Positions 1 to 64,000 of a DNA stretch of 64,000 nt are shown piece after piece. The stretch spans positions 372,001 through 436,000 of the forward strand of contig JAPZUD010000001.1 of NCBI GenBank assembly GCA_027533425.1, read 5' to 3'. Made by a program: the position numbers and the translations under genes. A model generated the notes under the pieces. The model saw only the letters and a list, made by a program, of their open reading frames with translations. It searched no databases and was not told the origin of the DNA. Source of the stretch: Beijerinckiaceae bacterium. GTDB taxonomy: Bacteria; Pseudomonadota; Alphaproteobacteria; Rhizobiales; Beijerinckiaceae. Numbering within the stretch: position 1 is the first letter of the stretch; every line of letters begins with the position of its first letter.

Positions 1-1054
1 CACGATCCCAGCGCTTCACCCATTCATTGCGGTTCTCGGCCACGAAGGCCCAGTCGATCGTGTGGATCTTCGCATCGGTCGGCATGCCTGGCGGCACCGG
101 CGCATCGAGATTGGTCGGCATGGCGAAGGTCGGCGGGGCGATCTTCGACTGCACTTCGGCGCCGAGCAGCTCGTTGATATAGGCGAAGGCCAGTTCCATG
201 TTGGGGCCGCCCTTGACCACGGCAATGCCCGAGGGAACCGGGAAGATGCCTTCCTTCGGCGCCGCCATCGAGACCGGCGCCCCGTCGAGCCGGCGCTGCA
301 TGCCGAACGAGGAGAGGGCGCCGAGGATCATGTGGGCCTCGCCCTGTTCCAGCAGAGAGAAAGCCTGCGGCATCTGGCTGTAGACAGTCAGCAGGTTCGG
401 CTTGAGCTTCTTGAGTTCGCGGAAGGCCGCATCGATATCCTTGTAGGCCTCGGCCATCGGCTTGCCCGTGGCGAGATGCGCGAACATGAAGAGGTTCGGC
501 AGGCCTTCGGTATTCTGCAGCGAGGGCACGATGATCCGGCCCTTGAATTTCGGATCCAGCGCCTCGGCCCAGGAAGCGGGCGGCGTCTTCAGGACATTGG
601 TGTTGTAGGCGACCCCCTGCCAGGGCTGGAGGTAATTCGCCCACATCCCGTCCATATGCACCGTGCCGGGCTTGAGCTTGGCCATGTTCGGCACCTTGGC
701 CGGGGTGATCGGCTCGAGCAGACCTTCCTTGACGGCGAGGATCATCACCGGATCGTCCATCTGCACGATGGAGAGATAGGGCTTGTCCTTGTTCTTCTGC
801 ATCTTCTCGAGGTTCACAAGGCTGCGCGTGCCCTCGAAGGTGATCTTGGCATTGTACTTCTTCTCGAAGGCCGGCATCACATGGGTTTCCACCCAGGGCT
901 TGTGGCTGGCCGCGCCGCCGATGACAATTTCGCGGACCTGCGCCCGGAGGATGCCCGGCATCGCAATTCCGGCCCCGATGGCCGCGCCGGTATGAAGCAA
1001 CGTCCTGCGGGTAAGGCGTGTTCCGGTCGGGTTGTGTGTCACGATCTTCGTCAT
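1..1054 (-). CDS. ABC transporter substrate-binding protein (3' end missing)
   Basis: The reverse frame from the ATG at 1054 is open to the window edge, giving 351 codons without a stop. The N-terminus has a twin-arginine-like signal (LTRRTLLHTGAAIGAG) ending near ILRAQ, so the product is probably exported. The mature part reads like a spermidine/iron-type (PotD/AfuA class) periplasmic binding protein: KPWVETHVMPAFEKKYN near the start, QPWQGVAYNTN in the middle and DWAFVAENRNEWVKRWDR at the visible end. AGGAG lies about 9 nt before the ATG. The cognate permease and ATPase would lie beyond the left edge. The ligand cannot be told. A right half-site of the palindrome used in the 13-31 kb island lies upstream at 1141-1153, but the left half is degenerate. 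Confidence 0.85.
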   Translation of the reverse strand, partial: MTKIVTHNPTGTRLTRRTLLHTGAAIGAGIAMPGILRAQVREIVIGGAASHKPWVETHVMPAFEKKYNAKITFEGTRSLVNLEKMQKNKDKPYLSIVQMDDPVMILAVKEGLLEPITPAKVPNMAKLKPGTVHMDGMWANYLQPWQGVAYNTNVLKTPPASWAEALDPKFKGRIIVPSLQNTEGLPNLFMFAHLATGKPMAEAYKDIDAAFRELKKLKPNLLTVYSQMPQAFSLLEQGEAHMILGALSSFGMQRRLDGAPVSMAAPKEGIFPVPSGIAVVKGGPNMELAFAYINELLGAEVQSKIAPPTFAMPTNLDAPVPPGMPTDAKIHTIDWAFVAENRNEWVKRWDR

Positions 1055-1159
1055 GCCTGGGCTCTCCTGCTGCTGGTCCGGTTCGCAGATGCGATCCGGC
1101 TTCTTCTTCAGGATAAGCAAGGGACATGCCGGGCTGTTCTGTATGCTGTTCAGGTTCGG

Positions 1160-1188
1160 CCGCCTGAAAATGCCTAAAAAACAGGCGG
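1160..1188. promoter_or_regulatory. Inverted repeat upstream of the binding-protein gene
   Basis: CCGCCTG (1160-1166) and CAGGCGG (1182-1188) form a perfect 7-bp inverted repeat with a 15-nt A-rich spacer. It lies between the start of the binding-protein gene (1054, reverse) and the end of the membrane-protein gene (1255, reverse). It could be a weak terminator for the latter or an operator for the former. No T-run follows it on either strand. Confidence 0.3.
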
Positions 1189-1254
1189 ATTGACTTAATT
1201 CAGCAGCAATGCCTGAGACCGGATCTGTCGCATCCCACTCTGAAACCGGGCCTG

Positions 1255-2628
1255 TCAGCCCTCGGCAGATCCCGGCGGATCCCTGGCCAGGCGCAAGCCG
1301 GTCATCTCGGCGCCGGACAACAGCACGAGCAGCAGCGGAAGCCATCCGACACGGCCCTGATAGCGGTGGTTCGGGTTTGATAACGCACCGCACACGATCG
1401 CATTGCCGGCGAGGGCGAGGAATACGAACAGGGCAGCCATGGCCGGCCAGCGACTTCCGGAGAGCCAGCGGCTGATCGCGAAAAACAGCATCGCGAAGAG
1501 CGATGTCCAGTAAAGGATCGTATCTCTCGCGGCATAGCTGTGAAAGTCGATCACACGCTGCTGGTGCGCGCCCAGGAAATCATCGACGAAATCAAGATAG
1601 AGCTTCCGGATCGATTTCTCGAGATGCCAATGCATCGGCCGGATGCCATCGCCAGTCTCGACCATCCCGAACTGCACCACTGCCGCCTTGCCCAGACGGC
1701 TGAAGGTCTCGCCCGGATAGCGGTTCAGGATTTCCCGGACAATGACCTTGGCTTCCTGCTTGTGGGGCTCGCTTCGCCAGCCGCCGAGCTCGTGGAACGG
1801 TCCGAATGTGTTCCAGAGATAGGCATTCGCATTGGTCGGCATCCTGTGCCTGTAGGGGCAGAGGAGAGAAGCTTTGTCATTGTCCGGGCAGACATCATCG
1901 AGATAGCGTTGCACGAGGCCGGTCTCGACGAAAAGGGCGAGCCTCAGGTTGGCGGGGTCGCGGAACAGGAAGATGCGTCCGGTCGCGGCATAATTCGCGG
2001 TGACCGCGACGATAATGGCAAGCAGGATCGAGCCCGCGAGGTCTCCCAGCCGGAGTTCAATGCGGTTGTGCATGCGGCTCAGCACCAGCCTGGCCAGGAC
2101 AGCGATGACAAGCAGCCCGCAGACCACAGCGAGATGGCTGAGATGGAAAGAGATCCCGATTGCCGTCAGCCCGATCAGCAGCCATCTCTGCCCACGCGGC
2201 AGGCGTTCGCCACAGAGCAGTGCGACTGCGGCGAGCAGAACAGCGCCGGTGACTGAATCCGCCATGATCTGGCTGACATACCAGGCCCAGCCGGTGAAGG
2301 CGGCCAGCAGCCCGGTGCCGAGCAGGAAGAGCCATGGCGGGAGCCTCGGCACGAAGCTGCGGGCCGAGAGCCACACCATTGTGGCAACCATCAATGCTTG
2401 CAGGATCAGGGGCACCCACAGGCTGCCGGAGATCCGGGCAAACCACTGGAACCAGCCATAGGGCGCGGTCCGGAACACGGGCAGGCGGCCGGTGAACGGC
2501 ATTTCAAGATAGTCGACGCTGTCATAGTAGAAGAGCGGAGCGCCGTTCCAGAAGGCGGGCCAGAGCAGCAAGGCTGCCAGGGCTGCAAGAGAGAAGCCGG
2601 TTGTCGCGTGGGCCTTCAGGGCGCTCAT
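1255..2628 (-). CDS. Polytopic membrane protein of unknown function
   Basis: 457 residues starting at ATG 2628. The sequence is dominated by hydrophobic segments (for example LAALAALLLWPAFW, LFLLGTGLLAAFTGW, LAGSILLAIIVAVTANY and, near the C-terminus, ILYWTSLFAMLFFAI and MAALFVFLALAGNAIVCGAL), about ten membrane spans in all. A larger hydrophilic section near residues 220-340 carries several Cys (DDVCPDNDKASLLCPYRHR). The early FYYDSVDYLEMP resembles the loop after the first span in GT39/ArnT-like glycosyltransferases, which fits a lipid-linked sugar transferase fold, but the family motifs are not clear enough to assign it. It stands alone between the binding-protein gene and the GH5 gene. 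Confidence 0.7.
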   Translation of the reverse strand: MSALKAHATTGFSLAALAALLLWPAFWNGAPLFYYDSVDYLEMPFTGRLPVFRTAPYGWFQWFARISGSLWVPLILQALMVATMVWLSARSFVPRLPPWLFLLGTGLLAAFTGWAWYVSQIMADSVTGAVLLAAVALLCGERLPRGQRWLLIGLTAIGISFHLSHLAVVCGLLVIAVLARLVLSRMHNRIELRLGDLAGSILLAIIVAVTANYAATGRIFLFRDPANLRLALFVETGLVQRYLDDVCPDNDKASLLCPYRHRMPTNANAYLWNTFGPFHELGGWRSEPHKQEAKVIVREILNRYPGETFSRLGKAAVVQFGMVETGDGIRPMHWHLEKSIRKLYLDFVDDFLGAHQQRVIDFHSYAARDTILYWTSLFAMLFFAISRWLSGSRWPAMAALFVFLALAGNAIVCGALSNPNHRYQGRVGWLPLLLVLLSGAEMTGLRLARDPPGSAEG

Positions 2629-2774
2629 CGTGTTCTTGTTCCGGGCGCGTTCCCGTTTGGAGGACCTAAGTCGCGCAGGCGGAACCAGCCGACGGGAGGA
2701 CTAACAGCGTGCTACCCTTGAGAAAGTCAAGCATTGTCGCGGCCAAATCGGCTCCGGAGCGTCAATGGGACGGC

Positions 2775-2800
2775 AAAACCACGTAGAAATGCGTGGTTTT
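2775..2800 (-). terminator. Stem-loop terminator behind the GH5 gene
   Basis: AAAACCACG (2775-2783) pairs perfectly with CGTGGTTTT (2792-2800) across an 8-nt loop. Read on the reverse strand it ends in TTTT about 25-50 nt after the stop codon of the GH5 gene. The stem is symmetric with A/T flanks, so it could act in both directions. Confidence 0.6.
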
Positions 2801-2824
2801 CTGGGCTTTTTGCCGGCGCTCCTT

Positions 2825-4123
2825 CTAGTCGCCCCGGCCGGCTTGTCGCTCGGCAGCGCAGGCGGGTTCGAGTTCGGGAGACAGCCCGAGCGAGCGCAGA
2901 TAGCAGGGGCGGATCTCGACATTCCGGAACAGCATCGCCTCGAGATAGGCATCGAGGATGCGACGCGCCTCTTCCCGCGTCAGGCCCGCACGGGCGAGGT
3001 CCGGCACGGGCATCGAGCCAAGGGCCGCCATTTTCGACCAGCCCTCGGGTTGGCGGATGCTGGCGATGGTCGAGCGGGAATCGAGGTTCTTGTAGGTCCA
3101 GTAGGACCAGCCGAACCCATGCCGCTCGTTGAGCAACCGATAGGCCTCGTTCCAGCGGTTGTTGAACTCGCCGGCCTCGCCAAGGAAGACCGGCGCATTG
3201 TTCTTCAGCGAAAAGTGGATGTAGTCCTCAATCGCATCCCGCCGCGTCGAGGACCAGAACTGGTGATAGACATAGACAAGGTTGGGCGCGAAAGGCGGGC
3301 CGAAAATCTTGAGGTTCTGGTCCCATTGCGAGCCGGCAAGGATGATCACCCGGTCAGGGTCGATCTTGCGGATCGCCGCCACGGCATCCTTGTAGAAGGG
3401 TTCGAGCAGCCAGTTCAGCCGGTCCTCGTCATGATAGGTCGAGATCGGCTCGTTGAGCAGCTCGAAACCGAGAATCGTCGGATCGCCCTTGTAACGACGG
3501 GCGAATTCCTCCCACCAGGCAATGGTCCGCCGGCTTTCGCGCGGAATGTAGAACATCAGCGGAAAGCCGGTCCCGTCATCGTGGTTGATCCCGGTCTGGC
3601 CGCCGGGCGCGGCATGGGCATCGAGGATCACCTTGAGCCCGTATTTGCGGCACCAGCCGATGAACCGGTCAAGCAGGGCCCAGCCGGGTCCCTCGAAGAT
3701 CAGCGGCTCGTTGCCGCGCACCGTCTGCGCTTCCGGCATGAAGAGCCGGTAGTGCAGGGGAACGCGCAGCGTGTTGAACCCGGCTTTTGCAAGGAAGGCG
3801 ACATCCTCCTCGGTGATGTAGTTCTCGCGGAAACGCGTCCAGAAGCGCGTGGCCTCCTCCTCGCCGATCGCCAGTGCGAACAGCCGTGCGATCTCGGTCG
3901 GCGAGCGCGCTTTCTTGAACTTGAACATGTAGCCTTCCGGCACCAGCCAGTTGCCCAGTCCGATCCCGCGGATCAGGAATATCTCGCCGGAAGGGCGGAC
4001 GAGATGGCGCCCGCGCACCTCGATCCGGTCATTGTCCGGCGCCGGCTGCCCCGCAGCGGGCAAGGCGATGACGCTGCCAAGACCGACGAAGACAAAAGCG
4101 ATAAGGCGCAGGAGCAAGGGCAC
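2825..4123 (-). CDS. Glycoside hydrolase family 5 (cellulase-like), secreted
   Basis: 432 residues with a signal peptide of about 25 residues (hydrophobic LIAFVFVGLGSVIALPAAG). The remainder has the GH5 TIM-barrel landmarks: RGIGLGNWL near 52-60, FNTLRVPLHY near 116-124, the acid/base glutamate in LLNEPI (E225), YVYHQFW near 284-290 and the nucleophile glutamate in FLGEAGEF (E316). Both catalytic glutamates are present, so it should be an active retaining beta-glycosidase in the periplasm or outside the cell. The substrate (beta-1,4 or beta-1,3/1,6 glucan) cannot be read from sequence. A long N-terminal insertion (KARSPTEIARLFALAIGEEE) resembles exo-beta-1,3-glucanase-like GH5 members. It is divergent from the GntP-like permease gene, with 94 nt between. 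Confidence 0.88.
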   Translation of the reverse strand: MPLLLRLIAFVFVGLGSVIALPAAGQPAPDNDRIEVRGRHLVRPSGEIFLIRGIGLGNWLVPEGYMFKFKKARSPTEIARLFALAIGEEEATRFWTRFRENYITEEDVAFLAKAGFNTLRVPLHYRLFMPEAQTVRGNEPLIFEGPGWALLDRFIGWCRKYGLKVILDAHAAPGGQTGINHDDGTGFPLMFYIPRESRRTIAWWEEFARRYKGDPTILGFELLNEPISTYHDEDRLNWLLEPFYKDAVAAIRKIDPDRVIILAGSQWDQNLKIFGPPFAPNLVYVYHQFWSSTRRDAIEDYIHFSLKNNAPVFLGEAGEFNNRWNEAYRLLNERHGFGWSYWTYKNLDSRSTIASIRQPEGWSKMAALGSMPVPDLARAGLTREEARRILDAYLEAMLFRNVEIRPCYLRSLGLSPELEPACAAERQAGRGD

Positions 4124-4217
4124 GCGAAACTCCGGTTGGGAGGAACTCCGGAAGGGCTTCCGATCCGGTCGCCGGCAATGCTAAGGACGCCGGCAGGCCA
4201 AAGGATTAGACTCGCCC

Positions 4218-5522
4218 GTGGATGACGCCAAGTTCCTTCTTCTGTTCGCGCTCGTCGGTTTCACGGCGTTCGTGAGCTTCCGCTATCGCATGGTGCCGTT
4301 CGTGGCGCTCGTGCTGGCCACCTGCTTGTTCTGCCTTGTGCTGCGCGTCGACCTGACCTGGGTCGCGCGCAGTTTCCACAACGGCTTCGGGCAATCACTC
4401 GCCGCCGGTGGGCTCACCATCCTCGCCGGTATGCTTGTCGCGTGGATCGGCGCAGCGACCGGTGCTCTCGCCCGGCTCCGCGCCGGTCTGCCGGAACATT
4501 GGCGACATCGTCTGCTCTGGCTGGTCGCGCTGCCGGCCGGCATCGGCGGAACGCCGCTCGCCGCTCTCGCCGTGCTGCAACCGTTGGTCGCTTTGGTCGA
4601 AGCCGGCCGTTCCCGGGCCGCTCTCGGGGCTGCTGCCATCGTCAATGCGCTGCAGGGCGCCCTGCTGCCCGCGCCATTGCCGATCGCCGCCATGGCCGTC
4701 CTGCAGGCGGACTGGCGCCTTGTTCTGGCCTATGGCGCGCCCGTGGCCCTCGCGCAGGCCGTGTTCGGGCTTTGGCTGACGCGTGGCGCACCGGAAATCC
4801 AGCAGGGCGGGATCCCGGTTGCGCCAGCCGGACCCCGCCGGGCCGTGATCGGCCTTGCCCTTTCGATCCTCTGCCTTTTGGCCATGATCATCTTCAACGC
4901 GCTCGGCCAGATCCCCAGCGAGCCGCTCGGCAGCGGGAATACGCGCGAACAGATGATTCGTCTTGGCCTGCCGCTGATGCTGCTGGTCGTCGGCCTCGGT
5001 TTCGCCCTGCTGCCGGCCGGGCCCGCCGCGATCCGCGAGGCGCTTGTCGGGGAAGGGACGGTCGCCCGCGCCATCACGGCCTCTGCCGGCCTGCTTCTGG
5101 CTATCGGTGCCGCCGGCGGGCTCCAGCTTGTCCTGCATCAGGATGGGTTCGCCAGCCTTGCGGTGGAGGCTGTTGCAGAAGGCCCGGCCGGGTTCGGGCT
5201 GGCGCTGCCCTTCCTTGTCGCGCTTGTCAGCCGCGTTCTGCAGGGCTCGGCCCTGACGGCGGCGATCACTGCAGCAGGGGTGATGATTCCGCTTCTGGCT
5301 CCGCTGGGGCTGGATGATCCTGCCGGGCGGGCGCTTGTCGTGCTGGCCGTGACGACCGGTGCCGTTGGCGCGCCGCATATCCAGGACGGCTATTTCTGGC
5401 TGGCATCCCATCAGGCCGGCCTCCGTGCCGATCAGGGCCTGCGCTGGGTGACGCTGACTGCCTTCCTGCAGGCCGCCTTCGGTCTGTTGCTTGTACTCCT
5501 CCTGCAACGGGCGGTCGCCTAG
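4218..5522 (+). CDS. GntP-like permease, atypical
   Basis: 434 residues, nearly all hydrophobic, with about 12 membrane segments. Near the C-terminus, VVLAVTTGAVGAPHIQDGYFWLASHQAG matches in layout the GntP/gluconate:H+ symporter signature, where a conserved Asp in an N/QDxxFW motif lines the transport path. This supports an organic-anion or sugar-acid symporter. The start is a GTG at 4218 with only a weak ribosome site. The next gene is a Crp/Fnr regulator on the same strand. The family match rests on one motif and overall topology, so another ion-transporter-superfamily member is possible. Confidence 0.6.
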   Translation: MDDAKFLLLFALVGFTAFVSFRYRMVPFVALVLATCLFCLVLRVDLTWVARSFHNGFGQSLAAGGLTILAGMLVAWIGAATGALARLRAGLPEHWRHRLLWLVALPAGIGGTPLAALAVLQPLVALVEAGRSRAALGAAAIVNALQGALLPAPLPIAAMAVLQADWRLVLAYGAPVALAQAVFGLWLTRGAPEIQQGGIPVAPAGPRRAVIGLALSILCLLAMIIFNALGQIPSEPLGSGNTREQMIRLGLPLMLLVVGLGFALLPAGPAAIREALVGEGTVARAITASAGLLLAIGAAGGLQLVLHQDGFASLAVEAVAEGPAGFGLALPFLVALVSRVLQGSALTAAITAAGVMIPLLAPLGLDDPAGRALVVLAVTTGAVGAPHIQDGYFWLASHQAGLRADQGLRWVTLTAFLQAAFGLLLVLLLQRAVA

Positions 5523-5608
5523 TCTTCTCCGGGCCAGTGGCCACCTGCGCGGGACTTTGCTAATCCTTGTATGGCAGGCCTCGTCTCCGGGCCGCGGGGG
5601 CGGGAACC

Positions 5609-6289
5609 ATGTCGGAACTGTCGGAAGTCGTTCTGTTCCACGGGCTTGATGCCGCGGCGATCACCGCGCTGGAACAGGCCGTTGTCATCCGGCGCTATGC
5701 AGCCGGCAAGGCGATCATCAGCACCGACGAACCCAGCACCGATATCTTCTTCGTGCTGTCGGGGCGCGTCCAGGCCAAGCGTTTCGCGCCAGATGGTCAT
5801 GAAGTCGTCTATCTCGATATCGCCGAAGGCTCCTATTTCGGGGAATTCGCGGCGATCGACGGCCAGCTTCGCTCGGCAGATGTGATCGCGATCGGCGAGG
5901 CACGGATTGCCCGGATGCGGGCCGAGCAATTCCACGAATTCATCCTGCGCTATCCGCGCATCGGCCTGAACCTGTCGCGCGAACTGGTGCGAAAGCTGCG
6001 TGATCTTTCGGCGCGCGTTTTCGAGTTCACGGTCTATCCTGTCCCGATCCGGATCCGGAAGGCGATTCTCCGCCTGGCCGAACAGGCCCGTCGGCCCGGC
6101 AGCGCCTGCACCATCAAGCCAGCGCCAACTCATTACGAAATTGCCGCGCTGACCGCGACACATCGCGAGGCCGTAACGCGGGAACTCGCTTTCCTTGCCG
6201 CACAGGGAATCCTGCGGACCGGGCGACAGACGATCGAGATTCTCGATCTGCCCCGGCTTCGGGCCCTTGCCGACCCCGATCCAGGCTGA
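5609..6289 (+). CDS. Crp/Fnr family transcriptional regulator
   Basis: 226 residues from the ATG at 5609, preceded by a GGGGGCGGGA ribosome site. An upstream in-frame TTG at 5567 is less likely. Residues about 8-115 form a cyclic-nucleotide-binding-like beta-roll (TDIFFVLSGRVQAKR, GSYFGEFAAIDGQLRSADVIAI). The GEFAAIDGQLRSADV stretch matches the phosphate-binding cassette, with the Arg that contacts the phosphate. A C-terminal winged helix follows (THYEIAALTATHREAVTRELAFL). There are no N-terminal cysteines for an FNR iron-sulfur cluster, so it is Crp-like. It ends 16 nt from the convergent subtilase gene, whose run also encodes a class III nucleotide cyclase, so cNMP signalling between them is conceivable but unproven. 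Confidence 0.85.
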   Translation: MSELSEVVLFHGLDAAAITALEQAVVIRRYAAGKAIISTDEPSTDIFFVLSGRVQAKRFAPDGHEVVYLDIAEGSYFGEFAAIDGQLRSADVIAIGEARIARMRAEQFHEFILRYPRIGLNLSRELVRKLRDLSARVFEFTVYPVPIRIRKAILRLAEQARRPGSACTIKPAPTHYEIAALTATHREAVTRELAFLAAQGILRTGRQTIEILDLPRLRALADPDPG

Positions 6290-6305
6290 GACAACGCCCG
6301 GGCAT

Positions 6306-8390
6306 CTAGGGCGCAAGCCGGCCATTTCCGCGCCGTGCATCGGGAGCGGGAACTGGCGGGTCCACCAGCATCCGCGCGAAGACGGCCTTGGGCTTGCCGC
6401 GCCGGAACCGGTGGATCGAGCGGGCGATTTCCCGCGTCGCCATGGCTGCGGCCATGCTGGTGCCGAACAACCGGATCGTACCCGCCGCCCGCATGCCCGA
6501 GGAAAGGCGCCCCCGCAGCAGGACGGAATCATCGGAGGCGGCGAGCCCATCGACCCCGTTCTGCCATTCCGGCCTCCCTCCGCCGGAATAGAGCGAAACC
6601 TCGATCGGGAAGGTCTTCCGCGCTGCACAGGCGCCGATCACCAGCGTGCGCGGCCCTGTCGCAAGCGCGTTCAGGCTGCCGGGGCGCTGGACCGGGCTCA
6701 CCTCGCGGGAGCCATCGCCAGGCTGGCCGGGCGGGTCGAACGGTTGGTAATCCGCATGCCGGAACCTTGACTGTCGCGAAGGTCTCGCCGTGGCGACGGG
6801 CAGGTCATCGCGCTGTACCCAGGCTTCGATCGCCTCGTTCCGCAGCAACCCTGTTGCCTCGATCCGGATCTCCCATGCACCGCTGGCCGAGCGCTTGGCC
6901 GCATCCGGCTGGGTCGGCCCCACCACGAGCTGGAACATCCCGCGCGGGCGTGAATCCTGAGGGGCGCAATACAGCCCCATGGCAACAGGCAGGCCGGTGC
7001 GGCCCGGCAGATCGGCGATCGCGCCCTTCCGGTTGCCCAGCCGGACCGAGGCTCCGGAGGGCGATGTCAGCGTGACATGCGCCTTTCCCCGGAAGCCCCG
7101 TGGCAACCAGATCTGGACCGAATTGGCGCTCCCGTCATCCGGGGGAATTTCCCAGATGACGCGGGCTTTCGCCGGATCCGCGAGGGCATGCCGATCCCAA
7201 TGGGCGAAGGTCTGCGACTGGTAGCCATTGCCTGCTGGCAGCACGATAACCAGCGGGGAGCCCGGGTGCGCGCGGCCCCACAGGGTCTGGATCTCGAACA
7301 GCGCCTTTTCCAGCGGCCCCTCGCCATCATGCGGGCCGGCATTGAACCCGTAGCTGAGGTTCACCACTACCGGCGGGACGGCAACGGTCTCCGGTTGCGG
7401 CCGGGGCTCCCCCTCATCCAGAACGAAAAGCGGCGCGGGTGCGGGAAGGGCAATATCTTCCGCTTCGGCAAGGATGAAGCGAAGCGCATCGAAGGCATGC
7501 GCAGACAGGGCTGCGCCCGAACTGTCATCGACCGTGGTTCTCGGGAGGTGCACGGCGACGACCGGCTCTGATCCGTCGAGCGGGCCAGACGGGTCCAGCG
7601 CGAGGCCGGATACATGGGCGCCGTGGCTGGCGGCATGCTGGGTCCAGTAGCTGTCCCGGTCATGGCTCCGGAACAGGCCGGTCGACGCATAGAAGCGATC
7701 CTCGTCCCCGCCTGCTGCAGCGAGATGCCTGACAACGCCTTCGCTGGAAATCACCGCGCCATAATCGAACCCCTCCGGCGAGGCGAGGCCCTGGTCGGGA
7801 TCGGCGGCAATGGGGCGGCCATCCTGCACCCAGAGCGCCCGAAGCCGCGTGGCCCAGCCAGCCGGCGCGGCTGATCGGCGAGAGAACACCGGACCCGCCA
7901 CCGGAAATCCGTGATCGATGATGCCAGTCAGAACGCGGACCTCGCGCGCGGGCGTGATGGACGCCGCAGCAGCAATGGTGCGATGCCTGAGCGGTGCCGG
8001 TGGCGTGTCAATCGACTGGCAGAGCGTGATCTCGTCGAACAGGCTCTGGACAGAGGAGGAGGCGAGCAGCCAGTCGAAGAACAGCGGCAGTGCCCGGGCT
8101 GTGAGATACCGCGCTTTGCTCCAGGTGCCGCCGGCTGTCGCGGGGACATCCAGGGTCTGGTGCCATTGGCCGGATGTCACACCTCGGCCCTGATGCACGA
8201 AGAGCCGGTTGGGGTCCGGCGCATTCCGGAAGCTGCGGAGCGCCGCAAGGTCCACGCCTTCGGCCAGCCGGATGAGGAGGAGGGTCCGGCCGTTCGGCAC
8301 GCGGGCGATCTCTGGGCGGATCCAGTCCGCCAGCGGGTCCATCGCCAGCGGGAGCGATTGATAGACACTGGTGCCCTTTCGCCACGTCAT
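6306..8390 (-). CDS. Subtilase (S8) family serine peptidase with large insertion
   Basis: 694 residues from the ATG at 8390, which has a strong AGGAGGGAGG ribosome site; an upstream in-frame start at 8438 would overlap the preceding gene. The triad is visible: Asp in GIIDHGF (D159), His in ASHGAHVSG (H256) and Ser in FGTSMAAAMA (S645), plus the oxyanion Asn in VLPAGNG (N388). Between N388 and S645 lie about 257 residues, far more than in a minimal subtilisin, including a stretch (near 410-530) that looks like an inserted beta-sandwich. No signal peptide or membrane segment is seen, so it is cytoplasmic or leaves by a non-Sec route. It is the last gene of a run with a cyclase-TPR protein and a PAP2-fold protein (31 nt gap). 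The target is unknown. Confidence 0.85.
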   Translation of the reverse strand: MTWRKGTSVYQSLPLAMDPLADWIRPEIARVPNGRTLLLIRLAEGVDLAALRSFRNAPDPNRLFVHQGRGVTSGQWHQTLDVPATAGGTWSKARYLTARALPLFFDWLLASSSVQSLFDEITLCQSIDTPPAPLRHRTIAAAASITPAREVRVLTGIIDHGFPVAGPVFSRRSAAPAGWATRLRALWVQDGRPIAADPDQGLASPEGFDYGAVISSEGVVRHLAAAGGDEDRFYASTGLFRSHDRDSYWTQHAASHGAHVSGLALDPSGPLDGSEPVVAVHLPRTTVDDSSGAALSAHAFDALRFILAEAEDIALPAPAPLFVLDEGEPRPQPETVAVPPVVVNLSYGFNAGPHDGEGPLEKALFEIQTLWGRAHPGSPLVIVLPAGNGYQSQTFAHWDRHALADPAKARVIWEIPPDDGSANSVQIWLPRGFRGKAHVTLTSPSGASVRLGNRKGAIADLPGRTGLPVAMGLYCAPQDSRPRGMFQLVVGPTQPDAAKRSASGAWEIRIEATGLLRNEAIEAWVQRDDLPVATARPSRQSRFRHADYQPFDPPGQPGDGSREVSPVQRPGSLNALATGPRTLVIGACAARKTFPIEVSLYSGGGRPEWQNGVDGLAASDDSVLLRGRLSSGMRAAGTIRLFGTSMAAAMATREIARSIHRFRRGKPKAVFARMLVDPPVPAPDARRGNGRLAP

Positions 8391-8421
8391 GGGTGCCTCC
8401 CTCCTGCTGTGAGCCCGGTCG

Positions 8422-9657
8422 TCAGGCCCATTCGGCAAGCGCCTTCTGCCAGAGCCAGCCGAGCACGCCCGAGGAGCCGAGCGTCAGCCGGGCCTGGACG
8501 CTGAGGCCGGCCACCACGGCCGGGCCACCTGTCTGGGCGGGGTCAGCCGGCGGGCCATCACCCATATCCATCTGCCGGATCAGCGCCGTATGGTCGAAGA
8601 AGCCGTCGGGTTCGTCCTCGCAGAAGGTAGAGGCATCGAAATGCCAGGAATGGCAGGAGGCCTCGGATCCCTGGCAGCGCGCGGCGAGATAGCGGGCCAG
8701 GGCAACCCCGAGCATGGCGCCGGCGGCGTTGTCGACCGGGAAATGGACGCCGGCCACGGTCCGGTTATAGGCGATCCGGTCTGCCAGCTTGAACAACCGC
8801 TCCCGCCAGGGGCGCCCCGCTTCGCGGGCGCCGGCCTTTTCAAGAAGCTCCACCAGCAGGGCGACCATGGCGAAGGCTTCCGTCGCATGCCCGCTCGGCA
8901 GCGTTCCGTGCAAGGGCGTCGGGATGACCGGATTGATCTGGGGCGAGAGCTGGTGCGGGCGCGGCAGCGAGAAGGCGTGCTTGAAAGCCATCTCGACAAA
9001 AACGGAGAGGCGGAAGACCGTCGACAGCAATTCGAGCGTCCAACGCGTCCGCTCCTCCGAAAGCGGAACGAACATGCCGAGATAGGGCAGGGGCGCCGGG
9101 ATCTGTCCGAGGATCTCGTGAACCCGGTCGCCACGGAGGAGGGCGGCATTGGCCACCAGCGCCAGTTGCCGGTCGCCCAGTTGGGCGATGCTTGGCGGAA
9201 CCAGGGTCACGATCGGATCATACTGGGCCGAGAGATGCGGGCCGCCCGGCTCGCTGGTCCAGCTTTGCTGCGCGGAATGGACAACAAAGCCGCGCGGATT
9301 GGCCGGATCCGCCGAAAAGGCGAGTTGCGAAAAGAGTTCGGCATCGAGAATCCGGGCGCGTACATCGCTTGACCAGCGGGCGAGGCTGTCCTGCTCGGTA
9401 GCCGGCACCGGCCCGGGCAGGGAAGGTGGCGGCGTGTAGAGCCCGGCCAGCGCGTCATGGATCGTCAGCACACTGCCCGGAGCCCCGTTCCAGCTGCCGG
9501 AAAGTCCGTTGAGGCCATTCAGTCCGTTAAGCCCGTTGAGCCCGTTCAACCCGTTGAGGCCGTTCAGCCCATTAAGGCCGTTCAACCCGTTGAGACCATT
9601 GAGGCCATTGAGCCCGTTAAGACCATTGAGCCCGTTCAATCCGTTGGCAAACGACAT
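8422..9657 (-). CDS. Soluble PAP2/vanadium haloperoxidase-fold protein with N-terminal NGL repeats
   Basis: 411 residues. Residues 5-52 are sixteen exact Asn-Gly-Leu triplets. The rest is a PAP2-superfamily domain with all three signature pieces: K226...R233-P234 (KHAFSLPRP), PSGH at 254-257, and NRTVAGVHFPVD with R299, H305 and D309. These residues bind phosphate or vanadate in acid phosphatases and vanadium-dependent haloperoxidases. There are no convincing membrane spans, so it resembles the soluble haloperoxidase-like group more than the integral lipid phosphatases. It lies between the cyclase-TPR gene (42 nt gap) and the subtilase gene (31 nt gap) on the same strand. Phosphatase versus haloperoxidase activity cannot be settled from sequence. 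Confidence 0.82.
   Translation of the reverse strand: MSFANGLNGLNGLNGLNGLNGLNGLNGLNGLNGLNGLNGLNGLNGLNGLNGLSGSWNGAPGSVLTIHDALAGLYTPPPSLPGPVPATEQDSLARWSSDVRARILDAELFSQLAFSADPANPRGFVVHSAQQSWTSEPGGPHLSAQYDPIVTLVPPSIAQLGDRQLALVANAALLRGDRVHEILGQIPAPLPYLGMFVPLSEERTRWTLELLSTVFRLSVFVEMAFKHAFSLPRPHQLSPQINPVIPTPLHGTLPSGHATEAFAMVALLVELLEKAGAREAGRPWRERLFKLADRIAYNRTVAGVHFPVDNAAGAMLGVALARYLAARCQGSEASCHSWHFDASTFCEDEPDGFFDHTALIRQMDMGDGPPADPAQTGGPAVVAGLSVQARLTLGSSGVLGWLWQKALAEWA
9502..9645 (-). repeat. Sixteen-unit 9-bp coding repeat (Asn-Gly-Leu)
   Basis: 144 bp made of sixteen 9-bp units encoding NGL without exception. At the DNA level the units differ at the third codon positions (AAC/AAT, several Gly codons, CTN and TTG/CTT for Leu), while the protein is constant. 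Synonymous drift under a fixed peptide suggests selection on the repeat at the protein level. Read in another phase the peptide is a Gly-Leu-Asn (G-X-Y) array, but without proline. Confidence 0.95.
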
Positions 9658-9699
9658 GCTGAGTTCCTGCCCCTCGTGTTCCGGGATGAGTTTCCGGGA

Positions 9700-11496
9700 T
9701 TAGTTTTCCGGGATACCTGCACCGCGCAGTCCCGCCGCCATCCGGCGGCCGACATCGAAATCGGCCGCAGGTGATTTGGCCAGCCAACGCGCGACCGTGA
9801 GGTTGGGTTCGACAGCCTTGAGCGCTTCCGCGGTTTTCCGCGCCTCGCCCGTTCGGCCGAGATGCCAGAGCGCGGCAGCCCTGACCCGGCTGCCGGAGGG
9901 GTAGAGCCGGTTGGCGCGGATCGCCTCGTCGGCATGGGCCAGTGCCAGCTCGTAATTCCTGGCCGAGAATGCAGACGAAGCGGCAATAGCCTCGAAATAA
10001 TAGCGATGCGGGTCGAATGGCGAGAGCGTCATGGCCCGCCGCACAATCGGATAGGCCTCCGCCCCGCGATCGGTGAATTGCAGCAAGGCGGCCTTGTGAA
10101 GAAGCGCATAGGTCTCGTTCGGGTTGAGCTCGGTCGCATGGTCCAGCAAGGTTTCCGCATCGCTGAAGCGCCGGGCGAAATTCGTCTCGATCAGACCCGC
10201 AACCGCCAGAGCAAGCGGGTTGTCCGGGTCGAGATCCATCGCCCGCCGTGCCAGCGCGCTCGCTTCACTCCCTTCGCTGGCCGGGTCATCGGAAAGGCCC
10301 TTCTGAACCTTGATCGTATACCAGCAGGCGAGCCACGCGCAGGGAAGCGCTTCGCGCGGGTGGCGTTCGATCAGCGTGGAGAGGATCTCGGCCGCATAAG
10401 GGAAATCCTGCCGGCCTGCCCGATGCATCATGCTCACAGCCCCGAGGAGCAGCGAATGGCTCTCGAGGCTCGGCAGCGTCTGCCGCCGGACGCGCTGAAC
10501 CTCGTTCCGGAGCACGGCCTGCAGCAATCCGGCAATGAATCCGTCGAAACCATGGAATTCCGCCGTGATCAGCGCCTCCGCAGGCATGGAGAAGCGCTGT
10601 TCCAGCCGCACAAGGCCCGTTTTGCGTTCGGTGAGTTCGAGTGTCGCCCGGACCCTGTCCTGAAGCGCGGAATAGGTGCCGGATACGATATAGTCGGCCT
10701 GCAGCGCCTCGGCCGCGAGCCCCGGGGAAAGGCCGCGTTGCCGCGCAACCGATGCAGAAAGCCTCGAGATGACGTTGAGATAGGGCGAGCCCGAGAGGGC
10801 CGAGATCAGCTCATCGGCAATGATATCGCCGAGAACATCCCGCGCCGGGCCGCCCTGGATCGGCATGAGGGGGATCACCGCAATGGTGGGGACCAGTTGC
10901 GTATCCTTGCGGGCCGGCATCACCGGCAGCCGCCGCTTGCCGAGGGGACGGAGTGCATAGGCCCGGATGGGTGCCTCCAGATGCTTGAGAAAACAGGTGC
11001 CGAGATCCTCGATCTCCGCATCGACGCCATCGACAAGGTCTGCGCGGAGGTCTTCAGGGACGACAATGGCGCTTGGCATCCCGAGGCCGGACAGGCGGGC
11101 TGCGAGATTGACAGCCTGGCCGTAGATATCCTGCCGGTCCGTCAGGAACTCACCGCGTGCCATGCCCACGCGGATGGCGATCGGCAGCGGGCCCGCGAGA
11201 TCGGCATTGGCGCGCTCGACCATCGCCATGGCGTCGAAGAGCGATGCGATGGCCGCGCGCGGTTCGGAAAACTGGCCGATAATCCCGTCGCCCGTCGAGC
11301 GGATCACACGGCCGTTCCCGCGGGCGAAGAGATCCTCGATGGCCTGGCGCTGCTCGATCCATCGCGTGATGAAGAGCCCGCCATCCCGGGCGGTCAGCCG
11401 GACGGATTCCATCACGTCGATGAAGACGATCACGCCGCTCGACCACGCGAGTTCCCCCGTCGCGAATCGATGAAGCGCGGAACCCTCATCCGCCAT
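9700..11496 (-). CDS. Class III adenylate/guanylate cyclase with TPR region
   Basis: 598 residues from the ATG at 11496 (GGGGG ribosome site 5-9 nt upstream). Residues 15-150 form a class III cyclase domain: metal Asp in VFIDVMES (D27), second metal Asp in RSTGDGIIGQF (D70), and the transition-state Asn/Arg in GQAVNLAARL (N130, R134). The usual Lys before the second Asp (KxxGD) is Arg here. Next comes a TolB/FlgO-like segment (TIAVIPLMPIQGGPARDVLGDIIADELISALS, about 240-300), then tetratricopeptide-like helices to the C-terminus. This domain order is common in rhizobial cyclases that respond to unknown inputs. It heads a reverse-strand run with the PAP2-fold and subtilase genes. Whether it makes cAMP or is inactive is not certain. 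Confidence 0.85.
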   Translation of the reverse strand: MADEGSALHRFATGELAWSSGVIVFIDVMESVRLTARDGGLFITRWIEQRQAIEDLFARGNGRVIRSTGDGIIGQFSEPRAAIASLFDAMAMVERANADLAGPLPIAIRVGMARGEFLTDRQDIYGQAVNLAARLSGLGMPSAIVVPEDLRADLVDGVDAEIEDLGTCFLKHLEAPIRAYALRPLGKRRLPVMPARKDTQLVPTIAVIPLMPIQGGPARDVLGDIIADELISALSGSPYLNVISRLSASVARQRGLSPGLAAEALQADYIVSGTYSALQDRVRATLELTERKTGLVRLEQRFSMPAEALITAEFHGFDGFIAGLLQAVLRNEVQRVRRQTLPSLESHSLLLGAVSMMHRAGRQDFPYAAEILSTLIERHPREALPCAWLACWYTIKVQKGLSDDPASEGSEASALARRAMDLDPDNPLALAVAGLIETNFARRFSDAETLLDHATELNPNETYALLHKAALLQFTDRGAEAYPIVRRAMTLSPFDPHRYYFEAIAASSAFSARNYELALAHADEAIRANRLYPSGSRVRAAALWHLGRTGEARKTAEALKAVEPNLTVARWLAKSPAADFDVGRRMAAGLRGAGIPEN

Positions 11497-11884
11497 CGAC
11501 ACCCCCTGCCAATCGGATCGGGGGGTGAAGCTAGGCAGTTTCCGTGGCGATGTCACGCGAGGCTGGCATGAAGGAGGCTCGGCTTTCGCAGGGGAAGCCC
11601 GGCGCTCGATCAGGCAGGGGGGCGTGCTTTCGATCATCCAGCTCTCGGTCGGATCAGGAGGCCGGATGCATCCTTGCATCTTCGCAGCCCTGATCTGTGG
11701 CAAAACCCACAGGTTCCCACGAATATGCCGGTTAGGGGCACCAAGCGTGTTCCGGAATGGTTGAACGGGGCATCAACAGAGGAATACCGGCAGGTTCTGG
11801 ACAAAACATCGCGGATGGCGCCGGATTCCCCTCAAGGGAAGCCGACATGGTGAGTCGGCAGGCATGCAGCGCGCGGGGGGTTCC
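11497..11884. other. Intergenic region between divergent cyclase and TMEM43 genes
   Basis: About 390 bp separating the divergent cyclase-TPR and TMEM43 genes. It must carry both promoters. No clear -35/-10 pair, palindrome, RNA gene or small gene with a convincing ribosome site was recognised. Confidence 0.5.
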
Positions 11885-13072
11885 ATGTCAGACAATGATC
11901 CGTTCCGGGGCGAGGAAACCATCTCGATCCCCTCGGGTGAGGATGTCCATGCTGCACCGCAGGGCTTCCTCGAAAGGCTGTCCAACAGTTTCGGCGCCAT
12001 TCTGACAGGCTTGCTGTTGATCCCGCTGGCCTGCTGGGGCCTGTTCTGGAACGAGGGCCGGGCCGTGAAGACCGCCCGCGCGCTGGAGGAAGGGCAGGGG
12101 CTTGTCCAGTCGATCGGCACGCAGCGCCGTGACCCGGCTTTCGACGGCAAGCTGATCCATGTCACCGGCGAGGTCCGGTCTGTGGGCGGCGTGCAGGATG
12201 ATCTCTTCGGCATCCGTTCGCGCGGGCTGAAGCTCTACCGCAAGGTCGAGATGCTGCAATGGGTTGAGAAGGAATCCGGCTCCGGCCAGGAGCGCAAGGT
12301 CACCTATTCCCAGGAATGGAGTGACCGTCCGATCGATTCCAGCCGGTTCCGCGTGCCGCAGGGCCATCAGAACCCACCGATGCGATGGTCCTCGGAATCT
12401 TTCTTCGCACGGGATGCGAAGATCGATACCTATCCCATTGGGAATGCGATACAACGGCTCTCCGGCGCCAGCGATTTTCGGCTGGATCCGGCAGCCGTCG
12501 AGACGGCGCGTCGCCGGACCGGCTCGCCCCTCGTCATGCGGGACGGAATGCTTTTCCTCGCCAATAACCAGAACGGCACACAAGTCGGCAGCCTGCGCGT
12601 CAGCTACCAGCTTCTTCCGGAGGGGACGGCGAGTTTCGTCGGTCGCCAAACGGTCGATGGCATCGAGCCCTACAGGGCCCGCAACGGCCGCGATTTCCTG
12701 CTGGCCGCCAACGGCACGCGCACCACCGACGAGATGTTCGAGACGGCCCAGCAGGACAATGTGATCCTGACCTGGATCCTCCGGGTTGTCGGCCTTGTGG
12801 TGATGTTCATCGGCTTCTCATCGCTCTTCGCGCCGGTCACCTTGCTCGCGAGCTATGTTCCGCTGCTCGGGAGCCTTGTCAGTGGCGCGGTTGGCCTCGT
12901 CGCGGCCGCAGCGACGGCCATTCTGGGGCCTGCCGTTATCGCCGTGGCCTGGTTCGCCTACCGCCCGCTGGTTTCGATCATCGTGCTGGCGATCGGCTTC
13001 GGCCTTGCCTTCGGGTTCCGGATCTTGCGCCAGCGCCGTCAGGCCGCGATGCCGAAAGGCGCCCCGGCCTGA
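11885..13072 (+). CDS. TMEM43 family protein
   Basis: 395 residues from the ATG at 11885 (GGGGGG just upstream). One membrane span lies near the N-terminus (FGAILTGLLLIPLACWGLFW), then a large hydrophilic domain, then about four spans near the C-terminus (VILTWILRVVGLVVMFIGFSSLF onward). The sequence has the hallmarks of the TMEM43/LUMA family: the WNEGRAV segment after the first span, KLIHVTGEV, and VTYSQEWSDRPIDSSRF followed by GHQNP. Human TMEM43 is an inner-nuclear-membrane/ER protein; the role of bacterial homologues is not established. It is transcribed away from the cyclase gene and ends 9 nt from the convergent sugar-acid dehydratase-like gene. Confidence 0.85.
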   Translation: MSDNDPFRGEETISIPSGEDVHAAPQGFLERLSNSFGAILTGLLLIPLACWGLFWNEGRAVKTARALEEGQGLVQSIGTQRRDPAFDGKLIHVTGEVRSVGGVQDDLFGIRSRGLKLYRKVEMLQWVEKESGSGQERKVTYSQEWSDRPIDSSRFRVPQGHQNPPMRWSSESFFARDAKIDTYPIGNAIQRLSGASDFRLDPAAVETARRRTGSPLVMRDGMLFLANNQNGTQVGSLRVSYQLLPEGTASFVGRQTVDGIEPYRARNGRDFLLAANGTRTTDEMFETAQQDNVILTWILRVVGLVVMFIGFSSLFAPVTLLASYVPLLGSLVSGAVGLVAAAATAILGPAVIAVAWFAYRPLVSIIVLAIGFGLAFGFRILRQRRQAAMPKGAPA

Positions 13073-13080
13073 CGCCGGGG
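13062..13080. terminator. Possible hairpin between convergent genes
   Basis: CCCCGGC (13062-13068) and GCCGGGG (13074-13080) form a perfect 7-bp stem with a 5-nt loop that contains the TMEM43 stop codon. Only TT follows, so as a rho-independent terminator it is weak. Confidence 0.35.
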
Positions 13081-13081
13081 T

Positions 13082-14026
13082 TCAGCGGGCCCAACGCAGC
13101 GCCATCACGTCTAGATCGCGCGCCAGTTCCAGCAATTGCGCCTCGGCTTCGGCCGAGGGGCGCCGCAGTGGATGGCGGACATCGTCACAGGCGATGATCC
13201 CGCCGGCTTTCATCAGGATCTTGGCCGTGATCAGCCCGCATTGCCGGTTCTCGTGGTTGATCAGCGGCAGCCAGCGGGCATAGGCCGCCCGGGTGGCGGC
13301 CCGGTCGCCGCGCGCCCAGGGATCCATGATCTGGCGGATGCCATCGGGATAGCCGCCGCCCGTCATGGCGCCGGTGCACCCGGCATCGAGATCGGCCATC
13401 AGCGTGATCGCCTCCTCGCCGTCCCACGGGCCCTCGATGGCCGCGCCGCCAAGCGCGAGCAGGTCCCGCAGCTTGGTGGCGGCGCCGGCGGTCTCGATCT
13501 TGAAATAGGCGACCTGCTCGATCTCCTTGGCCAGCTTGGCCAGCAGGGCGGGGGGCAGCGGCGTGCCGGCCACGGGTGCGTCCTGGATCATGATCGGAAT
13601 CGTGATCGCATCGGACACAGCCTTGAAGAACTCGGCGATCTGCGCGTCGCCCACGCGGAACGTGGCGCCATGATAGGGCGGCATGATCATCACCATGGCC
13701 GCACCCATCGCCTCGGCTGCGCGCGAGCGTTCGGCACAGACGCGCGAGGAGAAATGCGTCGTCGTCACGATCACCGGCACGCGGCCGGCCACATGCTCGA
13801 GACAAAGCCTGGTCAGCACTTCGCGCTCGGCATCGGACAGAACGAACTGCTCCGAGAAATTCGCGAGGATGCACAGCCCGTGCGAACCGGCATCGATCAT
13901 GAAATCCAGGCAGCGCTTCTGGCCCTCGAGATCAAGGCCGCCAGCCGCGTCGAAGATCGTGGGAACAACCGGAAAAACCCCCTTGTAGGGACGCTGGAAC
14001 CCGTGCGGAGCCTTGGCCTGGACCAT
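13082..14026 (-). CDS. DapA/NAL-superfamily protein resembling L-2-keto-3-deoxyarabonate dehydratase
   Basis: 314 residues with a class I aldolase-type TIM barrel. The Schiff-base Lys is in VAYFKIETAG (K176). The usual GTTGE loop is replaced by ANFSE (55-59) and the usual Tyr of YNxP by Gln (IQDAP), so this is not a standard dihydrodipicolinate synthase. From memory, the ILANFSEQF, MMPPYHGATFRV-like, EGPWDGEEAITLMADL and PLINHENRQ segments are those of L-2-keto-3-deoxyarabonate dehydratase from the oxidative L-arabinose pathway, which yields 2-oxoglutarate semialdehyde. A related C5 or C6 2-keto-3-deoxy acid is possible. It is divergent from the amidohydrolase gene, with a palindromic operator between. 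Confidence 0.75.
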   Translation of the reverse strand: MVQAKAPHGFQRPYKGVFPVVPTIFDAAGGLDLEGQKRCLDFMIDAGSHGLCILANFSEQFVLSDAEREVLTRLCLEHVAGRVPVIVTTTHFSSRVCAERSRAAEAMGAAMVMIMPPYHGATFRVGDAQIAEFFKAVSDAITIPIMIQDAPVAGTPLPPALLAKLAKEIEQVAYFKIETAGAATKLRDLLALGGAAIEGPWDGEEAITLMADLDAGCTGAMTGGGYPDGIRQIMDPWARGDRAATRAAYARWLPLINHENRQCGLITAKILMKAGGIIACDDVRHPLRRPSAEAEAQLLELARDLDVMALRWAR

Positions 14027-14050
14027 TGCGGTGAACCTCTCTGAAAAACT

Positions 14051-14063
14051 GTATGCAGCATAC
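14051..14063. promoter_or_regulatory. GntR-type operator, perfect 13-bp palindrome
   Basis: GTATGCAGCATAC is a perfect palindrome around a central A. It lies between the divergent dehydratase-like (start 14026) and amidohydrolase genes. Near-identical sites occur at 25116, 26579 and 30855, each before an operon of the same catabolic island, which encodes a GntR-family regulator at 20825-21523. Confidence 0.75.
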
Positions 14064-14091
14064 TTGCGACCCGGGAACCATTAGCTATAGT
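14064..14091 (+). promoter_or_regulatory. Promoter for the amidohydrolase-TRAP-CoA transferase operon
   Basis: TTGCGA (14064-14069) and TATAGT (14086-14091) are separated by 16 bp, a good sigma-70-type pair. The -35 box abuts the palindromic operator, so a bound GntR protein would block polymerase. Transcription would start near 14098, which rules out the GTG at 14090 as the translation start of the next gene. Confidence 0.55.
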
Positions 14092-14173
14092 GGCCCTGCC
14101 GTCAATCCGGGAGGCAGCGATTTCACACCAGCCAGCGGCAGGATCGGTCAACCAGAACGGGGCTGGACGCGCC

Positions 14174-15064
14174 GTGGTGGACGCACATCACCATGTCTGG
14201 GATCCTGGCCGGAACTACCATCCCTGGCTCTGTGACGAACCCCCGATCCGCTTCCGCTACGGTGATTACGCCGCGATCCGCCGACCCTACCTCCCGGATG
14301 ATTTCCGCCGCGATGCCGCGCCCTATCAGCTTCTCGCCAGCGTCTATGTCGAGGCGGAATGGGATCCGCGTGATCCTGTCGGCGAGATGGCCTATATCGC
14401 CGACCTTCGGGCTGAGACGAGCCTGCCCAGCGTGGCCGTGGCGCAGGCCTGGCTCGACCGGGCCGATTGTGCGGCCGTGCTGGAAAGCCATGCCGCGCGG
14501 GATTTCGTCCGTTCGGTCCGCCACAAGCCGCGGGCCAATGCCTCGCCGGCTGACGGGGCTCCCGGCGGGATGACGGATCCACGCTGGCGCGAGGGGTTTG
14601 CCCGGTTGGCGCCGCTCGGGCTGCACTTCGACCTGCAGACGCCATGGTGGCATCTCGGCGAAGCGGCCCGGCTGGCGGCGGATTTTCCGGAAACCACCAT
14701 CATCCTGAACCATACCGGCCTGCCGGCGGATCGCTCACCCGAGGGGCTGGCCGGCTGGCAGGCTGCGATGCGGGGCCTCGCGGCCTGTCCGAATGTCATG
14801 GTCAAGATCTCGGGGATCGGCGTCCCCGGCCAGCCCTGGACAGCCGAGGCCAATCGCGGGATCGTGCTGCGGACGATCGAGCTTTTCGGAACCGGGCGCT
14901 GCATGTTCGCCTCGAACTTTCCGGTCGATTCGCTCTGTGCCAGCTTCCCCACGATTTTCAACGGGTTCGAAGCCATCGTGGCCGGCTTCCCGCCGGAGGA
15001 ACAAGAGGCGTTGTTCGTCGAAAACGCCCGACGCATCTATGCGATAGGAGAGGGACATGCCTGA
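14174..15064 (+). CDS. Amidohydrolase family 2 (lactonase-like) protein
   Basis: About 296 residues if translation starts at the GTG at 14174, just before VDAHHHVWD; the upstream GTG at 14090 overlaps the predicted promoter. The family (COG3618, including fuconolactonase and 2-pyrone-4,6-dicarboxylate hydrolase) is a metal-dependent TIM barrel. The HxH pair is in DAHHHVW, a later His is in LNHTGLP and the C-terminal motif is FASNFPVD, where fuconolactonases have GSDWPV, so the usual catalytic Asp position reads Asn with an Asp four residues on. It probably opens a lactone or a related ring ester. It overlaps the next gene by 8 nt and is the first gene of the operon. Confidence 0.8.
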   Translation: MVDAHHHVWDPGRNYHPWLCDEPPIRFRYGDYAAIRRPYLPDDFRRDAAPYQLLASVYVEAEWDPRDPVGEMAYIADLRAETSLPSVAVAQAWLDRADCAAVLESHAARDFVRSVRHKPRANASPADGAPGGMTDPRWREGFARLAPLGLHFDLQTPWWHLGEAARLAADFPETTIILNHTGLPADRSPEGLAGWQAAMRGLAACPNVMVKISGIGVPGQPWTAEANRGIVLRTIELFGTGRCMFASNFPVDSLCASFPTIFNGFEAIVAGFPPEEQEALFVENARRIYAIGEGHA

Positions 15065-15950
15065 AACGGGAACGGCAAAACCAAGGCTTGGCTATGTCGG
15101 GATCGGCCTCATGGGCCTGCCGATGGTCCGGCATCTGCTGCCGAAGGGCTATGCCATCACCGCCTATGATATCGCGCCGGCCCGCTGCGAATCCGCGCGC
15201 GAAGCCGGAGCCCGCATCGCGGCCACGCCCGCCGGTGTGGTGGAGGGCGCGGATCTGGTCATCCTCAACCTGCCGACGCTCGATGCGGTGGAGCAGGTGA
15301 TGTTCGGCAGCGGCGGCGTTGCTGCCGCGATGAAGCCGGGCCAGATCCTCGTCGATTTCTCGACCATCCCCGTCGAGGCCTGCCGCCGCCTCGGCGCCCG
15401 CTTGCTGGCGGAACGCGGCTGCGGCTGGGTCGATACGCCGGTCTCGGGTGGCCCGCCGGCTTCCGGCACCGGCACGCTGACCGTCATGGCCGGCGGCCGC
15501 GAGGAAGATCTCGCCCGGATCGCGCCGCTCATGGCCGATGTTGCTGGCCGATACACGATCATGGGCGGCCCCGGCGCGGGAATGGTGGCCAAGATGATCA
15601 ACCAGATGATCGTCGGCTGCACCCATGCTGTCCTGGCCGAAGCCCTGATGGTGGCCGAAGCGGCGGGGATCGACGCGAAGCGCATCCCCGAATGCCTGGC
15701 TGGCGGCCATGCCGACAGCAACCTGCTCCAGCGCAACTATCCGCGCATGGCCAACCGCGAATTCGCACCGCAGGGCTATGCCCGGCAGATGTTGAAGGAT
15801 CTCGAGATGGTCAATGTCTTCACCGCCGGGCTGAAGACTGCCACGCCGATGACGGCGGATGCGCTCAATCTCTACCGGATGGCCGTTCATTTCGGCCATG
15901 CGGAACTCGATACGACCGCCTTGGTCAAGGTTTACGACCGCGAGGGCTGA
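15057..15950 (+). CDS. NAD(P)-dependent beta-hydroxyacid dehydrogenase (HIBADH family)
   Basis: 297 residues. The Rossmann motif GYVGIGLMGLPM is at 12-23. The substrate-binding motif DTPVSGGPPASGTGTL follows at 126-141, and the catalytic Lys lies in GAGMVAKMINQ (K179). These are the marks of the 3-hydroxyisobutyrate / tartronate-semialdehyde reductase family, which interconverts a beta-hydroxy acid and its semialdehyde. Its start overlaps the end of the amidohydrolase gene, and a TRAP binding-protein gene follows after 49 nt. The exact hydroxy acid is not evident. Confidence 0.85.
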   Translation: MPETGTAKPRLGYVGIGLMGLPMVRHLLPKGYAITAYDIAPARCESAREAGARIAATPAGVVEGADLVILNLPTLDAVEQVMFGSGGVAAAMKPGQILVDFSTIPVEACRRLGARLLAERGCGWVDTPVSGGPPASGTGTLTVMAGGREEDLARIAPLMADVAGRYTIMGGPGAGMVAKMINQMIVGCTHAVLAEALMVAEAAGIDAKRIPECLAGGHADSNLLQRNYPRMANREFAPQGYARQMLKDLEMVNVFTAGLKTATPMTADALNLYRMAVHFGHAELDTTALVKVYDREG

Positions 15951-15999
15951 CACCCTTCGACAATCAGGGCCCCAAGGGCCGAAACTGGGAGGAAGAACG

Positions 16000-16992
16000 A
16001 TGCTGAACTGGAAATGGTTGCTTGCGCCGGGTCTCGCGATCCTGCCGCTCATGACGGCGCCGGCCGATGCGCAGATCAAGCTTCGCTACGCGCATGTCGG
16101 CGTGGCGAATGCCCCGCAGACGCTCTATGCCGACGAGGTCGCCAAGCTCGTGAAGGAACGCACGCAAGGCCGCGTCGAGATTCAGGTTTTTGCGAATTCG
16201 CAGCTTGGCGGCGTGGCCGAGATGGTTGACGGGGTGAAATCCGGGGCCATCGCGATGGGCCATCATGACTTCGCCTCGCTCGGCCGCATCCTGCCGACGA
16301 CGGCCGTGTTCAACACGCCCTTCGTCTACCGCGATGCCGAGCATTCGCTCCGTGCCACGGATTCGCGCAGCTCGCCGGCCCTGCAGGCGATCAACAAGGA
16401 GCTGGTCGAGAAGGGCGGCATGCGGATCGTCGGTTCCTTCTTCCAGGGCACCCGCCACCTGACCTCGAAGGAAAAGGTGCTTTCTCCCGCTGACATGAAG
16501 GGCAAGAAGTATCGTGGCGTTCCGGTGAAGCTCTGGTCCTCGATGCTGACCGGCATGGGCGCCATCGCCACGCCGGTCGAAGTGTCCGAACTCGCCACCG
16601 CACTGGCGACCGGCCTCGTTGTCGGCCAGGAAAACCCGCTGCCGAACATCTTCAACCTCAAGCTGTTCGAAGTGCAGAAATTCGTCATGCTGACCGGCCA
16701 TATGCAATCGGTCCTGTCGGTTTTCGTGAACGAGCGCGTCTGGCAGGGGATCCCCGCCGCCGATCGCAAGATCATCGAGGACACGATGGCCGAGGTCGGC
16801 CAGAAGACGCTGGCCTGGGACAACGAAAGCTTCGACCGTTACCGCAAGGAGCTTGAAGGCAAGGGCATGACCTTCATCGGCGAGAAGGACGGACTCGATC
16901 TCGCCGCCTTCCGCAAGGCTGTACTCGACCAGATCGCCAAGGATTTCCCGGACTGGACCAACTATATTTCCCAGATCCAGGCCGTGAAGTGA
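16000..16992 (+). CDS. TRAP transporter solute-binding subunit DctP
   Basis: 330 residues from the ATG at 16000, preceded by GGGAGGAA. A Sec signal peptide ends near PADAQ. The mature protein has the DctP layout: FANSQLGGVAEMVDGVKSGAIAM near the start, the Arg-bearing strand KGKKYRGVPVKLWSSM, and VVGQENPLPNIFNLKLFEVQKF, the Q-E-N-P signature of the hinge. The conserved Arg typical for carboxylate ligands fits an organic or sugar acid. The membrane subunits follow immediately. A short GGCCC/GGGCC hairpin (15968-15980) lies just upstream. Confidence 0.92.
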   Translation: MLNWKWLLAPGLAILPLMTAPADAQIKLRYAHVGVANAPQTLYADEVAKLVKERTQGRVEIQVFANSQLGGVAEMVDGVKSGAIAMGHHDFASLGRILPTTAVFNTPFVYRDAEHSLRATDSRSSPALQAINKELVEKGGMRIVGSFFQGTRHLTSKEKVLSPADMKGKKYRGVPVKLWSSMLTGMGAIATPVEVSELATALATGLVVGQENPLPNIFNLKLFEVQKFVMLTGHMQSVLSVFVNERVWQGIPAADRKIIEDTMAEVGQKTLAWDNESFDRYRKELEGKGMTFIGEKDGLDLAAFRKAVLDQIAKDFPDWTNYISQIQAVK

Positions 16993-17002
16993 CGTTGCCT
17001 TC

Positions 17003-17024
17003 CGGCGGGCCACCCGGCCCGCCG
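17003..17024 (+). promoter_or_regulatory. Intercistronic hairpin between dctP and dctQ
   Basis: CGGCGGGCC (17003-17011) pairs perfectly with GGCCCGCCG (17016-17024) around an ACCC loop. It lies 11 nt after the dctP stop and has no T-run. A stem at this place would protect the binding-protein mRNA from 3' decay and lower expression of the membrane subunits. This is an inference from position. Confidence 0.55.
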
Positions 17025-17047
17025 CCTCCAGCCTGCCGGAAACCGTC

Positions 17048-17530
17048 ATGCGACTGCTTGTCCTCGCCCTCCGGGTCGTCTCCTGCCTGCTTCTGGCTGG
17101 CCTGATCCTGGCGCCTTTCACCCAGATCATCATGCGCGGGGTCTTCGACGTGCCGCTGGCCGGCGCCGAGGAAATCGCCCGCTACATGCTGATCTGCCTG
17201 ACCTTCCTCGCTGCGGCTCTGGTCTCGCTCGACGGGGGGCAGATCCGGATGGAGGAATTCCAGGGCATGCTGCCGGAACGGCCGCGCTGGCTCCTGCAAC
17301 TGGTGATCGAGATGTCCGGGATCGTGTTCTTCTCGGTGCTGTCGGCGGCTGCTTTCCTGACGATCAGCCGCAATTTCAGCAGCACGACCGCGACGCTGGA
17401 AATGCCTTTCGTCTTCTTCATGGGGCCGCTCGCCATCGGCGCGGCCTTCCTCGCTCTGGCCTGTGCCAGCCTGTTCTGGACCACCTTCTCGCGCGGCAGG
17501 CCCGACGAGAAGCACACCACCCTGACCTGA
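17048..17530 (+). CDS. TRAP transporter small membrane subunit DctQ
   Basis: 160 residues with four membrane segments (for example CLLLAGLILAPFTQIIMR and GIVFFSVLSAAAFLTI). The second span contains the GAEEIARYMLICLTFLAAAL motif typical of DctQ, which joins DctM in the inner membrane. It follows dctP after a strong hairpin and precedes dctM by 10 nt. Confidence 0.9.
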   Translation: MRLLVLALRVVSCLLLAGLILAPFTQIIMRGVFDVPLAGAEEIARYMLICLTFLAAALVSLDGGQIRMEEFQGMLPERPRWLLQLVIEMSGIVFFSVLSAAAFLTISRNFSSTTATLEMPFVFFMGPLAIGAAFLALACASLFWTTFSRGRPDEKHTTLT

Positions 17531-17540
17531 GGTCCCGATT

Positions 17541-18824
17541 ATGGCCGGCTTTCTCGTTATCCTCGCCTTTGTCGGCCTGTTCGCGCTCGGCTTCCCCGTG
17601 GTGCTGGCCATTGGCATCCCGTGCCTGATCTATCTCGCCGCGAACGGCCTGCCGATCGACCTGCTGGCCCAGCGTACGCTCTATGCAATGGATTCCTTCC
17701 CGCTGGTTGCGGTGCCGGTCTTCCTCTTCGTCGGCAGCCTGATGAATTCGGCCGGCATCTCGAAATACATCTACAAATTCGCCGATACGCTGGTCGGCCG
17801 TCTGCCCGGCGGCCTCGCGCAGGTGAACATCTTTGGCTCGCTGGTCTTTGCCGGCATGTCCGGTTCGGCCTTGGCCGATATTGGCGGGATCGGCCGCATC
17901 GAGATCGATGCCATGAAAGAGAAGGGCTACAACCGGGCTTTTGCAGCGGCGGTGACCTCGTCCTCCGCCATTGTCGGCCCGATTTTCCCGCCCAGCATCC
18001 CGCTGATTATCTATGGCACCGTCACCGGCGTATCCGTCCTGCAGCTGCTGCTCGGCGGCATCCTGCCGGGCCTGCTCTGCGTCGCCGGCCTGATGCTGAT
18101 GACGGCCTGGCTCGCCCGCAAGCGGAACTACCCGCGCGCGGATCGCTGGCCCACGATCGGCGAGATCCTGCGCGATTTCTGGCCAGCCCTGCCGGCGATC
18201 CTGGCCCCTGTACTCCTGATCGTCGGCATGCTCGCCGGCTTCTTCACGCCGACCGAAATCGCCTCCGTCACCGTGATCTACACGATCGCGATCAGCGCGC
18301 TCTTTTACCGCGAATTGACCTGGGCCGGCCTCTACTCCGCGGCTTTGGAGACGATCCGCTCGTCGGCCGCCATCCTGCTGATTGTCGCGGTCGCCGCGCT
18401 CTTTGGCTGGATCCTGTCGGTCGAGCGCGTACCGCAGATTCTCGCGGGCTGGATGCTGTCGATCTCGTCCGATCCGCTCGTCCTGCTGCTGCTGGTGAAC
18501 ATCCTGCTGTTGATCGTCGGCATGTTCCTCGATTCCACCACGGCGATCCTTGTCATCGCGCCGATCATTGCCAAGCCGCTGATGCTGGCCGGTGTCGACC
18601 CCGTCCATCTCGGCATGGTCGTTGTCTTCAACCTGATGGTCGGTCTGCTGACACCGCCCATGGGGCTGGCGCTCTACCTTGTCGCCGATATCGCGCAGGT
18701 CAGGATGCGCGATGTCCTGCGCGAGATGATGCCGTTCTATATCCCGCTGGGCTTGACGCTGCTCGTGATCACCTATGTGCCGTGGATCACCACCTTCATC
18801 CCGCGCCTCGCCTTCGGAAACTGA
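17541..18824 (+). CDS. TRAP transporter large membrane subunit DctM
   Basis: 427 residues, about 12 spans. DctM signatures are clear: FVGSLMNSAGISKYIYKFAD, FAGMSGSALADIGGIGRIEIDAMKEKGY, GPIFPPSIPLIIYG and GFFTPTEIASV. The DctM subunit couples uptake to a sodium gradient. It is followed by the CoA transferase gene after 3 nt, so the transporter and catabolic genes are one transcription unit. Confidence 0.93.
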   Translation: MAGFLVILAFVGLFALGFPVVLAIGIPCLIYLAANGLPIDLLAQRTLYAMDSFPLVAVPVFLFVGSLMNSAGISKYIYKFADTLVGRLPGGLAQVNIFGSLVFAGMSGSALADIGGIGRIEIDAMKEKGYNRAFAAAVTSSSAIVGPIFPPSIPLIIYGTVTGVSVLQLLLGGILPGLLCVAGLMLMTAWLARKRNYPRADRWPTIGEILRDFWPALPAILAPVLLIVGMLAGFFTPTEIASVTVIYTIAISALFYRELTWAGLYSAALETIRSSAAILLIVAVAALFGWILSVERVPQILAGWMLSISSDPLVLLLLVNILLLIVGMFLDSTTAILVIAPIIAKPLMLAGVDPVHLGMVVVFNLMVGLLTPPMGLALYLVADIAQVRMRDVLREMMPFYIPLGLTLLVITYVPWITTFIPRLAFGN

Positions 18825-18827
18825 ACG

Positions 18828-20036
18828 ATGCCCCGCCCCGCGCCCTCGACTGCGCTCCGTCCGCTCCGCGTGATTGACCTGTCCCGCGTCCGTGCCGGCC
18901 CGACCTGCGTGCGCATTTTCGCCGATTTCGGCGCCGATGTGATCAAGGTCGAGCCGCCGCCGGGTCTTGACCCCAACGAGAATATGAGCGGGCCCCGGCA
19001 TGGCTATGACATGCAGAACCTGCACCGGAACAAGCGGTCGTTGACCCTCAACCTGAAGAAACCGTCGGGGATGGCCGTCCTGCGGCGCCTGCTCGAAACA
19101 GCCGACCTGCTGGTCGAGAATTTCCGCCCCGATGTGAAGGGCAAGCTCGGCCTCGATTTCGAGACCTTGCATGCGCTGAACCCGCGCCTGATCCTTGTCT
19201 CGCTGTCCGGCTTCGGCCAGACCGGGCCCTATCGCAGCCGGTCCGGCTTCGACCAGATCGCGCAGGGCATGGGCGGGCTGATGTCCGTGACTGGCCTGCC
19301 GGGGCAGGGGCCGGTTCGCGCCGGCATCGCGGTGGCGGATTCCGCTGCTGGCCTCTATGCGGCGATCGGCGCGCTGGTGGCGCTGCAGGAGCGGGCAATC
19401 TCCGGCCTCGGTCAATGGGTTCAGACCTCGTTGCTCGAGGCGCAGATCGGCATGATGGATTTCCAGGCCGCGCGCTACCTCGTCGAGGGCCAGGTGCCGC
19501 CGCAATCGGGTAATGACCACCCATATTCGACGCCGATGGGCGTCTACAAGACCCGCAACGGATACATCAACATAGCGGTTGGCGCCGAGGGCCATTGGCG
19601 CTCTTTCTGCGCCGCGATCGGCGAGCCGGATTGGGCCGATGACCCGGATTACAATTCGCTCGAGAAGCGGTTTGTCCGGCGGCCGCAGCTGCGCGAGCGG
19701 CTGGAGGCCATCCTCGCCCGGGAGGATTCGGCCTATTGGCTTGGCCGGCTGGAAGAGGCGGCTGTCCCTGCCGGACCGATCTATGCGGTGGACGAGATGT
19801 TCGAGGATCCACAGGTCAGGCATCTCGGCATCGCGCAGCCGGTGACCCATCCGTCGCTTGGCGAGATCCGGCTTGTCGGAGAGCCGGTTACCCTCTCGCG
19901 GACTCCGGCCAGCCTCGCTACGCCGACGCCCGATGCGGGCGACCATAATGCGGAAATCCTTGCCGAACTGGGCTATTCCGGAGGCGAGATCGATTCGTTG
20001 CTGGCCGAACACGGGCCGGGGGAGCCCAGATCATGA
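18828..20036 (+). CDS. Family III CoA transferase (CaiB/BaiF)
   Basis: 402 residues, the normal length for the family. The N-terminal half carries LRVIDLSRVRAGPTCVRIFADFGADVIKVEPP and NKRSLTLNLKKPSG, and the catalytic Asp lies in VRAGIAVADSAAGLYA (D171), the residue that forms the acyl-aspartyl intermediate. It moves CoA between two carboxylic acids, so the substrate of this island is probably activated as a CoA thioester. The stop overlaps the start of the crotonase-fold gene by 4 nt (ATGA). Confidence 0.9.
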   Translation: MPRPAPSTALRPLRVIDLSRVRAGPTCVRIFADFGADVIKVEPPPGLDPNENMSGPRHGYDMQNLHRNKRSLTLNLKKPSGMAVLRRLLETADLLVENFRPDVKGKLGLDFETLHALNPRLILVSLSGFGQTGPYRSRSGFDQIAQGMGGLMSVTGLPGQGPVRAGIAVADSAAGLYAAIGALVALQERAISGLGQWVQTSLLEAQIGMMDFQAARYLVEGQVPPQSGNDHPYSTPMGVYKTRNGYINIAVGAEGHWRSFCAAIGEPDWADDPDYNSLEKRFVRRPQLRERLEAILAREDSAYWLGRLEEAAVPAGPIYAVDEMFEDPQVRHLGIAQPVTHPSLGEIRLVGEPVTLSRTPASLATPTPDAGDHNAEILAELGYSGGEIDSLLAEHGPGEPRS

Positions 20037-20818
20037 CCGAGGCCGCATCCGAGATCCTTTTCTCCCACGAGAACGGGATCGGCATCATCACCCTCAACCG
20101 GCCGCAGGCCCGCAATGCCCTGACCTTCGCCATGTACGAGGAGATTGCCCGGATCGCGGCCGATCCGCAGGCCATGGGCGCCACGCGTGCGCTGATCCTG
20201 ACCGGCGCGGGGGACAAGGCCTTCGCCGCCGGCACCGATATCGCCCAGTTCCGCGATTTCCGCACGCCCGAAGACGCACTCGCCTACGAGGACCGGATCG
20301 AGCGCGTGCTCGATACGCTCGAGGCCTGCCCCGTGCCCACCATCGCCGCGATTGCCGGCGCGGTAACGGGCGGCGGCGCCGCGATCGCCGCCTGCTGTGA
20401 CCTGCGCATCGCCACCGAATCCGCCCGTTTTGGCTTCCCCATCGCGCGGACCCTCGGCAATTGCCTTTCCATGCGGAACTATGCCCGGCTCAACGCCCTG
20501 CTTGGTCCCGCCCGCGTGAAGGACATGATCTTCACCGCGCGGCTGATCGAGGCGGAAGAGGGGCGGGCCATCGGCCTGTTCAGCGAGATCCTCCCCGACC
20601 ATGCAGCCCTGACCGCACGGATGATGAGCCTTGCCGCGTTGATTGCCGGCCATGCGCCGCTGACCTTGCGCGCCACGAAGGAATCGCTCCGCCGGATCGG
20701 GCAGGGCGGGGATCTCGATGACAGCGAATGGATCCTGAACTGCTATCTCAGCGGCGACTTCAAGGAAGGCATGGAAGCCTTCCTTGCCAAGCGCCCGCCG
20801 GACTGGAAGGGCCGCTGA
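20033..20818 (+). CDS. Crotonase-fold protein lacking both catalytic glutamates
   Basis: 261 residues of the enoyl-CoA hydratase/isomerase family. The fold markers are present: LNRPQARNALTFAMY near 21-35, the first oxyanion-hole region AFAAGTDI near 64-70 and GAVTGGGAAIAACCDLRIA at 109-127. The two glutamates that hydrate the double bond in true enoyl-CoA hydratases are missing: position 117 is Ala and 137 (FGFPIARTLG) is Ile. A standard hydratase reaction is therefore unlikely; crotonase relatives also act as decarboxylases, hydrolases, isomerases and C-C lyases. Translational overlap with the CoA transferase suggests it acts on that CoA ester. It ends 6 nt from the convergent gntR gene. Confidence 0.85.
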   Translation: MTEAASEILFSHENGIGIITLNRPQARNALTFAMYEEIARIAADPQAMGATRALILTGAGDKAFAAGTDIAQFRDFRTPEDALAYEDRIERVLDTLEACPVPTIAAIAGAVTGGGAAIAACCDLRIATESARFGFPIARTLGNCLSMRNYARLNALLGPARVKDMIFTARLIEAEEGRAIGLFSEILPDHAALTARMMSLAALIAGHAPLTLRATKESLRRIGQGGDLDDSEWILNCYLSGDFKEGMEAFLAKRPPDWKGR

Positions 20819-20824
20819 ACGGTC

Positions 20825-21523
20825 TCAGATCGCGTCGCGGACGCGGTCGAGCGTCTTGTCGAGATGCCGGCCGAGCACTTCCGACAGCTTCTCGCCATCC
20901 CGCGCCAGCAGCGCGAGGTTCATTTCCTCGTGCTCGGCCACCGCGCCGGCCCAGCGTTCCGGCAATTCATTGCCGATGAAGCGCACCCGCTTGATCCGCG
21001 CCTGAAGCTGCTCATGCACCTGGGCGAGCGCGCTGTTGCCGCTGGCCCGGACAATCGCCGAGTGGATTTCCTGGTTGAGCTTGAAATAGGCCAGCCGGTT
21101 GCGGTCCGCATAGAGCCGCAGCATCTCCTTGTGCAGGTCGGCGATCTCCGCGATCTCGGCATCGCTGGCCTGGGCGCAGGTCAGCCGGGCCGCGAGCTGT
21201 TCCAGCGTCTTCAGTACGTCGAGAATGTCGCGGATGTCCTTTTCCGAGAAGCGCCGGACAATCGCCCCTTTGGCCGGGAGGATTTCCACCAGGCCCTCGC
21301 TGGCCAGCGTCTTGATCGCCTCGCGCAAGGGTGTCCGCGAGACGCCGAGCGAGGCGCCGACCGGCCCCTCGTTGATGCGCGTGCCGGGAGCCAGCTTGCC
21401 TTCGATGATCATGTCGCGGAGCTGGTTGAGCACCGCATCATGCAGGGTGACCCGCGTGATCCGCTGCACGCCATCCATGGCATCGTCGGAGACGGCCCAG
21501 GTCTTTTTTCCGGAATCGGCCAC
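20825..21523 (-). CDS. GntR family transcriptional regulator (FadR/FCD type)
   Basis: 232 residues. Winged helix at about 22-90: VLNQLRDMIIEGKLAPGTRINEGPVGASLGVSRTPLREAIKTLASEGLVEILPAKGAIVRRFS. The C-terminal all-helical FCD domain (DVLKTLEQLAARL, EIADLHKEML, NQEIHSAIVRASGN) binds organic-acid ligands in relatives. It lies at the end of the reverse-strand run dctQ-dctM-dctP-cyclase family-gntR, with no own palindrome nearby. It is the best candidate to bind the 13-bp palindromes at 14051, 25116, 26579 and 30855, and would control its own run through the 25116 site. Confidence 0.9.
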   Translation of the reverse strand: MADSGKKTWAVSDDAMDGVQRITRVTLHDAVLNQLRDMIIEGKLAPGTRINEGPVGASLGVSRTPLREAIKTLASEGLVEILPAKGAIVRRFSEKDIRDILDVLKTLEQLAARLTCAQASDAEIAEIADLHKEMLRLYADRNRLAYFKLNQEIHSAIVRASGNSALAQVHEQLQARIKRVRFIGNELPERWAGAVAEHEEMNLALLARDGEKLSEVLGRHLDKTLDRVRDAI

Positions 21524-21585
21524 GTTTCCCCTCGCGTCGCGCGTCCCTGTCGCGCCTTCTTGTTGCCAGAAGCAGAATTACATTT

Positions 21586-22260
21586 CTAGAAGCCCGGCAA
21601 GCCCTCGATGGCATATATCCGCGACGGCGCCCCATCCGCACCCGGAATCTTCAGCGGTGCTGCCGAGAAGAAGACCCGCTTCTCCCGGATCGCGGCGGTC
21701 CCGACCAGATACTCGATCAGCGTGATGCCCTGCCGGAGGCAGATATCATGCGTCACATGCTGGTCGAAGGGCACGACACCACCATCCAGCAGCAGCCGGA
21801 TCGGATAATCCTGCGGGAAATCGAAGGCCAGGGCCCGCGGCTTCCGGGCCGCCAGCCATTCGGCCGCCGCCCGGTTGAGCCAGGGAGCATCCAGCCAGAA
21901 TTCCCGTGTCTGGTAGGACCGGTGCCTGTCCCATCCGGCAGACAGGAGCAGGATCTCCCCCTCGGGTCCGCCCGGATCGGCCTTTGCCAGCCGTTCCGGC
22001 CCGATTTCCTCCATCGGCTGCACGTCGCGCAGGTCCAGCACCCGCGCCGCGCCGACCACGATCTCGAGCGGCGTCTGCTCGATCGTGGGCGCATCGGCGA
22101 GGATATGGGCCTGTGCATCGACATGCGAGAAGCCGTGGCAGGGCCCGTGCAGGCGGGAGATCCGGAACTGGTCTCCCGCCTTGATATCGCCCTTGATCGG
22201 GATGTCGGTCTGCCACCGGAAATGTGGTCCGATGGGCATCGAGAGGTCGATGATCCGCAT
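21586..22260 (-). CDS. Cyclase family metal-dependent hydrolase (kynurenine formamidase-like)
   Basis: 224 residues. The zinc/manganese motif of the family (HxGTHxDxxxH) appears as HGFSHVDAQAH (H42, H46, D48, H52). The sequence also has LSAGWDRHRSYQTREFWLDAPWL and AFDFPQDYPIRLLLDGG, matching the sheet around the metal site. Family members hydrolyse amides or cyclic compounds (kynurenine formamidase, isatin hydrolase). Here it sits between a TRAP binding-protein gene and gntR, so it probably hydrolyses the imported compound or an intermediate. Confidence 0.82.
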   Translation of the reverse strand: MRIIDLSMPIGPHFRWQTDIPIKGDIKAGDQFRISRLHGPCHGFSHVDAQAHILADAPTIEQTPLEIVVGAARVLDLRDVQPMEEIGPERLAKADPGGPEGEILLLSAGWDRHRSYQTREFWLDAPWLNRAAAEWLAARKPRALAFDFPQDYPIRLLLDGGVVPFDQHVTHDICLRQGITLIEYLVGTAAIREKRVFFSAAPLKIPGADGAPSRIYAIEGLPGF

Positions 22261-22269
22261 GGCCTTGGC

Positions 22270-23262
22270 TCAGGCCAGCTTCACGATGGCATCGAGCACA
22301 TCCGAACCGAACTTGCCGACGAATTCCTTGCGGACATCCTCGGTCACGATCTTCGAGAAGGAATCGCGGTCCGGGTTCTCGACGGCCTGCATCCCCGCCT
22401 TCTTGAGAGCTTCGAGGCTCGAACCCTCCGCATCCTCGTTCATCTTGCGCTGGGCGGCGGCCATTTCGATGGCGGTTTCCGTCAGCACCTTCTGGAGGTC
22501 GGGCGCGAGGGCGTCGAACTTGCCCTTGTTCATGACCAGCGGCGCCGAGGTGAAGGCATGCCGAGTCAGCGAGAGATGCTTCTGCACCTCGAAGAACTTG
22601 GCGTTGAGGATCAAGGTCACCGGATTTTCCTGCCCGTCCACGGTCTTGGTCTCGAGGGCGGTGAACAGTTCGGTGAAGGGCATCGGCGTCGGAACGGCGC
22701 CGAGCAGCCTGAAAGCCTGCACATGCGCCGGGTTCGGCGTGGTGCGGATCTTCAGGCCCTTGATGTCATTCGCATTGGCAATGGGGCGGCGGCTGTTGGT
22801 GAGGTTGCGCCAGCCCACTTCCCAGGTCGCCAGCGCCTTGAGGTTCGACCCTTCGAGGTCCTTGCGCAGCCCGTCGCCGATCGCGCCGTCCAGCACCTTC
22901 GCCGCATGGGCGCGGCTGGAGAACAGGAAGGGCAGGTCGAGCACGTTGAGCTTCGGCGCCATGCCGGTGAAGAACGGGTTGCCCGTCAGTGTGATATCGA
23001 GCGTGCCACCGCGGACGGCACTGATCATCTGCGGGTCGGAACCGAGCGAGCCATTCGGGAAAACCTGGATTTCCAGCTTGCCACCGGACTTGGCCTTGAC
23101 CTTCTCCGCGAATTGCAGCGCGGCAACCTGCCAGCTGTCGGAGGTCGGATGCGGATGGCCGAAGCGCATCACCGTGGCCTGGGCCGAAGCCGGCCGGCCG
23201 ATGGCAAACAGGGCGATGCCGGCGCTGCCGGCCTTGAGAATGTGACGACGGTTCAGGGACAT
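22270..23262 (-). CDS. TRAP transporter solute-binding subunit DctP (second system)
   Basis: 330 residues. The signal is a twin-arginine-like NRRHILKAGSAGIALFAIG, ending near ASAQ. DctP features: FPNGSLGSDPQMISAVRGGTLDI, KGLKIRTTPNPAHVQAFRLLGA with the conserved Arg, and TVDGQENPVTLILNAKFFEVQKHLSL. Unlike the other two TRAP systems here, the binding-protein gene comes after dctM, and no stem-loop lies between them. Its ligand is likely related to that of the forward-strand TRAP system in the same island. Confidence 0.92.
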   Translation of the reverse strand: MSLNRRHILKAGSAGIALFAIGRPASAQATVMRFGHPHPTSDSWQVAALQFAEKVKAKSGGKLEIQVFPNGSLGSDPQMISAVRGGTLDITLTGNPFFTGMAPKLNVLDLPFLFSSRAHAAKVLDGAIGDGLRKDLEGSNLKALATWEVGWRNLTNSRRPIANANDIKGLKIRTTPNPAHVQAFRLLGAVPTPMPFTELFTALETKTVDGQENPVTLILNAKFFEVQKHLSLTRHAFTSAPLVMNKGKFDALAPDLQKVLTETAIEMAAAQRKMNEDAEGSSLEALKKAGMQAVENPDRDSFSKIVTEDVRKEFVGKFGSDVLDAIVKLA

Positions 23263-23283
23263 ATCTTCCTCCTGGGATGGTTC

Positions 23284-24567
23284 TTAGCGACCGTAGAAAA
23301 AGGCAGCGGGCCCGGTCACAAGGATCGGGAACGCGATGAGCAGGGCCATGACGATGAGCTGGGCGATCAGGAAGGGCATCACGCCCCGGATCACCCGGTC
23401 CATCGAGATATTGCCGACCGCGCAGACGACATTGAGCACGGTGCCGATAGGCGGGGTCAGCAGGCCGATGGCGTTGTTCATGATGAAGAGAACGCCGAAA
23501 TAGACCGGATCGATCCCCGATTGCTTGACCAGTGGCATGAGCACGGGCGTGAGGATCAGCACGGTGGGAATGAAGTCGAGCGCGGTGCCGACAATGAAGA
23601 CCAGCAGCATCATCGCCGCCATGAGCAGCATCGGGTTGCCCGTCAGCGGGCCAAAGATCCGGCTGACCTCGCCGGGAATATCCGCGATCGTGATCAGCCA
23701 GGCCGAGACCATGGCTGCGCCGACAAGGAACATCACGGCAGCGGAGGTACGGATCGTCGCCAGCAGGGCAGGGCGGATATGCTCGATTTTCAGCTCTCGA
23801 TAGACGAACATCCCGACAAGGAAGGCATAGACCGCCGCGACCACGGCTGCCTCGGTCGGGGTGAAGGCGCCGGCTTTCATGCCGCCCATGATCAGGACCG
23901 GCAGCGCGAGCGCCCAGATGCCGTCGAGAAAGGCCCGGCCGATCTCGCTCCAGCTGGCCCGTTCGGTCCGCGCGACCGGCTCGTCCCGGGCAACGATGGC
24001 CCAGGTGATCAGCAGCGCCATCGCCATGAGCAACCCCGGCACGATGCCCGCAAGGAAGAGCCGCGTGATCGAGACGCCCGCCGCCACGCCGAACACGACG
24101 AAGCCGATCGACGGCGGGATGACCGGCGCAATGATCCCGCCCGCGCTGATCAGGCCGCAGGCCCGGTCGATCCGGTAGCCGGCCTGCCGCATCATCGGGA
24201 TGAGGATCGCTGCGAGCGCCGCGGTATCGGCTACTGCAGAGCCGGATATGCTCGCCATGATCACCGAGGCGAAGACCGCGACATAGCCGAGCCCGCCGCG
24301 CCGGTGGCCGAGGAAAGCCACGGCAAGGCCGATGATCCGGCGCGACAGGCCGCCGGCATTCATCAATTCACCCGCAAGGATGAAGAAGGGCACCGCCATC
24401 AGCGTGTAGTTATCCGCGCCGCCGACAAGGTTCTGCGCCACGATCTGGGCGTCGAAGGTGCCAAGCCAGAGCATCAGCGCGACCCCGCAGGCCAGCAGGG
24501 CGATGGCGATCGGCATGCCCGTCGCCATGGCGCCGATCAGCGAGCCGAGGAAGACCAGCACCGTCAT
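23284..24567 (-). CDS. TRAP transporter large membrane subunit DctM (second system)
   Basis: 427 residues from the ATG at 24567, which overlaps the dctQ stop by 4 nt. DctM signatures: FFILAGELMNAGGLSRRI, SISGSAVADTAALAAILIPMM, GGIIAPVIPPSIGFVVFG and GAFTPTEAAVVAAVYAF. Late motifs TALDFIPTVLILTPVLMPL and NAIGLLTPPIGTVLNV complete the two-repeat architecture. Confidence 0.93.
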   Translation of the reverse strand: MTVLVFLGSLIGAMATGMPIAIALLACGVALMLWLGTFDAQIVAQNLVGGADNYTLMAVPFFILAGELMNAGGLSRRIIGLAVAFLGHRRGGLGYVAVFASVIMASISGSAVADTAALAAILIPMMRQAGYRIDRACGLISAGGIIAPVIPPSIGFVVFGVAAGVSITRLFLAGIVPGLLMAMALLITWAIVARDEPVARTERASWSEIGRAFLDGIWALALPVLIMGGMKAGAFTPTEAAVVAAVYAFLVGMFVYRELKIEHIRPALLATIRTSAAVMFLVGAAMVSAWLITIADIPGEVSRIFGPLTGNPMLLMAAMMLLVFIVGTALDFIPTVLILTPVLMPLVKQSGIDPVYFGVLFIMNNAIGLLTPPIGTVLNVVCAVGNISMDRVIRGVMPFLIAQLIVMALLIAFPILVTGPAAFFYGR

Positions 24568-25094
24568 GGCCGTTGCTCCGGCCCGCCCCGCGCGAAATCC
24601 TCGGATTCCGTGCCGACCACATATTCTTCCGGACGCATCCGGCCGGTCAACAGCCGGAACAGGGCCACGCCATTGAGCACGGCAATGCCAGCCCCGCCCA
24701 CGAGTGCGGCGATATAGGTCATGGCCAGCGGGATCCCGGTGATCGGGGCGTAATTGTCGATATTGATCACCGCCTGTCGCCAGGAGCCGATCACGACAAG
24801 GCCGATACAGACAAGCGAGACCAGTTCGGCGAGGAAGCGGAAAGCCTTCTGCCCGCCCGGGCCGAGCGCGCCGACCAGTGAGGTCATGCCGAGATGGCCA
24901 TGGTTGCGCGAGACGAGGAAGGCGCCGCCGAAGGTGAGCCAGACGAAGAGGACGCGCGCCAGTTCCTCGGACTGGATAATGCCGGAATCGAACCCATAGC
25001 GCATGACGACATTGCCGAAAACCAGCGCGATCATCGCGACCAGCGCGAGGATCAGCGCATTCTCGACCAGCCGGAAGAAGAGGCGCTCGAACAC
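24564..25094 (-). CDS. TRAP transporter small membrane subunit DctQ (second system)
   Basis: 176 residues with four spans (ENALILALVAMIALVFGNVVMR, then QSEELARVLFVWLTFGGAFLV, the DctQ signature). It is the first gene of the reverse-strand run dctQ-dctM-dctP-cyclase family-gntR. Its ATG is 21 nt from the palindromic operator at 25115-25129, which overlaps the predicted -10 box. Confidence 0.9.
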   Translation of the reverse strand: MFERLFFRLVENALILALVAMIALVFGNVVMRYGFDSGIIQSEELARVLFVWLTFGGAFLVSRNHGHLGMTSLVGALGPGGQKAFRFLAELVSLVCIGLVVIGSWRQAVINIDNYAPITGIPLAMTYIAALVGGAGIAVLNGVALFRLLTGRMRPEEYVVGTESEDFARGGPEQRP

Positions 25095-25114
25095 GGGGGC
25101 GTTTCCGTTCTTGT

Positions 25115-25129
25115 TGTATGCAGAATACA
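25115..25129. promoter_or_regulatory. GntR-type operator before dctQ
   Basis: TGTATGCAGAATACA: palindromic with one mismatch to the consensus GTATGC(A/T)GCATAC. It overlaps the -10 element of the promoter for dctQMP. Confidence 0.7.
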
Positions 25130-25152
25130 GAACGCGTGGTTTGCCTTGTCAA
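25124..25152 (-). promoter_or_regulatory. Promoter for dctQ-dctM-dctP-cyclase family-gntR
   Basis: On the reverse strand a consensus TTGACA (25152-25147) is followed after 17 bp by TGTATT (25129-25124). The -35 box overlaps the stop codon of the SAF-oxidoreductase gene upstream, and the -10 box lies inside the operator. Confidence 0.55.
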
Positions 25153-26540
25153 GCGCCGAGGAAGACCGCGTCCTGCTCGAGGCGGAGATCGAGCAGGGTC
25201 GAACTTGGCTCGATGGCAAGGTCCGCGAGCCGGATCGCCGTGCCGGTGGGCAGATCCCGCGCCAGAACCCGGTTCGCGACAAGATAATAGGGGGTCGTCT
25301 GGCCCGCCGAGAGCGGCAGGGCGGGGCGCATCTCGGCCGTGACACCGTCAATCGTGTGATGATGGCCGCGCGCTTCCAGCACTGTTCCGGCTGCGAGCGG
25401 CCGCGTGGTGACCGCAACGAGATCCTGCTTCGGCGCGTAATCCGCGCCATAGGGCGTTTCGCCGAAGGCCGCGAGATCGAACAGGCTGGTTGCCGCCTCC
25501 AGGCCGAGCAGGTGGCGCGGCAGATAGATCATCGCCGTCTCGCCGTCCCGGCTGACAACATGGCCTTTCTCGGCAAGGACCTGCCAGGCCGTCCGGTCCT
25601 GGCAGCGGATGGTGACGAAGACCCCGCCGGCAAAGCTGGCCTCGTCAGCCAGCCGGATATGGTGGAAAACATCGAGCCGCCGGCCGCCGCCCAGCAGCCC
25701 GCCGCCCGTTTGGGGCCGGAACAGCTCGGCAATCTCCGGGATCCGGGCCACCGGGCAATGAAAGCCGGCACGGTCGGCTCCGAGGCCGGTTGCATTGGCG
25801 ACGAGCGTCATCTCGCAGAGATCCGGCACGGCCCGCAGCGGGAAATGGCCTCCGAGAAGCCGGGCCCGGGTGGCTGCCCGTTCGGACGCGGCTTGCGCCG
25901 GATCGTTCCAACCCGCGCCGATCCCCTCGATCCGTGCCGGAACACCGTTGCAGGTCACGCCATCATGGGCAGGGTCGACCACGAAATCATACTCGCTGGA
26001 TTTGCCGGCACATAGGATCTCGAAGCCCAAGGTTTCCGCCCAGGTGACGAGGTCGATCAGCAGGCTCGGCTGGTCTCCGTCTACCGGGGCCAGCCGCACG
26101 CCCTTCTGCCGTGCCTTGCGGGCGAGCATGGGGCCGGCCACCGAATCGGCCTCCTTGCTGACCAGCAGAACATGGCGCTGCGCTTCGATGGCGGCGAGGC
26201 TGTGCCGCGCGGCGGCTTCCGGGTGTCCTGTCGCCTCGACAAGGATGTCGAAGGGCAGGTCGAGCACGGTGTCGAGGCTGCCCGCCGCGACAAGCTTGCC
26301 CGCCCGGTACGCTGTTCCGGCCTCCTGCGCTGTGGAACATGAAACAATGTCCTGCGGATCATGGCCCGCCGCCACAAAGGCCCGGCCTGCTGTCTCCGCG
26401 GTCAGGTCGACCGCAATCCGCGGCAAAAGCCGGGGAATATGCCGTGCCTGCGCGATCAGGCTCTGTCCGAACTGCCCGCTTCCGATCACGCAGAGGCTGA
26501 CAGGGCGGGCGAGGGCGGCATAGCGGTGATGGTAGTTCAT
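25149..26540 (-). CDS. SAF-domain NAD(P)-dependent oxidoreductase (homoserine dehydrogenase-like)
   Basis: 463 residues. N-terminal Rossmann fold with VIGSGQFGQSLIAQA near 18-32. A central part recalls homoserine dehydrogenase (DILVEATGHPEAAARHSL, VLLVSKEADSVAGPMLARKA, AGKSSEYDFVVDP). At the C-terminus an SAF-type domain (DLVAVTTRPLAAGTVLEARG ... NRVLARDLPTGTAIRLADL). This matches COG4091-type proteins, which are found with tetrose/tetronate and other sugar-acid genes; the exact reaction is unsettled. It is divergent from tctC, with two palindromes between the genes. Confidence 0.82.
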   Translation of the reverse strand: MNYHHRYAALARPVSLCVIGSGQFGQSLIAQARHIPRLLPRIAVDLTAETAGRAFVAAGHDPQDIVSCSTAQEAGTAYRAGKLVAAGSLDTVLDLPFDILVEATGHPEAAARHSLAAIEAQRHVLLVSKEADSVAGPMLARKARQKGVRLAPVDGDQPSLLIDLVTWAETLGFEILCAGKSSEYDFVVDPAHDGVTCNGVPARIEGIGAGWNDPAQAASERAATRARLLGGHFPLRAVPDLCEMTLVANATGLGADRAGFHCPVARIPEIAELFRPQTGGGLLGGGRRLDVFHHIRLADEASFAGGVFVTIRCQDRTAWQVLAEKGHVVSRDGETAMIYLPRHLLGLEAATSLFDLAAFGETPYGADYAPKQDLVAVTTRPLAAGTVLEARGHHHTIDGVTAEMRPALPLSAGQTTPYYLVANRVLARDLPTGTAIRLADLAIEPSSTLLDLRLEQDAVFLGA

Positions 26541-26578
26541 GGCAGCAGATCCCGGTCGATAAGGTCAGGATGAATGTT

Positions 26579-26591
26579 GCATGCTGCATAC
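26579..26591. promoter_or_regulatory. GntR-type operator between the SAF-oxidoreductase and tctC genes
   Basis: GCATGCTGCATAC matches the 13-bp consensus at 12 of 13 positions. It lies 39 nt upstream of the SAF-oxidoreductase start and 72 nt upstream of tctC, so it could serve both directions. Confidence 0.7.
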
Positions 26592-26596
26592 AGTTA

Positions 26597-26609
26597 TGAC
26601 AAGTTGTCA
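26597..26609. promoter_or_regulatory. Second palindrome beside the GntR site
   Basis: TGACAAGTTGTCA has perfect 6-bp arms around a central G. It lies only 5 nt from the GntR-type site and does not share its sequence, so a second regulator may bind here. No other copy was noticed in the window. Confidence 0.5.
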
Positions 26610-26662
26610 CAAGGTGGGCCACCCAAGGGCCTGCATCAACAGAAGAGGAAAAGGAGGAAGAA

Positions 26663-27655
26663 ATGGCACGCAGATTCGGAATGGCCCTGGGTTTCCTGGC
26701 CGCCGGCATGGCCGGTGCTGCCGCGCAGGGCTGGCAGCCGAGCAAGCCGATCGAGTTTGTCGTCACGTCCAGCCCGGGCGGCGGCACCGACAATTTCACC
26801 CGGATGATCCAGTCGATCATCATGAAGTACAAGCTGATCGAGCAGCCGATCGTTGTCAGCAACAAGGGCGGCGGCTCGGGTGCGGAAGGCTATCTCGTTT
26901 CGAAGACAGCCGCCGGCGACCCCTACAAGGTCATTTTCGGCACCAACAACGCCTATCTGCTGCCCTATGTCGCCAAGCTCGGCTACAAATTCTCCGACCT
27001 GACACCGGTGGCAGCTCTGGCGCTTGACGAATTCCTGCTCTGGGTCAAGGCGGATGCACCCTACAAGACCGCGAAAGAGTATATCGAGGCGGTCAAGGCC
27101 AAGCCCGAGACCTACAAGATGGGCGGCAGCCAGTCGAAGGATACCGACCAGACGCTGACCAGCATCCTGTCCACGGTGACAGGCGCGAAGTTCATCTATG
27201 TCCCGTTCCAGGGCGGCGGCGCGGTGGGCACCCAACTGGCCGGCGGGCATGTGAATTCCCATACCAACAATCCGAACGAGAGCATTGGCCAGTGGAAAGC
27301 CGGGCAGGTCCGTCCGCTCTGTGTGTTCTCGCCGGCCCGTCTGCCGGCCGGTCCGAAGGTCACCGAAACGCAGGGTTGGGCTGATATTCCGACCTGCAAG
27401 GAAGCGGGGATTCCCGTCGAGCGGTTCCAGATGCCGCGCACGGTCTGGCTGCCGGCCGGCACCCCGCCCGGAGCTGTCCAGTTCTATGAGGGCGTCCTGA
27501 AGAAGGTTTCGGAAACGCCGGAATGGCAGGAATACATCACCCGGACGGTCCAGACCGGGCAGTTCCTGTCGGGTGACAGCCTGAAGGCCTTCGTGGCCAA
27601 TGACGACAAGCTCTCGCGCGAGGTGTTCGAGCGCGAAGGCTGGATCGTGAAGTAA
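26663..27655 (+). CDS. Tripartite tricarboxylate transporter binding protein TctC
   Basis: 330 residues, start ATG 26663 with GGAAAAGGAGGAAGAA upstream. Signal peptide to about AAAQ. Bug/TctC family marks: PSKPIEFVVTSSPGGGTDNFTR near the N-terminus, NKGGGSGAEGYLVSK, FIYVPFQGGGAVGTQLAGGHV in the ligand loops and the C-terminal tail typical of the family. It delivers a carboxylate to TctAB in the inner membrane. First gene of tctC-tctB-tctA, downstream of two palindromic sites. Confidence 0.93.
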   Translation: MARRFGMALGFLAAGMAGAAAQGWQPSKPIEFVVTSSPGGGTDNFTRMIQSIIMKYKLIEQPIVVSNKGGGSGAEGYLVSKTAAGDPYKVIFGTNNAYLLPYVAKLGYKFSDLTPVAALALDEFLLWVKADAPYKTAKEYIEAVKAKPETYKMGGSQSKDTDQTLTSILSTVTGAKFIYVPFQGGGAVGTQLAGGHVNSHTNNPNESIGQWKAGQVRPLCVFSPARLPAGPKVTETQGWADIPTCKEAGIPVERFQMPRTVWLPAGTPPGAVQFYEGVLKKVSETPEWQEYITRTVQTGQFLSGDSLKAFVANDDKLSREVFEREGWIVK

Positions 27656-27667
27656 GGGCGGCGGGCC

Positions 27668-28156
27668 ATGGTCGCGCGCTGGCAGGCGGAACTGGGGATG
27701 GCGGCCTTTCTGGCCGTCATCGGCGTCATTACCATTACCGGCGCGCTGGAATACGGCGTCGGCTGGTCGCCATCGGGGCCTGAGCCCGGCGCGTTCCCCT
27801 TCTACATGGGGATCATCGTCCTGGTGGCGAGCCTCGCCAATGGCCTGCGGGCCGCCCTGCCTCTGCTGCGGCCCGGCCTCTGGGCCGAACGCCCTTTCCT
27901 GAAGCCGGAGCAGTTGCGGCTCGTCCTCGGATTTACCCTGCCGATCTTCGGGCTGGTTGTGGCCAGCCTGATGCTCGGCCTCTATGTCGGGATGGCGCTC
28001 TACCTGTTCGGTACGCTGGTGTTCCAGAACCGGTATCCCGTGCTGAAAGCGAGCCTGATTGCAGGTGCCGCGCCGGTTTTCGCCTATTTCCTCATCGAAC
28101 GGACCTTCAGGGTCGCGATGCTGAAAGGCCCGCTCGAAGCCTGGCTGGGTCTGTGA
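27668..28156 (+). CDS. Tripartite tricarboxylate transporter small membrane subunit TctB
   Basis: 162 residues with four membrane segments. It has the usual TctB pattern: a first span (FLAVIGVITITGALEYG) followed by GWSPSGPEPGAFPFYMGIIVLVASL. It lies 12 nt after tctC and 7 nt before tctA. Confidence 0.88.
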   Translation: MVARWQAELGMAAFLAVIGVITITGALEYGVGWSPSGPEPGAFPFYMGIIVLVASLANGLRAALPLLRPGLWAERPFLKPEQLRLVLGFTLPIFGLVVASLMLGLYVGMALYLFGTLVFQNRYPVLKASLIAGAAPVFAYFLIERTFRVAMLKGPLEAWLGL

Positions 28157-28163
28157 GGCCGCC

Positions 28164-29663
28164 ATGGATGGATTTTCCGGCCTTCTGCACGGTTTCGGCG
28201 TCGCGCTGACCTGGTACCACGTCACGCTGATGGTGGTTGGCGTCCTGCTGGGCATCCTTGTCGGCGTGCTGCCGGGGCTGGGTGCCCCGAACGGCGTCTC
28301 GCTCCTGCTGCCGCTGACCTTCACAATGGATCCGGTCTCGGCGATCATCCTGCTGACCAGCATGTACTGGGGCGCGCTGTTCGGCGGCTCCACCACGTCC
28401 ATCCTCTTCAACATCCCCGGCGAACCCTCCTCGGTCGCAACGACCTTCGACGGCTATCCTATGGCGCAGAACGGTCGGGCCACCGAAGCGCTCAGCTTTG
28501 CCTTCCTCTCGGCCGGTTTCGGTGCGATTGTCGGCGTGCTGCTGATCACCGCGCTTTCGGGCTGGGTGACGCAATTCGCCCTGAAATTTTCCTCGCCGGA
28601 ATTCTTCGGCGTCTATTTCCTTGCCTTTGCCAGCTTTGTCGGCCTGTCCGGCGCGCCGCCGCTCAAGGCTGCGGTCTCGATCGCGCTGGGTTTCTCGCTG
28701 GCCGCGGTCGGGATGGATTCCGTGTCCGGCAGCCTGCGTCTGACCTTCGGCTTCGATGTGCTGCTAGCCGGGATCAGCTTTCTCGTCGCCGTGATCGGCC
28801 TGTTCGGCATCGGCGAGCTGATCCTCACCATCGAGGACGGCCTGAAACTGGATGGCATCCGCGCCAAAATCACCCCGCGTGACGTGCTGCGGACAGCGGC
28901 GCAGATGCCGAAACACTGGGCCACGCTCCTGCGTTCGTCCATCGTCGGCTGCTGGATGGGCATCACCCCCGGCGGCCCCACCGCCGCGTCCTTTATGTCC
29001 TATGGTCTCGCCAAACGCTTTTCGGCCTATCGCGCCAATTTCGGCAAGGGCGAACCGGATGGCGTGATCGCGCCGGAAACGGCCGATCACTCCGCCGGAA
29101 CCTCGGCCATGCTGCCGATGATGGCGCTTGGCCTGCCAGGCTCCGCCACGGCTGCGGTGATGCTCGGCGGCCTGATGATCTGGGGTCTCAATCCCGGCCC
29201 GATGCTGTTCGTCGAGCGACCCGATTTCGTCTGGGGGCTGATCGCCTCGATGTATCTCGGCAATGTCGTCGCCGTGGTGCTTGTCCTTGCCACTGTGCCG
29301 CTCTTTGCCTCGATCCTGCGCATTCCCTTTGCCATTATCGGCCCACTCATCGTCGTCGTCTGCTTCATCGGTGCCTACACGATTGCCGGCCGCCCCTTCG
29401 ATCTGTGGCTGGCCCTCGCCTTCGGTGCACTGGGTTACGCGTTCAAGAAGCTGGACTACCCGATTGCACCGCTGATCCTCGCCATGGTGATCGGCGACAA
29501 GGCGGAGGATGCCTTCCGCCAGTCGATGATCATGTCAAAGGGCTCGCTGACGATCTTCTGGTCCAACCCGCTGGTGACCAGCCTGATGCTGCTCGGCCTT
29601 GTCCTGCTCTTCTGGCCCCTGATCGGCGCAATGATCCAGCGGCTCCGGTCGGCCCGCGCCTGA
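28164..29663 (+). CDS. Tripartite tricarboxylate transporter large membrane subunit TctA
   Basis: 499 residues, the standard length, with about 12 spans. TctA signatures are plain: [75 protein letters not shown] and LGLPGSATAAVMLGGLMIWGLNPGP. Final gene of the tctCBA operon; pdxA converges on it. Confidence 0.93.
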   Translation: MDGFSGLLHGFGVALTWYHVTLMVVGVLLGILVGVLPGLGAPNGVSLLLPLTFTMDPVSAIILLTSMYWGALFGGSTTSILFNIPGEPSSVATTFDGYPMAQNGRATEALSFAFLSAGFGAIVGVLLITALSGWVTQFALKFSSPEFFGVYFLAFASFVGLSGAPPLKAAVSIALGFSLAAVGMDSVSGSLRLTFGFDVLLAGISFLVAVIGLFGIGELILTIEDGLKLDGIRAKITPRDVLRTAAQMPKHWATLLRSSIVGCWMGITPGGPTAASFMSYGLAKRFSAYRANFGKGEPDGVIAPETADHSAGTSAMLPMMALGLPGSATAAVMLGGLMIWGLNPGPMLFVERPDFVWGLIASMYLGNVVAVVLVLATVPLFASILRIPFAIIGPLIVVVCFIGAYTIAGRPFDLWLALAFGALGYAFKKLDYPIAPLILAMVIGDKAEDAFRQSMIMSKGSLTIFWSNPLVTSLMLLGLVLLFWPLIGAMIQRLRSARA

Positions 29664-29675
29664 CGGTGCAGCCAT

Positions 29676-29699
29676 CCCGCAGATAGTCCCGCAGATAGT
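29676..29699. repeat. 12-bp tandem duplication after tctA
   Basis: CCCGCAGATAGT occurs twice head to tail (29676-29687 and 29688-29699) in the spacer between tctA and pdxA. It is probably a slippage product. No function is apparent. Confidence 0.8.
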
Positions 29700-29707
29700 A
29701 ACGAAAA

Positions 29708-29727
29708 CGCCGCCCCGGAGGGCGGCG
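29708..29727 (-). terminator. Rho-independent terminator behind pdxA
   Basis: CGCCGCCC (29708-29715) pairs perfectly with GGGCGGCG (29720-29727) around a 4-nt loop. On the reverse strand it is followed by TTTTCGTTA, and it lies 36 nt after the pdxA stop. It may also stop tctA transcripts arriving from the other side. Confidence 0.75.
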
Positions 29728-29763
29728 CGTCTTCGTCGGGGAGAGAAAAGCGCGGAGGGCCGC

Positions 29764-30774
29764 TCAGGCCGCCTTGCGGCGGGCGGCAGCCATCCGCGTG
29801 GCAATGCTCATGGCATTGCGCATGGCATCGGGATTGGCGATGCCTTTGCCGGCAATGTCATAGGCGGAGCCATGGGCTGCCGTGGCGATGGGGAAGGGAT
29901 AGCCGCCAAGGACAGTAACGCCCTGGTCGAAGCCGATCAGCTTCATCGCGATCTGGCCCTGGTCGTGATACATCGTCAGCACGGCATCGAACTCGCCCTT
30001 GCGGGCCCGGACGAACACCGTATCCGAGGGGAAGGGGCCCGCGCAGGCGATGCCCTCGCGCTGACCGGCCGCCACCACCGGCTCCAGAACATCAATATCC
30101 TCGCGGCCGAAATTGCCGCCATCACCGGCATGGGGGTTGAGCCCGGCCACGGCGATGCGGGGCTTTGACCAACCGGCGGCACGCATCGCCTGGTCGGTCA
30201 ATCGGAGCGCGCGCGTCACGTTCTCCGTGGTAATCAGTTCGGCAACGCCGGATATCGGCACATGCGAGGTGACGCGGGCATTCCAGAGGTCCGGCAGGAT
30301 GTTGAATTCGCTCGCCGTACCCTTGAAGTCGAGGAATTCGTTCATGAAGACGACCTCGTCTTCATAGGCCGGGTAGGAGAGCCGCATCGACGCCTTGTTG
30401 AAGGGCGAGAATGTCACACCATCCACCTGGCCGTCCTTCGCGAGGGCGAGGCCCTTGCGGAAATTGGCCATGGCTGCATCGCCGGCCGGCTTTTGCAACT
30501 CACCGATACGGATTGTCGCCGGGTCGAGATGGGCCATGTCAATCAGAACAGGTCCATTGCCGGCAGGGAGGGGATCGCCGTCGCGGATGGTCGGCAACGA
30601 GACGGAAACCCCCGCGGCCCGTGCACCGGCCGCGAGCACCCGCGCATCGCCGATGGCGATGATCCGCGCGGCGGCATGCATCTCGGCATCGGCAAGGATG
30701 CGGGCGGAAAGTTCGGGCGCAATGCCCGCCGGGCAGCCGATCACATGGGCAAGGACAGGCCGGCTGGCATCCAT
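29764..30774 (-). CDS. PdxA-family dehydrogenase (4-hydroxythreonine-4-phosphate dehydrogenase-like)
   Basis: 336 residues from the ATG at 30774 (AAGGAG ribosome site 8 nt upstream; an in-frame TTG at 30780 is too close to it). The three metal-binding histidines are present: H171 (VTSHVP), H215 (LNPHAGDGGNFGRED) and H270 (MYHDQGQ). The family oxidises and usually decarboxylates hydroxy acids: 4-phosphohydroxythreonine in B6 synthesis, phosphotetronates in PdxA2 pathways, or the unphosphorylated terephthalate diol in TphB. No DUF1537 kinase is nearby, and the genes sit in a catabolic regulon beside a TTT importer, so a non-B6 role is likely. Confidence 0.88.
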   Translation of the reverse strand: MDASRPVLAHVIGCPAGIAPELSARILADAEMHAAARIIAIGDARVLAAGARAAGVSVSLPTIRDGDPLPAGNGPVLIDMAHLDPATIRIGELQKPAGDAAMANFRKGLALAKDGQVDGVTFSPFNKASMRLSYPAYEDEVVFMNEFLDFKGTASEFNILPDLWNARVTSHVPISGVAELITTENVTRALRLTDQAMRAAGWSKPRIAVAGLNPHAGDGGNFGREDIDVLEPVVAAGQREGIACAGPFPSDTVFVRARKGEFDAVLTMYHDQGQIAMKLIGFDQGVTVLGGYPFPIATAAHGSAYDIAGKGIANPDAMRNAMSIATRMAAARRKAA

Positions 30775-30854
30775 CGTCAAAACTCCTTCCGAGGGGCAGG
30801 GCGCAGAAGCGCCATTTCACGCCTTACCCTAGAAATGTCCCGGGGATTGGTCAA

Positions 30855-30867
30855 GTATGCTGTATAC
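30855..30867. promoter_or_regulatory. GntR-type operator upstream of pdxA
   Basis: GTATGCTGTATAC matches the 13-bp consensus at 12 of 13 positions. On the reverse strand it is followed directly by TTGACC and, 17 bp on, TAGGGT, a promoter for pdxA in which the operator abuts the -35 box, as at 14051. The forward-strand flavoprotein gene begins 117 nt away and might also be affected. Confidence 0.65.
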
Positions 30868-30983
30868 AGCGTGCGCGTTCATTTGTGCAAAGTCGCGGAC
30901 GCGGGCCTGCAGCCACATTTGGCTCGGCAATCACTTCCTGTATCGTTTTGGCGGAGAGGAACGATTCCCCGGAGGAGGTGGTC

Positions 30984-32429
30984 ATGGCCAGAGTGACGCG
31001 GCGCGCCATGATCGCGGGAGCCGGTGCGCTTGCGCTGGCGGGCGCGACACGGCCTTCGCGGGCGCAGACGCGGCTGATCATGAATGATGCCAGCCGGTTG
31101 AACCCGACGCCGGTGGCGCGGCATTGGCATGTCCGCAGCGGCGAGGCGGATCTGGTTGCCGCCCTCCGCCGCGAGCTCAAGGCAGCCGAAGGCGAGGGGC
31201 GTCCCGTCTGCGTTGGCGCTGCCCGGCATTCCATGGGCGGCCAGGCGTTGGTCCGCGATGGCGTGGCCATGACGCTCGACATCAACCAGACCGAACTGGA
31301 CCGCGCCGGCAAGCAGTTCCGCGTGGCAGGCGGCACCCGCTGGCACGAGGTGATCGCAACCCTCGATCCCCACGGTTTCTCGCCGGCAGTCATGCAATCG
31401 AACAGCGATTTCGGGATTGCCGCGACGTTCAGCGTCAATGCGCATGGCTGGCCGACGCCCTTTGGCCCGTTCGGGGCGACCGTGCGCGCCTTCCGGATCA
31501 TGCTGGCCGATGGCACGATCCTCCGCTGCTCGCGCGAAGAGAATGCGGAATTGTTCGGCCTCGCCATGGGCGGTTACGGGGCGTTCGGGATCATCCTCGA
31601 TCTCGATGTCGAGATGGTCGAGAACATGCTCCTCCGCCCGAAATTCGAGGCCATGCCGGCGGGAGATTTCGCGCCGCGCTTCATTGCCGCCGCGAATGAC
31701 CCCGCCGTTCCGATGATCTATGGCCGCCTCAATGTCGAGCGTGGCAGTTTCTTCGAGGAAGCGCTGCTTGTCACCTACCGGCGCGAACCCGTTCCCGCTA
31801 CGGGCCTGCCGCCGGTCACGCGGGAAAGCGCCTTGAGCGGCTTCTCGCGCCGCGTCTATCGCGCGCAGGTGGAGCGGGAATGGGGCAAGAGCCTGCGCTG
31901 GTTCATGGAAAAGACGGCCGGGCCGTCGCTCTCTTCCGGCATTGCCACCCGCAACAGCCTCATGAACGAGCCTGTACTCAATCTCGCCAACCGGGATTAC
32001 CGCCGCACCGACATCCTGCACGAATATTTCGTGGCGCCCGACCAGTTCAAGGCGTTCCTCGAGGGCTGCCGGCGCATCATCCCGCGCGCCGCTGCCGAGT
32101 TTCTCAATGTCACTCTGCGCCATGTGAAACGCGATGGGACCAGCCTGCTTTCCTATGCCACGACGGATCGGATCGCCGCTGTCATGTCCTTCTCGCAGAA
32201 GAACAATCCCAATGGCGAGACGGATATGATCGCCGTAACCGAGGCGATGATCGACATGGTCGGAAACATCGGTGGCAGCTATTATCTGCCCTATCGCCTG
32301 CATGCCCGCCCCGACCAGTTTCTCTCGATCTATCCCGGTGCCCGCCTTTTTGCCGCACGCAAGCGCCAGTTCGATCCGAAGCTGCTCTACCGCAACGCCT
32401 TCTGGGATGCCTATCTTGATCGTCTGTGA
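30984..32429 (+). CDS. FAD-binding oxidoreductase, sugar-lactone/alditol oxidase-like, exported
   Basis: 481 residues from the ATG at 30984 with GGAGGAGG upstream. A twin-arginine-like leader (VTRRAMIAGAGALALAGATRPSRAQ) implies export of a folded flavoprotein. The PCMH-type FAD domain has VCVGAARHSMGGQALV near 75-90, FRVAGGTRWHEVIATL, and NSDFGIAATFSVNAHGWPTPFGPFGATV; the C-terminal part ends LLYRNAFWDAYLDRL, as in D-arabinono-1,4-lactone oxidase and alditol oxidases. Substrate unknown. Three small or membrane proteins follow with 9, 3 and -11 nt spacing, suggesting a four-gene unit. Confidence 0.82.
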   Translation: MARVTRRAMIAGAGALALAGATRPSRAQTRLIMNDASRLNPTPVARHWHVRSGEADLVAALRRELKAAEGEGRPVCVGAARHSMGGQALVRDGVAMTLDINQTELDRAGKQFRVAGGTRWHEVIATLDPHGFSPAVMQSNSDFGIAATFSVNAHGWPTPFGPFGATVRAFRIMLADGTILRCSREENAELFGLAMGGYGAFGIILDLDVEMVENMLLRPKFEAMPAGDFAPRFIAAANDPAVPMIYGRLNVERGSFFEEALLVTYRREPVPATGLPPVTRESALSGFSRRVYRAQVEREWGKSLRWFMEKTAGPSLSSGIATRNSLMNEPVLNLANRDYRRTDILHEYFVAPDQFKAFLEGCRRIIPRAAAEFLNVTLRHVKRDGTSLLSYATTDRIAAVMSFSQKNNPNGETDMIAVTEAMIDMVGNIGGSYYLPYRLHARPDQFLSIYPGARLFAARKRQFDPKLLYRNAFWDAYLDRL

Positions 32430-32438
32430 GGAGCGCCG

Positions 32439-32846
32439 ATGACACCCCGCCATATCTGCCTCGGCTATGCCCTTGCTTTGCTCGTCGCCGGATCTCTCAA
32501 CTACATTCCCGGGCTGACCGACGCCCAGGGACGCGCTTTTGGTATCTTCGCCCTCGATATCTACGACGACATGCTCCACTGGGCCTCCGCGCTCTGGGCC
32601 ACCGTCGCCGCCTTCCTGTCGCGGCAGGCCGGCCTCGCCTTCCTGAAGGGCTTCGGCAGCCTCTATCTCGCGGATGGCGCGCTCGGGCTGATGACCGGCT
32701 CCGGCTTCCTCGATCTCGGCATCCTGATCCATGGCGTGCAAGCCATGCCGTTCGGCTTCAAGATTCTCGCCAACCTGCCGCATCTGGCTTTGGGCGGTTT
32801 TGCCGTCCTTGCCGGTTTCGTGCTGTTCCGGCGCGAGACGGCCTGA
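32439..32846 (+). CDS. Small four-span membrane protein, unknown function
   Basis: 135 residues with about four membrane segments (ICLGYALALLVAGSLNYIPG; WASALWATVAAFLS; FLKGFGSLYLADGALGLMTG; LPHLALGGFAVLAGFVLF). The topology resembles DUF4383-type small membrane proteins, but I cannot name a family with confidence. It follows the flavoprotein gene by 9 nt and precedes another unknown gene by 3 nt, so it may help anchor or supply electrons to the exported flavoenzyme. Confidence 0.7.
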   Translation: MTPRHICLGYALALLVAGSLNYIPGLTDAQGRAFGIFALDIYDDMLHWASALWATVAAFLSRQAGLAFLKGFGSLYLADGALGLMTGSGFLDLGILIHGVQAMPFGFKILANLPHLALGGFAVLAGFVLFRRETA

Positions 32847-32849
32847 GCC

Positions 32850-33917
32850 ATGCGGCGCCTGTTCCGCCTGCTGCGGATGGTGGGCATCGCGTTTGCCGTC
32901 CTGGTTGCGGCCGCCGCAGTGCCGGTTCTCTATGTCGAGACTCAATGTTTCGGGCCGCCGGAACCGGCTGTCGCCGCGCGGGAGCCCATCCTGCCGCCGG
33001 AGCATCGCCGCGCCCTGGTCGACACCTTCCTGACCTATCCGGAATGGTCGATCGTCCATGCCTATGAGGATCTGGCTGTCGTTTCCCGCCGCGACGGGGA
33101 GGGAGCCTTCGCCTATCGCGCGGCCATTGCCGGCTATTGGGGCAATCTTTGCGCCCTGGCCCGGACGGCCTCGGCGCGGGGCGAGGTCTCCGGCGAGATC
33201 AAGGCCATGCTCTACATTATCGGCGTCAGCGTTTCGGCGGAACTCGGGCTGAAAGGCCTCTACGAAACAACGCTCGGCGCGCTGTTCCGGCCTTCCGCCC
33301 CGCCTTTCCCGGCGGAAGACCAGCTCGCCTGGGAGATGGGCGATGCCTATGCCGCCTTCCTCCAGCAGACGCCATGGTATGCCTTCCCCTTCGGCGAGTA
33401 TCTCGGCAAGCTCTGGGCCTTGCCCTTCGGCAGCGTTGCACCGGCCCGCGCGCTCGAGCGGCGACTTGCCCTCTCGCTCGAATGGGGCGGCAAGGCGGTT
33501 TATGCAAAGGCCATGGCCGCTGCGGCTGGCCTCGCCCCGGCCAGCCTGACCATCCGCAGCGTCCTCTCCGGAATCGAGCCGATGCCGGAAGCCACGATCA
33601 TCGACAAACGGCCCGATGGCAGCGTCATCGTCGAAACGCCGCGCTATCGCGCGTTCACCGCCTTCCTTTTGCACCAGATGGGCAAAGGGCATCGCGTGCT
33701 CGAAATAGCCGGACAGACCGAGATCCTTGTCACCGTGCTGGTGCCTCCGTCGTGGCAGGCGCCGCCGGGCCTGCCGCCCGCGCTGGTTGCCGTGCCCGTC
33801 CAGGCCCGGCCCGGCTGGCAGCGTCTCGGCTATTTCGTGCGACTCGATGCTCTGCCGGCGCTGAATGCCGCGCTGGCGAGGGCCGGCGGTCAGTTCGAGC
33901 ATGCCTATGACTATTGA
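32850..33917 (+). CDS. Membrane-anchored protein of unknown function
   Basis: 355 residues. One N-terminal span (MVGIAFAVLVAAAAVPVLYV) and then a mostly soluble domain, probably periplasmic. Visible stretches include FLTYPEWSIVHAYEDLAVVSRR near 60-80, YWGNLCALARTAS, and EYLGKLWALPFG near 185-195. A further weakly hydrophobic stretch (AMLYIIGVSVSAELGLKGLYETTLG) could be a second span or a hydrophobic helix. I do not recognise the family. The gene overlaps the next one by 11 nt, indicating co-translation. Confidence 0.65.
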   Translation: MRRLFRLLRMVGIAFAVLVAAAAVPVLYVETQCFGPPEPAVAAREPILPPEHRRALVDTFLTYPEWSIVHAYEDLAVVSRRDGEGAFAYRAAIAGYWGNLCALARTASARGEVSGEIKAMLYIIGVSVSAELGLKGLYETTLGALFRPSAPPFPAEDQLAWEMGDAYAAFLQQTPWYAFPFGEYLGKLWALPFGSVAPARALERRLALSLEWGGKAVYAKAMAAAAGLAPASLTIRSVLSGIEPMPEATIIDKRPDGSVIVETPRYRAFTAFLLHQMGKGHRVLEIAGQTEILVTVLVPPSWQAPPGLPPALVAVPVQARPGWQRLGYFVRLDALPALNAALARAGGQFEHAYDY

Positions 33918-34227
33918 GCGGAAGCCTTCCGGCTGGCTGACCGGAGCTGCTCTGGCGCTGGCCGGCTGGTGGAGCCTGCTCCTGGTCTGGCCGCTTCTCG
34001 ATGGCCGCGCGCGTACCGTGACCGTCATGGCCCTGTCAGAAGGGCATCTTCTCCGGGCCATTGCCGGGTCGGACGTGGCTCTGCTCGAGGGAAGCGGCCG
34101 GGTGATGGTGCTGGCCGGCCGCAGCCCCGGCTTTGTGCGCCAGCTCTATGCCGCAGGCGGCATCCTTGTTTTGGCGACGGACGGGCGGGGCTGCATCGGG
34201 ACCCGGAATTCCGGCAGCGCCCGCTGA
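33907..34227 (+). CDS. Small membrane-anchored protein, unknown
   Basis: 106 residues from the ATG at 33907 (an in-frame ATG at 33901 is equally possible). One N-terminal span (WLTGAALALAGWWSLLLVWPLL), then a short domain (GHLLRAIAGSDVALLEGSGRVMVLAGRSPGFVRQLYAAGG) that looks like a single alpha/beta unit. The start lies inside the end of the preceding gene. It appears to be the last gene of the flavoprotein unit. No family recognised. Confidence 0.55.
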   Translation: MTIERKPSGWLTGAALALAGWWSLLLVWPLLDGRARTVTVMALSEGHLLRAIAGSDVALLEGSGRVMVLAGRSPGFVRQLYAAGGILVLATDGRGCIGTRNSGSAR

Positions 34228-34685
34228 AGATTGCCTTCTCCCGAACCGCTGCCTTGCCGGCTTGATGAACAAACAGGTTCAGGGTCCGCAGTCCCTTCGG
34301 CGGCTCCTTGCTGACGAGGCTGCCTGAAGTTTGCGCATATTGCCGTCGGGGAGAGCATCTGAACTCTCCTCCCTGATGCGCAATCAGGCAGAAAAAAGGG
34401 GGCGGGAGCCGGGAATTTTGCTTCTGGAGCGGCAATTCGCCCTGCGGCGGCATGGCCTCTTGCCTCCAGGATGCAGGGAGAGGGCTTGGTCCAGCCCTTG
34501 CTTGTTGCGCTGCGAAATCTTTCGCGGTTTCGCGGCGGTTCAGGGAACTTATTCATCTGGCATACAGCCAGCTATCGGCATAACCCGCTCGACATCGAAG
34601 AGATTCCGCAAACCGTCGAACCAGCGCACCACGCGCCGCAGAGAAGGTTTGCGCCAGCAACCCTAACTTTGGTCGAAGTCCTGCC
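34228..34685. other. 458-bp intergenic region before the glucan synthase gene
   Basis: No gene was found that has a convincing ribosome site. Two inverted repeats are visible: CCTGAT-GCGCA-ATCAGG (34372-34388) followed by an A-run, and GCGAAA-TC-TTTCGC (34512-34525). The promoter of the GH17-GT2 gene and a long leader probably lie here. A clear -35/-10 pair was not identified. Confidence 0.45.
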
Positions 34686-37517
34686 GTGAGTGCTCCCTCT
34701 TTCGTCCGGTTCCTGACCCGCCTGCCGGTTCTCGCCGCGCTCCTCGTCACCCTGCTGCATGCCGGCCTCTGGGCCTGGTATCAGGAAGTGCGGCAGGCGC
34801 CCGATCTTGTCGGCCGCCTCGCCAGCATGTCCTATACCGCGTTCGAGGGCCAGAAGCGCGAGCGCGGCGACGGCTACGTGCCGACCGCAGACCAGATCCG
34901 CAACGATTTCCGCGCCATCGCGCCCTACACGAAGGCGGTGCGTACCTACACGACCACCGAGGGGACCGATCTCGTCCCGGGCGTCGCGGCCGAGTTCGGC
35001 ATGCGCGCCACGATCGGCGCCTGGTTGGACAATGACCCGGAGCGCAACACGCGCGAACTCGAAAAGGCGATCGAGCTCGCCAACAAACATTGGAACGTCA
35101 ACGGGATCTATGTCGGCAACGAATTGAACGTCCGCGGCGATGTGCCGATCCTGCGTGGCGAACAGCTGACCGACGAGGAAAAGCGCGCTATCGCCACCAA
35201 GGAAAAGGACGCGCTGGAACGCGCGACTGTCAACCGGCTGATCACGCTGATGCGGCGCGTCCGGACCGAGACAGGCGGTCGGGTTCCGGTCTCCACGGGT
35301 GAAATCTACACGGTCTGGCTGAAGTATCCGGAACTGGTCGAGGCCGCGGACTTCATCGCCATCCACGTCCTGCCATACTGGGAAGGCACGCCGGCCAACC
35401 AGGCTGTCGACAGCACCTTCGAGATCCTTTCGAAGGTCCAGGCCGCCTACCCGAACAAGAAGGTGAAGATCTCGGAATTCGGCTGGCCAAGCGCGGGCTA
35501 TAACCGCCATGGCGCTGCCCCGGGCCGGCTCGAACAGGCCGTGATCCTCCGCGATTTCGCGGCGCGGGCGAACTGGCTGGGCGTGGATTACAACATCATC
35601 GAAGCCTATGACCAGCCGTGGAAGACCTTCGAAGGCGGCGTCGGCCCGTACTGGGGTGCCTTCTCCACCGATCGCAACACGAAGTTCCCCTGGACCGGCC
35701 CGATCCATGATCGCGGCTATACCGAAAAGGCGACCGTTGCTGTCATTGCCGGCCTCCTGCTCAGCCTGCTGATCCTCTTCCTGCAGGGGCGCGGCCCGCT
35801 TCGCGTCACCACCCGCCAGGCGCTCGTGCTTACGCTCGCGGCCAACGCGGTCGGCGCCTGGGCGGCTTTCGCCTGGGGCCATTGGGTCCTGCATTACTTT
35901 GTCCCCGGTGCCGCCTTCGCGTTCCTGCTTGGCATGGTCCTGCTGGTGCCGCTGGTCATCGTGGCGCTGAACCATGTTGCGGAGATCGCGCAGTTCCTGT
36001 TTGGTCGCCAGCCGAGCCGCCTGCTCGCCGCCGGTCGCCTGGCCCAGGCTGCACCGCTGCCGAAGGTCTCCATCCATATCCCGGCCTGCCGTGAGCCGGC
36101 CGAGATGCTCAAGGAGACGCTCGATTCCGTTGCCCGGCTCGACTACCCGGATTTCGAATGCATCGTGCTGATCAACAACACGCCGGACGAGGCCATGGTC
36201 ACGCCGGTGGAGGAGCATTGCCGCCTGCTTGGCCCGCGCTTCAAGTTTGTCAATGCCGGCCGCGTTGACGGCTTCAAGGCCAAGGCGTTGCAGATCGCGC
36301 TCGACCATACCGACCCGGCCGCCGAGATCATCGGCGTCATCGATGCAGACTATATCGTGGAGGCGAACTGGCTGCGTGATCTCGTCCCCGCCTTTGCCGA
36401 TGCCCGCGTCGGCCTCGTCCAGGCGCCGCAGGATCATCGCGATGGCCGCCGCTCGCCGCTCCATCAGGCGATGAACGCCGAATATGCCGGCTTCTTCGAT
36501 ATCGGCATGGTGCTGCGCAACGAGGAAAACGCCATCATCACCCATGGCACGATGTGCCTTGTCCGTCGGGCCGCGCTGGAAAGTGCCGGCGGCTGGTCGG
36601 AGGACACGATCTGCGAGGATACCGATCTCGGCCTCTCGATCCTCGAGAAGGGCTGGCTGCAGCATTACACCAACCGCCGCTATGGCCGCGGTCTGCTGCC
36701 GAACACCTTCCGCGACTACAAGAAGCAGCGTCATCGCTGGGCGTCGGGCGGCATGCAGATCGTCTTCAAGCATGCCCGCGCCTTCCTGCCGGGCCGCAGC
36801 AAACTGTCGCTCCCGCAGCGCCGCAGCTTCGCGGCAGGCTGGCTCTCCTGGCTGGCCAATGAGAGCCTCGGCGTGCTGATCGCGATCCTCAACATCGTCT
36901 GGACGCCGGTTGTGGCCTTCCTCAGCATTGCCGTGCCGGACAAGATCCTCACCCTGCCGATCCTGTTCATGCTCGGCCTGTCACTCGTGCATTTCGGCCT
37001 GCTCTACAAACGATGCGTCGACATGTCGGCCAAGGAAATGGCTCTGGCGCTGATGGCCCATATGTCCCTGCAATGGACGATGGCCCGCGCGGTCGGGAAG
37101 TCGCTCTTCGCGGACAAGCTGGTCTTCATCCGCACCGACAAGGGCGGCAAGGCGCAGAAGAGCGATGTGTTTGCCGCCCGCGGCGAGGCCATCATGGCTG
37201 GCCTTCTGCTGGCCTCGGCGGCGATCGTCGTCATGACCAACTATACCGAAGTCCGCGAGCTCTATCTCTTCGCGGCGGTGATGGTGGTCCAGGCGATCCC
37301 GTTCCTCTTCGCCGTCCTGCTCGCCCTGATCGAGCGCCTGCCGGAATCCGCCAAGGCCCGCATCGTCGAGTTTGACCTGCCGAGCCTCGAGGGGCTGCGC
37401 ACGCGCGTCGCCACTGGCTGGGGCAAGCCCGCCACGGGCAATTCCATGGCGGGGGTAACGGCGGGCACGGTCCCCTTTGCGGCCAATGATCAGGAACCGC
37501 AGCGGAAGAGCGGCTGA
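34686..37517 (+). CDS. ndvB: Beta-(1,3)-glucosyltransferase, GH17-GT2 membrane fusion (Bradyrhizobium NdvB type)
   Basis: 943 residues. One N-terminal span (11-31), then a GH17-like domain with the acid/base Glu in YVGNELNV (E146) and the nucleophile in KISEFGWPSAGYN (E264). Spans follow near 350-370, 380-400 and 405-430. A processive GT2 domain occupies about 458-690: DxD in IDADYIV (D553, D555), ED in TICEDTDLGL (E644, D645) and QRHRW (681-685), followed by four or so more spans. This architecture and size match the Bradyrhizobium enzyme that builds cyclic beta-(1,3),(1,6)-glucans (unrelated to the giant Sinorhizobium NdvB). It probably polymerises UDP-glucose through the inner membrane while the GH17 domain remodels or cyclises the chain in the periplasm. 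Confidence 0.85.
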   Translation: MSAPSFVRFLTRLPVLAALLVTLLHAGLWAWYQEVRQAPDLVGRLASMSYTAFEGQKRERGDGYVPTADQIRNDFRAIAPYTKAVRTYTTTEGTDLVPGVAAEFGMRATIGAWLDNDPERNTRELEKAIELANKHWNVNGIYVGNELNVRGDVPILRGEQLTDEEKRAIATKEKDALERATVNRLITLMRRVRTETGGRVPVSTGEIYTVWLKYPELVEAADFIAIHVLPYWEGTPANQAVDSTFEILSKVQAAYPNKKVKISEFGWPSAGYNRHGAAPGRLEQAVILRDFAARANWLGVDYNIIEAYDQPWKTFEGGVGPYWGAFSTDRNTKFPWTGPIHDRGYTEKATVAVIAGLLLSLLILFLQGRGPLRVTTRQALVLTLAANAVGAWAAFAWGHWVLHYFVPGAAFAFLLGMVLLVPLVIVALNHVAEIAQFLFGRQPSRLLAAGRLAQAAPLPKVSIHIPACREPAEMLKETLDSVARLDYPDFECIVLINNTPDEAMVTPVEEHCRLLGPRFKFVNAGRVDGFKAKALQIALDHTDPAAEIIGVIDADYIVEANWLRDLVPAFADARVGLVQAPQDHRDGRRSPLHQAMNAEYAGFFDIGMVLRNEENAIITHGTMCLVRRAALESAGGWSEDTICEDTDLGLSILEKGWLQHYTNRRYGRGLLPNTFRDYKKQRHRWASGGMQIVFKHARAFLPGRSKLSLPQRRSFAAGWLSWLANESLGVLIAILNIVWTPVVAFLSIAVPDKILTLPILFMLGLSLVHFGLLYKRCVDMSAKEMALALMAHMSLQWTMARAVGKSLFADKLVFIRTDKGGKAQKSDVFAARGEAIMAGLLLASAAIVVMTNYTEVRELYLFAAVMVVQAIPFLFAVLLALIERLPESAKARIVEFDLPSLEGLRTRVATGWGKPATGNSMAGVTAGTVPFAANDQEPQRKSG

Positions 37518-37519
37518 TC

Positions 37520-37906
37520 ATGGCGAAAGCAGACCCGCGACATGCGCTGGCCATTCTGGCCGGGGCCGGCCTTGCGGTCGGCCTCGGCTGGTGCCTGCGG
37601 CACCTTTTCCTCGACAATGATACCGTGCGGACCCTGTGTGACGCCGATGCCAATGCCTGGTTCTGCAGGCTGCGCGCGCAGCTTTCGCTGATCCTCCGTC
37701 ATCCGGCAGGCGGCTGGGTGCTGCTGGTCCTTGCGCTGCTGACGCTCTGGCGGCCGACGCGGCTCCGCATGGCTGCAGCACTTGTCCTGTGCAGCGCCGG
37801 CCTCGTTCTGTACCAGGCAGATCTGGCTTCCGGCGCGGCGGCCTTGTTACTGCTCCATCTGGCGCTGCTGGGCCCCTCGCGCGAACGCAAGGGCCACGCC
37901 GGCTAG
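37520..37906 (+). CDS. Small membrane protein linked to the glucan synthase
   Basis: 128 residues with three or four hydrophobic segments (ALAILAGAGLAVGLGWCL; GGWVLLVLALLTLW; MAAALVLCSAGLVLY; AALLLLHLALLG). It starts 2 nt after the glucan synthase stop, so it is surely co-translated. Its last 60 nt overlap the convergent GH17 gene on the other strand. Function unknown; an accessory subunit of the synthase is plausible. Confidence 0.72.
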   Translation: MAKADPRHALAILAGAGLAVGLGWCLRHLFLDNDTVRTLCDADANAWFCRLRAQLSLILRHPAGGWVLLVLALLTLWRPTRLRMAAALVLCSAGLVLYQADLASGAAALLLLHLALLGPSRERKGHAG

Positions 37907-39445
37907 GCTGGCCACGAACCACAGGGCCTGCCAGTTCTGCAGGCCTTCGACGATCAGGATCCAGATCGCGGTGAAGACGAGCCCGAGGGCCAGCGCCATC
38001 CCGCCGGCCAGATCAGACCGCTTCCGGTCCCGCCAGACAAGAATGAACAACGGCAGCGCGCCCATCATCAATGTCGGCGCGGGAAAGTCCCGGTAGCGCG
38101 CATCCAGCGCCAGCCCCAGTGCGCTCTGCAGCGCAAAGAAGCCGAGCGCGAGGAAGAGCAGGTCGAGCGGTCGAGCCGCTTCGCCCGCTTGGCCGGTCAG
38201 ACGGGCCACTGCGCGCGCGAGGCGCGGAGCGCCCTCGTTTCCTGCCACAGCCAAGACGCCAACGACCACGATGGCGAGTATCGCCGCCAGTCGGACCCCC
38301 GCGAAGAGCCAGTCCTTCCAGGTGATGCTTTCCAGAACCAGCTTCTCGACACTGAGGCCGGCGAGCGCACCGCCGACGAGAGCCACGGCGGCCACCTGGA
38401 TCCAGAGCCGCGATGCCTCCGATTCCGGTTGCTGGCGGATGCGCGTTGCGGCGAGGCCGAAGAGCAGGGCCGCGAAAGTCAGGCCACCACCGAGCTGCCA
38501 GCGCCAGAACGGATGATCGGAAACGGGCGAGCCCGGGAAGAATTTCGGCTGGTCGGCCCCGGCCTCGAACAGGCCCCAATAGCCGCCCACCGTGCCTTCC
38601 GAACGGCGCTTCCACGGCTGGTCGATCACCTCGATCCAGTTGAACTTGTAGTTCCCCTTGCGTGCGATTTCCGTCATGTCGGCGAGCAGCTTCGCCTGGT
38701 TGGACAGCGAGGGCAGGGCGCCTTCGCGCATGCGGCCGGCGCTTGGCCAGCCGACCTCGCCGATCAGGATCTCCTTGCCCGGGAAAGACTCGCGAACCTC
38801 CCTCAGTGTGTGGTCAATATGCGCTGCGGCCTTGTCGATGCCGATCGGGATATCCTCCCAATAAGGCAGGGTATGGATCGTGATGAAGTCAACGAGATTG
38901 GCCAGTTCACGGTTCTTCAGCCAGAATTCCCAGACATCGGCATAGGTCACCGGCACCTGCGAACGGCTCTTGACCTCGCGGATATAGGCAGCGAGTTCGG
39001 CAGGCGAGCGGTCACGGCGCAGCAGAACCTCGTTGCCGACAATAATCGCCCGCACGACATCGGGATAGCGCGCGGCCAGCGCGATCGCCGCCTCGACCTG
39101 CACGCTGTTGCGCATGATGTCATCGCCGATCCAGATGCCGAGATAAACCTTCATGTTCAGTTTGCGGGCAATGCCCGGCACATGCTGGCTGCCGAAATCG
39201 GTGGCATAGGTCCGCACGCAATCGGTCAGCGCGCGCACCCGTTTCATATCCTCCTCGACCTGTTCCGCCTCGATCCGCGTTGAAAGGTCGAACGGGCTCT
39301 GATGCGAGCGGAACGGCGCGAAAGACACGCAATAGATCGGCTCGCGCACGGTAGAGGCGGAAACGACGACCGGCTTGCCCATCCAGGCCCAGAACCCGGC
39401 TATCAGGGCGGAAACAGCGAGAAAGAGAGCGAGGGCGAGGCGCAT
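37847..39445 (-). CDS. ndvC: Beta-(1,6)-glucan synthase / GH17 glucanosyltransferase with membrane tail (Bradyrhizobium NdvC type)
   Basis: 532 residues from the ATG at 39445 (AGGGA 5 nt upstream; an in-frame start 28 codons earlier adds no recognisable signal). One N-terminal span, then a GH17-like domain with IIVGNEVLL (E139) and ILIGEVGWPSAGR (E230), the two catalytic glutamates. The C-terminal third is about seven spans (QLGGGLTFAALLFGLAATR onward). NdvC of Bradyrhizobium has the same arrangement and is needed for the beta-1,6 linkages of cyclic beta-glucans. Its stop lies inside the small membrane-protein gene on the other strand (60-nt tail-to-tail overlap). Confidence 0.8.
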   Translation of the reverse strand: MRLALALFLAVSALIAGFWAWMGKPVVVSASTVREPIYCVSFAPFRSHQSPFDLSTRIEAEQVEEDMKRVRALTDCVRTYATDFGSQHVPGIARKLNMKVYLGIWIGDDIMRNSVQVEAAIALAARYPDVVRAIIVGNEVLLRRDRSPAELAAYIREVKSRSQVPVTYADVWEFWLKNRELANLVDFITIHTLPYWEDIPIGIDKAAAHIDHTLREVRESFPGKEILIGEVGWPSAGRMREGALPSLSNQAKLLADMTEIARKGNYKFNWIEVIDQPWKRRSEGTVGGYWGLFEAGADQPKFFPGSPVSDHPFWRWQLGGGLTFAALLFGLAATRIRQQPESEASRLWIQVAAVALVGGALAGLSVEKLVLESITWKDWLFAGVRLAAILAIVVVGVLAVAGNEGAPRLARAVARLTGQAGEAARPLDLLFLALGFFALQSALGLALDARYRDFPAPTLMMGALPLFILVWRDRKRSDLAGGMALALGLVFTAIWILIVEGLQNWQALWFVASLAGVALAFARGAQQRQMEQ

Positions 39446-39615
39446 CGGATCCCTACATGTCCTGAATGGGCTGCACGGCTGGGCACGGTTCGGCATAAGG
39501 CAAGGGCGGGACATCCCCGGGCCATCCACCTTGTGTTTCGATTAGGCAGGGATTGGCCGGCTGGCAACACCGGGCGTGATCGATCATGGGAAAGCCTGCG
39601 GATTTTTTACCGTGC

Positions 39616-39633
39616 AGACTAACATGTCAGTCT
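39616..39633. promoter_or_regulatory. Operator before the L-fucose operon
   Basis: AGACTAACATGTCAGTCT is an 18-bp palindrome with one mismatched pair. It touches a perfect -35 box TTGACA (39633-39638), so a bound repressor would block the promoter. The GntR gene two genes downstream (40591) is the natural candidate. The sequence differs from the GTATGC-type sites of the other island. Confidence 0.65.
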
Positions 39634-39680
39634 TGACAACCTTGGCAGGTCAGCGGACTCTGCCCGCTAGTGAGGGATTC

Positions 39681-40589
39681 ATGGCATCGACATCAATCAA
39701 GGGCCGTATCGGCCTGAACTGCGCGCTTTCCACCCCGTTCCGGCCCGACGGCCAGGTCTGCCTGACGCGGCTGGTTTCCCATGCCCAATGGGTGCTTGCC
39801 AATGGCTGCGACGGATTCACCCTGTTCGGCACGACCGGCGAGGGGGCCTCGCTTGCCCATGCCGAGCGCAACCGCATGTTGGGCGCGGTCGGCGCGGCCG
39901 GGATCGATCTCCAACAGAAGGTGATGGTCGGCGTGTCGGCCGCCACGGTGGAAGACGCGGTCGAACAGGCCCGTACCGGCTATGCCATGGAGTGCCGCGC
40001 CCTGCTGCTGGCGCCACCTTTCTATTTCGGCAATGCCAGCGACGAGGGCCTGTTCCGCTTCTTCGCGAGTGTTTTCGACCAGCTCGGCGGCCAGCTGCGC
40101 GACGTGATCCTCTATCATATCCCCGGCATGACGCGGAACGGCATCTCGGTCGAGCTGACCCAGCGCCTCGCCAAGGCCTATCCCGGCGTGGTGATCGGCG
40201 TGAAGGATTCCAACGGCGACTGGACCGCCACCGAACGTCGGTTGACCGAGCTTCCGGGCCTGCAGATCCTCGTGGGTGACGAACGTCAGCTCGCGCGTTC
40301 GGTCCGTTCCGGCGGGGCGGGCAGCATTTGCGGCCTCGCCAATATCGCACCGGATCTGCTCCGCCCGCTCGCCAATGAGGGCAAGGATGATCCACGCATC
40401 AATGCCATGGTCGATGCCATCCTGAAGCATTCCTTCATGTCGGCGATCAAGGCGATGATTGCCGAGCGCACCGGCGATGCCGGGTGGCGCGTCATGCGCG
40501 CCCCGCTTGATCCGATGACGGAGGCCGCGGCACGTGAGCTGGCGGGAACCCTTGCGGCCCTCCGCTCGGGTGCGAGCGCGGCGGCATGA
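39681..40589 (+). CDS. DapA/NAL-family aldolase, likely 2-keto-3-deoxyfuconate aldolase
   Basis: 302 residues from the ATG at 39681 (GAGGGA ribosome site). Complete class I pyruvate-aldolase motifs: LFGTTGEG (49-55), the catalytic Tyr in ILYHIPG (Y145) and the Schiff-base Lys in IGVKDSNGD (K175). The operon also encodes a fucose mutarotase, an aldose dehydrogenase and a lactonase, so the likely job is splitting 2-keto-3-deoxy-L-fuconate into pyruvate and L-lactaldehyde, a role known for some NAL-family aldolases of non-phosphorylating L-fucose pathways. The family alone does not fix the substrate. Confidence 0.8.
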   Translation: MASTSIKGRIGLNCALSTPFRPDGQVCLTRLVSHAQWVLANGCDGFTLFGTTGEGASLAHAERNRMLGAVGAAGIDLQQKVMVGVSAATVEDAVEQARTGYAMECRALLLAPPFYFGNASDEGLFRFFASVFDQLGGQLRDVILYHIPGMTRNGISVELTQRLAKAYPGVVIGVKDSNGDWTATERRLTELPGLQILVGDERQLARSVRSGGAGSICGLANIAPDLLRPLANEGKDDPRINAMVDAILKHSFMSAIKAMIAERTGDAGWRVMRAPLDPMTEAAARELAGTLAALRSGASAAA

Positions 40590-40590
40590 C

Positions 40591-41247
40591 ATGAACAACG
40601 CCCCGGTCAAGCTTCGCGAGCGAGCCTACGAGAGCTTCACCGAGAGGCTCCTTTCACGCGAGATCCGGCCGGGGCAGTTCATTTCCCAGCGTGAACTGGT
40701 CGAGTTGACCGGCCTGCCGCTCGGCGCGATCCGCGAGCTGATCCCCCGTCTCGAGGCGGAAGGGCTCATCACCACCGTGCCGCAACGGGGGATGCAGGTC
40801 GCGCATGTCGATCTGAACCTGATCCGGAATGCCTATCAGTTCCGGCTTTTCCTTGAGACGCAGGCCACCGCGCTCTTCGCCCATGCCCGGTCGGATGCCG
40901 CGGTTGCATCGCTCCGGGCCAGCCATGAGCAGATCATCGCCCGCGCCGAGGCCGGCGAGCGCGAGACGCTGATCGCCGATGCCGAGGCCACCGACCGCTC
41001 CCTGCACGAGGCGGTGATCGACCATCTCGACAACGAGATCATCTCCAACGCCTTCCGCGTGAACTGGATCAAGATCCGCCTCATCCGCCAGAACGAGACC
41101 CGGCTCTATGCCGATCTCGTTGTCCCCGTCATGCGGGACCACCTGGCAGTGATCGAAGCCATCGAGCGAAGGGATGCAGAGGCCGCCGTAGCCGCGATGG
41201 CCTTCCATATCAACCAGGCCCGGAGCCGGGCCATCAACATAGAATGA
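40591..41247 (+). CDS. GntR family transcriptional regulator of the L-fucose operon
   Basis: 218 residues from the ATG at 40591, one base after the aldolase stop. Winged helix at about 8-75 (AYESFTERLLSREIRPGQFISQRELVELTGLPLGAIRELIPRLEAEGLITTVPQRGMQVA) and an FCD-type helical C-terminal domain. Its place as second gene of the operon suggests autoregulation through the palindrome at 39616. The inducer is probably the sugar or its 2-keto-3-deoxy acid. Confidence 0.88.
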   Translation: MNNAPVKLRERAYESFTERLLSREIRPGQFISQRELVELTGLPLGAIRELIPRLEAEGLITTVPQRGMQVAHVDLNLIRNAYQFRLFLETQATALFAHARSDAAVASLRASHEQIIARAEAGERETLIADAEATDRSLHEAVIDHLDNEIISNAFRVNWIKIRLIRQNETRLYADLVVPVMRDHLAVIEAIERRDAEAAVAAMAFHINQARSRAINIE

Positions 41248-41288
41248 CAGACCAGAGGCCGTGAACGGCCCATTTCGGAGGAACGACC

Positions 41289-42281
41289 ATGACGAGGATC
41301 GATCGACGCGGGTTTCTGGCCGGCACGACCCTGGCCGGCGCCACCCTGGCCATGCCGGCCGTCCTGAGGGCGCAAGCCACCACCATCCGCTGGGGCGAAT
41401 TGCTGGCGGCGACCCATCCGCAGGTGCAGATGGTCCAGCGTATCGCTGCCGATGTAAAGCAGAAGACGAACGGGCGCATTGACATCCAGGTCTTTCCGGG
41501 CGGCCAGCTCGGCTCCGGCAAGGACATGATGGAATCCGTCTCGGCCGGGGCGCTGCAATTCACGACCGATGGCGCGGGCGCGCTCGGCGCCTTCCTCCCG
41601 GCCCTGACGCTGGTCGAGGCACCGTATCTCTGGCGGGACGCCGCGCATCTCGCCAAGGTGAAGGATACGCCGATCTTCGCGAAGATGAACGAGGAGCTCT
41701 CCGCCAAGCGCGGCATGCGGATGCTCAATGTCACCTATTACGGCAAGCGCCATCTCACCACCGGCAACAAGGCAGTGCGCACCCCGGCCGATATGGTCGG
41801 CTTCAAGCTGCGCGTGCCGCCGGTGGATGTGTTCCAGGCCATGGCCGATGCCTGGGGCGCCAAGGCAACGCCGATCGCCTTCCCGGAACTCTATCTCGCC
41901 CTGAGCCAGGGCGCGGTGGACGGGCAGGAGAACCCGCTGCCGACCATCCAGTCGGGCAAGTTCTTCGAGGTCCAGAAGTTCCTCGTCCTGACCGAGCATA
42001 TCATCACGCCGCGCATGATCATCGTGAATGACGGCTTCTGGAAGAGCCTCCCGACTGCCGATCGCAGCCTGCTGCAAGCGGCCTTCGATGCCGGTGCGGC
42101 CTGGCAGGACAAGGAACTGCTTGGCCAGGAGGCCAATCTTGTCGCGACGCTGAAAGGCGCCGGCATGACGGTGATCGAGCCCGATCTCGAGGCCTTCCGC
42201 AAGCCCGTTCTGGCAACGGTTCCGGCCAGGTTCGAGGCACGCTGGGGCAAGGGCTCCTTCGATACGCTGAAGGCGCTCTGA
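41289..42281 (+). CDS. TRAP transporter solute-binding subunit DctP (fucose operon)
   Basis: 330 residues, start ATG 41289 after GGAGGAACGACC. Twin-arginine leader DRRGFLAGTTLAGATLAMPAVLRAQ. DctP marks: FPGGQLGSGKDMMESVSAGALQF, GFKLRVPPVDVFQAMADAWGAKATPIAF with the conserved Arg, and AVDGQENPLPTIQSGKFFEVQKFLVL. By context it binds L-fucose or L-fuconate; the conserved Arg favours an acid, which would let the cell take up fuconate directly. A GGCCG/CGGCC hairpin (41257-41270) precedes it. Confidence 0.92.
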   Translation: MTRIDRRGFLAGTTLAGATLAMPAVLRAQATTIRWGELLAATHPQVQMVQRIAADVKQKTNGRIDIQVFPGGQLGSGKDMMESVSAGALQFTTDGAGALGAFLPALTLVEAPYLWRDAAHLAKVKDTPIFAKMNEELSAKRGMRMLNVTYYGKRHLTTGNKAVRTPADMVGFKLRVPPVDVFQAMADAWGAKATPIAFPELYLALSQGAVDGQENPLPTIQSGKFFEVQKFLVLTEHIITPRMIIVNDGFWKSLPTADRSLLQAAFDAGAAWQDKELLGQEANLVATLKGAGMTVIEPDLEAFRKPVLATVPARFEARWGKGSFDTLKAL

Positions 42282-42288
42282 AATGTCG

Positions 42289-42318
42289 CGGGCCGGTTCC
42301 CGTTGGGGGGTCGGCCCG
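42289..42318 (+). promoter_or_regulatory. Intercistronic hairpin between dctP and dctQ (fucose operon)
   Basis: CGGGCCG (42289-42295) pairs with CGGCCCG (42312-42318); the loop can form an inner CCC/GGG stem. It sits 7 nt after the dctP stop, the same place as the hairpin at 17003 in the other forward-strand TRAP operon. Confidence 0.5.
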
Positions 42319-42338
42319 ATCCTGGTGCAGGACAGACC

Positions 42339-42836
42339 ATGACGATCCTTTCGCGAATGACCGACCGCGCCCTGCGCTGGATGGCTGTGCTGCTGATGGC
42401 TGCCCTGCTGGTCTCGGTCGTGGCCGGGGTGGTCGCACGGGCCATCGGCCAGCCCTTGGCCTGGACTGACGAGGCAGCGCAGAACCTGCTGGTCTGGACC
42501 GGGTTTACCGGCCTCATGATTGCCGCGCGGCGGCGGAGCCATATCCGCATCACGATGCTGGTTGACCTGCTGCCCGAAAAGGCCGGCCGGGCTTTCGAGA
42601 TCCTGCTGCGGCTGGCCGTCGTGCTCTTCGCAATCCAGCTGATCCGCTATGGCACGCCGCTGATCGGCCGGAACTGGGATATCGAATGGGTCAGCCTGCC
42701 CTTGCCGGCGGGGTTGCTCTACCTGCCGATCCCCTTCGCCGCCGCGTTGCTCATCGTGCAGGCGCTGGCGGAAGCCGTGCAGATCGCGCGTCATGGCCTG
42801 CGCGCCGCCGGCAGCGGGGGAGGCATGGTGCTGTGA
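42339..42836 (+). CDS. TRAP transporter small membrane subunit DctQ (fucose operon)
   Basis: 165 residues from the ATG at 42339. Four spans, with LAWTDEAAQNLLVWTGFTGLMIAARRRSHIRI, the DctQ signature with its charged loop after the second span. Overlaps dctM by 4 nt if dctM starts at GTG 42833. Confidence 0.9.
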   Translation: MTILSRMTDRALRWMAVLLMAALLVSVVAGVVARAIGQPLAWTDEAAQNLLVWTGFTGLMIAARRRSHIRITMLVDLLPEKAGRAFEILLRLAVVLFAIQLIRYGTPLIGRNWDIEWVSLPLPAGLLYLPIPFAAALLIVQALAEAVQIARHGLRAAGSGGGMVL

Positions 42837-44119
42837 CCGCGATGATGGGCTATATCCTGCTCGGCTGGTTCGCGAGCCTGATGGTCGGCGTCCCTCTCTT
42901 CGCTTCGATGGGGCTGGCCGCCTTCGCGTTTGTGGCTTTGGCCGGCATTCCCGCCGGCATCGTACCGCAGAAGATCGCCCAGGCCGCGAATTCCTTTCCG
43001 CTCCTGGCTGCGCCGCTCTTCATCCTGATGGGCAACATCATGAATTCGGCCGGTGTGACCGACCGGATCTTCGCTTTCGCCACGGCCTGTGTCGGCTGGC
43101 TCCGGGGCGGGCTCTGCCATGCCAATATCCTCGCCAGCGTCATCTTTGCCGGCATGTCCGGTTCGGCCGTCGCCGATGCCGGCGGCGTCGGCACGCTGGA
43201 GATCAAGGCGATGCGCGACGAGGGCTATGATCCCGAAACCGCTGCGGCCATTACCGCGGCTTCGGCCACGATCGGTCCGATCATCCCGCCCTCCCTGCCG
43301 CTGGTGGTCTATGGCGTCTCGGCCGATGTCTCGATCGGCGGCCTGTTCCTGGCCGGGGTCATTCCCGGCCTGCTCATGGCCGGGGCGCTGATGCTGATGG
43401 TCACCGAAGTAGCCCGCCGGCGGAACATGCCGCGCCATCCGTTCCCCGGTCTCGGCGAGGTCTGGGCCGCCTACAAGCGCGCCCATTGGGCGTTGATGAC
43501 GCCGGTCATCCTGTTCGGCGGCATGATCGCCGGCTGGTTCACCCCGACGGAGGCCGCCGGCGTCGCCACGGTCTATGCGCTGGTGCTCGGCCTTTTCGTC
43601 TACCGCGACTTCCGCCTGTCCGACCTGCCGGATCTGATTGCCGACACGGTCGAGACGACCGGAGTCGTGCTGGCTCTGGTCATGACAGCGGCAGCGCTGG
43701 CCTGGTGCCTGTCGATCTCGCGCATTCCACAGACCGTCGGCCCGATGATCGTCGACTGGATCGGCAATCCGCTGATCTTCCTGCTGGCGGTAAACGGCCT
43801 GCTGCTGGTCGTCGGCTGCTTCATGGAAGCCCTGGCCGCCATGCTGATCCTGATCCCGATTCTCACCCCCGCGGCCGCGCAATTCGGGATCGACCCGATC
43901 CAGTTCGGGCTGATCTTCGTGCTCAACCTGATGATCGGCACGATCACCCCGCCGGTCGGCGTGGTGTTGTTCGTCACGGCGAAAATCGCCAATATCTCCT
44001 TCGAATCCATGTCCCGCGCCATCATCCCCTGGTTGCTGCCCTTGCTGGTCGTGCTGCTCGCCATCACGCTCTGGCCGCCGCTGACCACGTTCCTGCCCAA
44101 GCTGGTGATGGGGCGCTGA
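42833..44119 (+). CDS. TRAP transporter large membrane subunit DctM (fucose operon)
   Basis: 428 residues from GTG 42833 (GGGGGAGG about 10 nt upstream); ATG 42842 is the alternative. DctM motifs: LAAPLFILMGNIMNSAGVTDRIFAFA, FAGMSGSAVADAGGVGTLEIKAMRDEGYD, GPIIPPSLPLVVYGVSA and GWFTPTEAAGVATVYAL. The stop overlaps the start of the aldose dehydrogenase gene (TGATG), tying transport to the first catabolic step. Confidence 0.92.
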   Translation: MTAMMGYILLGWFASLMVGVPLFASMGLAAFAFVALAGIPAGIVPQKIAQAANSFPLLAAPLFILMGNIMNSAGVTDRIFAFATACVGWLRGGLCHANILASVIFAGMSGSAVADAGGVGTLEIKAMRDEGYDPETAAAITAASATIGPIIPPSLPLVVYGVSADVSIGGLFLAGVIPGLLMAGALMLMVTEVARRRNMPRHPFPGLGEVWAAYKRAHWALMTPVILFGGMIAGWFTPTEAAGVATVYALVLGLFVYRDFRLSDLPDLIADTVETTGVVLALVMTAAALAWCLSISRIPQTVGPMIVDWIGNPLIFLLAVNGLLLVVGCFMEALAAMLILIPILTPAAAQFGIDPIQFGLIFVLNLMIGTITPPVGVVLFVTAKIANISFESMSRAIIPWLLPLLVVLLAITLWPPLTTFLPKLVMGR

Positions 44120-45135
44120 TGATCGCCATTGCCGGACGCACCCTTGGAAGGACGGGGCTCACCGTCAGCGAGATCGGCTTAGGCGCCGCACCCCTGGGCG
44201 ATCTCTACCACCTGATCGACGATGAGGAGGCGATCGCGGCGGTGACGGCGGCGATCGAGTCCGGCGTCATGCTGATCGATACCTCGCCGCTTTATGGCCA
44301 TGGCCTGGCCGAGCATCGTGTCGGAACCGCGATCCGCCGCGCTGGCCGCGACCGCGTTGTGCTCTCGACCAAGGTTGGCCGCTGGATGAGCCCGGCCCGC
44401 GGCGCCTGGGACCGCGAGGGTTATGCCGGCGGGCTGCCTTTCGCCGCTACGCTCGATTATTCCTATGACGGCACCATGCGCTCGCTCGAGCAATCCCTGC
44501 TGCGCCTCGGTACGGACAGGATCGACATCGCCCTGATCCATGATGTCGACCGCCGCAACCATGGCGATGCGGTCGACCAGCGTTTCGCCGAGGCGCTGGC
44601 TGGTGCCTGGCGTGCGCTGTACCGGCTGCGGGAGCAGGGCGTCATCCGCGCCATCGGCATCGGCGTGAACGAGGTCGAGATCTGCCTCCGTTTCGCCGAT
44701 CATTGCGATCTCGACTGCCTTCTCCTTGCCGGCCGCTATTCTCTGCTGGAACCGGGCGCCCTCGAGGCCCTGTTCCCGCTGGCGGAGGCGCGCGGCATCG
44801 GCATCCTGCTCGGCGGGGTGTTCAATTCCGGCATTCTCGCCACGGGCGCCGTTCCCGGCGCGAAATACGACTATGCCGATGCGCCCGAACCGGTTCTCGA
44901 CCGGGTTCGCCGGATCGAGGCGCTCTGCGCCCGGCATGGCGTCGCCTTGCCGGCTGCGGCGATGCAGTTCGCCCGCGCCCATCCCGCCGTGTCGAGTGTG
45001 GTCCTCGGGGCCGTGACGCCGGCGGAGGTCCGGCGCAATCTCGAGGCCTGGTCGGCGGCGATTCCGTCAGCCTTCTGGCAGGACATGCGCGATGCCGGTC
45101 TGATCGACCCGCGCGCGCCGACGGGAGAGACGTGA
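44119..45135 (+). CDS. Aldo/keto reductase, likely L-fucose (D-threo-aldose) 1-dehydrogenase
   Basis: 338 residues. The AKR tetrad is complete: Asp and Tyr in LIDTSPLYGHG (D54, Y59), Lys in VVLSTKVG (K85) and His in ALIHDVDRR (H141). The DTSPLYGHGLAEHRVG wording and the YDGTMRSLEQSLLRLGTDRIDIALIHD stretch are typical of D-threo-aldose 1-dehydrogenase / L-fucose dehydrogenase and pyridoxal dehydrogenase relatives. In this operon it should oxidise L-fucose at C1 to L-fuconolactone with NAD(P)+. Coupled by overlap to dctM upstream and the lactonase downstream (TGATG). Confidence 0.87.
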   Translation: MIAIAGRTLGRTGLTVSEIGLGAAPLGDLYHLIDDEEAIAAVTAAIESGVMLIDTSPLYGHGLAEHRVGTAIRRAGRDRVVLSTKVGRWMSPARGAWDREGYAGGLPFAATLDYSYDGTMRSLEQSLLRLGTDRIDIALIHDVDRRNHGDAVDQRFAEALAGAWRALYRLREQGVIRAIGIGVNEVEICLRFADHCDLDCLLLAGRYSLLEPGALEALFPLAEARGIGILLGGVFNSGILATGAVPGAKYDYADAPEPVLDRVRRIEALCARHGVALPAAAMQFARAHPAVSSVVLGAVTPAEVRRNLEAWSAAIPSAFWQDMRDAGLIDPRAPTGET

Positions 45136-45980
45136 TGCGGATCGACGCCCACCAGCATTACTGGAGCCTCGCTCGCGGCGATTACGGCTGGCTGACGCCC
45201 GAACGCGCGGCGATCTACCGCGATTTCGGCCCGGGCGATCTCGCGCCCCATCTGGCGGCCGGTCGGATTGACCGGACGATCCTCGTCCAGGCCGCGCCGA
45301 CCGAAGCGGAAACACGGTATCTGCTCGATCTCGCTGCCCGGCACGAGACCATAGCCGGCGTGGTCGGCTGGGTGGATGTCGACGCGCCGGATGCGGCGCG
45401 CCGTGTTGCCGCCCTGGCTGCCCATCTGCTGCTCGTCGGGCTGCGGCCCATGATCCACGATATCCCAGATCCGGACTGGATGCTCGGACCCGCGCTCCTG
45501 CCGGTGCTGCGCGCCATGGTGGCCGAAGGGCTCGTCTTCGATGCACTGGTCCGGCCGCCGCATCTCTCTCGGCTTCTCGTCCTGGCCGACCGCCTGCCGG
45601 ACCTCACCATCGTGGTAGACCATGCCGCAAAGCCTTTGATCCGCGATCGAGTTCAGGAACCCTGGGCCAGCGATCTTGCCGCCCTTGCGCGGCGCCCGAA
45701 TGTGGTTGTGAAGCTCTCGGGCCTGCTCACCGAAGCAGCATCCGGCGATGGCCTGTACCATCTCTACCCCTTTATCCGCACCGTTCTGGAAGTCTTCGGG
45801 CCAGACAGGATCCTGTTCGGATCGGATTGGCCGGTCCTTGAACTTGCCGGCACCTATGCCGACTGGCTCGATATCGTCGAGCGGACCATCGGCGGCCTCG
45901 CCGCCGAGGCGCAGGCGGCCATCATGGGCGGCAATGCAGCGCGCATCTATCTCGCGAAAAGGGGGCGTAGCGGATGCTGA
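45135..45980 (+). CDS. L-fuconolactonase-like amidohydrolase
   Basis: 281 residues from the ATG at 45135. COG3618-type TIM barrel with the N-terminal DAHQHYW (H6, H8), VVDHAAKP and the canonical FGSDWPVLEL including the catalytic Asp. It should open L-fuconolactone to L-fuconate. It retains GSDWPV, unlike the amidohydrolase at 14174. It overlaps the mutarotase gene by 7 nt. Confidence 0.87.
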   Translation: MRIDAHQHYWSLARGDYGWLTPERAAIYRDFGPGDLAPHLAAGRIDRTILVQAAPTEAETRYLLDLAARHETIAGVVGWVDVDAPDAARRVAALAAHLLLVGLRPMIHDIPDPDWMLGPALLPVLRAMVAEGLVFDALVRPPHLSRLLVLADRLPDLTIVVDHAAKPLIRDRVQEPWASDLAALARRPNVVVKLSGLLTEAASGDGLYHLYPFIRTVLEVFGPDRILFGSDWPVLELAGTYADWLDIVERTIGGLAAEAQAAIMGGNAARIYLAKRGRSGC

Positions 45981-46420
45981 GAGGGATCGATCCCCGGCTC
46001 CCGCCGGACCTGCTGCACCTCCTCGCCCGGATGGGCCATGGCGATGATCTCGCCATCGTCGATGCCAATCATCCGGCCGAGACGGTCGCCGCCGCTACCG
46101 TGAGCGGCGGACTGGTCCGTCTGCCGGGCCTCACCGTCGATTCCGTGCTGGAGGCCGTGCTGACGCTGTTCCCGCTGGATGATTTTACCGATGATCCCAT
46201 CCGTTTCATGCAGGTCGTCGGCAAGCCGGAAGAGCGCCCGGAGGCGGTTCAGGCCATGGAGCGCGTGGCGCGTCAGGCCGGCTATGCCGGCCGCTTCCAG
46301 ACGCTGGAGCGCTTCGCCTTCTATTCAGCGGCCAAGTCGTCCTTCGCCGTGGTCCAGTGCGGTGAGCAGCGTCTTTACGGCAATGTCCTGATCCGGATGG
46401 GCGCGCTTGCACCCGGGTAA
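45974..46420 (+). CDS. fucU: RbsD/FucU family L-fucose mutarotase
   Basis: 148 residues, the usual FucU length. Family marks: LLHLLARMGHGDDLAIVDANHPAE near 15-38, with the catalytic His in MGHGD, and the C-terminal RLYGNVLIRMGAL. It interconverts the alpha and beta anomers of L-fucose for the dehydrogenase. It is the strongest single pointer to L-fucose as the operon's substrate. Its end is 8 nt from the convergent tungstate-type regulator gene. Confidence 0.85.
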   Translation: MLRGIDPRLPPDLLHLLARMGHGDDLAIVDANHPAETVAAATVSGGLVRLPGLTVDSVLEAVLTLFPLDDFTDDPIRFMQVVGKPEERPEAVQAMERVARQAGYAGRFQTLERFAFYSAAKSSFAVVQCGEQRLYGNVLIRMGALAPG

Positions 46421-46428
46421 ATCCGCAC

Positions 46429-47304
46429 CTACCGGTTGAAGCGCACGCTTCCCGCCGCCGAAACGTCCAACCCGCCGAGGCGCTGGGCATGGTCCCGGAA
46501 AGCGGGGCTGCGCAGGAACTCCCACAAGGCCTGCTGCGCCGGCTCGAAATAGGTCCGGCGGCGCAGGACGAGGTCGAAACTCTCCCAGGCCAACGGCAGG
46601 AAGCCAAGGCCGTTCGCCTCCGCCACCGCACGTGTGGCAATTCCGCAATCGATCGCATTGGCCCGCAGGGCGAAAGCGAGATCCTGTCCGGTCTCGTAGG
46701 CGAGGCTGCGCGGCAGGGCAGCCGGTTCGATCCCGTGCTGGCGCGCGAGCTTCCCCAGCAGCAATTGCGCACCGGCCCCGGCCTGCCGCTGGCCGAAGCG
46801 GATCCCCGGCGCGAAGGCATCGGCAAGGCTGGCCATGCCCCGCGGATTGCCCGCCGGCAGGAGCAGGCCCTCCTCGCGGCGACAAAAATGGATCATCACG
46901 AGATCATTGAGCCCGGGCAGGGCAGAAACGGCATCGAGATTGGCATCCTCGCTATCCGCGCTGTGGAGATGGATGGCCGCGATGGCCACCTCGTTCCGGG
47001 CCAGCCGGTCGAGGCCGGCTTCCGAGCCGACAGCCAGCAGGGCAAGGCCAGAGCCCGATCGCCGGGCCGCCCATTCGAGCAGCGGGTCATGGCTCCCGCC
47101 GATAATCGCTGGCGGCGTCACAGGGCCCGGCAATGCGGCAGACATGCCGGCCTCGATCCACCGGTCGAGCGCGGCACGGGGGAACAGCCATTTTCCCGTT
47201 ACTTTGGAGCAAGGCACCAGCCCGGCCGCCGCCATATCGTAGAGCTTCCGCTCCTTGAGCCCGAGATAGGCTGCAGCCTCTTCCGTGGAGAGATAAATCG
47301 ACAT
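46429..47304 (-). CDS. HTH regulator fused to a molybdate/tungstate-binding-like domain
   Basis: 291 residues from the ATG at 47304. Residues 1-53 are an excisionase/MerR-type helix-turn-helix (LSTEEAAAYLGLKERKLYDMAAAGLVPCSKVTGKWLFPRAALDRWI). The rest is a periplasmic-binding-protein fold of the COG1910 kind (LLAVGSEAGLDRLARNEVAIAAIHLHS, FGQRQAGAGAQLLLGKLA, ETGQDLAFALRANAIDCGIATRAVA), without a signal peptide. It probably senses tungstate or molybdate in the cytoplasm. It is divergent from tupB, and its start codon overlaps a set of 10-bp phased repeats. Confidence 0.82.
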   Translation of the reverse strand: MSIYLSTEEAAAYLGLKERKLYDMAAAGLVPCSKVTGKWLFPRAALDRWIEAGMSAALPGPVTPPAIIGGSHDPLLEWAARRSGSGLALLAVGSEAGLDRLARNEVAIAAIHLHSADSEDANLDAVSALPGLNDLVMIHFCRREEGLLLPAGNPRGMASLADAFAPGIRFGQRQAGAGAQLLLGKLARQHGIEPAALPRSLAYETGQDLAFALRANAIDCGIATRAVAEANGLGFLPLAWESFDLVLRRRTYFEPAQQALWEFLRSPAFRDHAQRLGGLDVSAAGSVRFNR

Positions 47305-47333
47305 GCATAGACCTGCATAAAATTGCAAATGCT
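47304..47333. promoter_or_regulatory. Three 10-bp phased TGCA(T/A)A repeats between regulator and tupB
   Basis: TGCATAGACC, TGCATAAAAT and TGCAAATGCT start at 47304, 47314 and 47324, exactly one helical turn apart. They cover the start codon of the divergent regulator and lie 65 nt or more upstream of tupB. Such phasing suggests cooperative binding on one DNA face, probably by the adjacent regulator acting also on its own gene. Confidence 0.45.
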
Positions 47334-47397
47334 CCGATTATCTTGTTTTCTGCGGAAATTGCTTTCCGACGTCAAGATCCCGCTCTACATCATCGCC

Positions 47398-48099
47398 ATG
47401 GATGTGTTGGGGGCCATGCAGGCAGCCATCGGGCTGATGGTAACGTTCGATCCGCAATTCCTGCAGATCGTCGGGCTGTCCTTGCGTGTCACGCTGACGG
47501 CGGTTCTGCTGGCTGCCTTGATCGGGCTGCCGGTCGGTGCGTGGCTGGCCCTGTCGCGGTTTCGCGGAAGGGCCGCGCTGATCGTCCTGATCAATGGTCT
47601 GATGGGCCTGCCGCCGGTCGTGGCCGGGCTCTTCGTGTTCCTGCTCCTGTCGCGGTCCGGCCCGCTGGGTCCGCTGGGCCTGCTCTTTACCCCGACGGCG
47701 ATGGTTGTCGCCCAGACGATCCTCGTCCTGCCGATCGTCATTGCGCTGACGCGGGGTACGCTGGAGGAGCTCTGGCAGGAATATCGTGAACACCTGACAT
47801 CCCTCGGCCTGACCGGATGGCGCGCAGTACCCACTCTGCTCTGGGACGGCCGCTTCGCACTGGCCACGGGGCTCCTCGCGGGTTTCGGCCGCGCCAGTGC
47901 CGAAGTGGGCGCCGTGCTGATCGTCGGCGGGAACATCGCCGGTTACACCCGCACCATGACCACCACGATCGCGCTCGAGACCTCGAAGGGCGACCTGCCG
48001 CTCGCGCTCGGGCTCGGTCTCGTGCTGATGGCGCTGACGCTGGCAATCAATGCCGCCGGCTACGCAGCCAGCCGGATCGGCGCGCGTTTCGCCGGATGA
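47398..48099 (+). CDS. tupB: Tungstate ABC transporter permease TupB
   Basis: 233 residues from the ATG at 47398, which gives the usual N-terminus before FDPQFLQIVGLSLRVTLTAVLLAALIGLPVG. About five spans, with the EAA-type loop HLTSLGLTGWRAVPTLLWDGRFALATGLLAGFGRASAEVGAVLIVGGNIAGYTRTMTTTIALE, which fits tungstate permeases. In-frame starts up to 25 codons upstream encode a non-typical segment. Overlaps tupC by 4 nt (ATGA). Confidence 0.87.
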   Translation: MDVLGAMQAAIGLMVTFDPQFLQIVGLSLRVTLTAVLLAALIGLPVGAWLALSRFRGRAALIVLINGLMGLPPVVAGLFVFLLLSRSGPLGPLGLLFTPTAMVVAQTILVLPIVIALTRGTLEELWQEYREHLTSLGLTGWRAVPTLLWDGRFALATGLLAGFGRASAEVGAVLIVGGNIAGYTRTMTTTIALETSKGDLPLALGLGLVLMALTLAINAAGYAASRIGARFAG

Positions 48100-48827
48100 C
48101 GCCGATGCACGGGATGCCCTCGATCCTTCCACTCCGGGTGGAAAACCTTGTCCTCGAACGCGAGGGCCGGCGCCTGCTGGATGCGGTCAGCTTCATCCTT
48201 CCCGCAGGCGGCATCACGGCGCTGATCGGCCCCAACGGCGCCGGCAAGTCGCTCACACTCCGCCTTTGCCACGGGCTGATCCGGCCGGAAGGCGGGAGCG
48301 TTGCCTGGAGTACCGGCGATGGCCGGATTGCCGGCCGGCCGCGTCATGCCATGGTCTTCCAGCGTCCTGTCATGCTTCGCCGCTCGGTCCGGGCGAATCT
48401 TGTCCATGCCCTTGAGGCCCTCTCGTTTGAGCGGGCAGCCACCCGCGCCGATACGGCCCTTGCGCGGTTCGGCCTGTCCGATCTGGCGGAAAGGCCGGCG
48501 CGTTTGCTCTCGGGTGGAGAACAGCAGCGCCTCGCCATTGCCCGGGCCTGGGCGCTGGAGCCCGATCTGCTCATGCTCGACGAACCGACCGCCCATCTCG
48601 ATCCCGGCGCCACCCGGCAGATCGAGGGCATCATTGCCGGGCTGGCAGGCGAGGGGATGACGATCCTGATGACCACGCATGATCTCGGGCAGGTCCGCCG
48701 TCTCGCGGATCGGGTGCTTTTCCTTCATGCCGGGCGGCTGCGCGAGGATGCGCCCGCCGCCCGCTTTTTCCAGGCTCCGGCTTCGCCGGAAGCCCGGGCC
48801 TTCCTCGCCGGAGACCTGCTCTGGTGA
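48096..48827 (+). CDS. tupC: Tungstate ABC transporter ATPase TupC
   Basis: 243 residues. Walker A GPNGAGKSLT near residue 40-50, signature LSGGEQQRLAIARAW, Walker B LLMLDEPTAHLD and the switch His in MTTHDLGQV. It energises TupB. The start at 48096 overlaps the tupB stop. Confidence 0.88.
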   Translation: MTPMHGMPSILPLRVENLVLEREGRRLLDAVSFILPAGGITALIGPNGAGKSLTLRLCHGLIRPEGGSVAWSTGDGRIAGRPRHAMVFQRPVMLRRSVRANLVHALEALSFERAATRADTALARFGLSDLAERPARLLSGGEQQRLAIARAWALEPDLLMLDEPTAHLDPGATRQIEGIIAGLAGEGMTILMTTHDLGQVRRLADRVLFLHAGRLREDAPAARFFQAPASPEARAFLAGDLLW

Positions 48828-48855
48828 ACCCCAACACCCAAGAGGAGAAGACGTC

Positions 48856-49695
48856 ATGATCAACAGAAGAATGGGGCTCGGCCTTGCCCTCGCACTCGCC
48901 CTGGTTGTCCCGGCCTTCGCACAGGCCCCGGCATCGGACCGGTTCATCACCGTCTCCTCGACCACCTCGACGACTGATTCCGGCCTGTTCACGCATCTCC
49001 TGCCGCTCTTCAAGGCCAAGACCGGTATCGATGTGCGCGTGGTCAGCCAGGGCACGGGGCAGGCGCTGGATACCGGCCGGCGCGGCGATGCCGATGTGGT
49101 TTTCGTGCATGCCCGCGCGCAGGAATTGAAGTTCGTCGAGGAAGGCTTCGGCGTCGAGCGCAAGCCGGTCATGTACAATGATTTCGTTTTGATCGGCCCG
49201 AAGACCGATCCCGCCGGCATCAAGGGGGGCAAGGACATCGTGTCGGCGCTGAAAGCCGTCCAGGCCAGGGGCGCGCTCTTCATCTCGCGCGGTGACAAAT
49301 CCGGAACGCATTCGGCCGAACTGAACCTCTGGAAGGCCGCCGAAATCAACATCGATGCGGTGAAAGGCCCGTGGTATCGTGAAATCGGGCAGGGCATGGG
49401 TGCTGCGCTCAACATGGCCTCGGCGCAGAACGGCTATGTGCTCTCCGACCGGGCGACCTGGCTCCACTTCAGGAACAGGGGTGATCTTGAGGTCGTGGTC
49501 GAGGGGGATCGCCGCCTGTTCAACCAGTATGGCGTGATCCTCGTGAACCCGGCGAAGCATCCGCATGTAAAGAAGGCGGATGGGCAGGTCTTCATTGACT
49601 GGCTCGTCTCGCCGGAAGGTCAGAAGGCGATCTCCGACTACAAGATCAACGGTGCCTCGCTCTTCTTCCCGAACGCCACACAGCCGGGGGCGTGA
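48856..49695 (+). CDS. tupA: Tungstate ABC transporter substrate-binding protein TupA
   Basis: 279 residues from the ATG at 48856 (AGAGGAGAAG upstream). Sec signal peptide to about AFAQ. The mature N-terminus VSSTTSTTDSGLFTHLLP carries the TTST motif that grips the oxyanion in TupA; VVFVHARAQE, ISRGDKSGTHSAELNLWKAA and the C-terminal NGASLFFPNA are also typical. Tungstate is the expected ligand, with molybdate as alternative. Confidence 0.9.
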   Translation: MINRRMGLGLALALALVVPAFAQAPASDRFITVSSTTSTTDSGLFTHLLPLFKAKTGIDVRVVSQGTGQALDTGRRGDADVVFVHARAQELKFVEEGFGVERKPVMYNDFVLIGPKTDPAGIKGGKDIVSALKAVQARGALFISRGDKSGTHSAELNLWKAAEINIDAVKGPWYREIGQGMGAALNMASAQNGYVLSDRATWLHFRNRGDLEVVVEGDRRLFNQYGVILVNPAKHPHVKKADGQVFIDWLVSPEGQKAISDYKINGASLFFPNATQPGA

Positions 49696-49732
49696 GCCTG
49701 TTGGCGGCAAGCATTGGGGGAATCCCGGCCGG

Positions 49733-50446
49733 TCACCCCGCTTTCCTGCCACCATCGACGATCCGGCCTTCATCGATGGTGATGATCCGGTCCGCGAGGT
49801 CGAGGATTTTCGAGTCATGGGTGACCATCACGATCGTGGTCCCCCGTTCTTCACCCAGCCGCTTGAGCAGGTTCACGGCATTGAGCGCGCTGTCCTTGTC
49901 GAGGGCGGCGGTCGGCTCGTCGGCGAAGATGATGTCGGGATTGCCGACCAGCGCGCGGGCAATCGCCACGCGTTGTTTCTGCCCGCCGGAAAGATTGCCG
50001 GGGAGGTAATCGAGCCTGTCCTGCAGGCCGAGCAGGGTCAGGACATGCCGGCATGCCACTTGCCAGTGCCGCATCGGTCCTGGTCCGTGCACTTCAAGTC
50101 CCATCCGCACATTCTGCATCGCCGTGAGGCTCTCATGCAGGTTATGCGCCTGGAAGATGAAGCCGAGCCGACGCCGCGCGGCAACAAGGGCTGCCTCGTC
50201 CGCACCGGCCAGTTCCTGGCCGAGCAGCCGGATGCTGCCCGATTGCACCCGACGAAGGCAGCCCATCAACGTCAGAAGCGTTGTCTTGCCGGACCCCGAT
50301 GCGCCGACCAGAACGTTGAGTCTGCCGGCCTCGATGTCGAGGTCGATGTCGAACAGCGCCTGCTTGCGCGCTTCGCCCTCGCCGAACCAATGATCGAGCC
50401 CGCGCACGAGGATCGAAAGGGGGCGGTCGGAAGACGGGCTCGCCAT
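49733..50446 (-). CDS. DevA-type ABC exporter ATPase
   Basis: 237 residues from the ATG at 50446 (overlapping the permease stop, TGATG). Walker A GASGSGKTTLL, signature LSGGQKQRVAIARAL, Walker B IIFADEPTAALD. The wording LMGCLRRVQSGSIRLLGQEL and FIFQAHNLHESLTAMQNVRMGLE is that of the DevA/MacB-like exporters. With DevC- and DevB-like partners it should drive export of a lipid, peptide or small molecule through an outer-membrane TolC-type duct. Confidence 0.88.
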   Translation of the reverse strand: MASPSSDRPLSILVRGLDHWFGEGEARKQALFDIDLDIEAGRLNVLVGASGSGKTTLLTLMGCLRRVQSGSIRLLGQELAGADEAALVAARRRLGFIFQAHNLHESLTAMQNVRMGLEVHGPGPMRHWQVACRHVLTLLGLQDRLDYLPGNLSGGQKQRVAIARALVGNPDIIFADEPTAALDKDSALNAVNLLKRLGEERGTTIVMVTHDSKILDLADRIITIDEGRIVDGGRKAG

Positions 50447-51621
50447 CAGAACAGATCCGCCGGGTTGGCCCGTGCCAACTTGCGCGTCGCGATGGCGCCG
50501 GAGAGCGTACACATGACCAGCGTTCCGCCAAGGACAGCGAGGGCACGCTCCGCCGTCATCGCCAGAGCCAGGCCGGTTGTACTGGCGACCAAGGTATAGA
50601 GGCCGAGCGCGATCAGCAGGCCCGGCACGAATCCCAGCAGCGCGAGGATCAGCGCTTCCTCGAACACGATGCCAAGGAAGAAGCGCTGCGGATAGCCGAT
50701 GGCCTTGAACGTCGCATATTCCCGAAGGTGATCGGCGACATCGGTTGAGAGCACCTGATAGACGATGATGATGCCCACCAGCACGCCGATCACGATACCG
50801 AACCCGAAGATGATACCAATGGGCCGCTGGGTCGTCTGGAAGCGCTGGTCCGCCGCCACAGCCTCCGCCACGGAACGGACCTTGCTGTCATCTGCCGGCA
50901 ACAGGGCGCGCAAGGTCGCGAGAACCTTCTGGGCTGCAGCGCCCGGTTCCAGCGTGACAAAGATGAAGTTGGGTGCGCCCGGCGCACGTTGCGGAAACAG
51001 CTTGAGGAAGGTCTGGTCCGAGACGACGAGATACCCATCGGCGGAAAATCCTCCGCCCATGACGAAGGTGTCAACCACGGAAATCGTCCGGCCCTTGGCC
51101 TCGAAACGATAGGGCTCGCCCTTGCCGATGGCGGAAAACATCTCGGATGGCACATTGCGGGTTCGGGAATCGATCAGCGCCACGTCGGAGAGGGCGAGTT
51201 CAGGCAGGCGGGCGGCAATCCGCGGATTACGGAAGGTTGTCGTGGCCGGATCAATCCCGAACAGGTCGAGCGTCCGTACCGAACCATCCGGCCGCTTCCA
51301 GTCCAGCTTGGCGAGATAGACCGGCGTTGCGCTCCGGACACCTTCAACGGCAAGCGCCTGATACATGCGTTGCCGGGGGAGGGGCGATCCATCCGCAAGG
51401 GTATTCATGTCGGAAGACGAGAGGATGAGGTCGGCCTCGAACTGCGTGTAGGGCACCGCGATGCTGCCGACGAGCGCGCCGAGAAAACCGAGCTGCATCA
51501 GGATCAGGATATTGGCGAAGGCAACCCCAGCAATCGCGGCGGCAAGCCGCCCCTTGCTGTGGCTCAGTTGCAGCCAGCCGATCGGGAGCCGCCCGAGCAG
51601 CTTTTCGAGTACCCCTGTCAT
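50446..51621 (-). CDS. DevC-type ABC exporter permease (FtsX-like)
   Basis: 391 residues. Four spans in the MacB/FtsX pattern: one near the N-terminus (LAAAIAGVAFANILILMQLGFLGALV), a large periplasmic domain and three C-terminal spans (IIFGFGIVIGVLVGIIIVYQVL; EEALILALLGFVPGLLIALGLYTL; ALAVLGGTLVMCTLSGAIA). SHSKGRLAAAIAGVAFANILI and DVADHLREYATFKAIGYPQRF are characteristic of DevC. Overlaps its neighbours on both sides. Confidence 0.88.
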   Translation of the reverse strand: MTGVLEKLLGRLPIGWLQLSHSKGRLAAAIAGVAFANILILMQLGFLGALVGSIAVPYTQFEADLILSSSDMNTLADGSPLPRQRMYQALAVEGVRSATPVYLAKLDWKRPDGSVRTLDLFGIDPATTTFRNPRIAARLPELALSDVALIDSRTRNVPSEMFSAIGKGEPYRFEAKGRTISVVDTFVMGGGFSADGYLVVSDQTFLKLFPQRAPGAPNFIFVTLEPGAAAQKVLATLRALLPADDSKVRSVAEAVAADQRFQTTQRPIGIIFGFGIVIGVLVGIIIVYQVLSTDVADHLREYATFKAIGYPQRFFLGIVFEEALILALLGFVPGLLIALGLYTLVASTTGLALAMTAERALAVLGGTLVMCTLSGAIATRKLARANPADLF

Positions 51622-52850
51622 GGGCCTGACGGGAAGATGCGCGCACGCACCGGCAAGTTGGTGAAGCCGCGCGCGATCCCGTTCGAGGCAGGGTCAAGCC
51701 GGATGGTGACCTTGATCACGCGTGCATCCGTGTTTGCGGCGGGAGAAGGATCGATGATGGTCTGCCGGCCTACTTCCAACCCGATCCGAACGACCCGGCC
51801 CTGCAACGCCTCTGGCAGCGCCTCGGCCTGGATCTCGACCCGGGCATCGAGCGCAACGCGGGAGATCTCGGTCTGGTAGATTTCGACCTCCGCCTTCATG
51901 TGGTCGATATCGCCGAGATTGAGGATCCCGCCAGTTCCCGGCTTTTCGCCCGGTCTCGCAGTGATCGACAGGACCGTCGCCGCCAGCGGCGCCCGGATAT
52001 AGGCGCGCTCGAGGTCAGCCGCCGCGCGCTCGAGATCCGCCTTCGCCAGATCGACATTTCGCGCCGCGACCACGATATCCGGCTGTCGGTCAAGTTCGCC
52101 CTCGCCATAGCGCGTGAGCGAGGCGCGGTTGCGCTCCACCTCCCGCTGGGCCTCTTCCATCTGGCTCCGCCGCTGGTCATGGCTCTGGTCCGACGCAAAG
52201 CCCCGCCGCTTCAGCTCCTCGACCCGTTCGAACTCGCGGATGGCATTCTGCGCCACCGTTTCGGCGCGGGCGAGGGCCGCCTGCGTCTCGGCCCGGCCAG
52301 CGGCCGTGGCGTTCCGCACCTGCGCAAAAACCGCCTCTTTCGAGGCAAGGTTTGCCTTTGCCGTCTCGACTGCGGAAAGCAGCTGCCTTTCGTTGTCGAG
52401 TACCCCGAGCAAAGCGCCAGCGGCAACCCTTTCACCCTCGTTGACAAGAATCCGGCTGATCCGCGCGTCGCCGGCGCCATAGGGCGGCGCTACGGTCACA
52501 ACCTCTCCTTCCGGCAGGAGCTTGCCCAGCCCGATCACCGTGCGCGGCAAGGCTTTCGCTGTGTCGGCTGGTGCGCTGGGTGCGGGCACGGCAATCGGGT
52601 TCGACGTGCCACCGCCGGGTGAAAGCTGGAGCCACGACATGACTTTCCGGACTCCCGGCGGCTGGAAGTAGAGGCCGATCACCCCGCCAGTCATCAGCAG
52701 GGCCATGATCAGGGGGATGGCGGGCAGGGCACGCAAGACTGGCCGGAAACGACCTGGCCGGATCTGGGTGGGCAGCTGGCGTTCGACAACGACCAGGGGC
52801 AGGGCGGTCGACGGCCTGGCGGTGTCGGCAGGGTCCTCGCCCGAAGCCAT
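51618..52850 (-). CDS. DevB-type HlyD-family periplasmic adaptor
   Basis: 410 residues with an N-terminal span (LRALPAIPLIMALLMTGGVIGLYF), the lipoyl-like halves (VTVAPPYGAGDARISRILVNEGERVAAGALLGVLD and ARVEIQAEALPEALQGRVVRIGLEVG) and a long coiled-coil hairpin in between (ETAKANLASKEAVFAQV ... EVERNRASLTRYGE). It bridges DevAC to an outer-membrane channel. First gene of the devBCA run, divergent from the TetR gene across interlaced palindromes. Confidence 0.88.
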   Translation of the reverse strand: MASGEDPADTARPSTALPLVVVERQLPTQIRPGRFRPVLRALPAIPLIMALLMTGGVIGLYFQPPGVRKVMSWLQLSPGGGTSNPIAVPAPSAPADTAKALPRTVIGLGKLLPEGEVVTVAPPYGAGDARISRILVNEGERVAAGALLGVLDNERQLLSAVETAKANLASKEAVFAQVRNATAAGRAETQAALARAETVAQNAIREFERVEELKRRGFASDQSHDQRRSQMEEAQREVERNRASLTRYGEGELDRQPDIVVAARNVDLAKADLERAAADLERAYIRAPLAATVLSITARPGEKPGTGGILNLGDIDHMKAEVEIYQTEISRVALDARVEIQAEALPEALQGRVVRIGLEVGRQTIIDPSPAANTDARVIKVTIRLDPASNGIARGFTNLPVRARIFPSGP

Positions 52851-52878
52851 GCGATAATCCTTGGTGTTTCGGTTGTTG

Positions 52879-52900
52879 ATGACTACAAAGTCATTTGTAG
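52879..52900. promoter_or_regulatory. Interlaced palindromes between devB and the tetR gene
   Basis: Two perfect inverted repeats overlap: ATGACT-ACAA-AGTCAT (52879-52894) and CTACAAA-GTCA-TTTGTAG (52883-52900). They lie 29 nt upstream of devB and 28 nt upstream of the tetR start. This is the expected operator of the TetR protein. Confidence 0.65.
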
Positions 52901-52927
52901 CCTGTCCGGCGGGGATTGCAAGTCTTA

Positions 52928-53593
52928 ATGACCGATAAGTCAGTTAAAACGTCGAGCGGCGAGCGTACCGAAGCCCCCCGTCGTCGGCGACGCAAGGAGG
53001 CACGGCCCGCCGAGATTATCGCAGCAGGGATGCAGGAATTCGCCTTGCGCGGCTTTGCCGGTACGCGGCTCGAGGATGTTGCCCGTCGCGCCGGGATCGC
53101 GAAGGGCACGATCTATCTGTATTTCGAGGACAAGGAAGCACTGTTTATGGCGGCCGTCCGCGAAAGGGTTGGGCCCGCCATCCTCGAGGTCACGGGATTC
53201 GTTGATGGCTTTCCCGGCCCGACGCGCGAGTTGCTGCGCCTTGTCATCCCGGTTCTGCATGAGCGTCTTGTCCAGAGCGACCTGCACACAATCCTGCGGA
53301 TCCTGATCGGCGAGGGCAGCACCTTCCCCGGCCTGACCGCCCTTTACTATCGCGAGACCGTCCTGCGCGGTCGGGAATTGCTCGAACGGATTGTCGCGCG
53401 TGGCCGTGCACGCGGCGAAATCCGCGAAGGAGCCGCCGCGGACCTGCCCCTGGTGATCATGGCCCCCGCCATCATGAGTGCCATCTGGCAGATGACCTTC
53501 ATGCACGAGGCGCCGATCCCGCCCGAACGATTCCTCGCCGCCCATCTCGATCTGATCACCGAAGGGCTGCTGGTTCCCGAGGCAAGGCACTGA
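52928..53593 (+). CDS. TetR family transcriptional regulator
   Basis: 221 residues from the ATG at 52928 (an in-frame TTG 12 nt earlier is unlikely). A basic N-terminal arm, then the TetR helix-turn-helix: IIAAGMQEFALRGFAGTRLEDVARRAGIAKGTIYLYFEDKEALF (about 30-74). The C-terminal helical domain has the pattern of the AcrR/RutR-type group. Divergent from devBCA, so probably its repressor, responding to the exported compound. The nnr gene starts one base after the stop codon. Confidence 0.88.
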   Translation: MTDKSVKTSSGERTEAPRRRRRKEARPAEIIAAGMQEFALRGFAGTRLEDVARRAGIAKGTIYLYFEDKEALFMAAVRERVGPAILEVTGFVDGFPGPTRELLRLVIPVLHERLVQSDLHTILRILIGEGSTFPGLTALYYRETVLRGRELLERIVARGRARGEIREGAAADLPLVIMAPAIMSAIWQMTFMHEAPIPPERFLAAHLDLITEGLLVPEARH

Positions 53594-53594
53594 G

Positions 53595-55079
53595 ATGGCC
53601 CTGCGCGACCTGCGGCTCTTTCCACCTGAATTGCTTTCCAATGCCGCGATGGCCCTTGCCGATGCGAGCGCCGCCCGCCGGGGCGTGCCGGTTCTCGATC
53701 TGATGGAGCGGGCTGGTCGCGCTGTCGCTGATGCGGTTCCCTTCCGCGCGCCCGTTTCCGTGCTTTGCGGGCCTGGCAACAATGGCGGCGATGGCTATGT
53801 CGCTGCCCGGCTTCTGGCGGCCGAGGGGCTGGATGTCTCGATTTTCGCCGATCATCCGCCGAAACCGGGTTCTCCTTCTGCCGAAATGGCGGCGCGCGCC
53901 GGATGCGCCGGCTACGCCCTGAGCGCATTCCGGCCCCATGCGGGCATGATCGTGATCGATGCGCTTTACGGTGCCGGCCTCTCGCGTGCCATCGAGGGGG
54001 AAGCGGCGGCAGCCATCGCGCGCGCCTCGATATCCGGTGCCTTCATTGTGGCTGTCGATGTACCCAGCGGCCTTTCCGGCGATACAGGGCAGGTGACGGG
54101 ACCTGTTTTGCCAGCAGACCGAACAGTGACATTTTTCCGCACCAAACCCGGGCATTGGCTGCAGCCGGGGCGCCAGCTCTGCGGCGCGTTGATCCTGGCA
54201 CGGATTGGGCTCGATCCGGTGGATGTGCCGGCCCAACCGGCTCATCTGCCGCTTTGGCTCAACGGGCCTTGGCTCTGGCGAACCACCGTGCCGGATCCCG
54301 GGCCGGAGGCCCACAAGTTCCGCAAGGGGCATGTTCTTGTGATCAGCGGCTCGGAATTCCGCACGGGTGCCGCGCGCCTTTCTGCGCTTGCCGCCCTCCA
54401 TGCCGGAGCCGGTCTTGTGACCTTGGCCGCCGATGCGGCGGCCTTGCGCGTCCATGCCGCGCATCTGTCGGCCATCATGCTGGCGGAGATAGAGCAAGGA
54501 ATGGGTGACGAGGGTGGCCTCCGGACGCTTCTGACGAGATCCCGGTTTTCGGCTGCGCTGATCGGACCTGCCGCAGGCATCGGTCCGGAGACAAGGCGAA
54601 ACCTGGCCTTGCTGCTCGAAGCGGGCCTGCCTGCGGTGATTGACGCGGATGCGATAACCGCTCTGGCGAACCAGCCCGAATGGCTGGCTGCCCGGAGCCG
54701 GGCGGGGGCTGTCCTGACACCGCATGCGGGCGAGTTCATCCGGCTTTTCGGGGAGCATCTCGCCGGTTCGAAAGTCGATATCACGCGTTCCGCGGCACAC
54801 AGGAGCGGATGCGTCGTCGTGCACAAGGGGCCGGATACTGTGATCGCAGCGCCGGATGGTCGCGCGGTGCTCAATGTCACGGGCGGTGCCGAACTCGCGA
54901 CCGCCGGCTCGGGCGACGTTCTCGCCGGCATTATCGCCGCGCATCTGGGCGCGGGCCTGCCGCCGTTCGAGGCGGCTGCAGCCGGGGTCTATCGTCATGC
55001 CGAAGCCGGGCGCCGTCTCGGGCGAGGATTGACAGCGGATTTGCTGGCCACCGCTGTTCCGCCGTTGCGGAGCGGCTGA
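53595..55079 (+). CDS. nnr: Bifunctional NAD(P)H-hydrate epimerase / ADP-dependent dehydratase
   Basis: 494 residues. N-terminal YjeF_N epimerase domain with VSVLCGPGNNGGDGYVAARLL near 53-73 and VDVPSGLSGDTG. C-terminal carbohydrate-kinase-like domain with KGHVLVISGSEFRTGAARL, IGPAAGIG, VLTPHAGEFIRLFG and NVTGGAELATAGSGDVLAGIIAAHL (ADP/Mg site). Together they repair hydrated NADH and NADPH. A housekeeping gene whose adjacency to tetR is probably not functional. Confidence 0.93.
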   Translation: MALRDLRLFPPELLSNAAMALADASAARRGVPVLDLMERAGRAVADAVPFRAPVSVLCGPGNNGGDGYVAARLLAAEGLDVSIFADHPPKPGSPSAEMAARAGCAGYALSAFRPHAGMIVIDALYGAGLSRAIEGEAAAAIARASISGAFIVAVDVPSGLSGDTGQVTGPVLPADRTVTFFRTKPGHWLQPGRQLCGALILARIGLDPVDVPAQPAHLPLWLNGPWLWRTTVPDPGPEAHKFRKGHVLVISGSEFRTGAARLSALAALHAGAGLVTLAADAAALRVHAAHLSAIMLAEIEQGMGDEGGLRTLLTRSRFSAALIGPAAGIGPETRRNLALLLEAGLPAVIDADAITALANQPEWLAARSRAGAVLTPHAGEFIRLFGEHLAGSKVDITRSAAHRSGCVVVHKGPDTVIAAPDGRAVLNVTGGAELATAGSGDVLAGIIAAHLGAGLPPFEAAAAGVYRHAEAGRRLGRGLTADLLATAVPPLRSG

Positions 55080-55108
55080 GCCGGCGTTGCGGCCTCTGTT
55101 CCGAAACC

Positions 55109-56083
55109 TCAGCGCGTGCCGCGGAGTGCAAGCTCGGATATCAGCGCCTCTGCGCCGGGCGGTTGGGCCGGGCGGAACCGGGCATTTGCCGGAGCTTCGG
55201 AGTCATCGACCTGGACAAACGGAGCCGCAAACAGATCCTGGCGCAGGCTGTTCAACGCAATGATCGGGCGGTAATGCGGCGTGTTCGCATCGCTGTCCAA
55301 AGTGTCATAGCGGTTGTCGAGCAAGTGCCAGGCAAACCGGCCCCGCACCGCGAGGACGGCATGATCGTCACGGGCCTTGTGATCACGCAGCAGGACGATC
55401 CGCATGTCATCTTCGGCAATCCCGAGTTCCTTCAGCAGGTAAAATTTCGCGATCGCGTAGTCTTCACAATCGCCCGCCTGCGCCAGAGTCCGGAGCGGAC
55501 TTGACCAGACATCCGCTTCGGAATGCCGGGCCAGGTCGCTTTGGTACCGGACGGATGCATTGACACGGGCATTGATGAGGGAGATCTGCGCATCCCGATC
55601 CAGCGGGCGGGCCTGCCTTACCATTGACAGGAAGGCGCTGCCGGCCTGCGGGCAGCGCGCCGGATTGCGGTCGCATTGTTCAAGGGTGGCTTTATCGCGT
55701 ACCCAATCGGTCTGGATCCGACGCCAGTTCAGGGAGACCTGCACGTGAAAGGAGGGGAACAGCTGGTAGCCCGCTCCGAGATAGGGCGACTCGCCGGCCA
55801 TGGCTGCAGGATTGTCCGGATCAAGGGTCGACAGACGAAGCGGCCAGAACTGGGCCTCGCGCTCATTCCGCTGCGGCTTGCCTTCCTGCCGGTCGACCAA
55901 TTGCCGGATCGTGAAGAATTTCGGTCCGTCATCGAGCCTCGGTGCCACGGTCAATACGGCAGCGGGGCGACGGGCCAGGGCAGCATTCTGGGCCAGGACC
56001 GGCGAAAGCAGGGCGAGAGCCGGAAAAAACCCGGCAACAAAGCTGACAATGGGCCAGCGCCAGTGCAACCCGTAACTCGACAT
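55109..56083 (-). CDS. LapG-like transglutaminase-type cysteine protease (BTLCP)
   Basis: 324 residues from the ATG at 56083 (an in-frame GTG four codons upstream is less likely). Signal peptide (IVSFVAGFFPALALLSPVLAQ) for the periplasm. Catalytic triad Cys in AGDCEDYAIAKF (C206), His in DDHAVLAV (H241) and Asp in LLDNRYD (D256), as in LapG, which cleaves the N-terminus of biofilm adhesins under c-di-GMP/LapD control. It lies next to a type I secretion system of the LapBCE kind on the same strand. Neither the adhesin nor LapD is in the window. Confidence 0.85.
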   Translation of the reverse strand: MSSYGLHWRWPIVSFVAGFFPALALLSPVLAQNAALARRPAAVLTVAPRLDDGPKFFTIRQLVDRQEGKPQRNEREAQFWPLRLSTLDPDNPAAMAGESPYLGAGYQLFPSFHVQVSLNWRRIQTDWVRDKATLEQCDRNPARCPQAGSAFLSMVRQARPLDRDAQISLINARVNASVRYQSDLARHSEADVWSSPLRTLAQAGDCEDYAIAKFYLLKELGIAEDDMRIVLLRDHKARDDHAVLAVRGRFAWHLLDNRYDTLDSDANTPHYRPIIALNSLRQDLFAAPFVQVDDSEAPANARFRPAQPPGAEALISELALRGTR

Positions 56084-56273
56084 AGGCAACCCCACACCTG
56101 TTGGCGAAGGGAAACGAACCCGGAGGTCCTGCCTGATTGTTCAGGTCTTCAACCCTGCGCCCCCAAAGGATGCGTGGCCTGTGTCGGTTTTTGGTTAAAT
56201 CCCGCGTTGGCTGCGGGGTAAAACTGGTCGCGTACTTTCGCATCAGGCAAAGGATTCGATCGATTTTTATCTG

Positions 56274-57590
56274 TTAGCGCTCGCGCAAAGCTTCACTAAA
56301 GACCTTCCGGATAGGCCGGAGCACATAATCGAGGACCGATTTGCGGCCTGTCAGGATCTCGACGCTGCCGACCATGCCCGGAATGATCGGCAACTGCGCG
56401 GCATCGGGGCCGAGATGGCTCCGTGCGGTACGGATCATGACACGGTAGGCAACCTCCCTCTGTTCGTTCGTGATCGTATTGGCGCTGATCCGCTCCACCT
56501 TGCCCTGCAGCGAGCCATAGACCGTCGGGTCATAGGCGGTGATCTTCACGATGGCATCCTGCCCGGGCCGAATGAAGGCGATATCGGCCGGCCGGATATT
56601 CGCCTCGACCAGCAGATTGTCCTCCATGGGCACAATATCCATCACCGCCTGGCCGGGCTGGACCACCGCGCCGATCGTGGTGACGCTGATCTTGTTGACG
56701 ATGCCATGGACGGGCGCCCGGAGGTCCGTCCGCCGGACTCGGTCCTGCGCGGCACGGATAGTCTCTTCGACAACAGCAAGATCAGCCTGGACCTTGGCAA
56801 GCTCTTCCTCCGACGCAGCGCGGAAGGTCGAGGTCACGCTGTCGCGTCGGGCCTGCGCTTCGAGAATGGCAACCTCGGCCTTGGCAAGCGAGGCCTTGAC
56901 CACGTCGAGCTGGCCCTGCAACTCCGCTGCCTGGCGATCGAGGCGGAGCATCTCGATTTCGGGAACAACGCGTTGTTGGAAGAGCCGCCGTGTAATCGCG
57001 GTCTCCTTCGAGAGAAGGTCAACCGCCTGGGCAAGACGCCGTTCCTGAGCCTGCAACTCTCCCAGCTCGGCGCGCCTCTGCCCGACTTGCTGCACGATCA
57101 CCTCGATATCCTGGATCAGCTTCCGTTGCCGCGCCTCGAAAACAAGCCGTTCGGCCTCCGTGGCGCGGCCAGCCTCCCGCAGGAGCGCGGGAGGGAAGTC
57201 GATCTGGCCTTGGCCAGTGGACTCAGCCGCCAGCCGTGCGACGCGGCCTGCCAGCGCGAGGCGCCTTTCACGGATCTCGCCCAACTGCGCGGAGAAGGTG
57301 GTGTCATCGATGCGCATCAGCACATCGCCCTTCTGCACAATGGCGCCCTCGGTGACATGGATGTTCTCGACCAGTCCGCCCTCGAGCGGCTGAACAACCT
57401 GCACCTGCCGGGACGGGATGACGCGCCCCTCGCCGCGGGTCACTTCGTCCAGTACGGCCAGAGACGCCCAGATTGCGGCTGCAAGGATGAGTGCGGCAGT
57501 AACCTGGACGAGCAAGGTGTAAGTACGCGGCGTCCGGAGATCGAGGGCCGCCCTGATATCATTGGCAAAGGCGAAGTCATCCTTATGCAT
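56274..57590 (-). CDS. Type I secretion membrane fusion protein (HlyD/LapC family)
   Basis: 438 residues. A single N-terminal span (LLVQVTAALILAAAIWASLAVL), then the HlyD pattern: GRVIPSRQVQVVQPLEGGLVENIHVTEGAIVQKGDVLMRIDDT, a long coiled coil (about 120-290), and the C-terminal RTDLRAPVHGIVNKISVTTIGAVVQPGQAVMDIVP. It connects the ABC exporter to TolC. Overlaps the exporter gene by 8 nt. Confidence 0.92.
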   Translation of the reverse strand: MHKDDFAFANDIRAALDLRTPRTYTLLVQVTAALILAAAIWASLAVLDEVTRGEGRVIPSRQVQVVQPLEGGLVENIHVTEGAIVQKGDVLMRIDDTTFSAQLGEIRERRLALAGRVARLAAESTGQGQIDFPPALLREAGRATEAERLVFEARQRKLIQDIEVIVQQVGQRRAELGELQAQERRLAQAVDLLSKETAITRRLFQQRVVPEIEMLRLDRQAAELQGQLDVVKASLAKAEVAILEAQARRDSVTSTFRAASEEELAKVQADLAVVEETIRAAQDRVRRTDLRAPVHGIVNKISVTTIGAVVQPGQAVMDIVPMEDNLLVEANIRPADIAFIRPGQDAIVKITAYDPTVYGSLQGKVERISANTITNEQREVAYRVMIRTARSHLGPDAAQLPIIPGMVGSVEILTGRKSVLDYVLRPIRKVFSEALRER

Positions 57591-59760
57591 GGGCGGTTCC
57601 GGGCGTGGCTGGCGGGCGCTTGTTCAACCCGGCCAGGATTGCATCGCGCGGGCCGTCAGCGATGAGGCGTCCATGCTCGAAGACAAGCAATCGCTCGACG
57701 AAGGCGAGAAGGGAGACGCGGTGTGTGCAGACGATGAACGTCGTATCGCGACCAAGCATGGCATCGAGCCGGGCGCAGAATTCCGCTTCGCTGCTGACAT
57801 CAAGCGCGCTGGTCGGTTCGTCGAGGAACAGGATCCGTGGGCGTCGCAGCAGGACGCGCGCCAGTGCGACAGACTGGCGCTGCCCGCCTGACAGCGACCG
57901 TCCTCCTTCAGAAATCCGCATGTCGTAGCCGTCGGGGCTCTGGGCGACGAAACTGTCAATGCCAGCTAGGCGCGCAGCGGCGATGATCTCCTCATCGGTG
58001 GCATCGGGGCGCCCGAGAGCGATGTTCCGCCGCATGGTGCCCATGAAGAGCTCGGAATCCTGAAGGACGAACCCGATATCGCGCCGCAATTCGATTGGAT
58101 CGAACTGGCGCTGGTCGGCATCATCCAGCAGGATCCGGCCGGAATCCGGATTGTAGAGATTGACCAGTAGGCGACCGACCGTGGTTTTTCCCGAGCCGAT
58201 TTTCCCGACGATTCCGACCCGTTCTCCGGGGCGGATCCTGAAGCTGACGTCATCGAGGGCTGGCATCGCTGACCCGGGATAGCCAAATGCCACACGATCA
58301 AAGGTGATCGCTCCGCGTTGGATCCTGCGGGCCGTCTTGATATCGCCGGGGATGGTGTCTGTCTCGAGTGCCATCAAGGCGTCGATACCCTGGAGGGCGA
58401 TCAGCGTCTGGTTGGCGCGGGAAATCATTCCGGCAAGGTTCGTCAATGGCGAAAGAACACGCCCGGCCAGCATGTTGGCCGCCACAAGGGCTCCGACCGA
58501 GAGGGTATTGTCCATCACCAGAAACGCGCCCCCGACCATGATTCCGAGCGACGTCAACTGCTGTGCCGCACTCGACAAGGTCAGCGCGAGTGATGACCAG
58601 CGATGGACCTGCTCGCCCGCGCGGGCCGACTGGACAACCGAACGCTCCCAGGCCGCCTGCAGGCCGGATTGGGCACCCATGACCTTCACTGTTTCGAGGC
58701 TGTTGAGGCTCTCGATGAGAAGGCCATGCTTGGCCGAAGCCTCTCCTTGAAACGCCTTCATGGCGCGATCGAGCGGCCGCTGGATCAGGAGGCCGATTGC
58801 AAGGACAACCGGGAACAGCAGCAGGGGAATCCAGGCGAGAGGACCGGCAATAAGGAACAGGACCCCGATAAAGAGGAACGCGAAGAGCAGATCGGTGACC
58901 GCGATCAGCGTGGCGGAGGTAAAAAACTCCCGGACGGAATCAAAATCCCGGATCTGATTGGCGAGGGCGCCAACCCGCGGAGGGCGAACCCGTAGACGGA
59001 TGTTCAGCAGATGTTCGAAGATCTGCGCTGCGAGAACGCCGTCGGCTTGCCTTCCGGTCAGGTCGATCATTCTCGATCGGGCAAACCGGATGACGAAATT
59101 GAACGCGATCGCGAGCAACACGCCGACAAGCAGCGCCACGAGCGACGATACCGCATGGTTCGGCAGAACCCGATCATAGACGGCCATCGTGAAGAGCGGA
59201 AACACAAGGGCCAGCACATTGATGATCAGCGTGGCGAGCGCGATGTGCCAGTAATTCGACCGGAACCGCCGGATCACGTCGAGGAACCAGCCATAGGCGC
59301 GTTTTTTGTCGCCGATAGCGGAATCCGTCGCCGCCAAAGGCCGGATCAGGAACGCATATCCGGCATAGGCCCCCTCGATCTCGTTGGCGGGTCGCGTTAC
59401 AGCCAGCGCATCTCCATCAACGGCGAAGCGCACGATTTCGCACAGGCCGTCTGCCAGGTCGATCCGGCGGAGAATAACGGGCTCGTTTCCGAGGAATACG
59501 AGGCAGGGCAGAACCAGCGGCGAAATATCGCTGAACGGACGCTGGACCAGTTCCGCCTCGAGCCCCGCCCGCCGTGCGGCCCGGGCAAACAACGCGGCAC
59601 CAAGTGGCGCGCCTTCGAGCGGCAGCCCCGACAGGACGCTATCCTCGCCCACAGCCCGGCCATGATACGCGGCAAGATGGAGGAGCGCCTTGAGCAAGGG
59701 GCTTTTGGACGGAGAGTCAGACAAGGGTTGCACCGGAAAAGCTTGCGCCTCGCCCGACAT
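57583..59760 (-). CDS. Type I secretion ABC exporter (LapB family)
   Basis: 725 residues. N-terminal C39-like domain without the catalytic Cys (about 20-130), as in LapB/HlyB-type exporters that do not cleave their cargo. A six-span ABC domain follows (YWHIALATLIINVLALVFPLFTMAVYDRVLPN onward), then the ATPase with VGKIGSGKTTVGRLL (Walker A), LSGGQRQSVALARVLL and ILFLDEPTSALD. It should export an RTX-type adhesin or protein. The cargo gene is not in the window. Confidence 0.92.
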   Translation of the reverse strand: MSGEAQAFPVQPLSDSPSKSPLLKALLHLAAYHGRAVGEDSVLSGLPLEGAPLGAALFARAARRAGLEAELVQRPFSDISPLVLPCLVFLGNEPVILRRIDLADGLCEIVRFAVDGDALAVTRPANEIEGAYAGYAFLIRPLAATDSAIGDKKRAYGWFLDVIRRFRSNYWHIALATLIINVLALVFPLFTMAVYDRVLPNHAVSSLVALLVGVLLAIAFNFVIRFARSRMIDLTGRQADGVLAAQIFEHLLNIRLRVRPPRVGALANQIRDFDSVREFFTSATLIAVTDLLFAFLFIGVLFLIAGPLAWIPLLLFPVVLAIGLLIQRPLDRAMKAFQGEASAKHGLLIESLNSLETVKVMGAQSGLQAAWERSVVQSARAGEQVHRWSSLALTLSSAAQQLTSLGIMVGGAFLVMDNTLSVGALVAANMLAGRVLSPLTNLAGMISRANQTLIALQGIDALMALETDTIPGDIKTARRIQRGAITFDRVAFGYPGSAMPALDDVSFRIRPGERVGIVGKIGSGKTTVGRLLVNLYNPDSGRILLDDADQRQFDPIELRRDIGFVLQDSELFMGTMRRNIALGRPDATDEEIIAAARLAGIDSFVAQSPDGYDMRISEGGRSLSGGQRQSVALARVLLRRPRILFLDEPTSALDVSSEAEFCARLDAMLGRDTTFIVCTHRVSLLAFVERLLVFEHGRLIADGPRDAILAGLNKRPPATPGTAHA

Positions 59761-59829
59761 TTTCGGAGGCGGGACATGGTAATCGGCCAGGTTCGGCTGT
59801 TGCAGGCCCCGGACGGGGCGCTGGTCCGA

Positions 59830-61206
59830 TCAATGGAGGGCACCCTTGAACGGGTTGCCGAATGAGGTTGGGAAGACGGTCCGCCGTTCCTTCGAGATCG
59901 GGTCGGCATCCTGCGGGCGTCCGATGTTCAGGCGGGCAAGCAGCTGGCCCGACGTGGCCAGCAATTGGTAATCCGCAAAAACCGCAACATTCCTTGCCGA
60001 TTCAAGCGAAAGCCGGGCATTGAAATGGGCATTCTCGGCATTGAGCAGGTCGAGCAGGCTGCGCTGGCCCAGTTCGTACTCGCCGCGATAGGCCGTAACC
60101 ACCGCCCGCGCCGCGCGAACTTGCCCCTGGAGCGAGACAATCCGGGCACCGGAAAACTGGCGGACGCTCCACGCGCGCTCAATCGATTCAAAGGCCGCGC
60201 GGCGCAGGGAGTCAACACGGCTCCGGCTCTCGGCCACGCGTTCGCCCAGCTCCATCCGTCGGGCGCTGTCCGTACCACCCGAAAAAAGTAGCCAATCTGC
60301 ACGAAGCTTGACGGACGCCTCATCGAAACGCCCGCGAACCTGGCTGGAATCCCGCCCGGATGCGGCGCGGCCCTCGACGCCGACGCGCGGCAGGAAGAAT
60401 CCTGTTGTTGCGTCGTAATCCCTTTCGGCAGCCGTCACGTCGCTGGTCGCAGCAAGGAGGGTAGGGTTGGCGGCAATCGTCAGGTCGAAGGCTTTCTGGC
60501 GTGTAGCAGGGAGGCCGGAAAGGCGCATGGGGCCAGCCAGCCTTCCCGGAACGATTCCGACGGACTTGCGGAACGCTGCGCGCGCTTCCTCGAGGCGGAT
60601 CCGGAACTCGGCCAGCACGGCGCGGGCCGCTGACAGGCGTTCATTGACCTGTTCCTGATCCCCCATTCCGGCACGGCCGCCGCTGTAGCGCTGGGATATC
60701 GTACTGGCCAGCCGTTCATGCACCGCAACATTCTCGGCCGCGAGGGCAACGGAGGCCGTAAAGCGCTGGATGTCGAGAAAAGCCTCCGTTGTATCCAGCG
60801 CGACCAGCTCGGCGCGTTCGAGTGTTCGCCAGGCGGCTGCATCCGACCGGGCCATCTGGCGATAGATCTGGTTCAGCGTAGCGAAACCGTCGAACAGCAG
60901 CTGATTGACGATGAGTCCAGCCTCGCCGCCGGCCTTCCGCCACTCATTCGTACCGGCAACAGCGATCCCGGCCGCCCGGCGGGAGCGCTCGCTCCCGTAT
61001 TCGGCCTGAACGCGGACCTGCGGAAGCAAGCCGCCCTGGACCTGCCGCAGCTCCTGATCGACGGCACGCCGGTTGGCGGCAGCCTCGCCGATCCGCGGAT
61101 TGCTGGTTACTGCCATGCGAATTGCCTGCTCCAGCGTCATGGGTTGCTGGCCATAGGCCGTGCCAAAAGAAATCAGAACGAAGGCCGCGAGAAGAGGCAA
61201 ACGCAT
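59830..61206 (-). CDS. TolC-family outer membrane protein of the type I system
   Basis: 458 residues from the ATG at 61206 (GGAG 10 nt upstream). Signal peptide (LPLLAAFVLISFGTAYG). TolC-like repeats: MTLEQAIRMAVTSNPRIGEAAANRRAVDQELRQVQGGLLPQVRVQAEYG at the N-terminus and GEYELGQRSLLDLLNAENAHFNARLSLESARNVAVFADYQLLATSGQLL at the C-terminus. It supplies the outer-membrane duct for the exporter downstream and is the first gene of the reverse-strand operon. Confidence 0.9.
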   Translation of the reverse strand: MRLPLLAAFVLISFGTAYGQQPMTLEQAIRMAVTSNPRIGEAAANRRAVDQELRQVQGGLLPQVRVQAEYGSERSRRAAGIAVAGTNEWRKAGGEAGLIVNQLLFDGFATLNQIYRQMARSDAAAWRTLERAELVALDTTEAFLDIQRFTASVALAAENVAVHERLASTISQRYSGGRAGMGDQEQVNERLSAARAVLAEFRIRLEEARAAFRKSVGIVPGRLAGPMRLSGLPATRQKAFDLTIAANPTLLAATSDVTAAERDYDATTGFFLPRVGVEGRAASGRDSSQVRGRFDEASVKLRADWLLFSGGTDSARRMELGERVAESRSRVDSLRRAAFESIERAWSVRQFSGARIVSLQGQVRAARAVVTAYRGEYELGQRSLLDLLNAENAHFNARLSLESARNVAVFADYQLLATSGQLLARLNIGRPQDADPISKERRTVFPTSFGNPFKGALH

Positions 61207-61342
61207 CGAAGATGCTCCAAGGCAAATGAACAATAAAAATGATGTCGGTTCGAAACAGGACGCGCCTGTTCGAAGAGAGGAAAGACAAGGTTGGAATCGG
61301 GTGGAAGAAGACTCTGGAAAGGGGTCAAGTCAGCATCGGGAA

Positions 61343-61370
61343 TGTATAAGTTAAATCTAATCTATTGCAA
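61343..61370 (-). promoter_or_regulatory. Candidate promoter of the type I secretion operon
   Basis: On the reverse strand TTGCAA (61370-61365) is followed after 16 bp by TATACA (61348-61343) in an AT-rich patch. The leader to the tolC start would be about 130 nt. Confidence 0.4.
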
Positions 61371-61403
61371 ATGAGCGCCAGACAGGAAGGCAGGGCAGAA
61401 AGA

Positions 61404-61769
61404 ATGAGTGAAATAGCGAGTCACGGCAAAACAGCAAAGAATAAAGACCCCGTTACCGCAGCAGATTGGCGATGGCAAGTGATCTCTGCCCGCCCTCGTC
61501 GGGCTTGTTCCGATTTTGTCTACGCTGTCACAACGACAGGTGTATTCTGCAGTCCCGGATGCCCGTCCAGGTTGCCGTTACAGCGCAATGTCCGCTGCTA
61601 TGAAACGGCAGGGGAGGCCGCCGCCGCCGGGTTCCGCGCCTGCAAACGCTGCGGAGGCGGAATCACGCCTCCTGCGTCGTCCTCGGCCGGAACTTCGCCC
61701 AAAGGGCAGGGCCGACAAGCGCGACCAAGGCGAGAACCAGCAGCGTCAGCGACAGCGGCTTCTCGATGA
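61404..61769 (+). pseudogene. Ada N-terminal metal-binding domain, truncated
   Basis: The frame from ATG 61404 (or ATG 61371) encodes an Ada zinc/methyl-acceptor domain: DFVYAVTTTGVFCSPGCPSRLPLQRNVRCYETAGEAAAAGFRACKRCGG. All four zinc/acceptor cysteines (CSPGC and CKRC) remain. Homology ends near 61655, almost exactly at the stop codon of the convergent tctA gene (61663). The frame then runs on antisense inside tctA to 61769 as non-homologous sequence. Full Ada proteins continue with an AraC-type and a methyltransferase domain, which are missing. It looks like a stub left by a deletion; a stand-alone small Ada-domain protein is less likely. Confidence 0.7.
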
Positions 61770-63162
61770 AGATCCACCAGCTGCCCTGGCTGATTGTCAT
61801 GGCCTGCCGGAAATTCATTTCCGCGAGCGGTCCAAGGATCATCCCGATGATGACCGGTGCCGTCGGAAAGTCGAATTTCCGCATCAGGAAGCCCATGATC
61901 CCGACGAGATAGAGAAGAACGAGGTCCACGACCGAGCGGGAAATCCCGTAGGAGCCGACCGTGGCGAAGATCAGGATGCCGCCATAGAGCAAGGGAGCGG
62001 GAATCTTGAGCATCTTCACCCAGAGCCCGACCAACGGCAGGTTGAGCACCAGCAACATCACATTGCCGATATACAGCGACGCAATCAGGCCCCAGACCAG
62101 CTGTGGATTGGTCTGCAGCAGTTGCGGGCCAGGATTGATGCCGTAGCTCTGGAAGGCCGAGAGCATGATCGCGGCCGTGGCTGACGTCGGCAGGCCAAGC
62201 GCAAGCATCGGCACGAGAACGCCGGCGGCGGAAGCGTTGTTCGCAGCCTCCGGCCCGGCCACGCCTTCAATGGCGCCATGGCCGAATTCCTCCGGCTTCG
62301 GCGAGAGTTTCTTCTCGAGAGAATAGGAAAGGAAAGTCGGGATCTCGGCGCCGCCGGCTGGCATGGCGCCGATCGGGAAGCCGATACAGGAGCCGCGCAG
62401 CCAGGGCTTCCAGGACCTCTTCCAGTCCTCGCGGCTCATCATCACGGAATCGGTGACCTTGATCACCTCTTCAGGCCCGCCCTTGGGTTGGGCAGCCAGC
62501 CAAAGTGTCTCGCCGATCGCGAAGAGCCCGACCGCGACGATGATGACGTTGATGCCGTCATAAAGCTCCGTCAGCCCAAAGGTGAAACGCAACTGGCCGG
62601 ACTGGTTGTCGACGCCGATCATGCCGAGAAACATGCCGACGAACAGGGCCGTCATGCCGCGTACGGCCGAGCCGCCGAGCACCGCCGCGACGGTAACAAA
62701 CGACAGCATCATCAGCGAGAAATACTCGGCTGGCCCGAATTTGAGCGCGAAGGCGACAACGGGTTCAGCCATGAAGGTAATGCCGATCGTGCCAATCGTC
62801 CCGGCAACGAACGAGCCGATGGCCGCCGTGGCCAGCGCTGCGCCGGCGCGACCACGCTTGGCCATCTTGTTGCCTTCGAGCGAGGTGACGATCGTCGCGC
62901 TCTCGCCCGGCGTATTGAGCAGGATCGAAGTCGTCGAGCCGCCATACATCGCGCCGTAATAAATGCCGGCGAACAGAATGAAGGCTGCTGTCGGATCGAC
63001 CTTGGTGGTGATCGGCAAAAGCAGGGCAATGGTCAGCGCCGGTCCGAGGCCGGGCAGAACCCCGATCGCCGTCCCGACTGCAACCCCGACAAGGCACCAC
63101 ATCAGGTTGATCGGCGTCAGCGCGATCGCGAAACCCTGGAGCAGCTGGGCAAGCGTATCCAT
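61663..63162 (-). CDS. Tripartite tricarboxylate transporter large membrane subunit TctA (second system)
   Basis: 499 residues with about 12 spans. TctA marks: [83 protein letters not shown] and [25 protein letters not shown]. It shares only family-level sequence with the TctA at 28164. Its start overlaps the tctB stop by one base. Confidence 0.93.
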
Positions 63163-63659
63163 CAGATCAGTCTTTCGATCATCCCGCTGCCGATCTGGTA
63201 GCCGAGCACCCGGTCGAAGCCGATATAGGCCACCAGCGCGAGCACGAAGCCGATCAGGACATCACGGAGAAAGGCACGGCTGCCGAAGGCGCGCGCGGTA
63301 AAGCTGAACACCACGGTCGACGCAATAATGAACCCGAATTGCGGGATCACCTGGGTTTCGCCGACGCGATATCCATCGATGAGGATAAGGTTCATCCCCA
63401 GCCCTGCCAGCAGCCAGCCAAGGCCGCGCCAGTCGAAATCGACGCCGCGCTCGTGCTCCCAGCCGCCGGTCAGGCCCTGAAGAGTCAGCAGCAGGCCAAA
63501 AAAGACAAGGCCTGCCGTGATGGCCCAAGGCACAACGGCCGGACCGACCTTGGCATAGGCGGACGAAGGAATGGCCGCCGTCGCAAAACCGACGACGACG
63601 GCAAATCCAACCATCCCGAGCCCGACCAGAAGTTCGGGCAGAGAAGGCTTCAGCACCAT
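63162..63659 (-). CDS. Tripartite tricarboxylate transporter small membrane subunit TctB (second system)
   Basis: 165 residues with four spans ([52 protein letters not shown] and a C-terminal pair). The first span followed by a Gly/Pro-rich segment is the usual TctB arrangement. It lies 3 nt after tctC. Confidence 0.88.
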
Positions 63660-63662
63660 CGA

Positions 63663-64000
63663 TCAGGCCGCGAGACCGAGATCTTTGAGAATGCCGGTAA
63701 TGCGGGCTGTCTCGGAATCGATGTACTTGGCGAAGGCATCGCCGCGCATATAGATCCCGGTCCAGTCGCGCTTGGTCAGTTCGTTCTTCCAGCCTTCCGA
63801 GATGACCAGCTTGTCGAACAGCGCGATCAGCGCATCCTGCTGGGCCTTGGTCGTGCCGGGCGCACCGAAGACACCGCGCCAGTTGAACAGATCGACATCG
63901 ACGCCGGCTTCCTTGAGCGTCGGGACGTTGATGCCGTCCTGGCGCTTGTCAGCAGAAATCGCAAGCACGCGAAGCTTGCCGGCCTTCACCTGCTCGGCGA
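63663..64000 (-). CDS. Tripartite tricarboxylate transporter binding protein TctC (5' end missing)
   Basis: The C-terminal 112 residues of a Bug-family TctC are visible, open to the right edge (EQVKAGKLRVLAISADKRQDGINVPTLKEAGVDVDLFNWRGVFGAPGTTKAQQDALI). The start lies outside the window. The order tctC-tctB-tctA on the reverse strand is standard. Confidence 0.92.
   Translation of the reverse strand, partial: AEQVKAGKLRVLAISADKRQDGINVPTLKEAGVDVDLFNWRGVFGAPGTTKAQQDALIALFDKLVISEGWKNELTKRDWTGIYMRGDAFAKYIDSETARITGILKDLGLAA

Follow-up and report, generated by a model that had tools for sequence, protein, structure and literature searches.

A predicted 20-bp operator of a VanR-like GntR regulator, kept beside the regulator gene in many bacteria

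In a gene island of a Beijerinckiaceae bacterium, the uptake and breakdown genes for an organic acid appear to be under the control of their own regulator. It is quite probable that a dimer of a VanR-like FCD-domain GntR protein binds to a 20-bp operator, represses the island and is released by a carboxylic acid. The predicted operator is longer than, and centred differently from, the 13-bp palindrome GTATGC(A/T)GCATAC described in an earlier note on this DNA, and accompanies this regulator in a wide range of bacteria. The sites, their clustering, their conserved link to gntR and their true dyad are read directly from the sequence.

The four copies of the palindrome are real. The copy at position 14051 of the window (the whole stretch of 64,000 nucleotides that was analysed) is perfect, and those at 25116, 26579 and 30855 each contain one mismatch. 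When 180 permutations of the half-site are compared in the region 13001-31100 at up to one mismatch, GTATGC alone gives four matches, the next best giving two and the mean being 0.08. The 13-mer at up to one mismatch gives seven sites in the genome, four of them in a 16.8-kb stretch of the island and the others, outside it, at C3:25447, C10:151611 and C11:303106, against three for the reversed control. This count is not above the reversed control in every sister genome (5 against 6 in G002, 7 against 6 in G013), so that the clustering of the sites, and not their raw number, is the evidence. A looser scan of the window at up to three mismatches was set aside, because its eight sites equal the chance expectation of 7.55. 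The refined 14-mer TGYATRCAGNATNC gives exactly four matches in the 3.75-Mb genome, all in the island, and its reversed control gives none. Over 100 genomes it gives 90 matches against three for the reversed control, 45 of them in the 14 genomes with a GntR match of at least 57% and 45 in the other 86. When the window is scanned with a PWM, the four best places are the four operators, at 23 bits or more, and the next unrelated place scores 3.4. The 13-mer strings were found in no paper by a literature search, though the regulon may still be listed in RegPrecise. The matches listed for the 10-mer cores include no GntR operator, and those listed for PdxA2/GntR/DUF1537/TTT, for GntR-FCD with TRAP and for GntR with 7-bp direct repeats include none that fits.

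When EM is run without constraints on 70 upstream regions, the resulting information profile is symmetric about TGYA|TRCA, with weaker GNATNC boxes flanking this core at +/-7 bp. By this profile, the predicted operator is GNATNC-T-GYATRC-A-GNATNC, 20 bp long and centred on TGYA|TRCA. The 13-mer, first adopted as the operator, was dropped after this result; its dyad is off register by 3.5 bp, and it represents the core plus one of the two flanking boxes. Each window copy pairs the core with a single good box, which is why the earlier note saw a 13-bp palindrome and which also counts against the 20-bp operator. Binding of one dimer to the 13-bp inverted repeat GTATGCNGCATAC, as drawn there, fits the four window copies at up to one mismatch, but is very unlikely in view of the symmetry of the EM profile. 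In addition, the loci L123, L147 and L151 keep the core and both flanks without a 13-mer at up to two mismatches, and neighbouring boxes resemble an inverted repeat, since GYATRC reads the same on both strands. The spacing of the 13-mer is also not of the FadR type, as had been proposed, because its GT and AC are 9 nt apart, outside the range of FadR-subfamily operators, in which they are 3 or 2 nt apart on the dyad of the consensus TKGT-N2/3-ACMA (available text of PMC4494728). Only the re-centred core, which like these operators is of the GT-N2-AC type, fits the 2-nt class, and it does so in part: in 37 sites, the G of this consensus is found in 97%, but T at the next place in only 54%, with mostly C otherwise. 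The predicted operator further differs from the FadR-subfamily consensus by C or G in 82% at +/-5 from the centre, where the latter has the outer T of TKGT, by the Y/R wobble inside the core, and by boxes on both sides phased by 7 bp. For 13 FadR groups, the same text reports additional, weaker boxes at 7-12 nt from the centre.

Operator 1 (14044..14063, dyad 14053/14054) lies between the DHDPS-like gene and the amidohydrolase operon and adjoins the -35 sequence TTGCGA; its core TGTATGCA (14050-14057) is accompanied by a right box GCATAC and a poor left box AAAAAC. Operator 2 (25109..25128, dyad 25118/25119), upstream of dctQMP-cyclase-gntR and over the presumed -10, contains the core TGTATGCA at 25115-25122, a right box GAATAC and a poor left box. 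Operator 3 (26579..26598, dyad 26588/26589), located between the SAF/DRL oxidoreductase gene and tctC, contains the core TGCATACA (26585-26592), a left box GCATGC, a poor right box and a further left box GAATGT (26572-26577). Operator 4 (30855..30874, dyad 30864/30865), upstream of pdxA on the minus strand and the FAD-linked oxidase gene on the plus strand, contains the core TGTATACA (30861-30868), a left box GTATGC and a right box GCGTGC. All four copies are in intergenic, promoter-type positions, as stated earlier. Of the promoter boxes described beside or under them, the promoter scan finds only TTGCGA-16-TATAGT from 14064, directly after the 14051 copy; the other two are seen by eye and not listed by the scan, namely TTGACC adjoining the 30855 copy on the minus strand and TTGACA-17-TGTATT, which places the 25116 copy over the -10. 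When the window is compared with three sister genomes, all 14 core and box columns of operator 1 are invariant, with flanks that are well kept too; in operator 2, with sister genomes likewise included, 13 of 14 columns are invariant against 2 of 30 in its left flank.

The dapA-like gene of the DHDPS family (13082..14026, minus strand, PF00701) is followed by a plus-strand operon, which begins with a lactonase-like gene of the amidohydrolase-2 family (14090..15064, PF04909; below the cut-off to L-fucono-1,5-lactonase). This operon continues with a beta-hydroxyacid dehydrogenase gene like those of 2-hydroxy-3-oxopropionate reductase or HIBADH (15057..15950, PF03446 and PF14833; below NCBIfam cut-offs), a first TRAP transporter set dctP-dctQ-dctM (15994..18824; PF03480, PF04290, PF06808), and genes for a family III CoA-transferase and an enoyl-CoA hydratase (18828..20818; PF02515, PF00378). 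A second TRAP set dctQ-dctM-dctP with a putative cyclase gene (21586..25094, minus strand; PF04199, PF04290, PF06808, PF03480) runs towards gntR, and is absent at the corresponding place in the three sister genomes (L056-L058). Beyond it lie the DRL/SAF-family oxidoreductase gene (25149..26540, minus strand; PF21135, PF08666), the tripartite tricarboxylate transporter genes tctC-tctB-tctA (26663..29663, plus strand; PF03401, PF07331, PF01970), the pdxA-family dehydrogenase gene (29764..30780, minus strand; PF04166) and, divergent from it, the FAD-linked oxidase gene (30984..32429, plus strand; PF01565), which is the same neighbour in the three sister genomes and a possible further target of operator 4. 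The pdxA-family dehydrogenase is probably catabolic and PdxA2-like; its 238 bits fall short of the PdxA equivalog cut-off (290), and among the genome's three PdxA genes it is the lowest-scoring. None of nine island proteins (eight enzymes and GntR) reaches an equivalog cut-off among the NCBIfam families shown, so that no substrate is named; for the enoyl-CoA hydratase, which passes a subfamily cut-off, this refers to the best 25 of 71 families. The ten ORFs scanned at the loci of four relatives include no DUF1537 kinase. A canonical DXR was not found in the genome; the island SAF gene was considered for this role since it is DRL-like, but is not the likely DXR, because two better-scoring DRL proteins are encoded elsewhere in the genome.

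The predicted cognate regulator is encoded by gntR (20825..21523, minus strand). Its product is an FCD-domain GntR protein (PF00392, 60.3 bits, cut-off 27; PF07729, 86.7 bits, cut-off 24.3), and no equivalog names its group among the NCBIfam families shown. As claimed, no second regulator is present among the other 17 genes Pfam-scanned between 13082 and 30780. The GntR protein had been called FadR-type, but its fold and nearest solved relatives indicate the VanR group rather than the FadR group. The effector domain contains six helices in the VanR group and seven in the FadR group (available text of PMC7797058). Six are predicted by the AF2 model (pLDDT 89.9), at 94-118, 121-139, 143-159, 164-176+178-184 (counted as one, broken at 177), 188-206 and 210-228. 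The FadR group is recognised by an extra helix opening the effector domain and by a domain-swapped dimer, and this helix is absent before helix 94-118 in the model. The Foldseek TMq is 0.57-0.79 to most chains of the VanR group, PS5454 (3c7j) being an exception at 0.47-0.49, and 0.46-0.50 to those of FadR from E. coli and Vibrio. PmiR of Pseudomonas aeruginosa (7xp0/7xp1) and a Brucella melitensis GntR (7u5q) are the nearest solved relatives by sequence, at 26-28% identity, and are also among the first by fold. Atu1419, a VanR-group FCD-GntR of Agrobacterium fabrum (PDB 6z74, 6za0, 6za3, 6za7), has a like fold (Foldseek ranks 4-5, 7-14 and others) and like DNA-contact residues: its Glu34, Arg45, Thr46 and Arg49 correspond, by eye, to E52, R63, T64 and R67 of the island GntR, which are invariant in 49 sequences. 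N150, H154, H198 and H220, also invariant in these sequences, resemble by analogy the three His and Asp/Asn of metal-binding FCD domains. The operator of Atu1419, ATGTATACAT, resembles the TGYATRCA core, but has AT...AT outside GTATAC, whereas the island operator has CT...AG; Atu1419 is tetrameric, and the available text (PMC7797058), which is also the source for its contacts and the metal ligands, describes no flanking boxes for it.

The link between site and regulator is conserved in relatives. Of 76 named loci whose GntR relatives are 43-73% identical, 16 carry the 13-mer at up to one mismatch in the 330 bp upstream of gntR, against a mean of 0.05 and at most one for permuted palindromes, and 36 carry the 14-mer there, against none for the control. 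A PWM site is found at -330..+20 of gntR in 62 of 80 named loci at 14 bits or more and in 57 at 18 bits or more, scores that are partly circular because the PWM was trained on 70 of those regions; the 13-mer and 14-mer counts are free of this training. Random 359-bp segments of the same loci, possibly including true sites, give 8 of 1413 at either level, and shuffles give 3 and 0 of 1600, respectively. The usual layout is a pdxA/gntR divergon with the site in between, and in six further loci (L108, L110, L111, L112, L114 and L116) the site heads an operon about 1.5 kb upstream. It is kept despite changed gene order, before the amidohydrolase gene (L060), before pdxA and tctC (L061), between tctC and the SAF gene (L062), and between pdxA and gntR (L064, L066). 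Against the link, the relatives G001 and G006 (GntR 72% and 65%) have no site in the 10 kb around gntR, and three and four 14-mers, respectively, occur elsewhere in their genomes; in G027 and G041, perfect 13-mers lie away from an island-type gntR, those of G027 at about 2.5 kb from a paralogue with 41% identity. Judging by record titles, this GntR group occurs in many Alphaproteobacteria and some Halomonadaceae and Burkholderiales. The role of GntR as the cognate regulator of a local regulon, as proposed earlier, is well supported by this linkage. That the regulon is complete, as was claimed, is not supported: weaker sites are present at C3:25447 and C11:303106, and three further FCD genes of the same genome (L016, L017, L022) have related sites, scoring 15-22 bits, in their loci.

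A paralogue might thus share operators with GntR. That the operators belong to one or more other FCD-GntR paralogues, perhaps of overlapping specificity, with the island GntR a mere neighbour, is suggested by these three loci, by the 17 FCD genes of the genome and by the general GT-N2-AC type of the core. This is nevertheless improbable, because the site tracks the island-type gntR through rearrangements and across genera, where the other genes are unannotated and may include a second shared regulator, and because the 14-mer form occurs nowhere else in the genome. The second FCD-GntR gene of the window, at about 40.8 kb (L023), has no related site of at least 9 bits within 1.5 kb. Proteins of the VanR group are mostly repressors. 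An activator role of GntR would fit operators 1 and 4, which are just upstream of the -35, a common place for an activator, but is rather unlikely, because operator 2 is over the presumed -10 and Atu1419, of the VanR group, is a repressor. Atu1419 represses hydroxycinnamic acid catabolism from a site at the -10 or between the -10 and -35 (available text of PMC7797058).

Binding, repression and an acid inducer are what we infer for the island GntR. Its dimer would bind to the 20-bp operator centred on TGYA|TRCA and, at or beside the -35 or -10, would repress the amidohydrolase/dehydrogenase/TRAP/CoA-transferase operon together with the DHDPS-like gene divergent from it, the operon of the second TRAP set, the cyclase gene and gntR, the SAF/DRL oxidoreductase gene with tctCBA, and pdxA. 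GntR would also repress itself, because gntR is within the second TRAP-cyclase operon. A carboxylic acid imported by the island transporters would release GntR, probably by binding to the FCD metal site.

In different genera, an excess of AT steps is seen 7, 14 and 21 bp away from the operator centre. Their recurrence at 14 and 21 bp is unexpected and hints at stacked dimers, although stacking of GntR dimers is only a guess. Tentatively, the operator may be a heptad-phased array of GYATRC-like boxes every 7 bp, strongest at the centre, on which several dimers would sit side by side around the helix and the number of boxes would set the strength and spread of repression. Hexamers are likewise repeated a few bp apart in the operator of E. 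coli NanR, three dimers of which bind to (GGTATA)3, but those are direct repeats of an asymmetric hexamer, whereas island-type operators show only the 7-bp phasing of AT steps; the cooperativity of NanR requires a 32-residue N-terminal extension (available text of PMC8012715).

These results tie a GntR group without an NCBIfam equivalog to a precise predicted operator and a recurrent pdxA-tctCBA gene set. Because the compound that releases GntR should be, or be close to, the substrate, the substrate of the pdxA-tctCBA set becomes searchable. If the 7-bp phasing results from stacked dimers, the GntR family would gain a case of array binding beside NanR, and operators of this kind could be read by a rule that is open to testing.

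The earlier note placed the palindrome GTATGC(A/T)GCATAC (the 13-mer) at four promoters of the island, one copy perfect and three with one mismatch, and all four are located as claimed (14051, 25116, 26579 and 30855; sites 1-4). When the half-site is permuted and the 18-kb region is searched at one mismatch, GTATGC alone among 180 half-sites reaches 4 copies (next 2, mean 0.08). At three mismatches, the window count of the 13-mer is no higher than chance. Across the genome (3.75 Mb, 99.7% complete), the 13-mer gives 7 sites at one mismatch, 4 of them inside these 16.8 kb. The raw genome-wide count is nevertheless uninformative taken by itself, because a reversed control gives 3 sites here and counts similar to those of the 13-mer in sister genomes G002 (5 for the 13-mer vs 6) and G013 (7 vs 6). 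The 14-mer TGYATRCAGNATNC, which consists of the centre and one flank, has exactly 4 matches genome-wide, every one in the island. In two outlying 13-mers, C3:25447 and C11:303106, the box is not preceded by T; a matrix (PWM) trained on upstream regions of gntR relatives gives them 14.0 and 12.6, vs 18.7-24.1 for sites 1-4, and these weaker sites are possible outlying targets. At the third, C10:151611 (L003), the PWM gives no score of at least 3. With genes named by eye, C3:25447 (L002 1501-1513) lies at a promoter-like place with a dctP-like gene on one side and a TetR-like gene, then a DUF849-like gene, on the other, and C11:303106 (L004 1501-1513) at one separating two FAD oxidoreductase-like genes.

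Nearness of the GntR gene (20825-21523, minus strand) alone is weak evidence for its being the regulator, because the genome has 17 FCD matches. The island GntR was searched for in 100 genomes, its own included; 18 regions were fetched around matches in other genomes, along with two further regions from its own. The 13-mer is present at up to two mismatches in 10 of the 18 regions. Sister genomes G002, G015 and G013 (GntR 96-97% identical) have all four sites at the same places; in a fourth, G012, gntR lies on a 9.4-kb contig without sites (L055), and four 14-mers lie on other contigs. In regions with 57-77% GntR identity, gene order is reshuffled and the site still precedes whatever island gene is present: the amidohydrolase gene adjoining gntR (L060), pdxA-dhdps-gntR and tctC (L061), tctC/SAF gene (L062) or pdxA/gntR (L064, L066). 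The 13-mer is not found at this threshold in 8 of the 18 regions (L055, L063, L065, L068 and L069-L072). L063 and L065 (72 and 65% GntR) lack the other island genes, save a 31% caiB-like match in L063; L068 (53%) has no 13-mer, yet contains a PWM site of 19.7 bits; GntR identity in L069-L072 is 44-50%.

The best 80 loci of named genomes (GntR 43-77% identical) include four on the same contigs as other fetched loci, leaving 76 non-duplicates. By tblastn (E<=1e-15, distant paralogues counted too), the fetched flanks of the 80 contain homologues of pdxA (66), tctC (50), tctA (49), the SAF oxidoreductase gene (26) and the DHDPS-like gene (17), most commonly as tctA-tctB-tctC-pdxA on one side and gntR on the other with a single site between. 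The 13-mer was chosen for the link test, because it is defined on the window alone and is thus free of circularity. The expectation that the same motif adjoins gntR relatives is well supported: within 330 bp upstream of gntR, the 13-mer occurs at up to one mismatch in 16 of the 76 loci (permuted mean 0.05, maximum 1) and at up to two in 38 (permuted maximum 8). Over 2 kb, it occurs in 22 at one mismatch vs a permuted maximum of 10; at two mismatches the test is powerless (44, with several permuted motifs at 39-44). The 14-mer is detected in 36 of the 76 (42 within 2 kb), and its reversed control in 0.

An EM search free of symmetry constraint was run on 70 non-redundant upstream regions, and the six best of 60 starts give one motif or its reverse, tGtATtCTGTATgCAG.ATt. 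The middle box is the centre of symmetry of its information profile. Among 37 non-redundant sites that score at least 18 bits, the half-site reads from the centre T (100%), A/G (54/41%), C (97%), A (100%), G (82%), any, A (88%), T (93%), any and C (62%). This symmetry and these frequencies indicate that the predicted operator is a 20-bp dyad, GNATNC-T-GYATRC-A-GNATNC. The copies of the 13-bp palindrome are real, but the centre drawn for it is false, lying 3.5 bp from the true one; GYATRC reads the same on both strands, and so the middle box plus one flank resembles such a palindrome. Sites 1-4 have one good flank each. TGYATRCA-related sites are also located near other FCD-GntR genes of this genome (L016 centre 1957, L017 centre 2489, L022 centre 138), which suggests a core common to these paralogues.

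In an ungapped comparison of the window with three sister genomes, 14, 13, 14 and 14 of the 14 columns of the 14-mer are invariant at sites 1-4 respectively, vs 25/27, 2/14, 17/24 and 21/18 of the nearest 30 bases (left/right). Site 1 by itself proves little, because its flanks are well conserved too; the conservation at site 2 is that of a clean putative footprint. Three sisters that carry the same island lack the second TRAP-cyclase block here, so that the operator adjoins gntR, site 2 lying about 0.2 kb before it. This position argues for autoregulation of gntR. By comparison of L055-L059, G041 and the G012 contig share the cyclase-dctPMQ block (21586-25094 in the window) with this genome.

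The island GntR has Pfam GntR and FCD domains; in an NCBIfam search, it never reaches an equivalog cut-off (best phnR_burk, 105 of 271.5). The solved chains closest by sequence are PmiR, a Brucella protein, TM0439, Atu1419 and PS5454. In its AF2 model (pLDDT 89.9; mostly <50 over the first 20 residues), the effector domain has six helices, provided that 164-184, broken at 177, is one. The earlier note took the regulator for FadR-type, but in fold the model resembles most VanR-group structures (TMq 0.57-0.79) more than FadR (0.46-0.50), although PS5454, also of the VanR group, reaches only 0.47-0.49. The position of FadR Arg35 we take to be Gly, from an alignment by eye to the FadR sequence; the counterparts of Arg45, Thr46 and Arg49 are kept in 49 of 49 sequences. 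The predicted operators overlap or adjoin core promoter elements, as would suit steric repression by GntR. For uptake, the island encodes two TRAP systems and one TTT system, and its enzymes are of a sugar-acid or carboxylic-acid type, which makes an acid the likely inducer. PdxA2-type proteins have a role in organic acid catabolism (PMC9997740).

At 14086-14098, the longest-ORF start of the amidohydrolase gene (14090) falls within the predicted -10 box, which ends at 14091, so that translation probably begins at a later codon or the message is leaderless. Canonical DXR (PF02670) is not found in this nearly complete genome. The genome has three DRL-family proteins, the weakest being the island one (25149-26540); the strongest match, at C7:27048, may be an isoprenoid-pathway enzyme, given the link between DRL and DXR. 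A predicted minus-strand protein (8422-9657) starts with about fifteen Gly-Leu-Asn repeats, a tandem array that is likely slippage-prone.

At positions that the matrix does not cover, AT steps are most frequent 14 and 21 bp from the centre (each 17 of 112 half-sites; background 5.6%). In 52 sites with flanks at most 50% alike, 35 AT steps lie at these distances vs 12.8 after rotation of the flanks (none of 2000 rotations gives as many). With about one locus per genus (37 as chosen here, some of them MAGs of unknown genus; 32 with a site), 28 are found vs 8.4 (0 of 5000 reach 28). Fixed promoter elements, and the picking of the best of several registers, could contribute to this excess. In the window, the phasing is visible at 26572 only. 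This 7-bp phasing is an unexplained regularity, for which stacked dimers are one reading, and is the part that specialists would want tested. The predicted regulon itself is a local one of ordinary kind, now on firm comparative ground and with its operator corrected.
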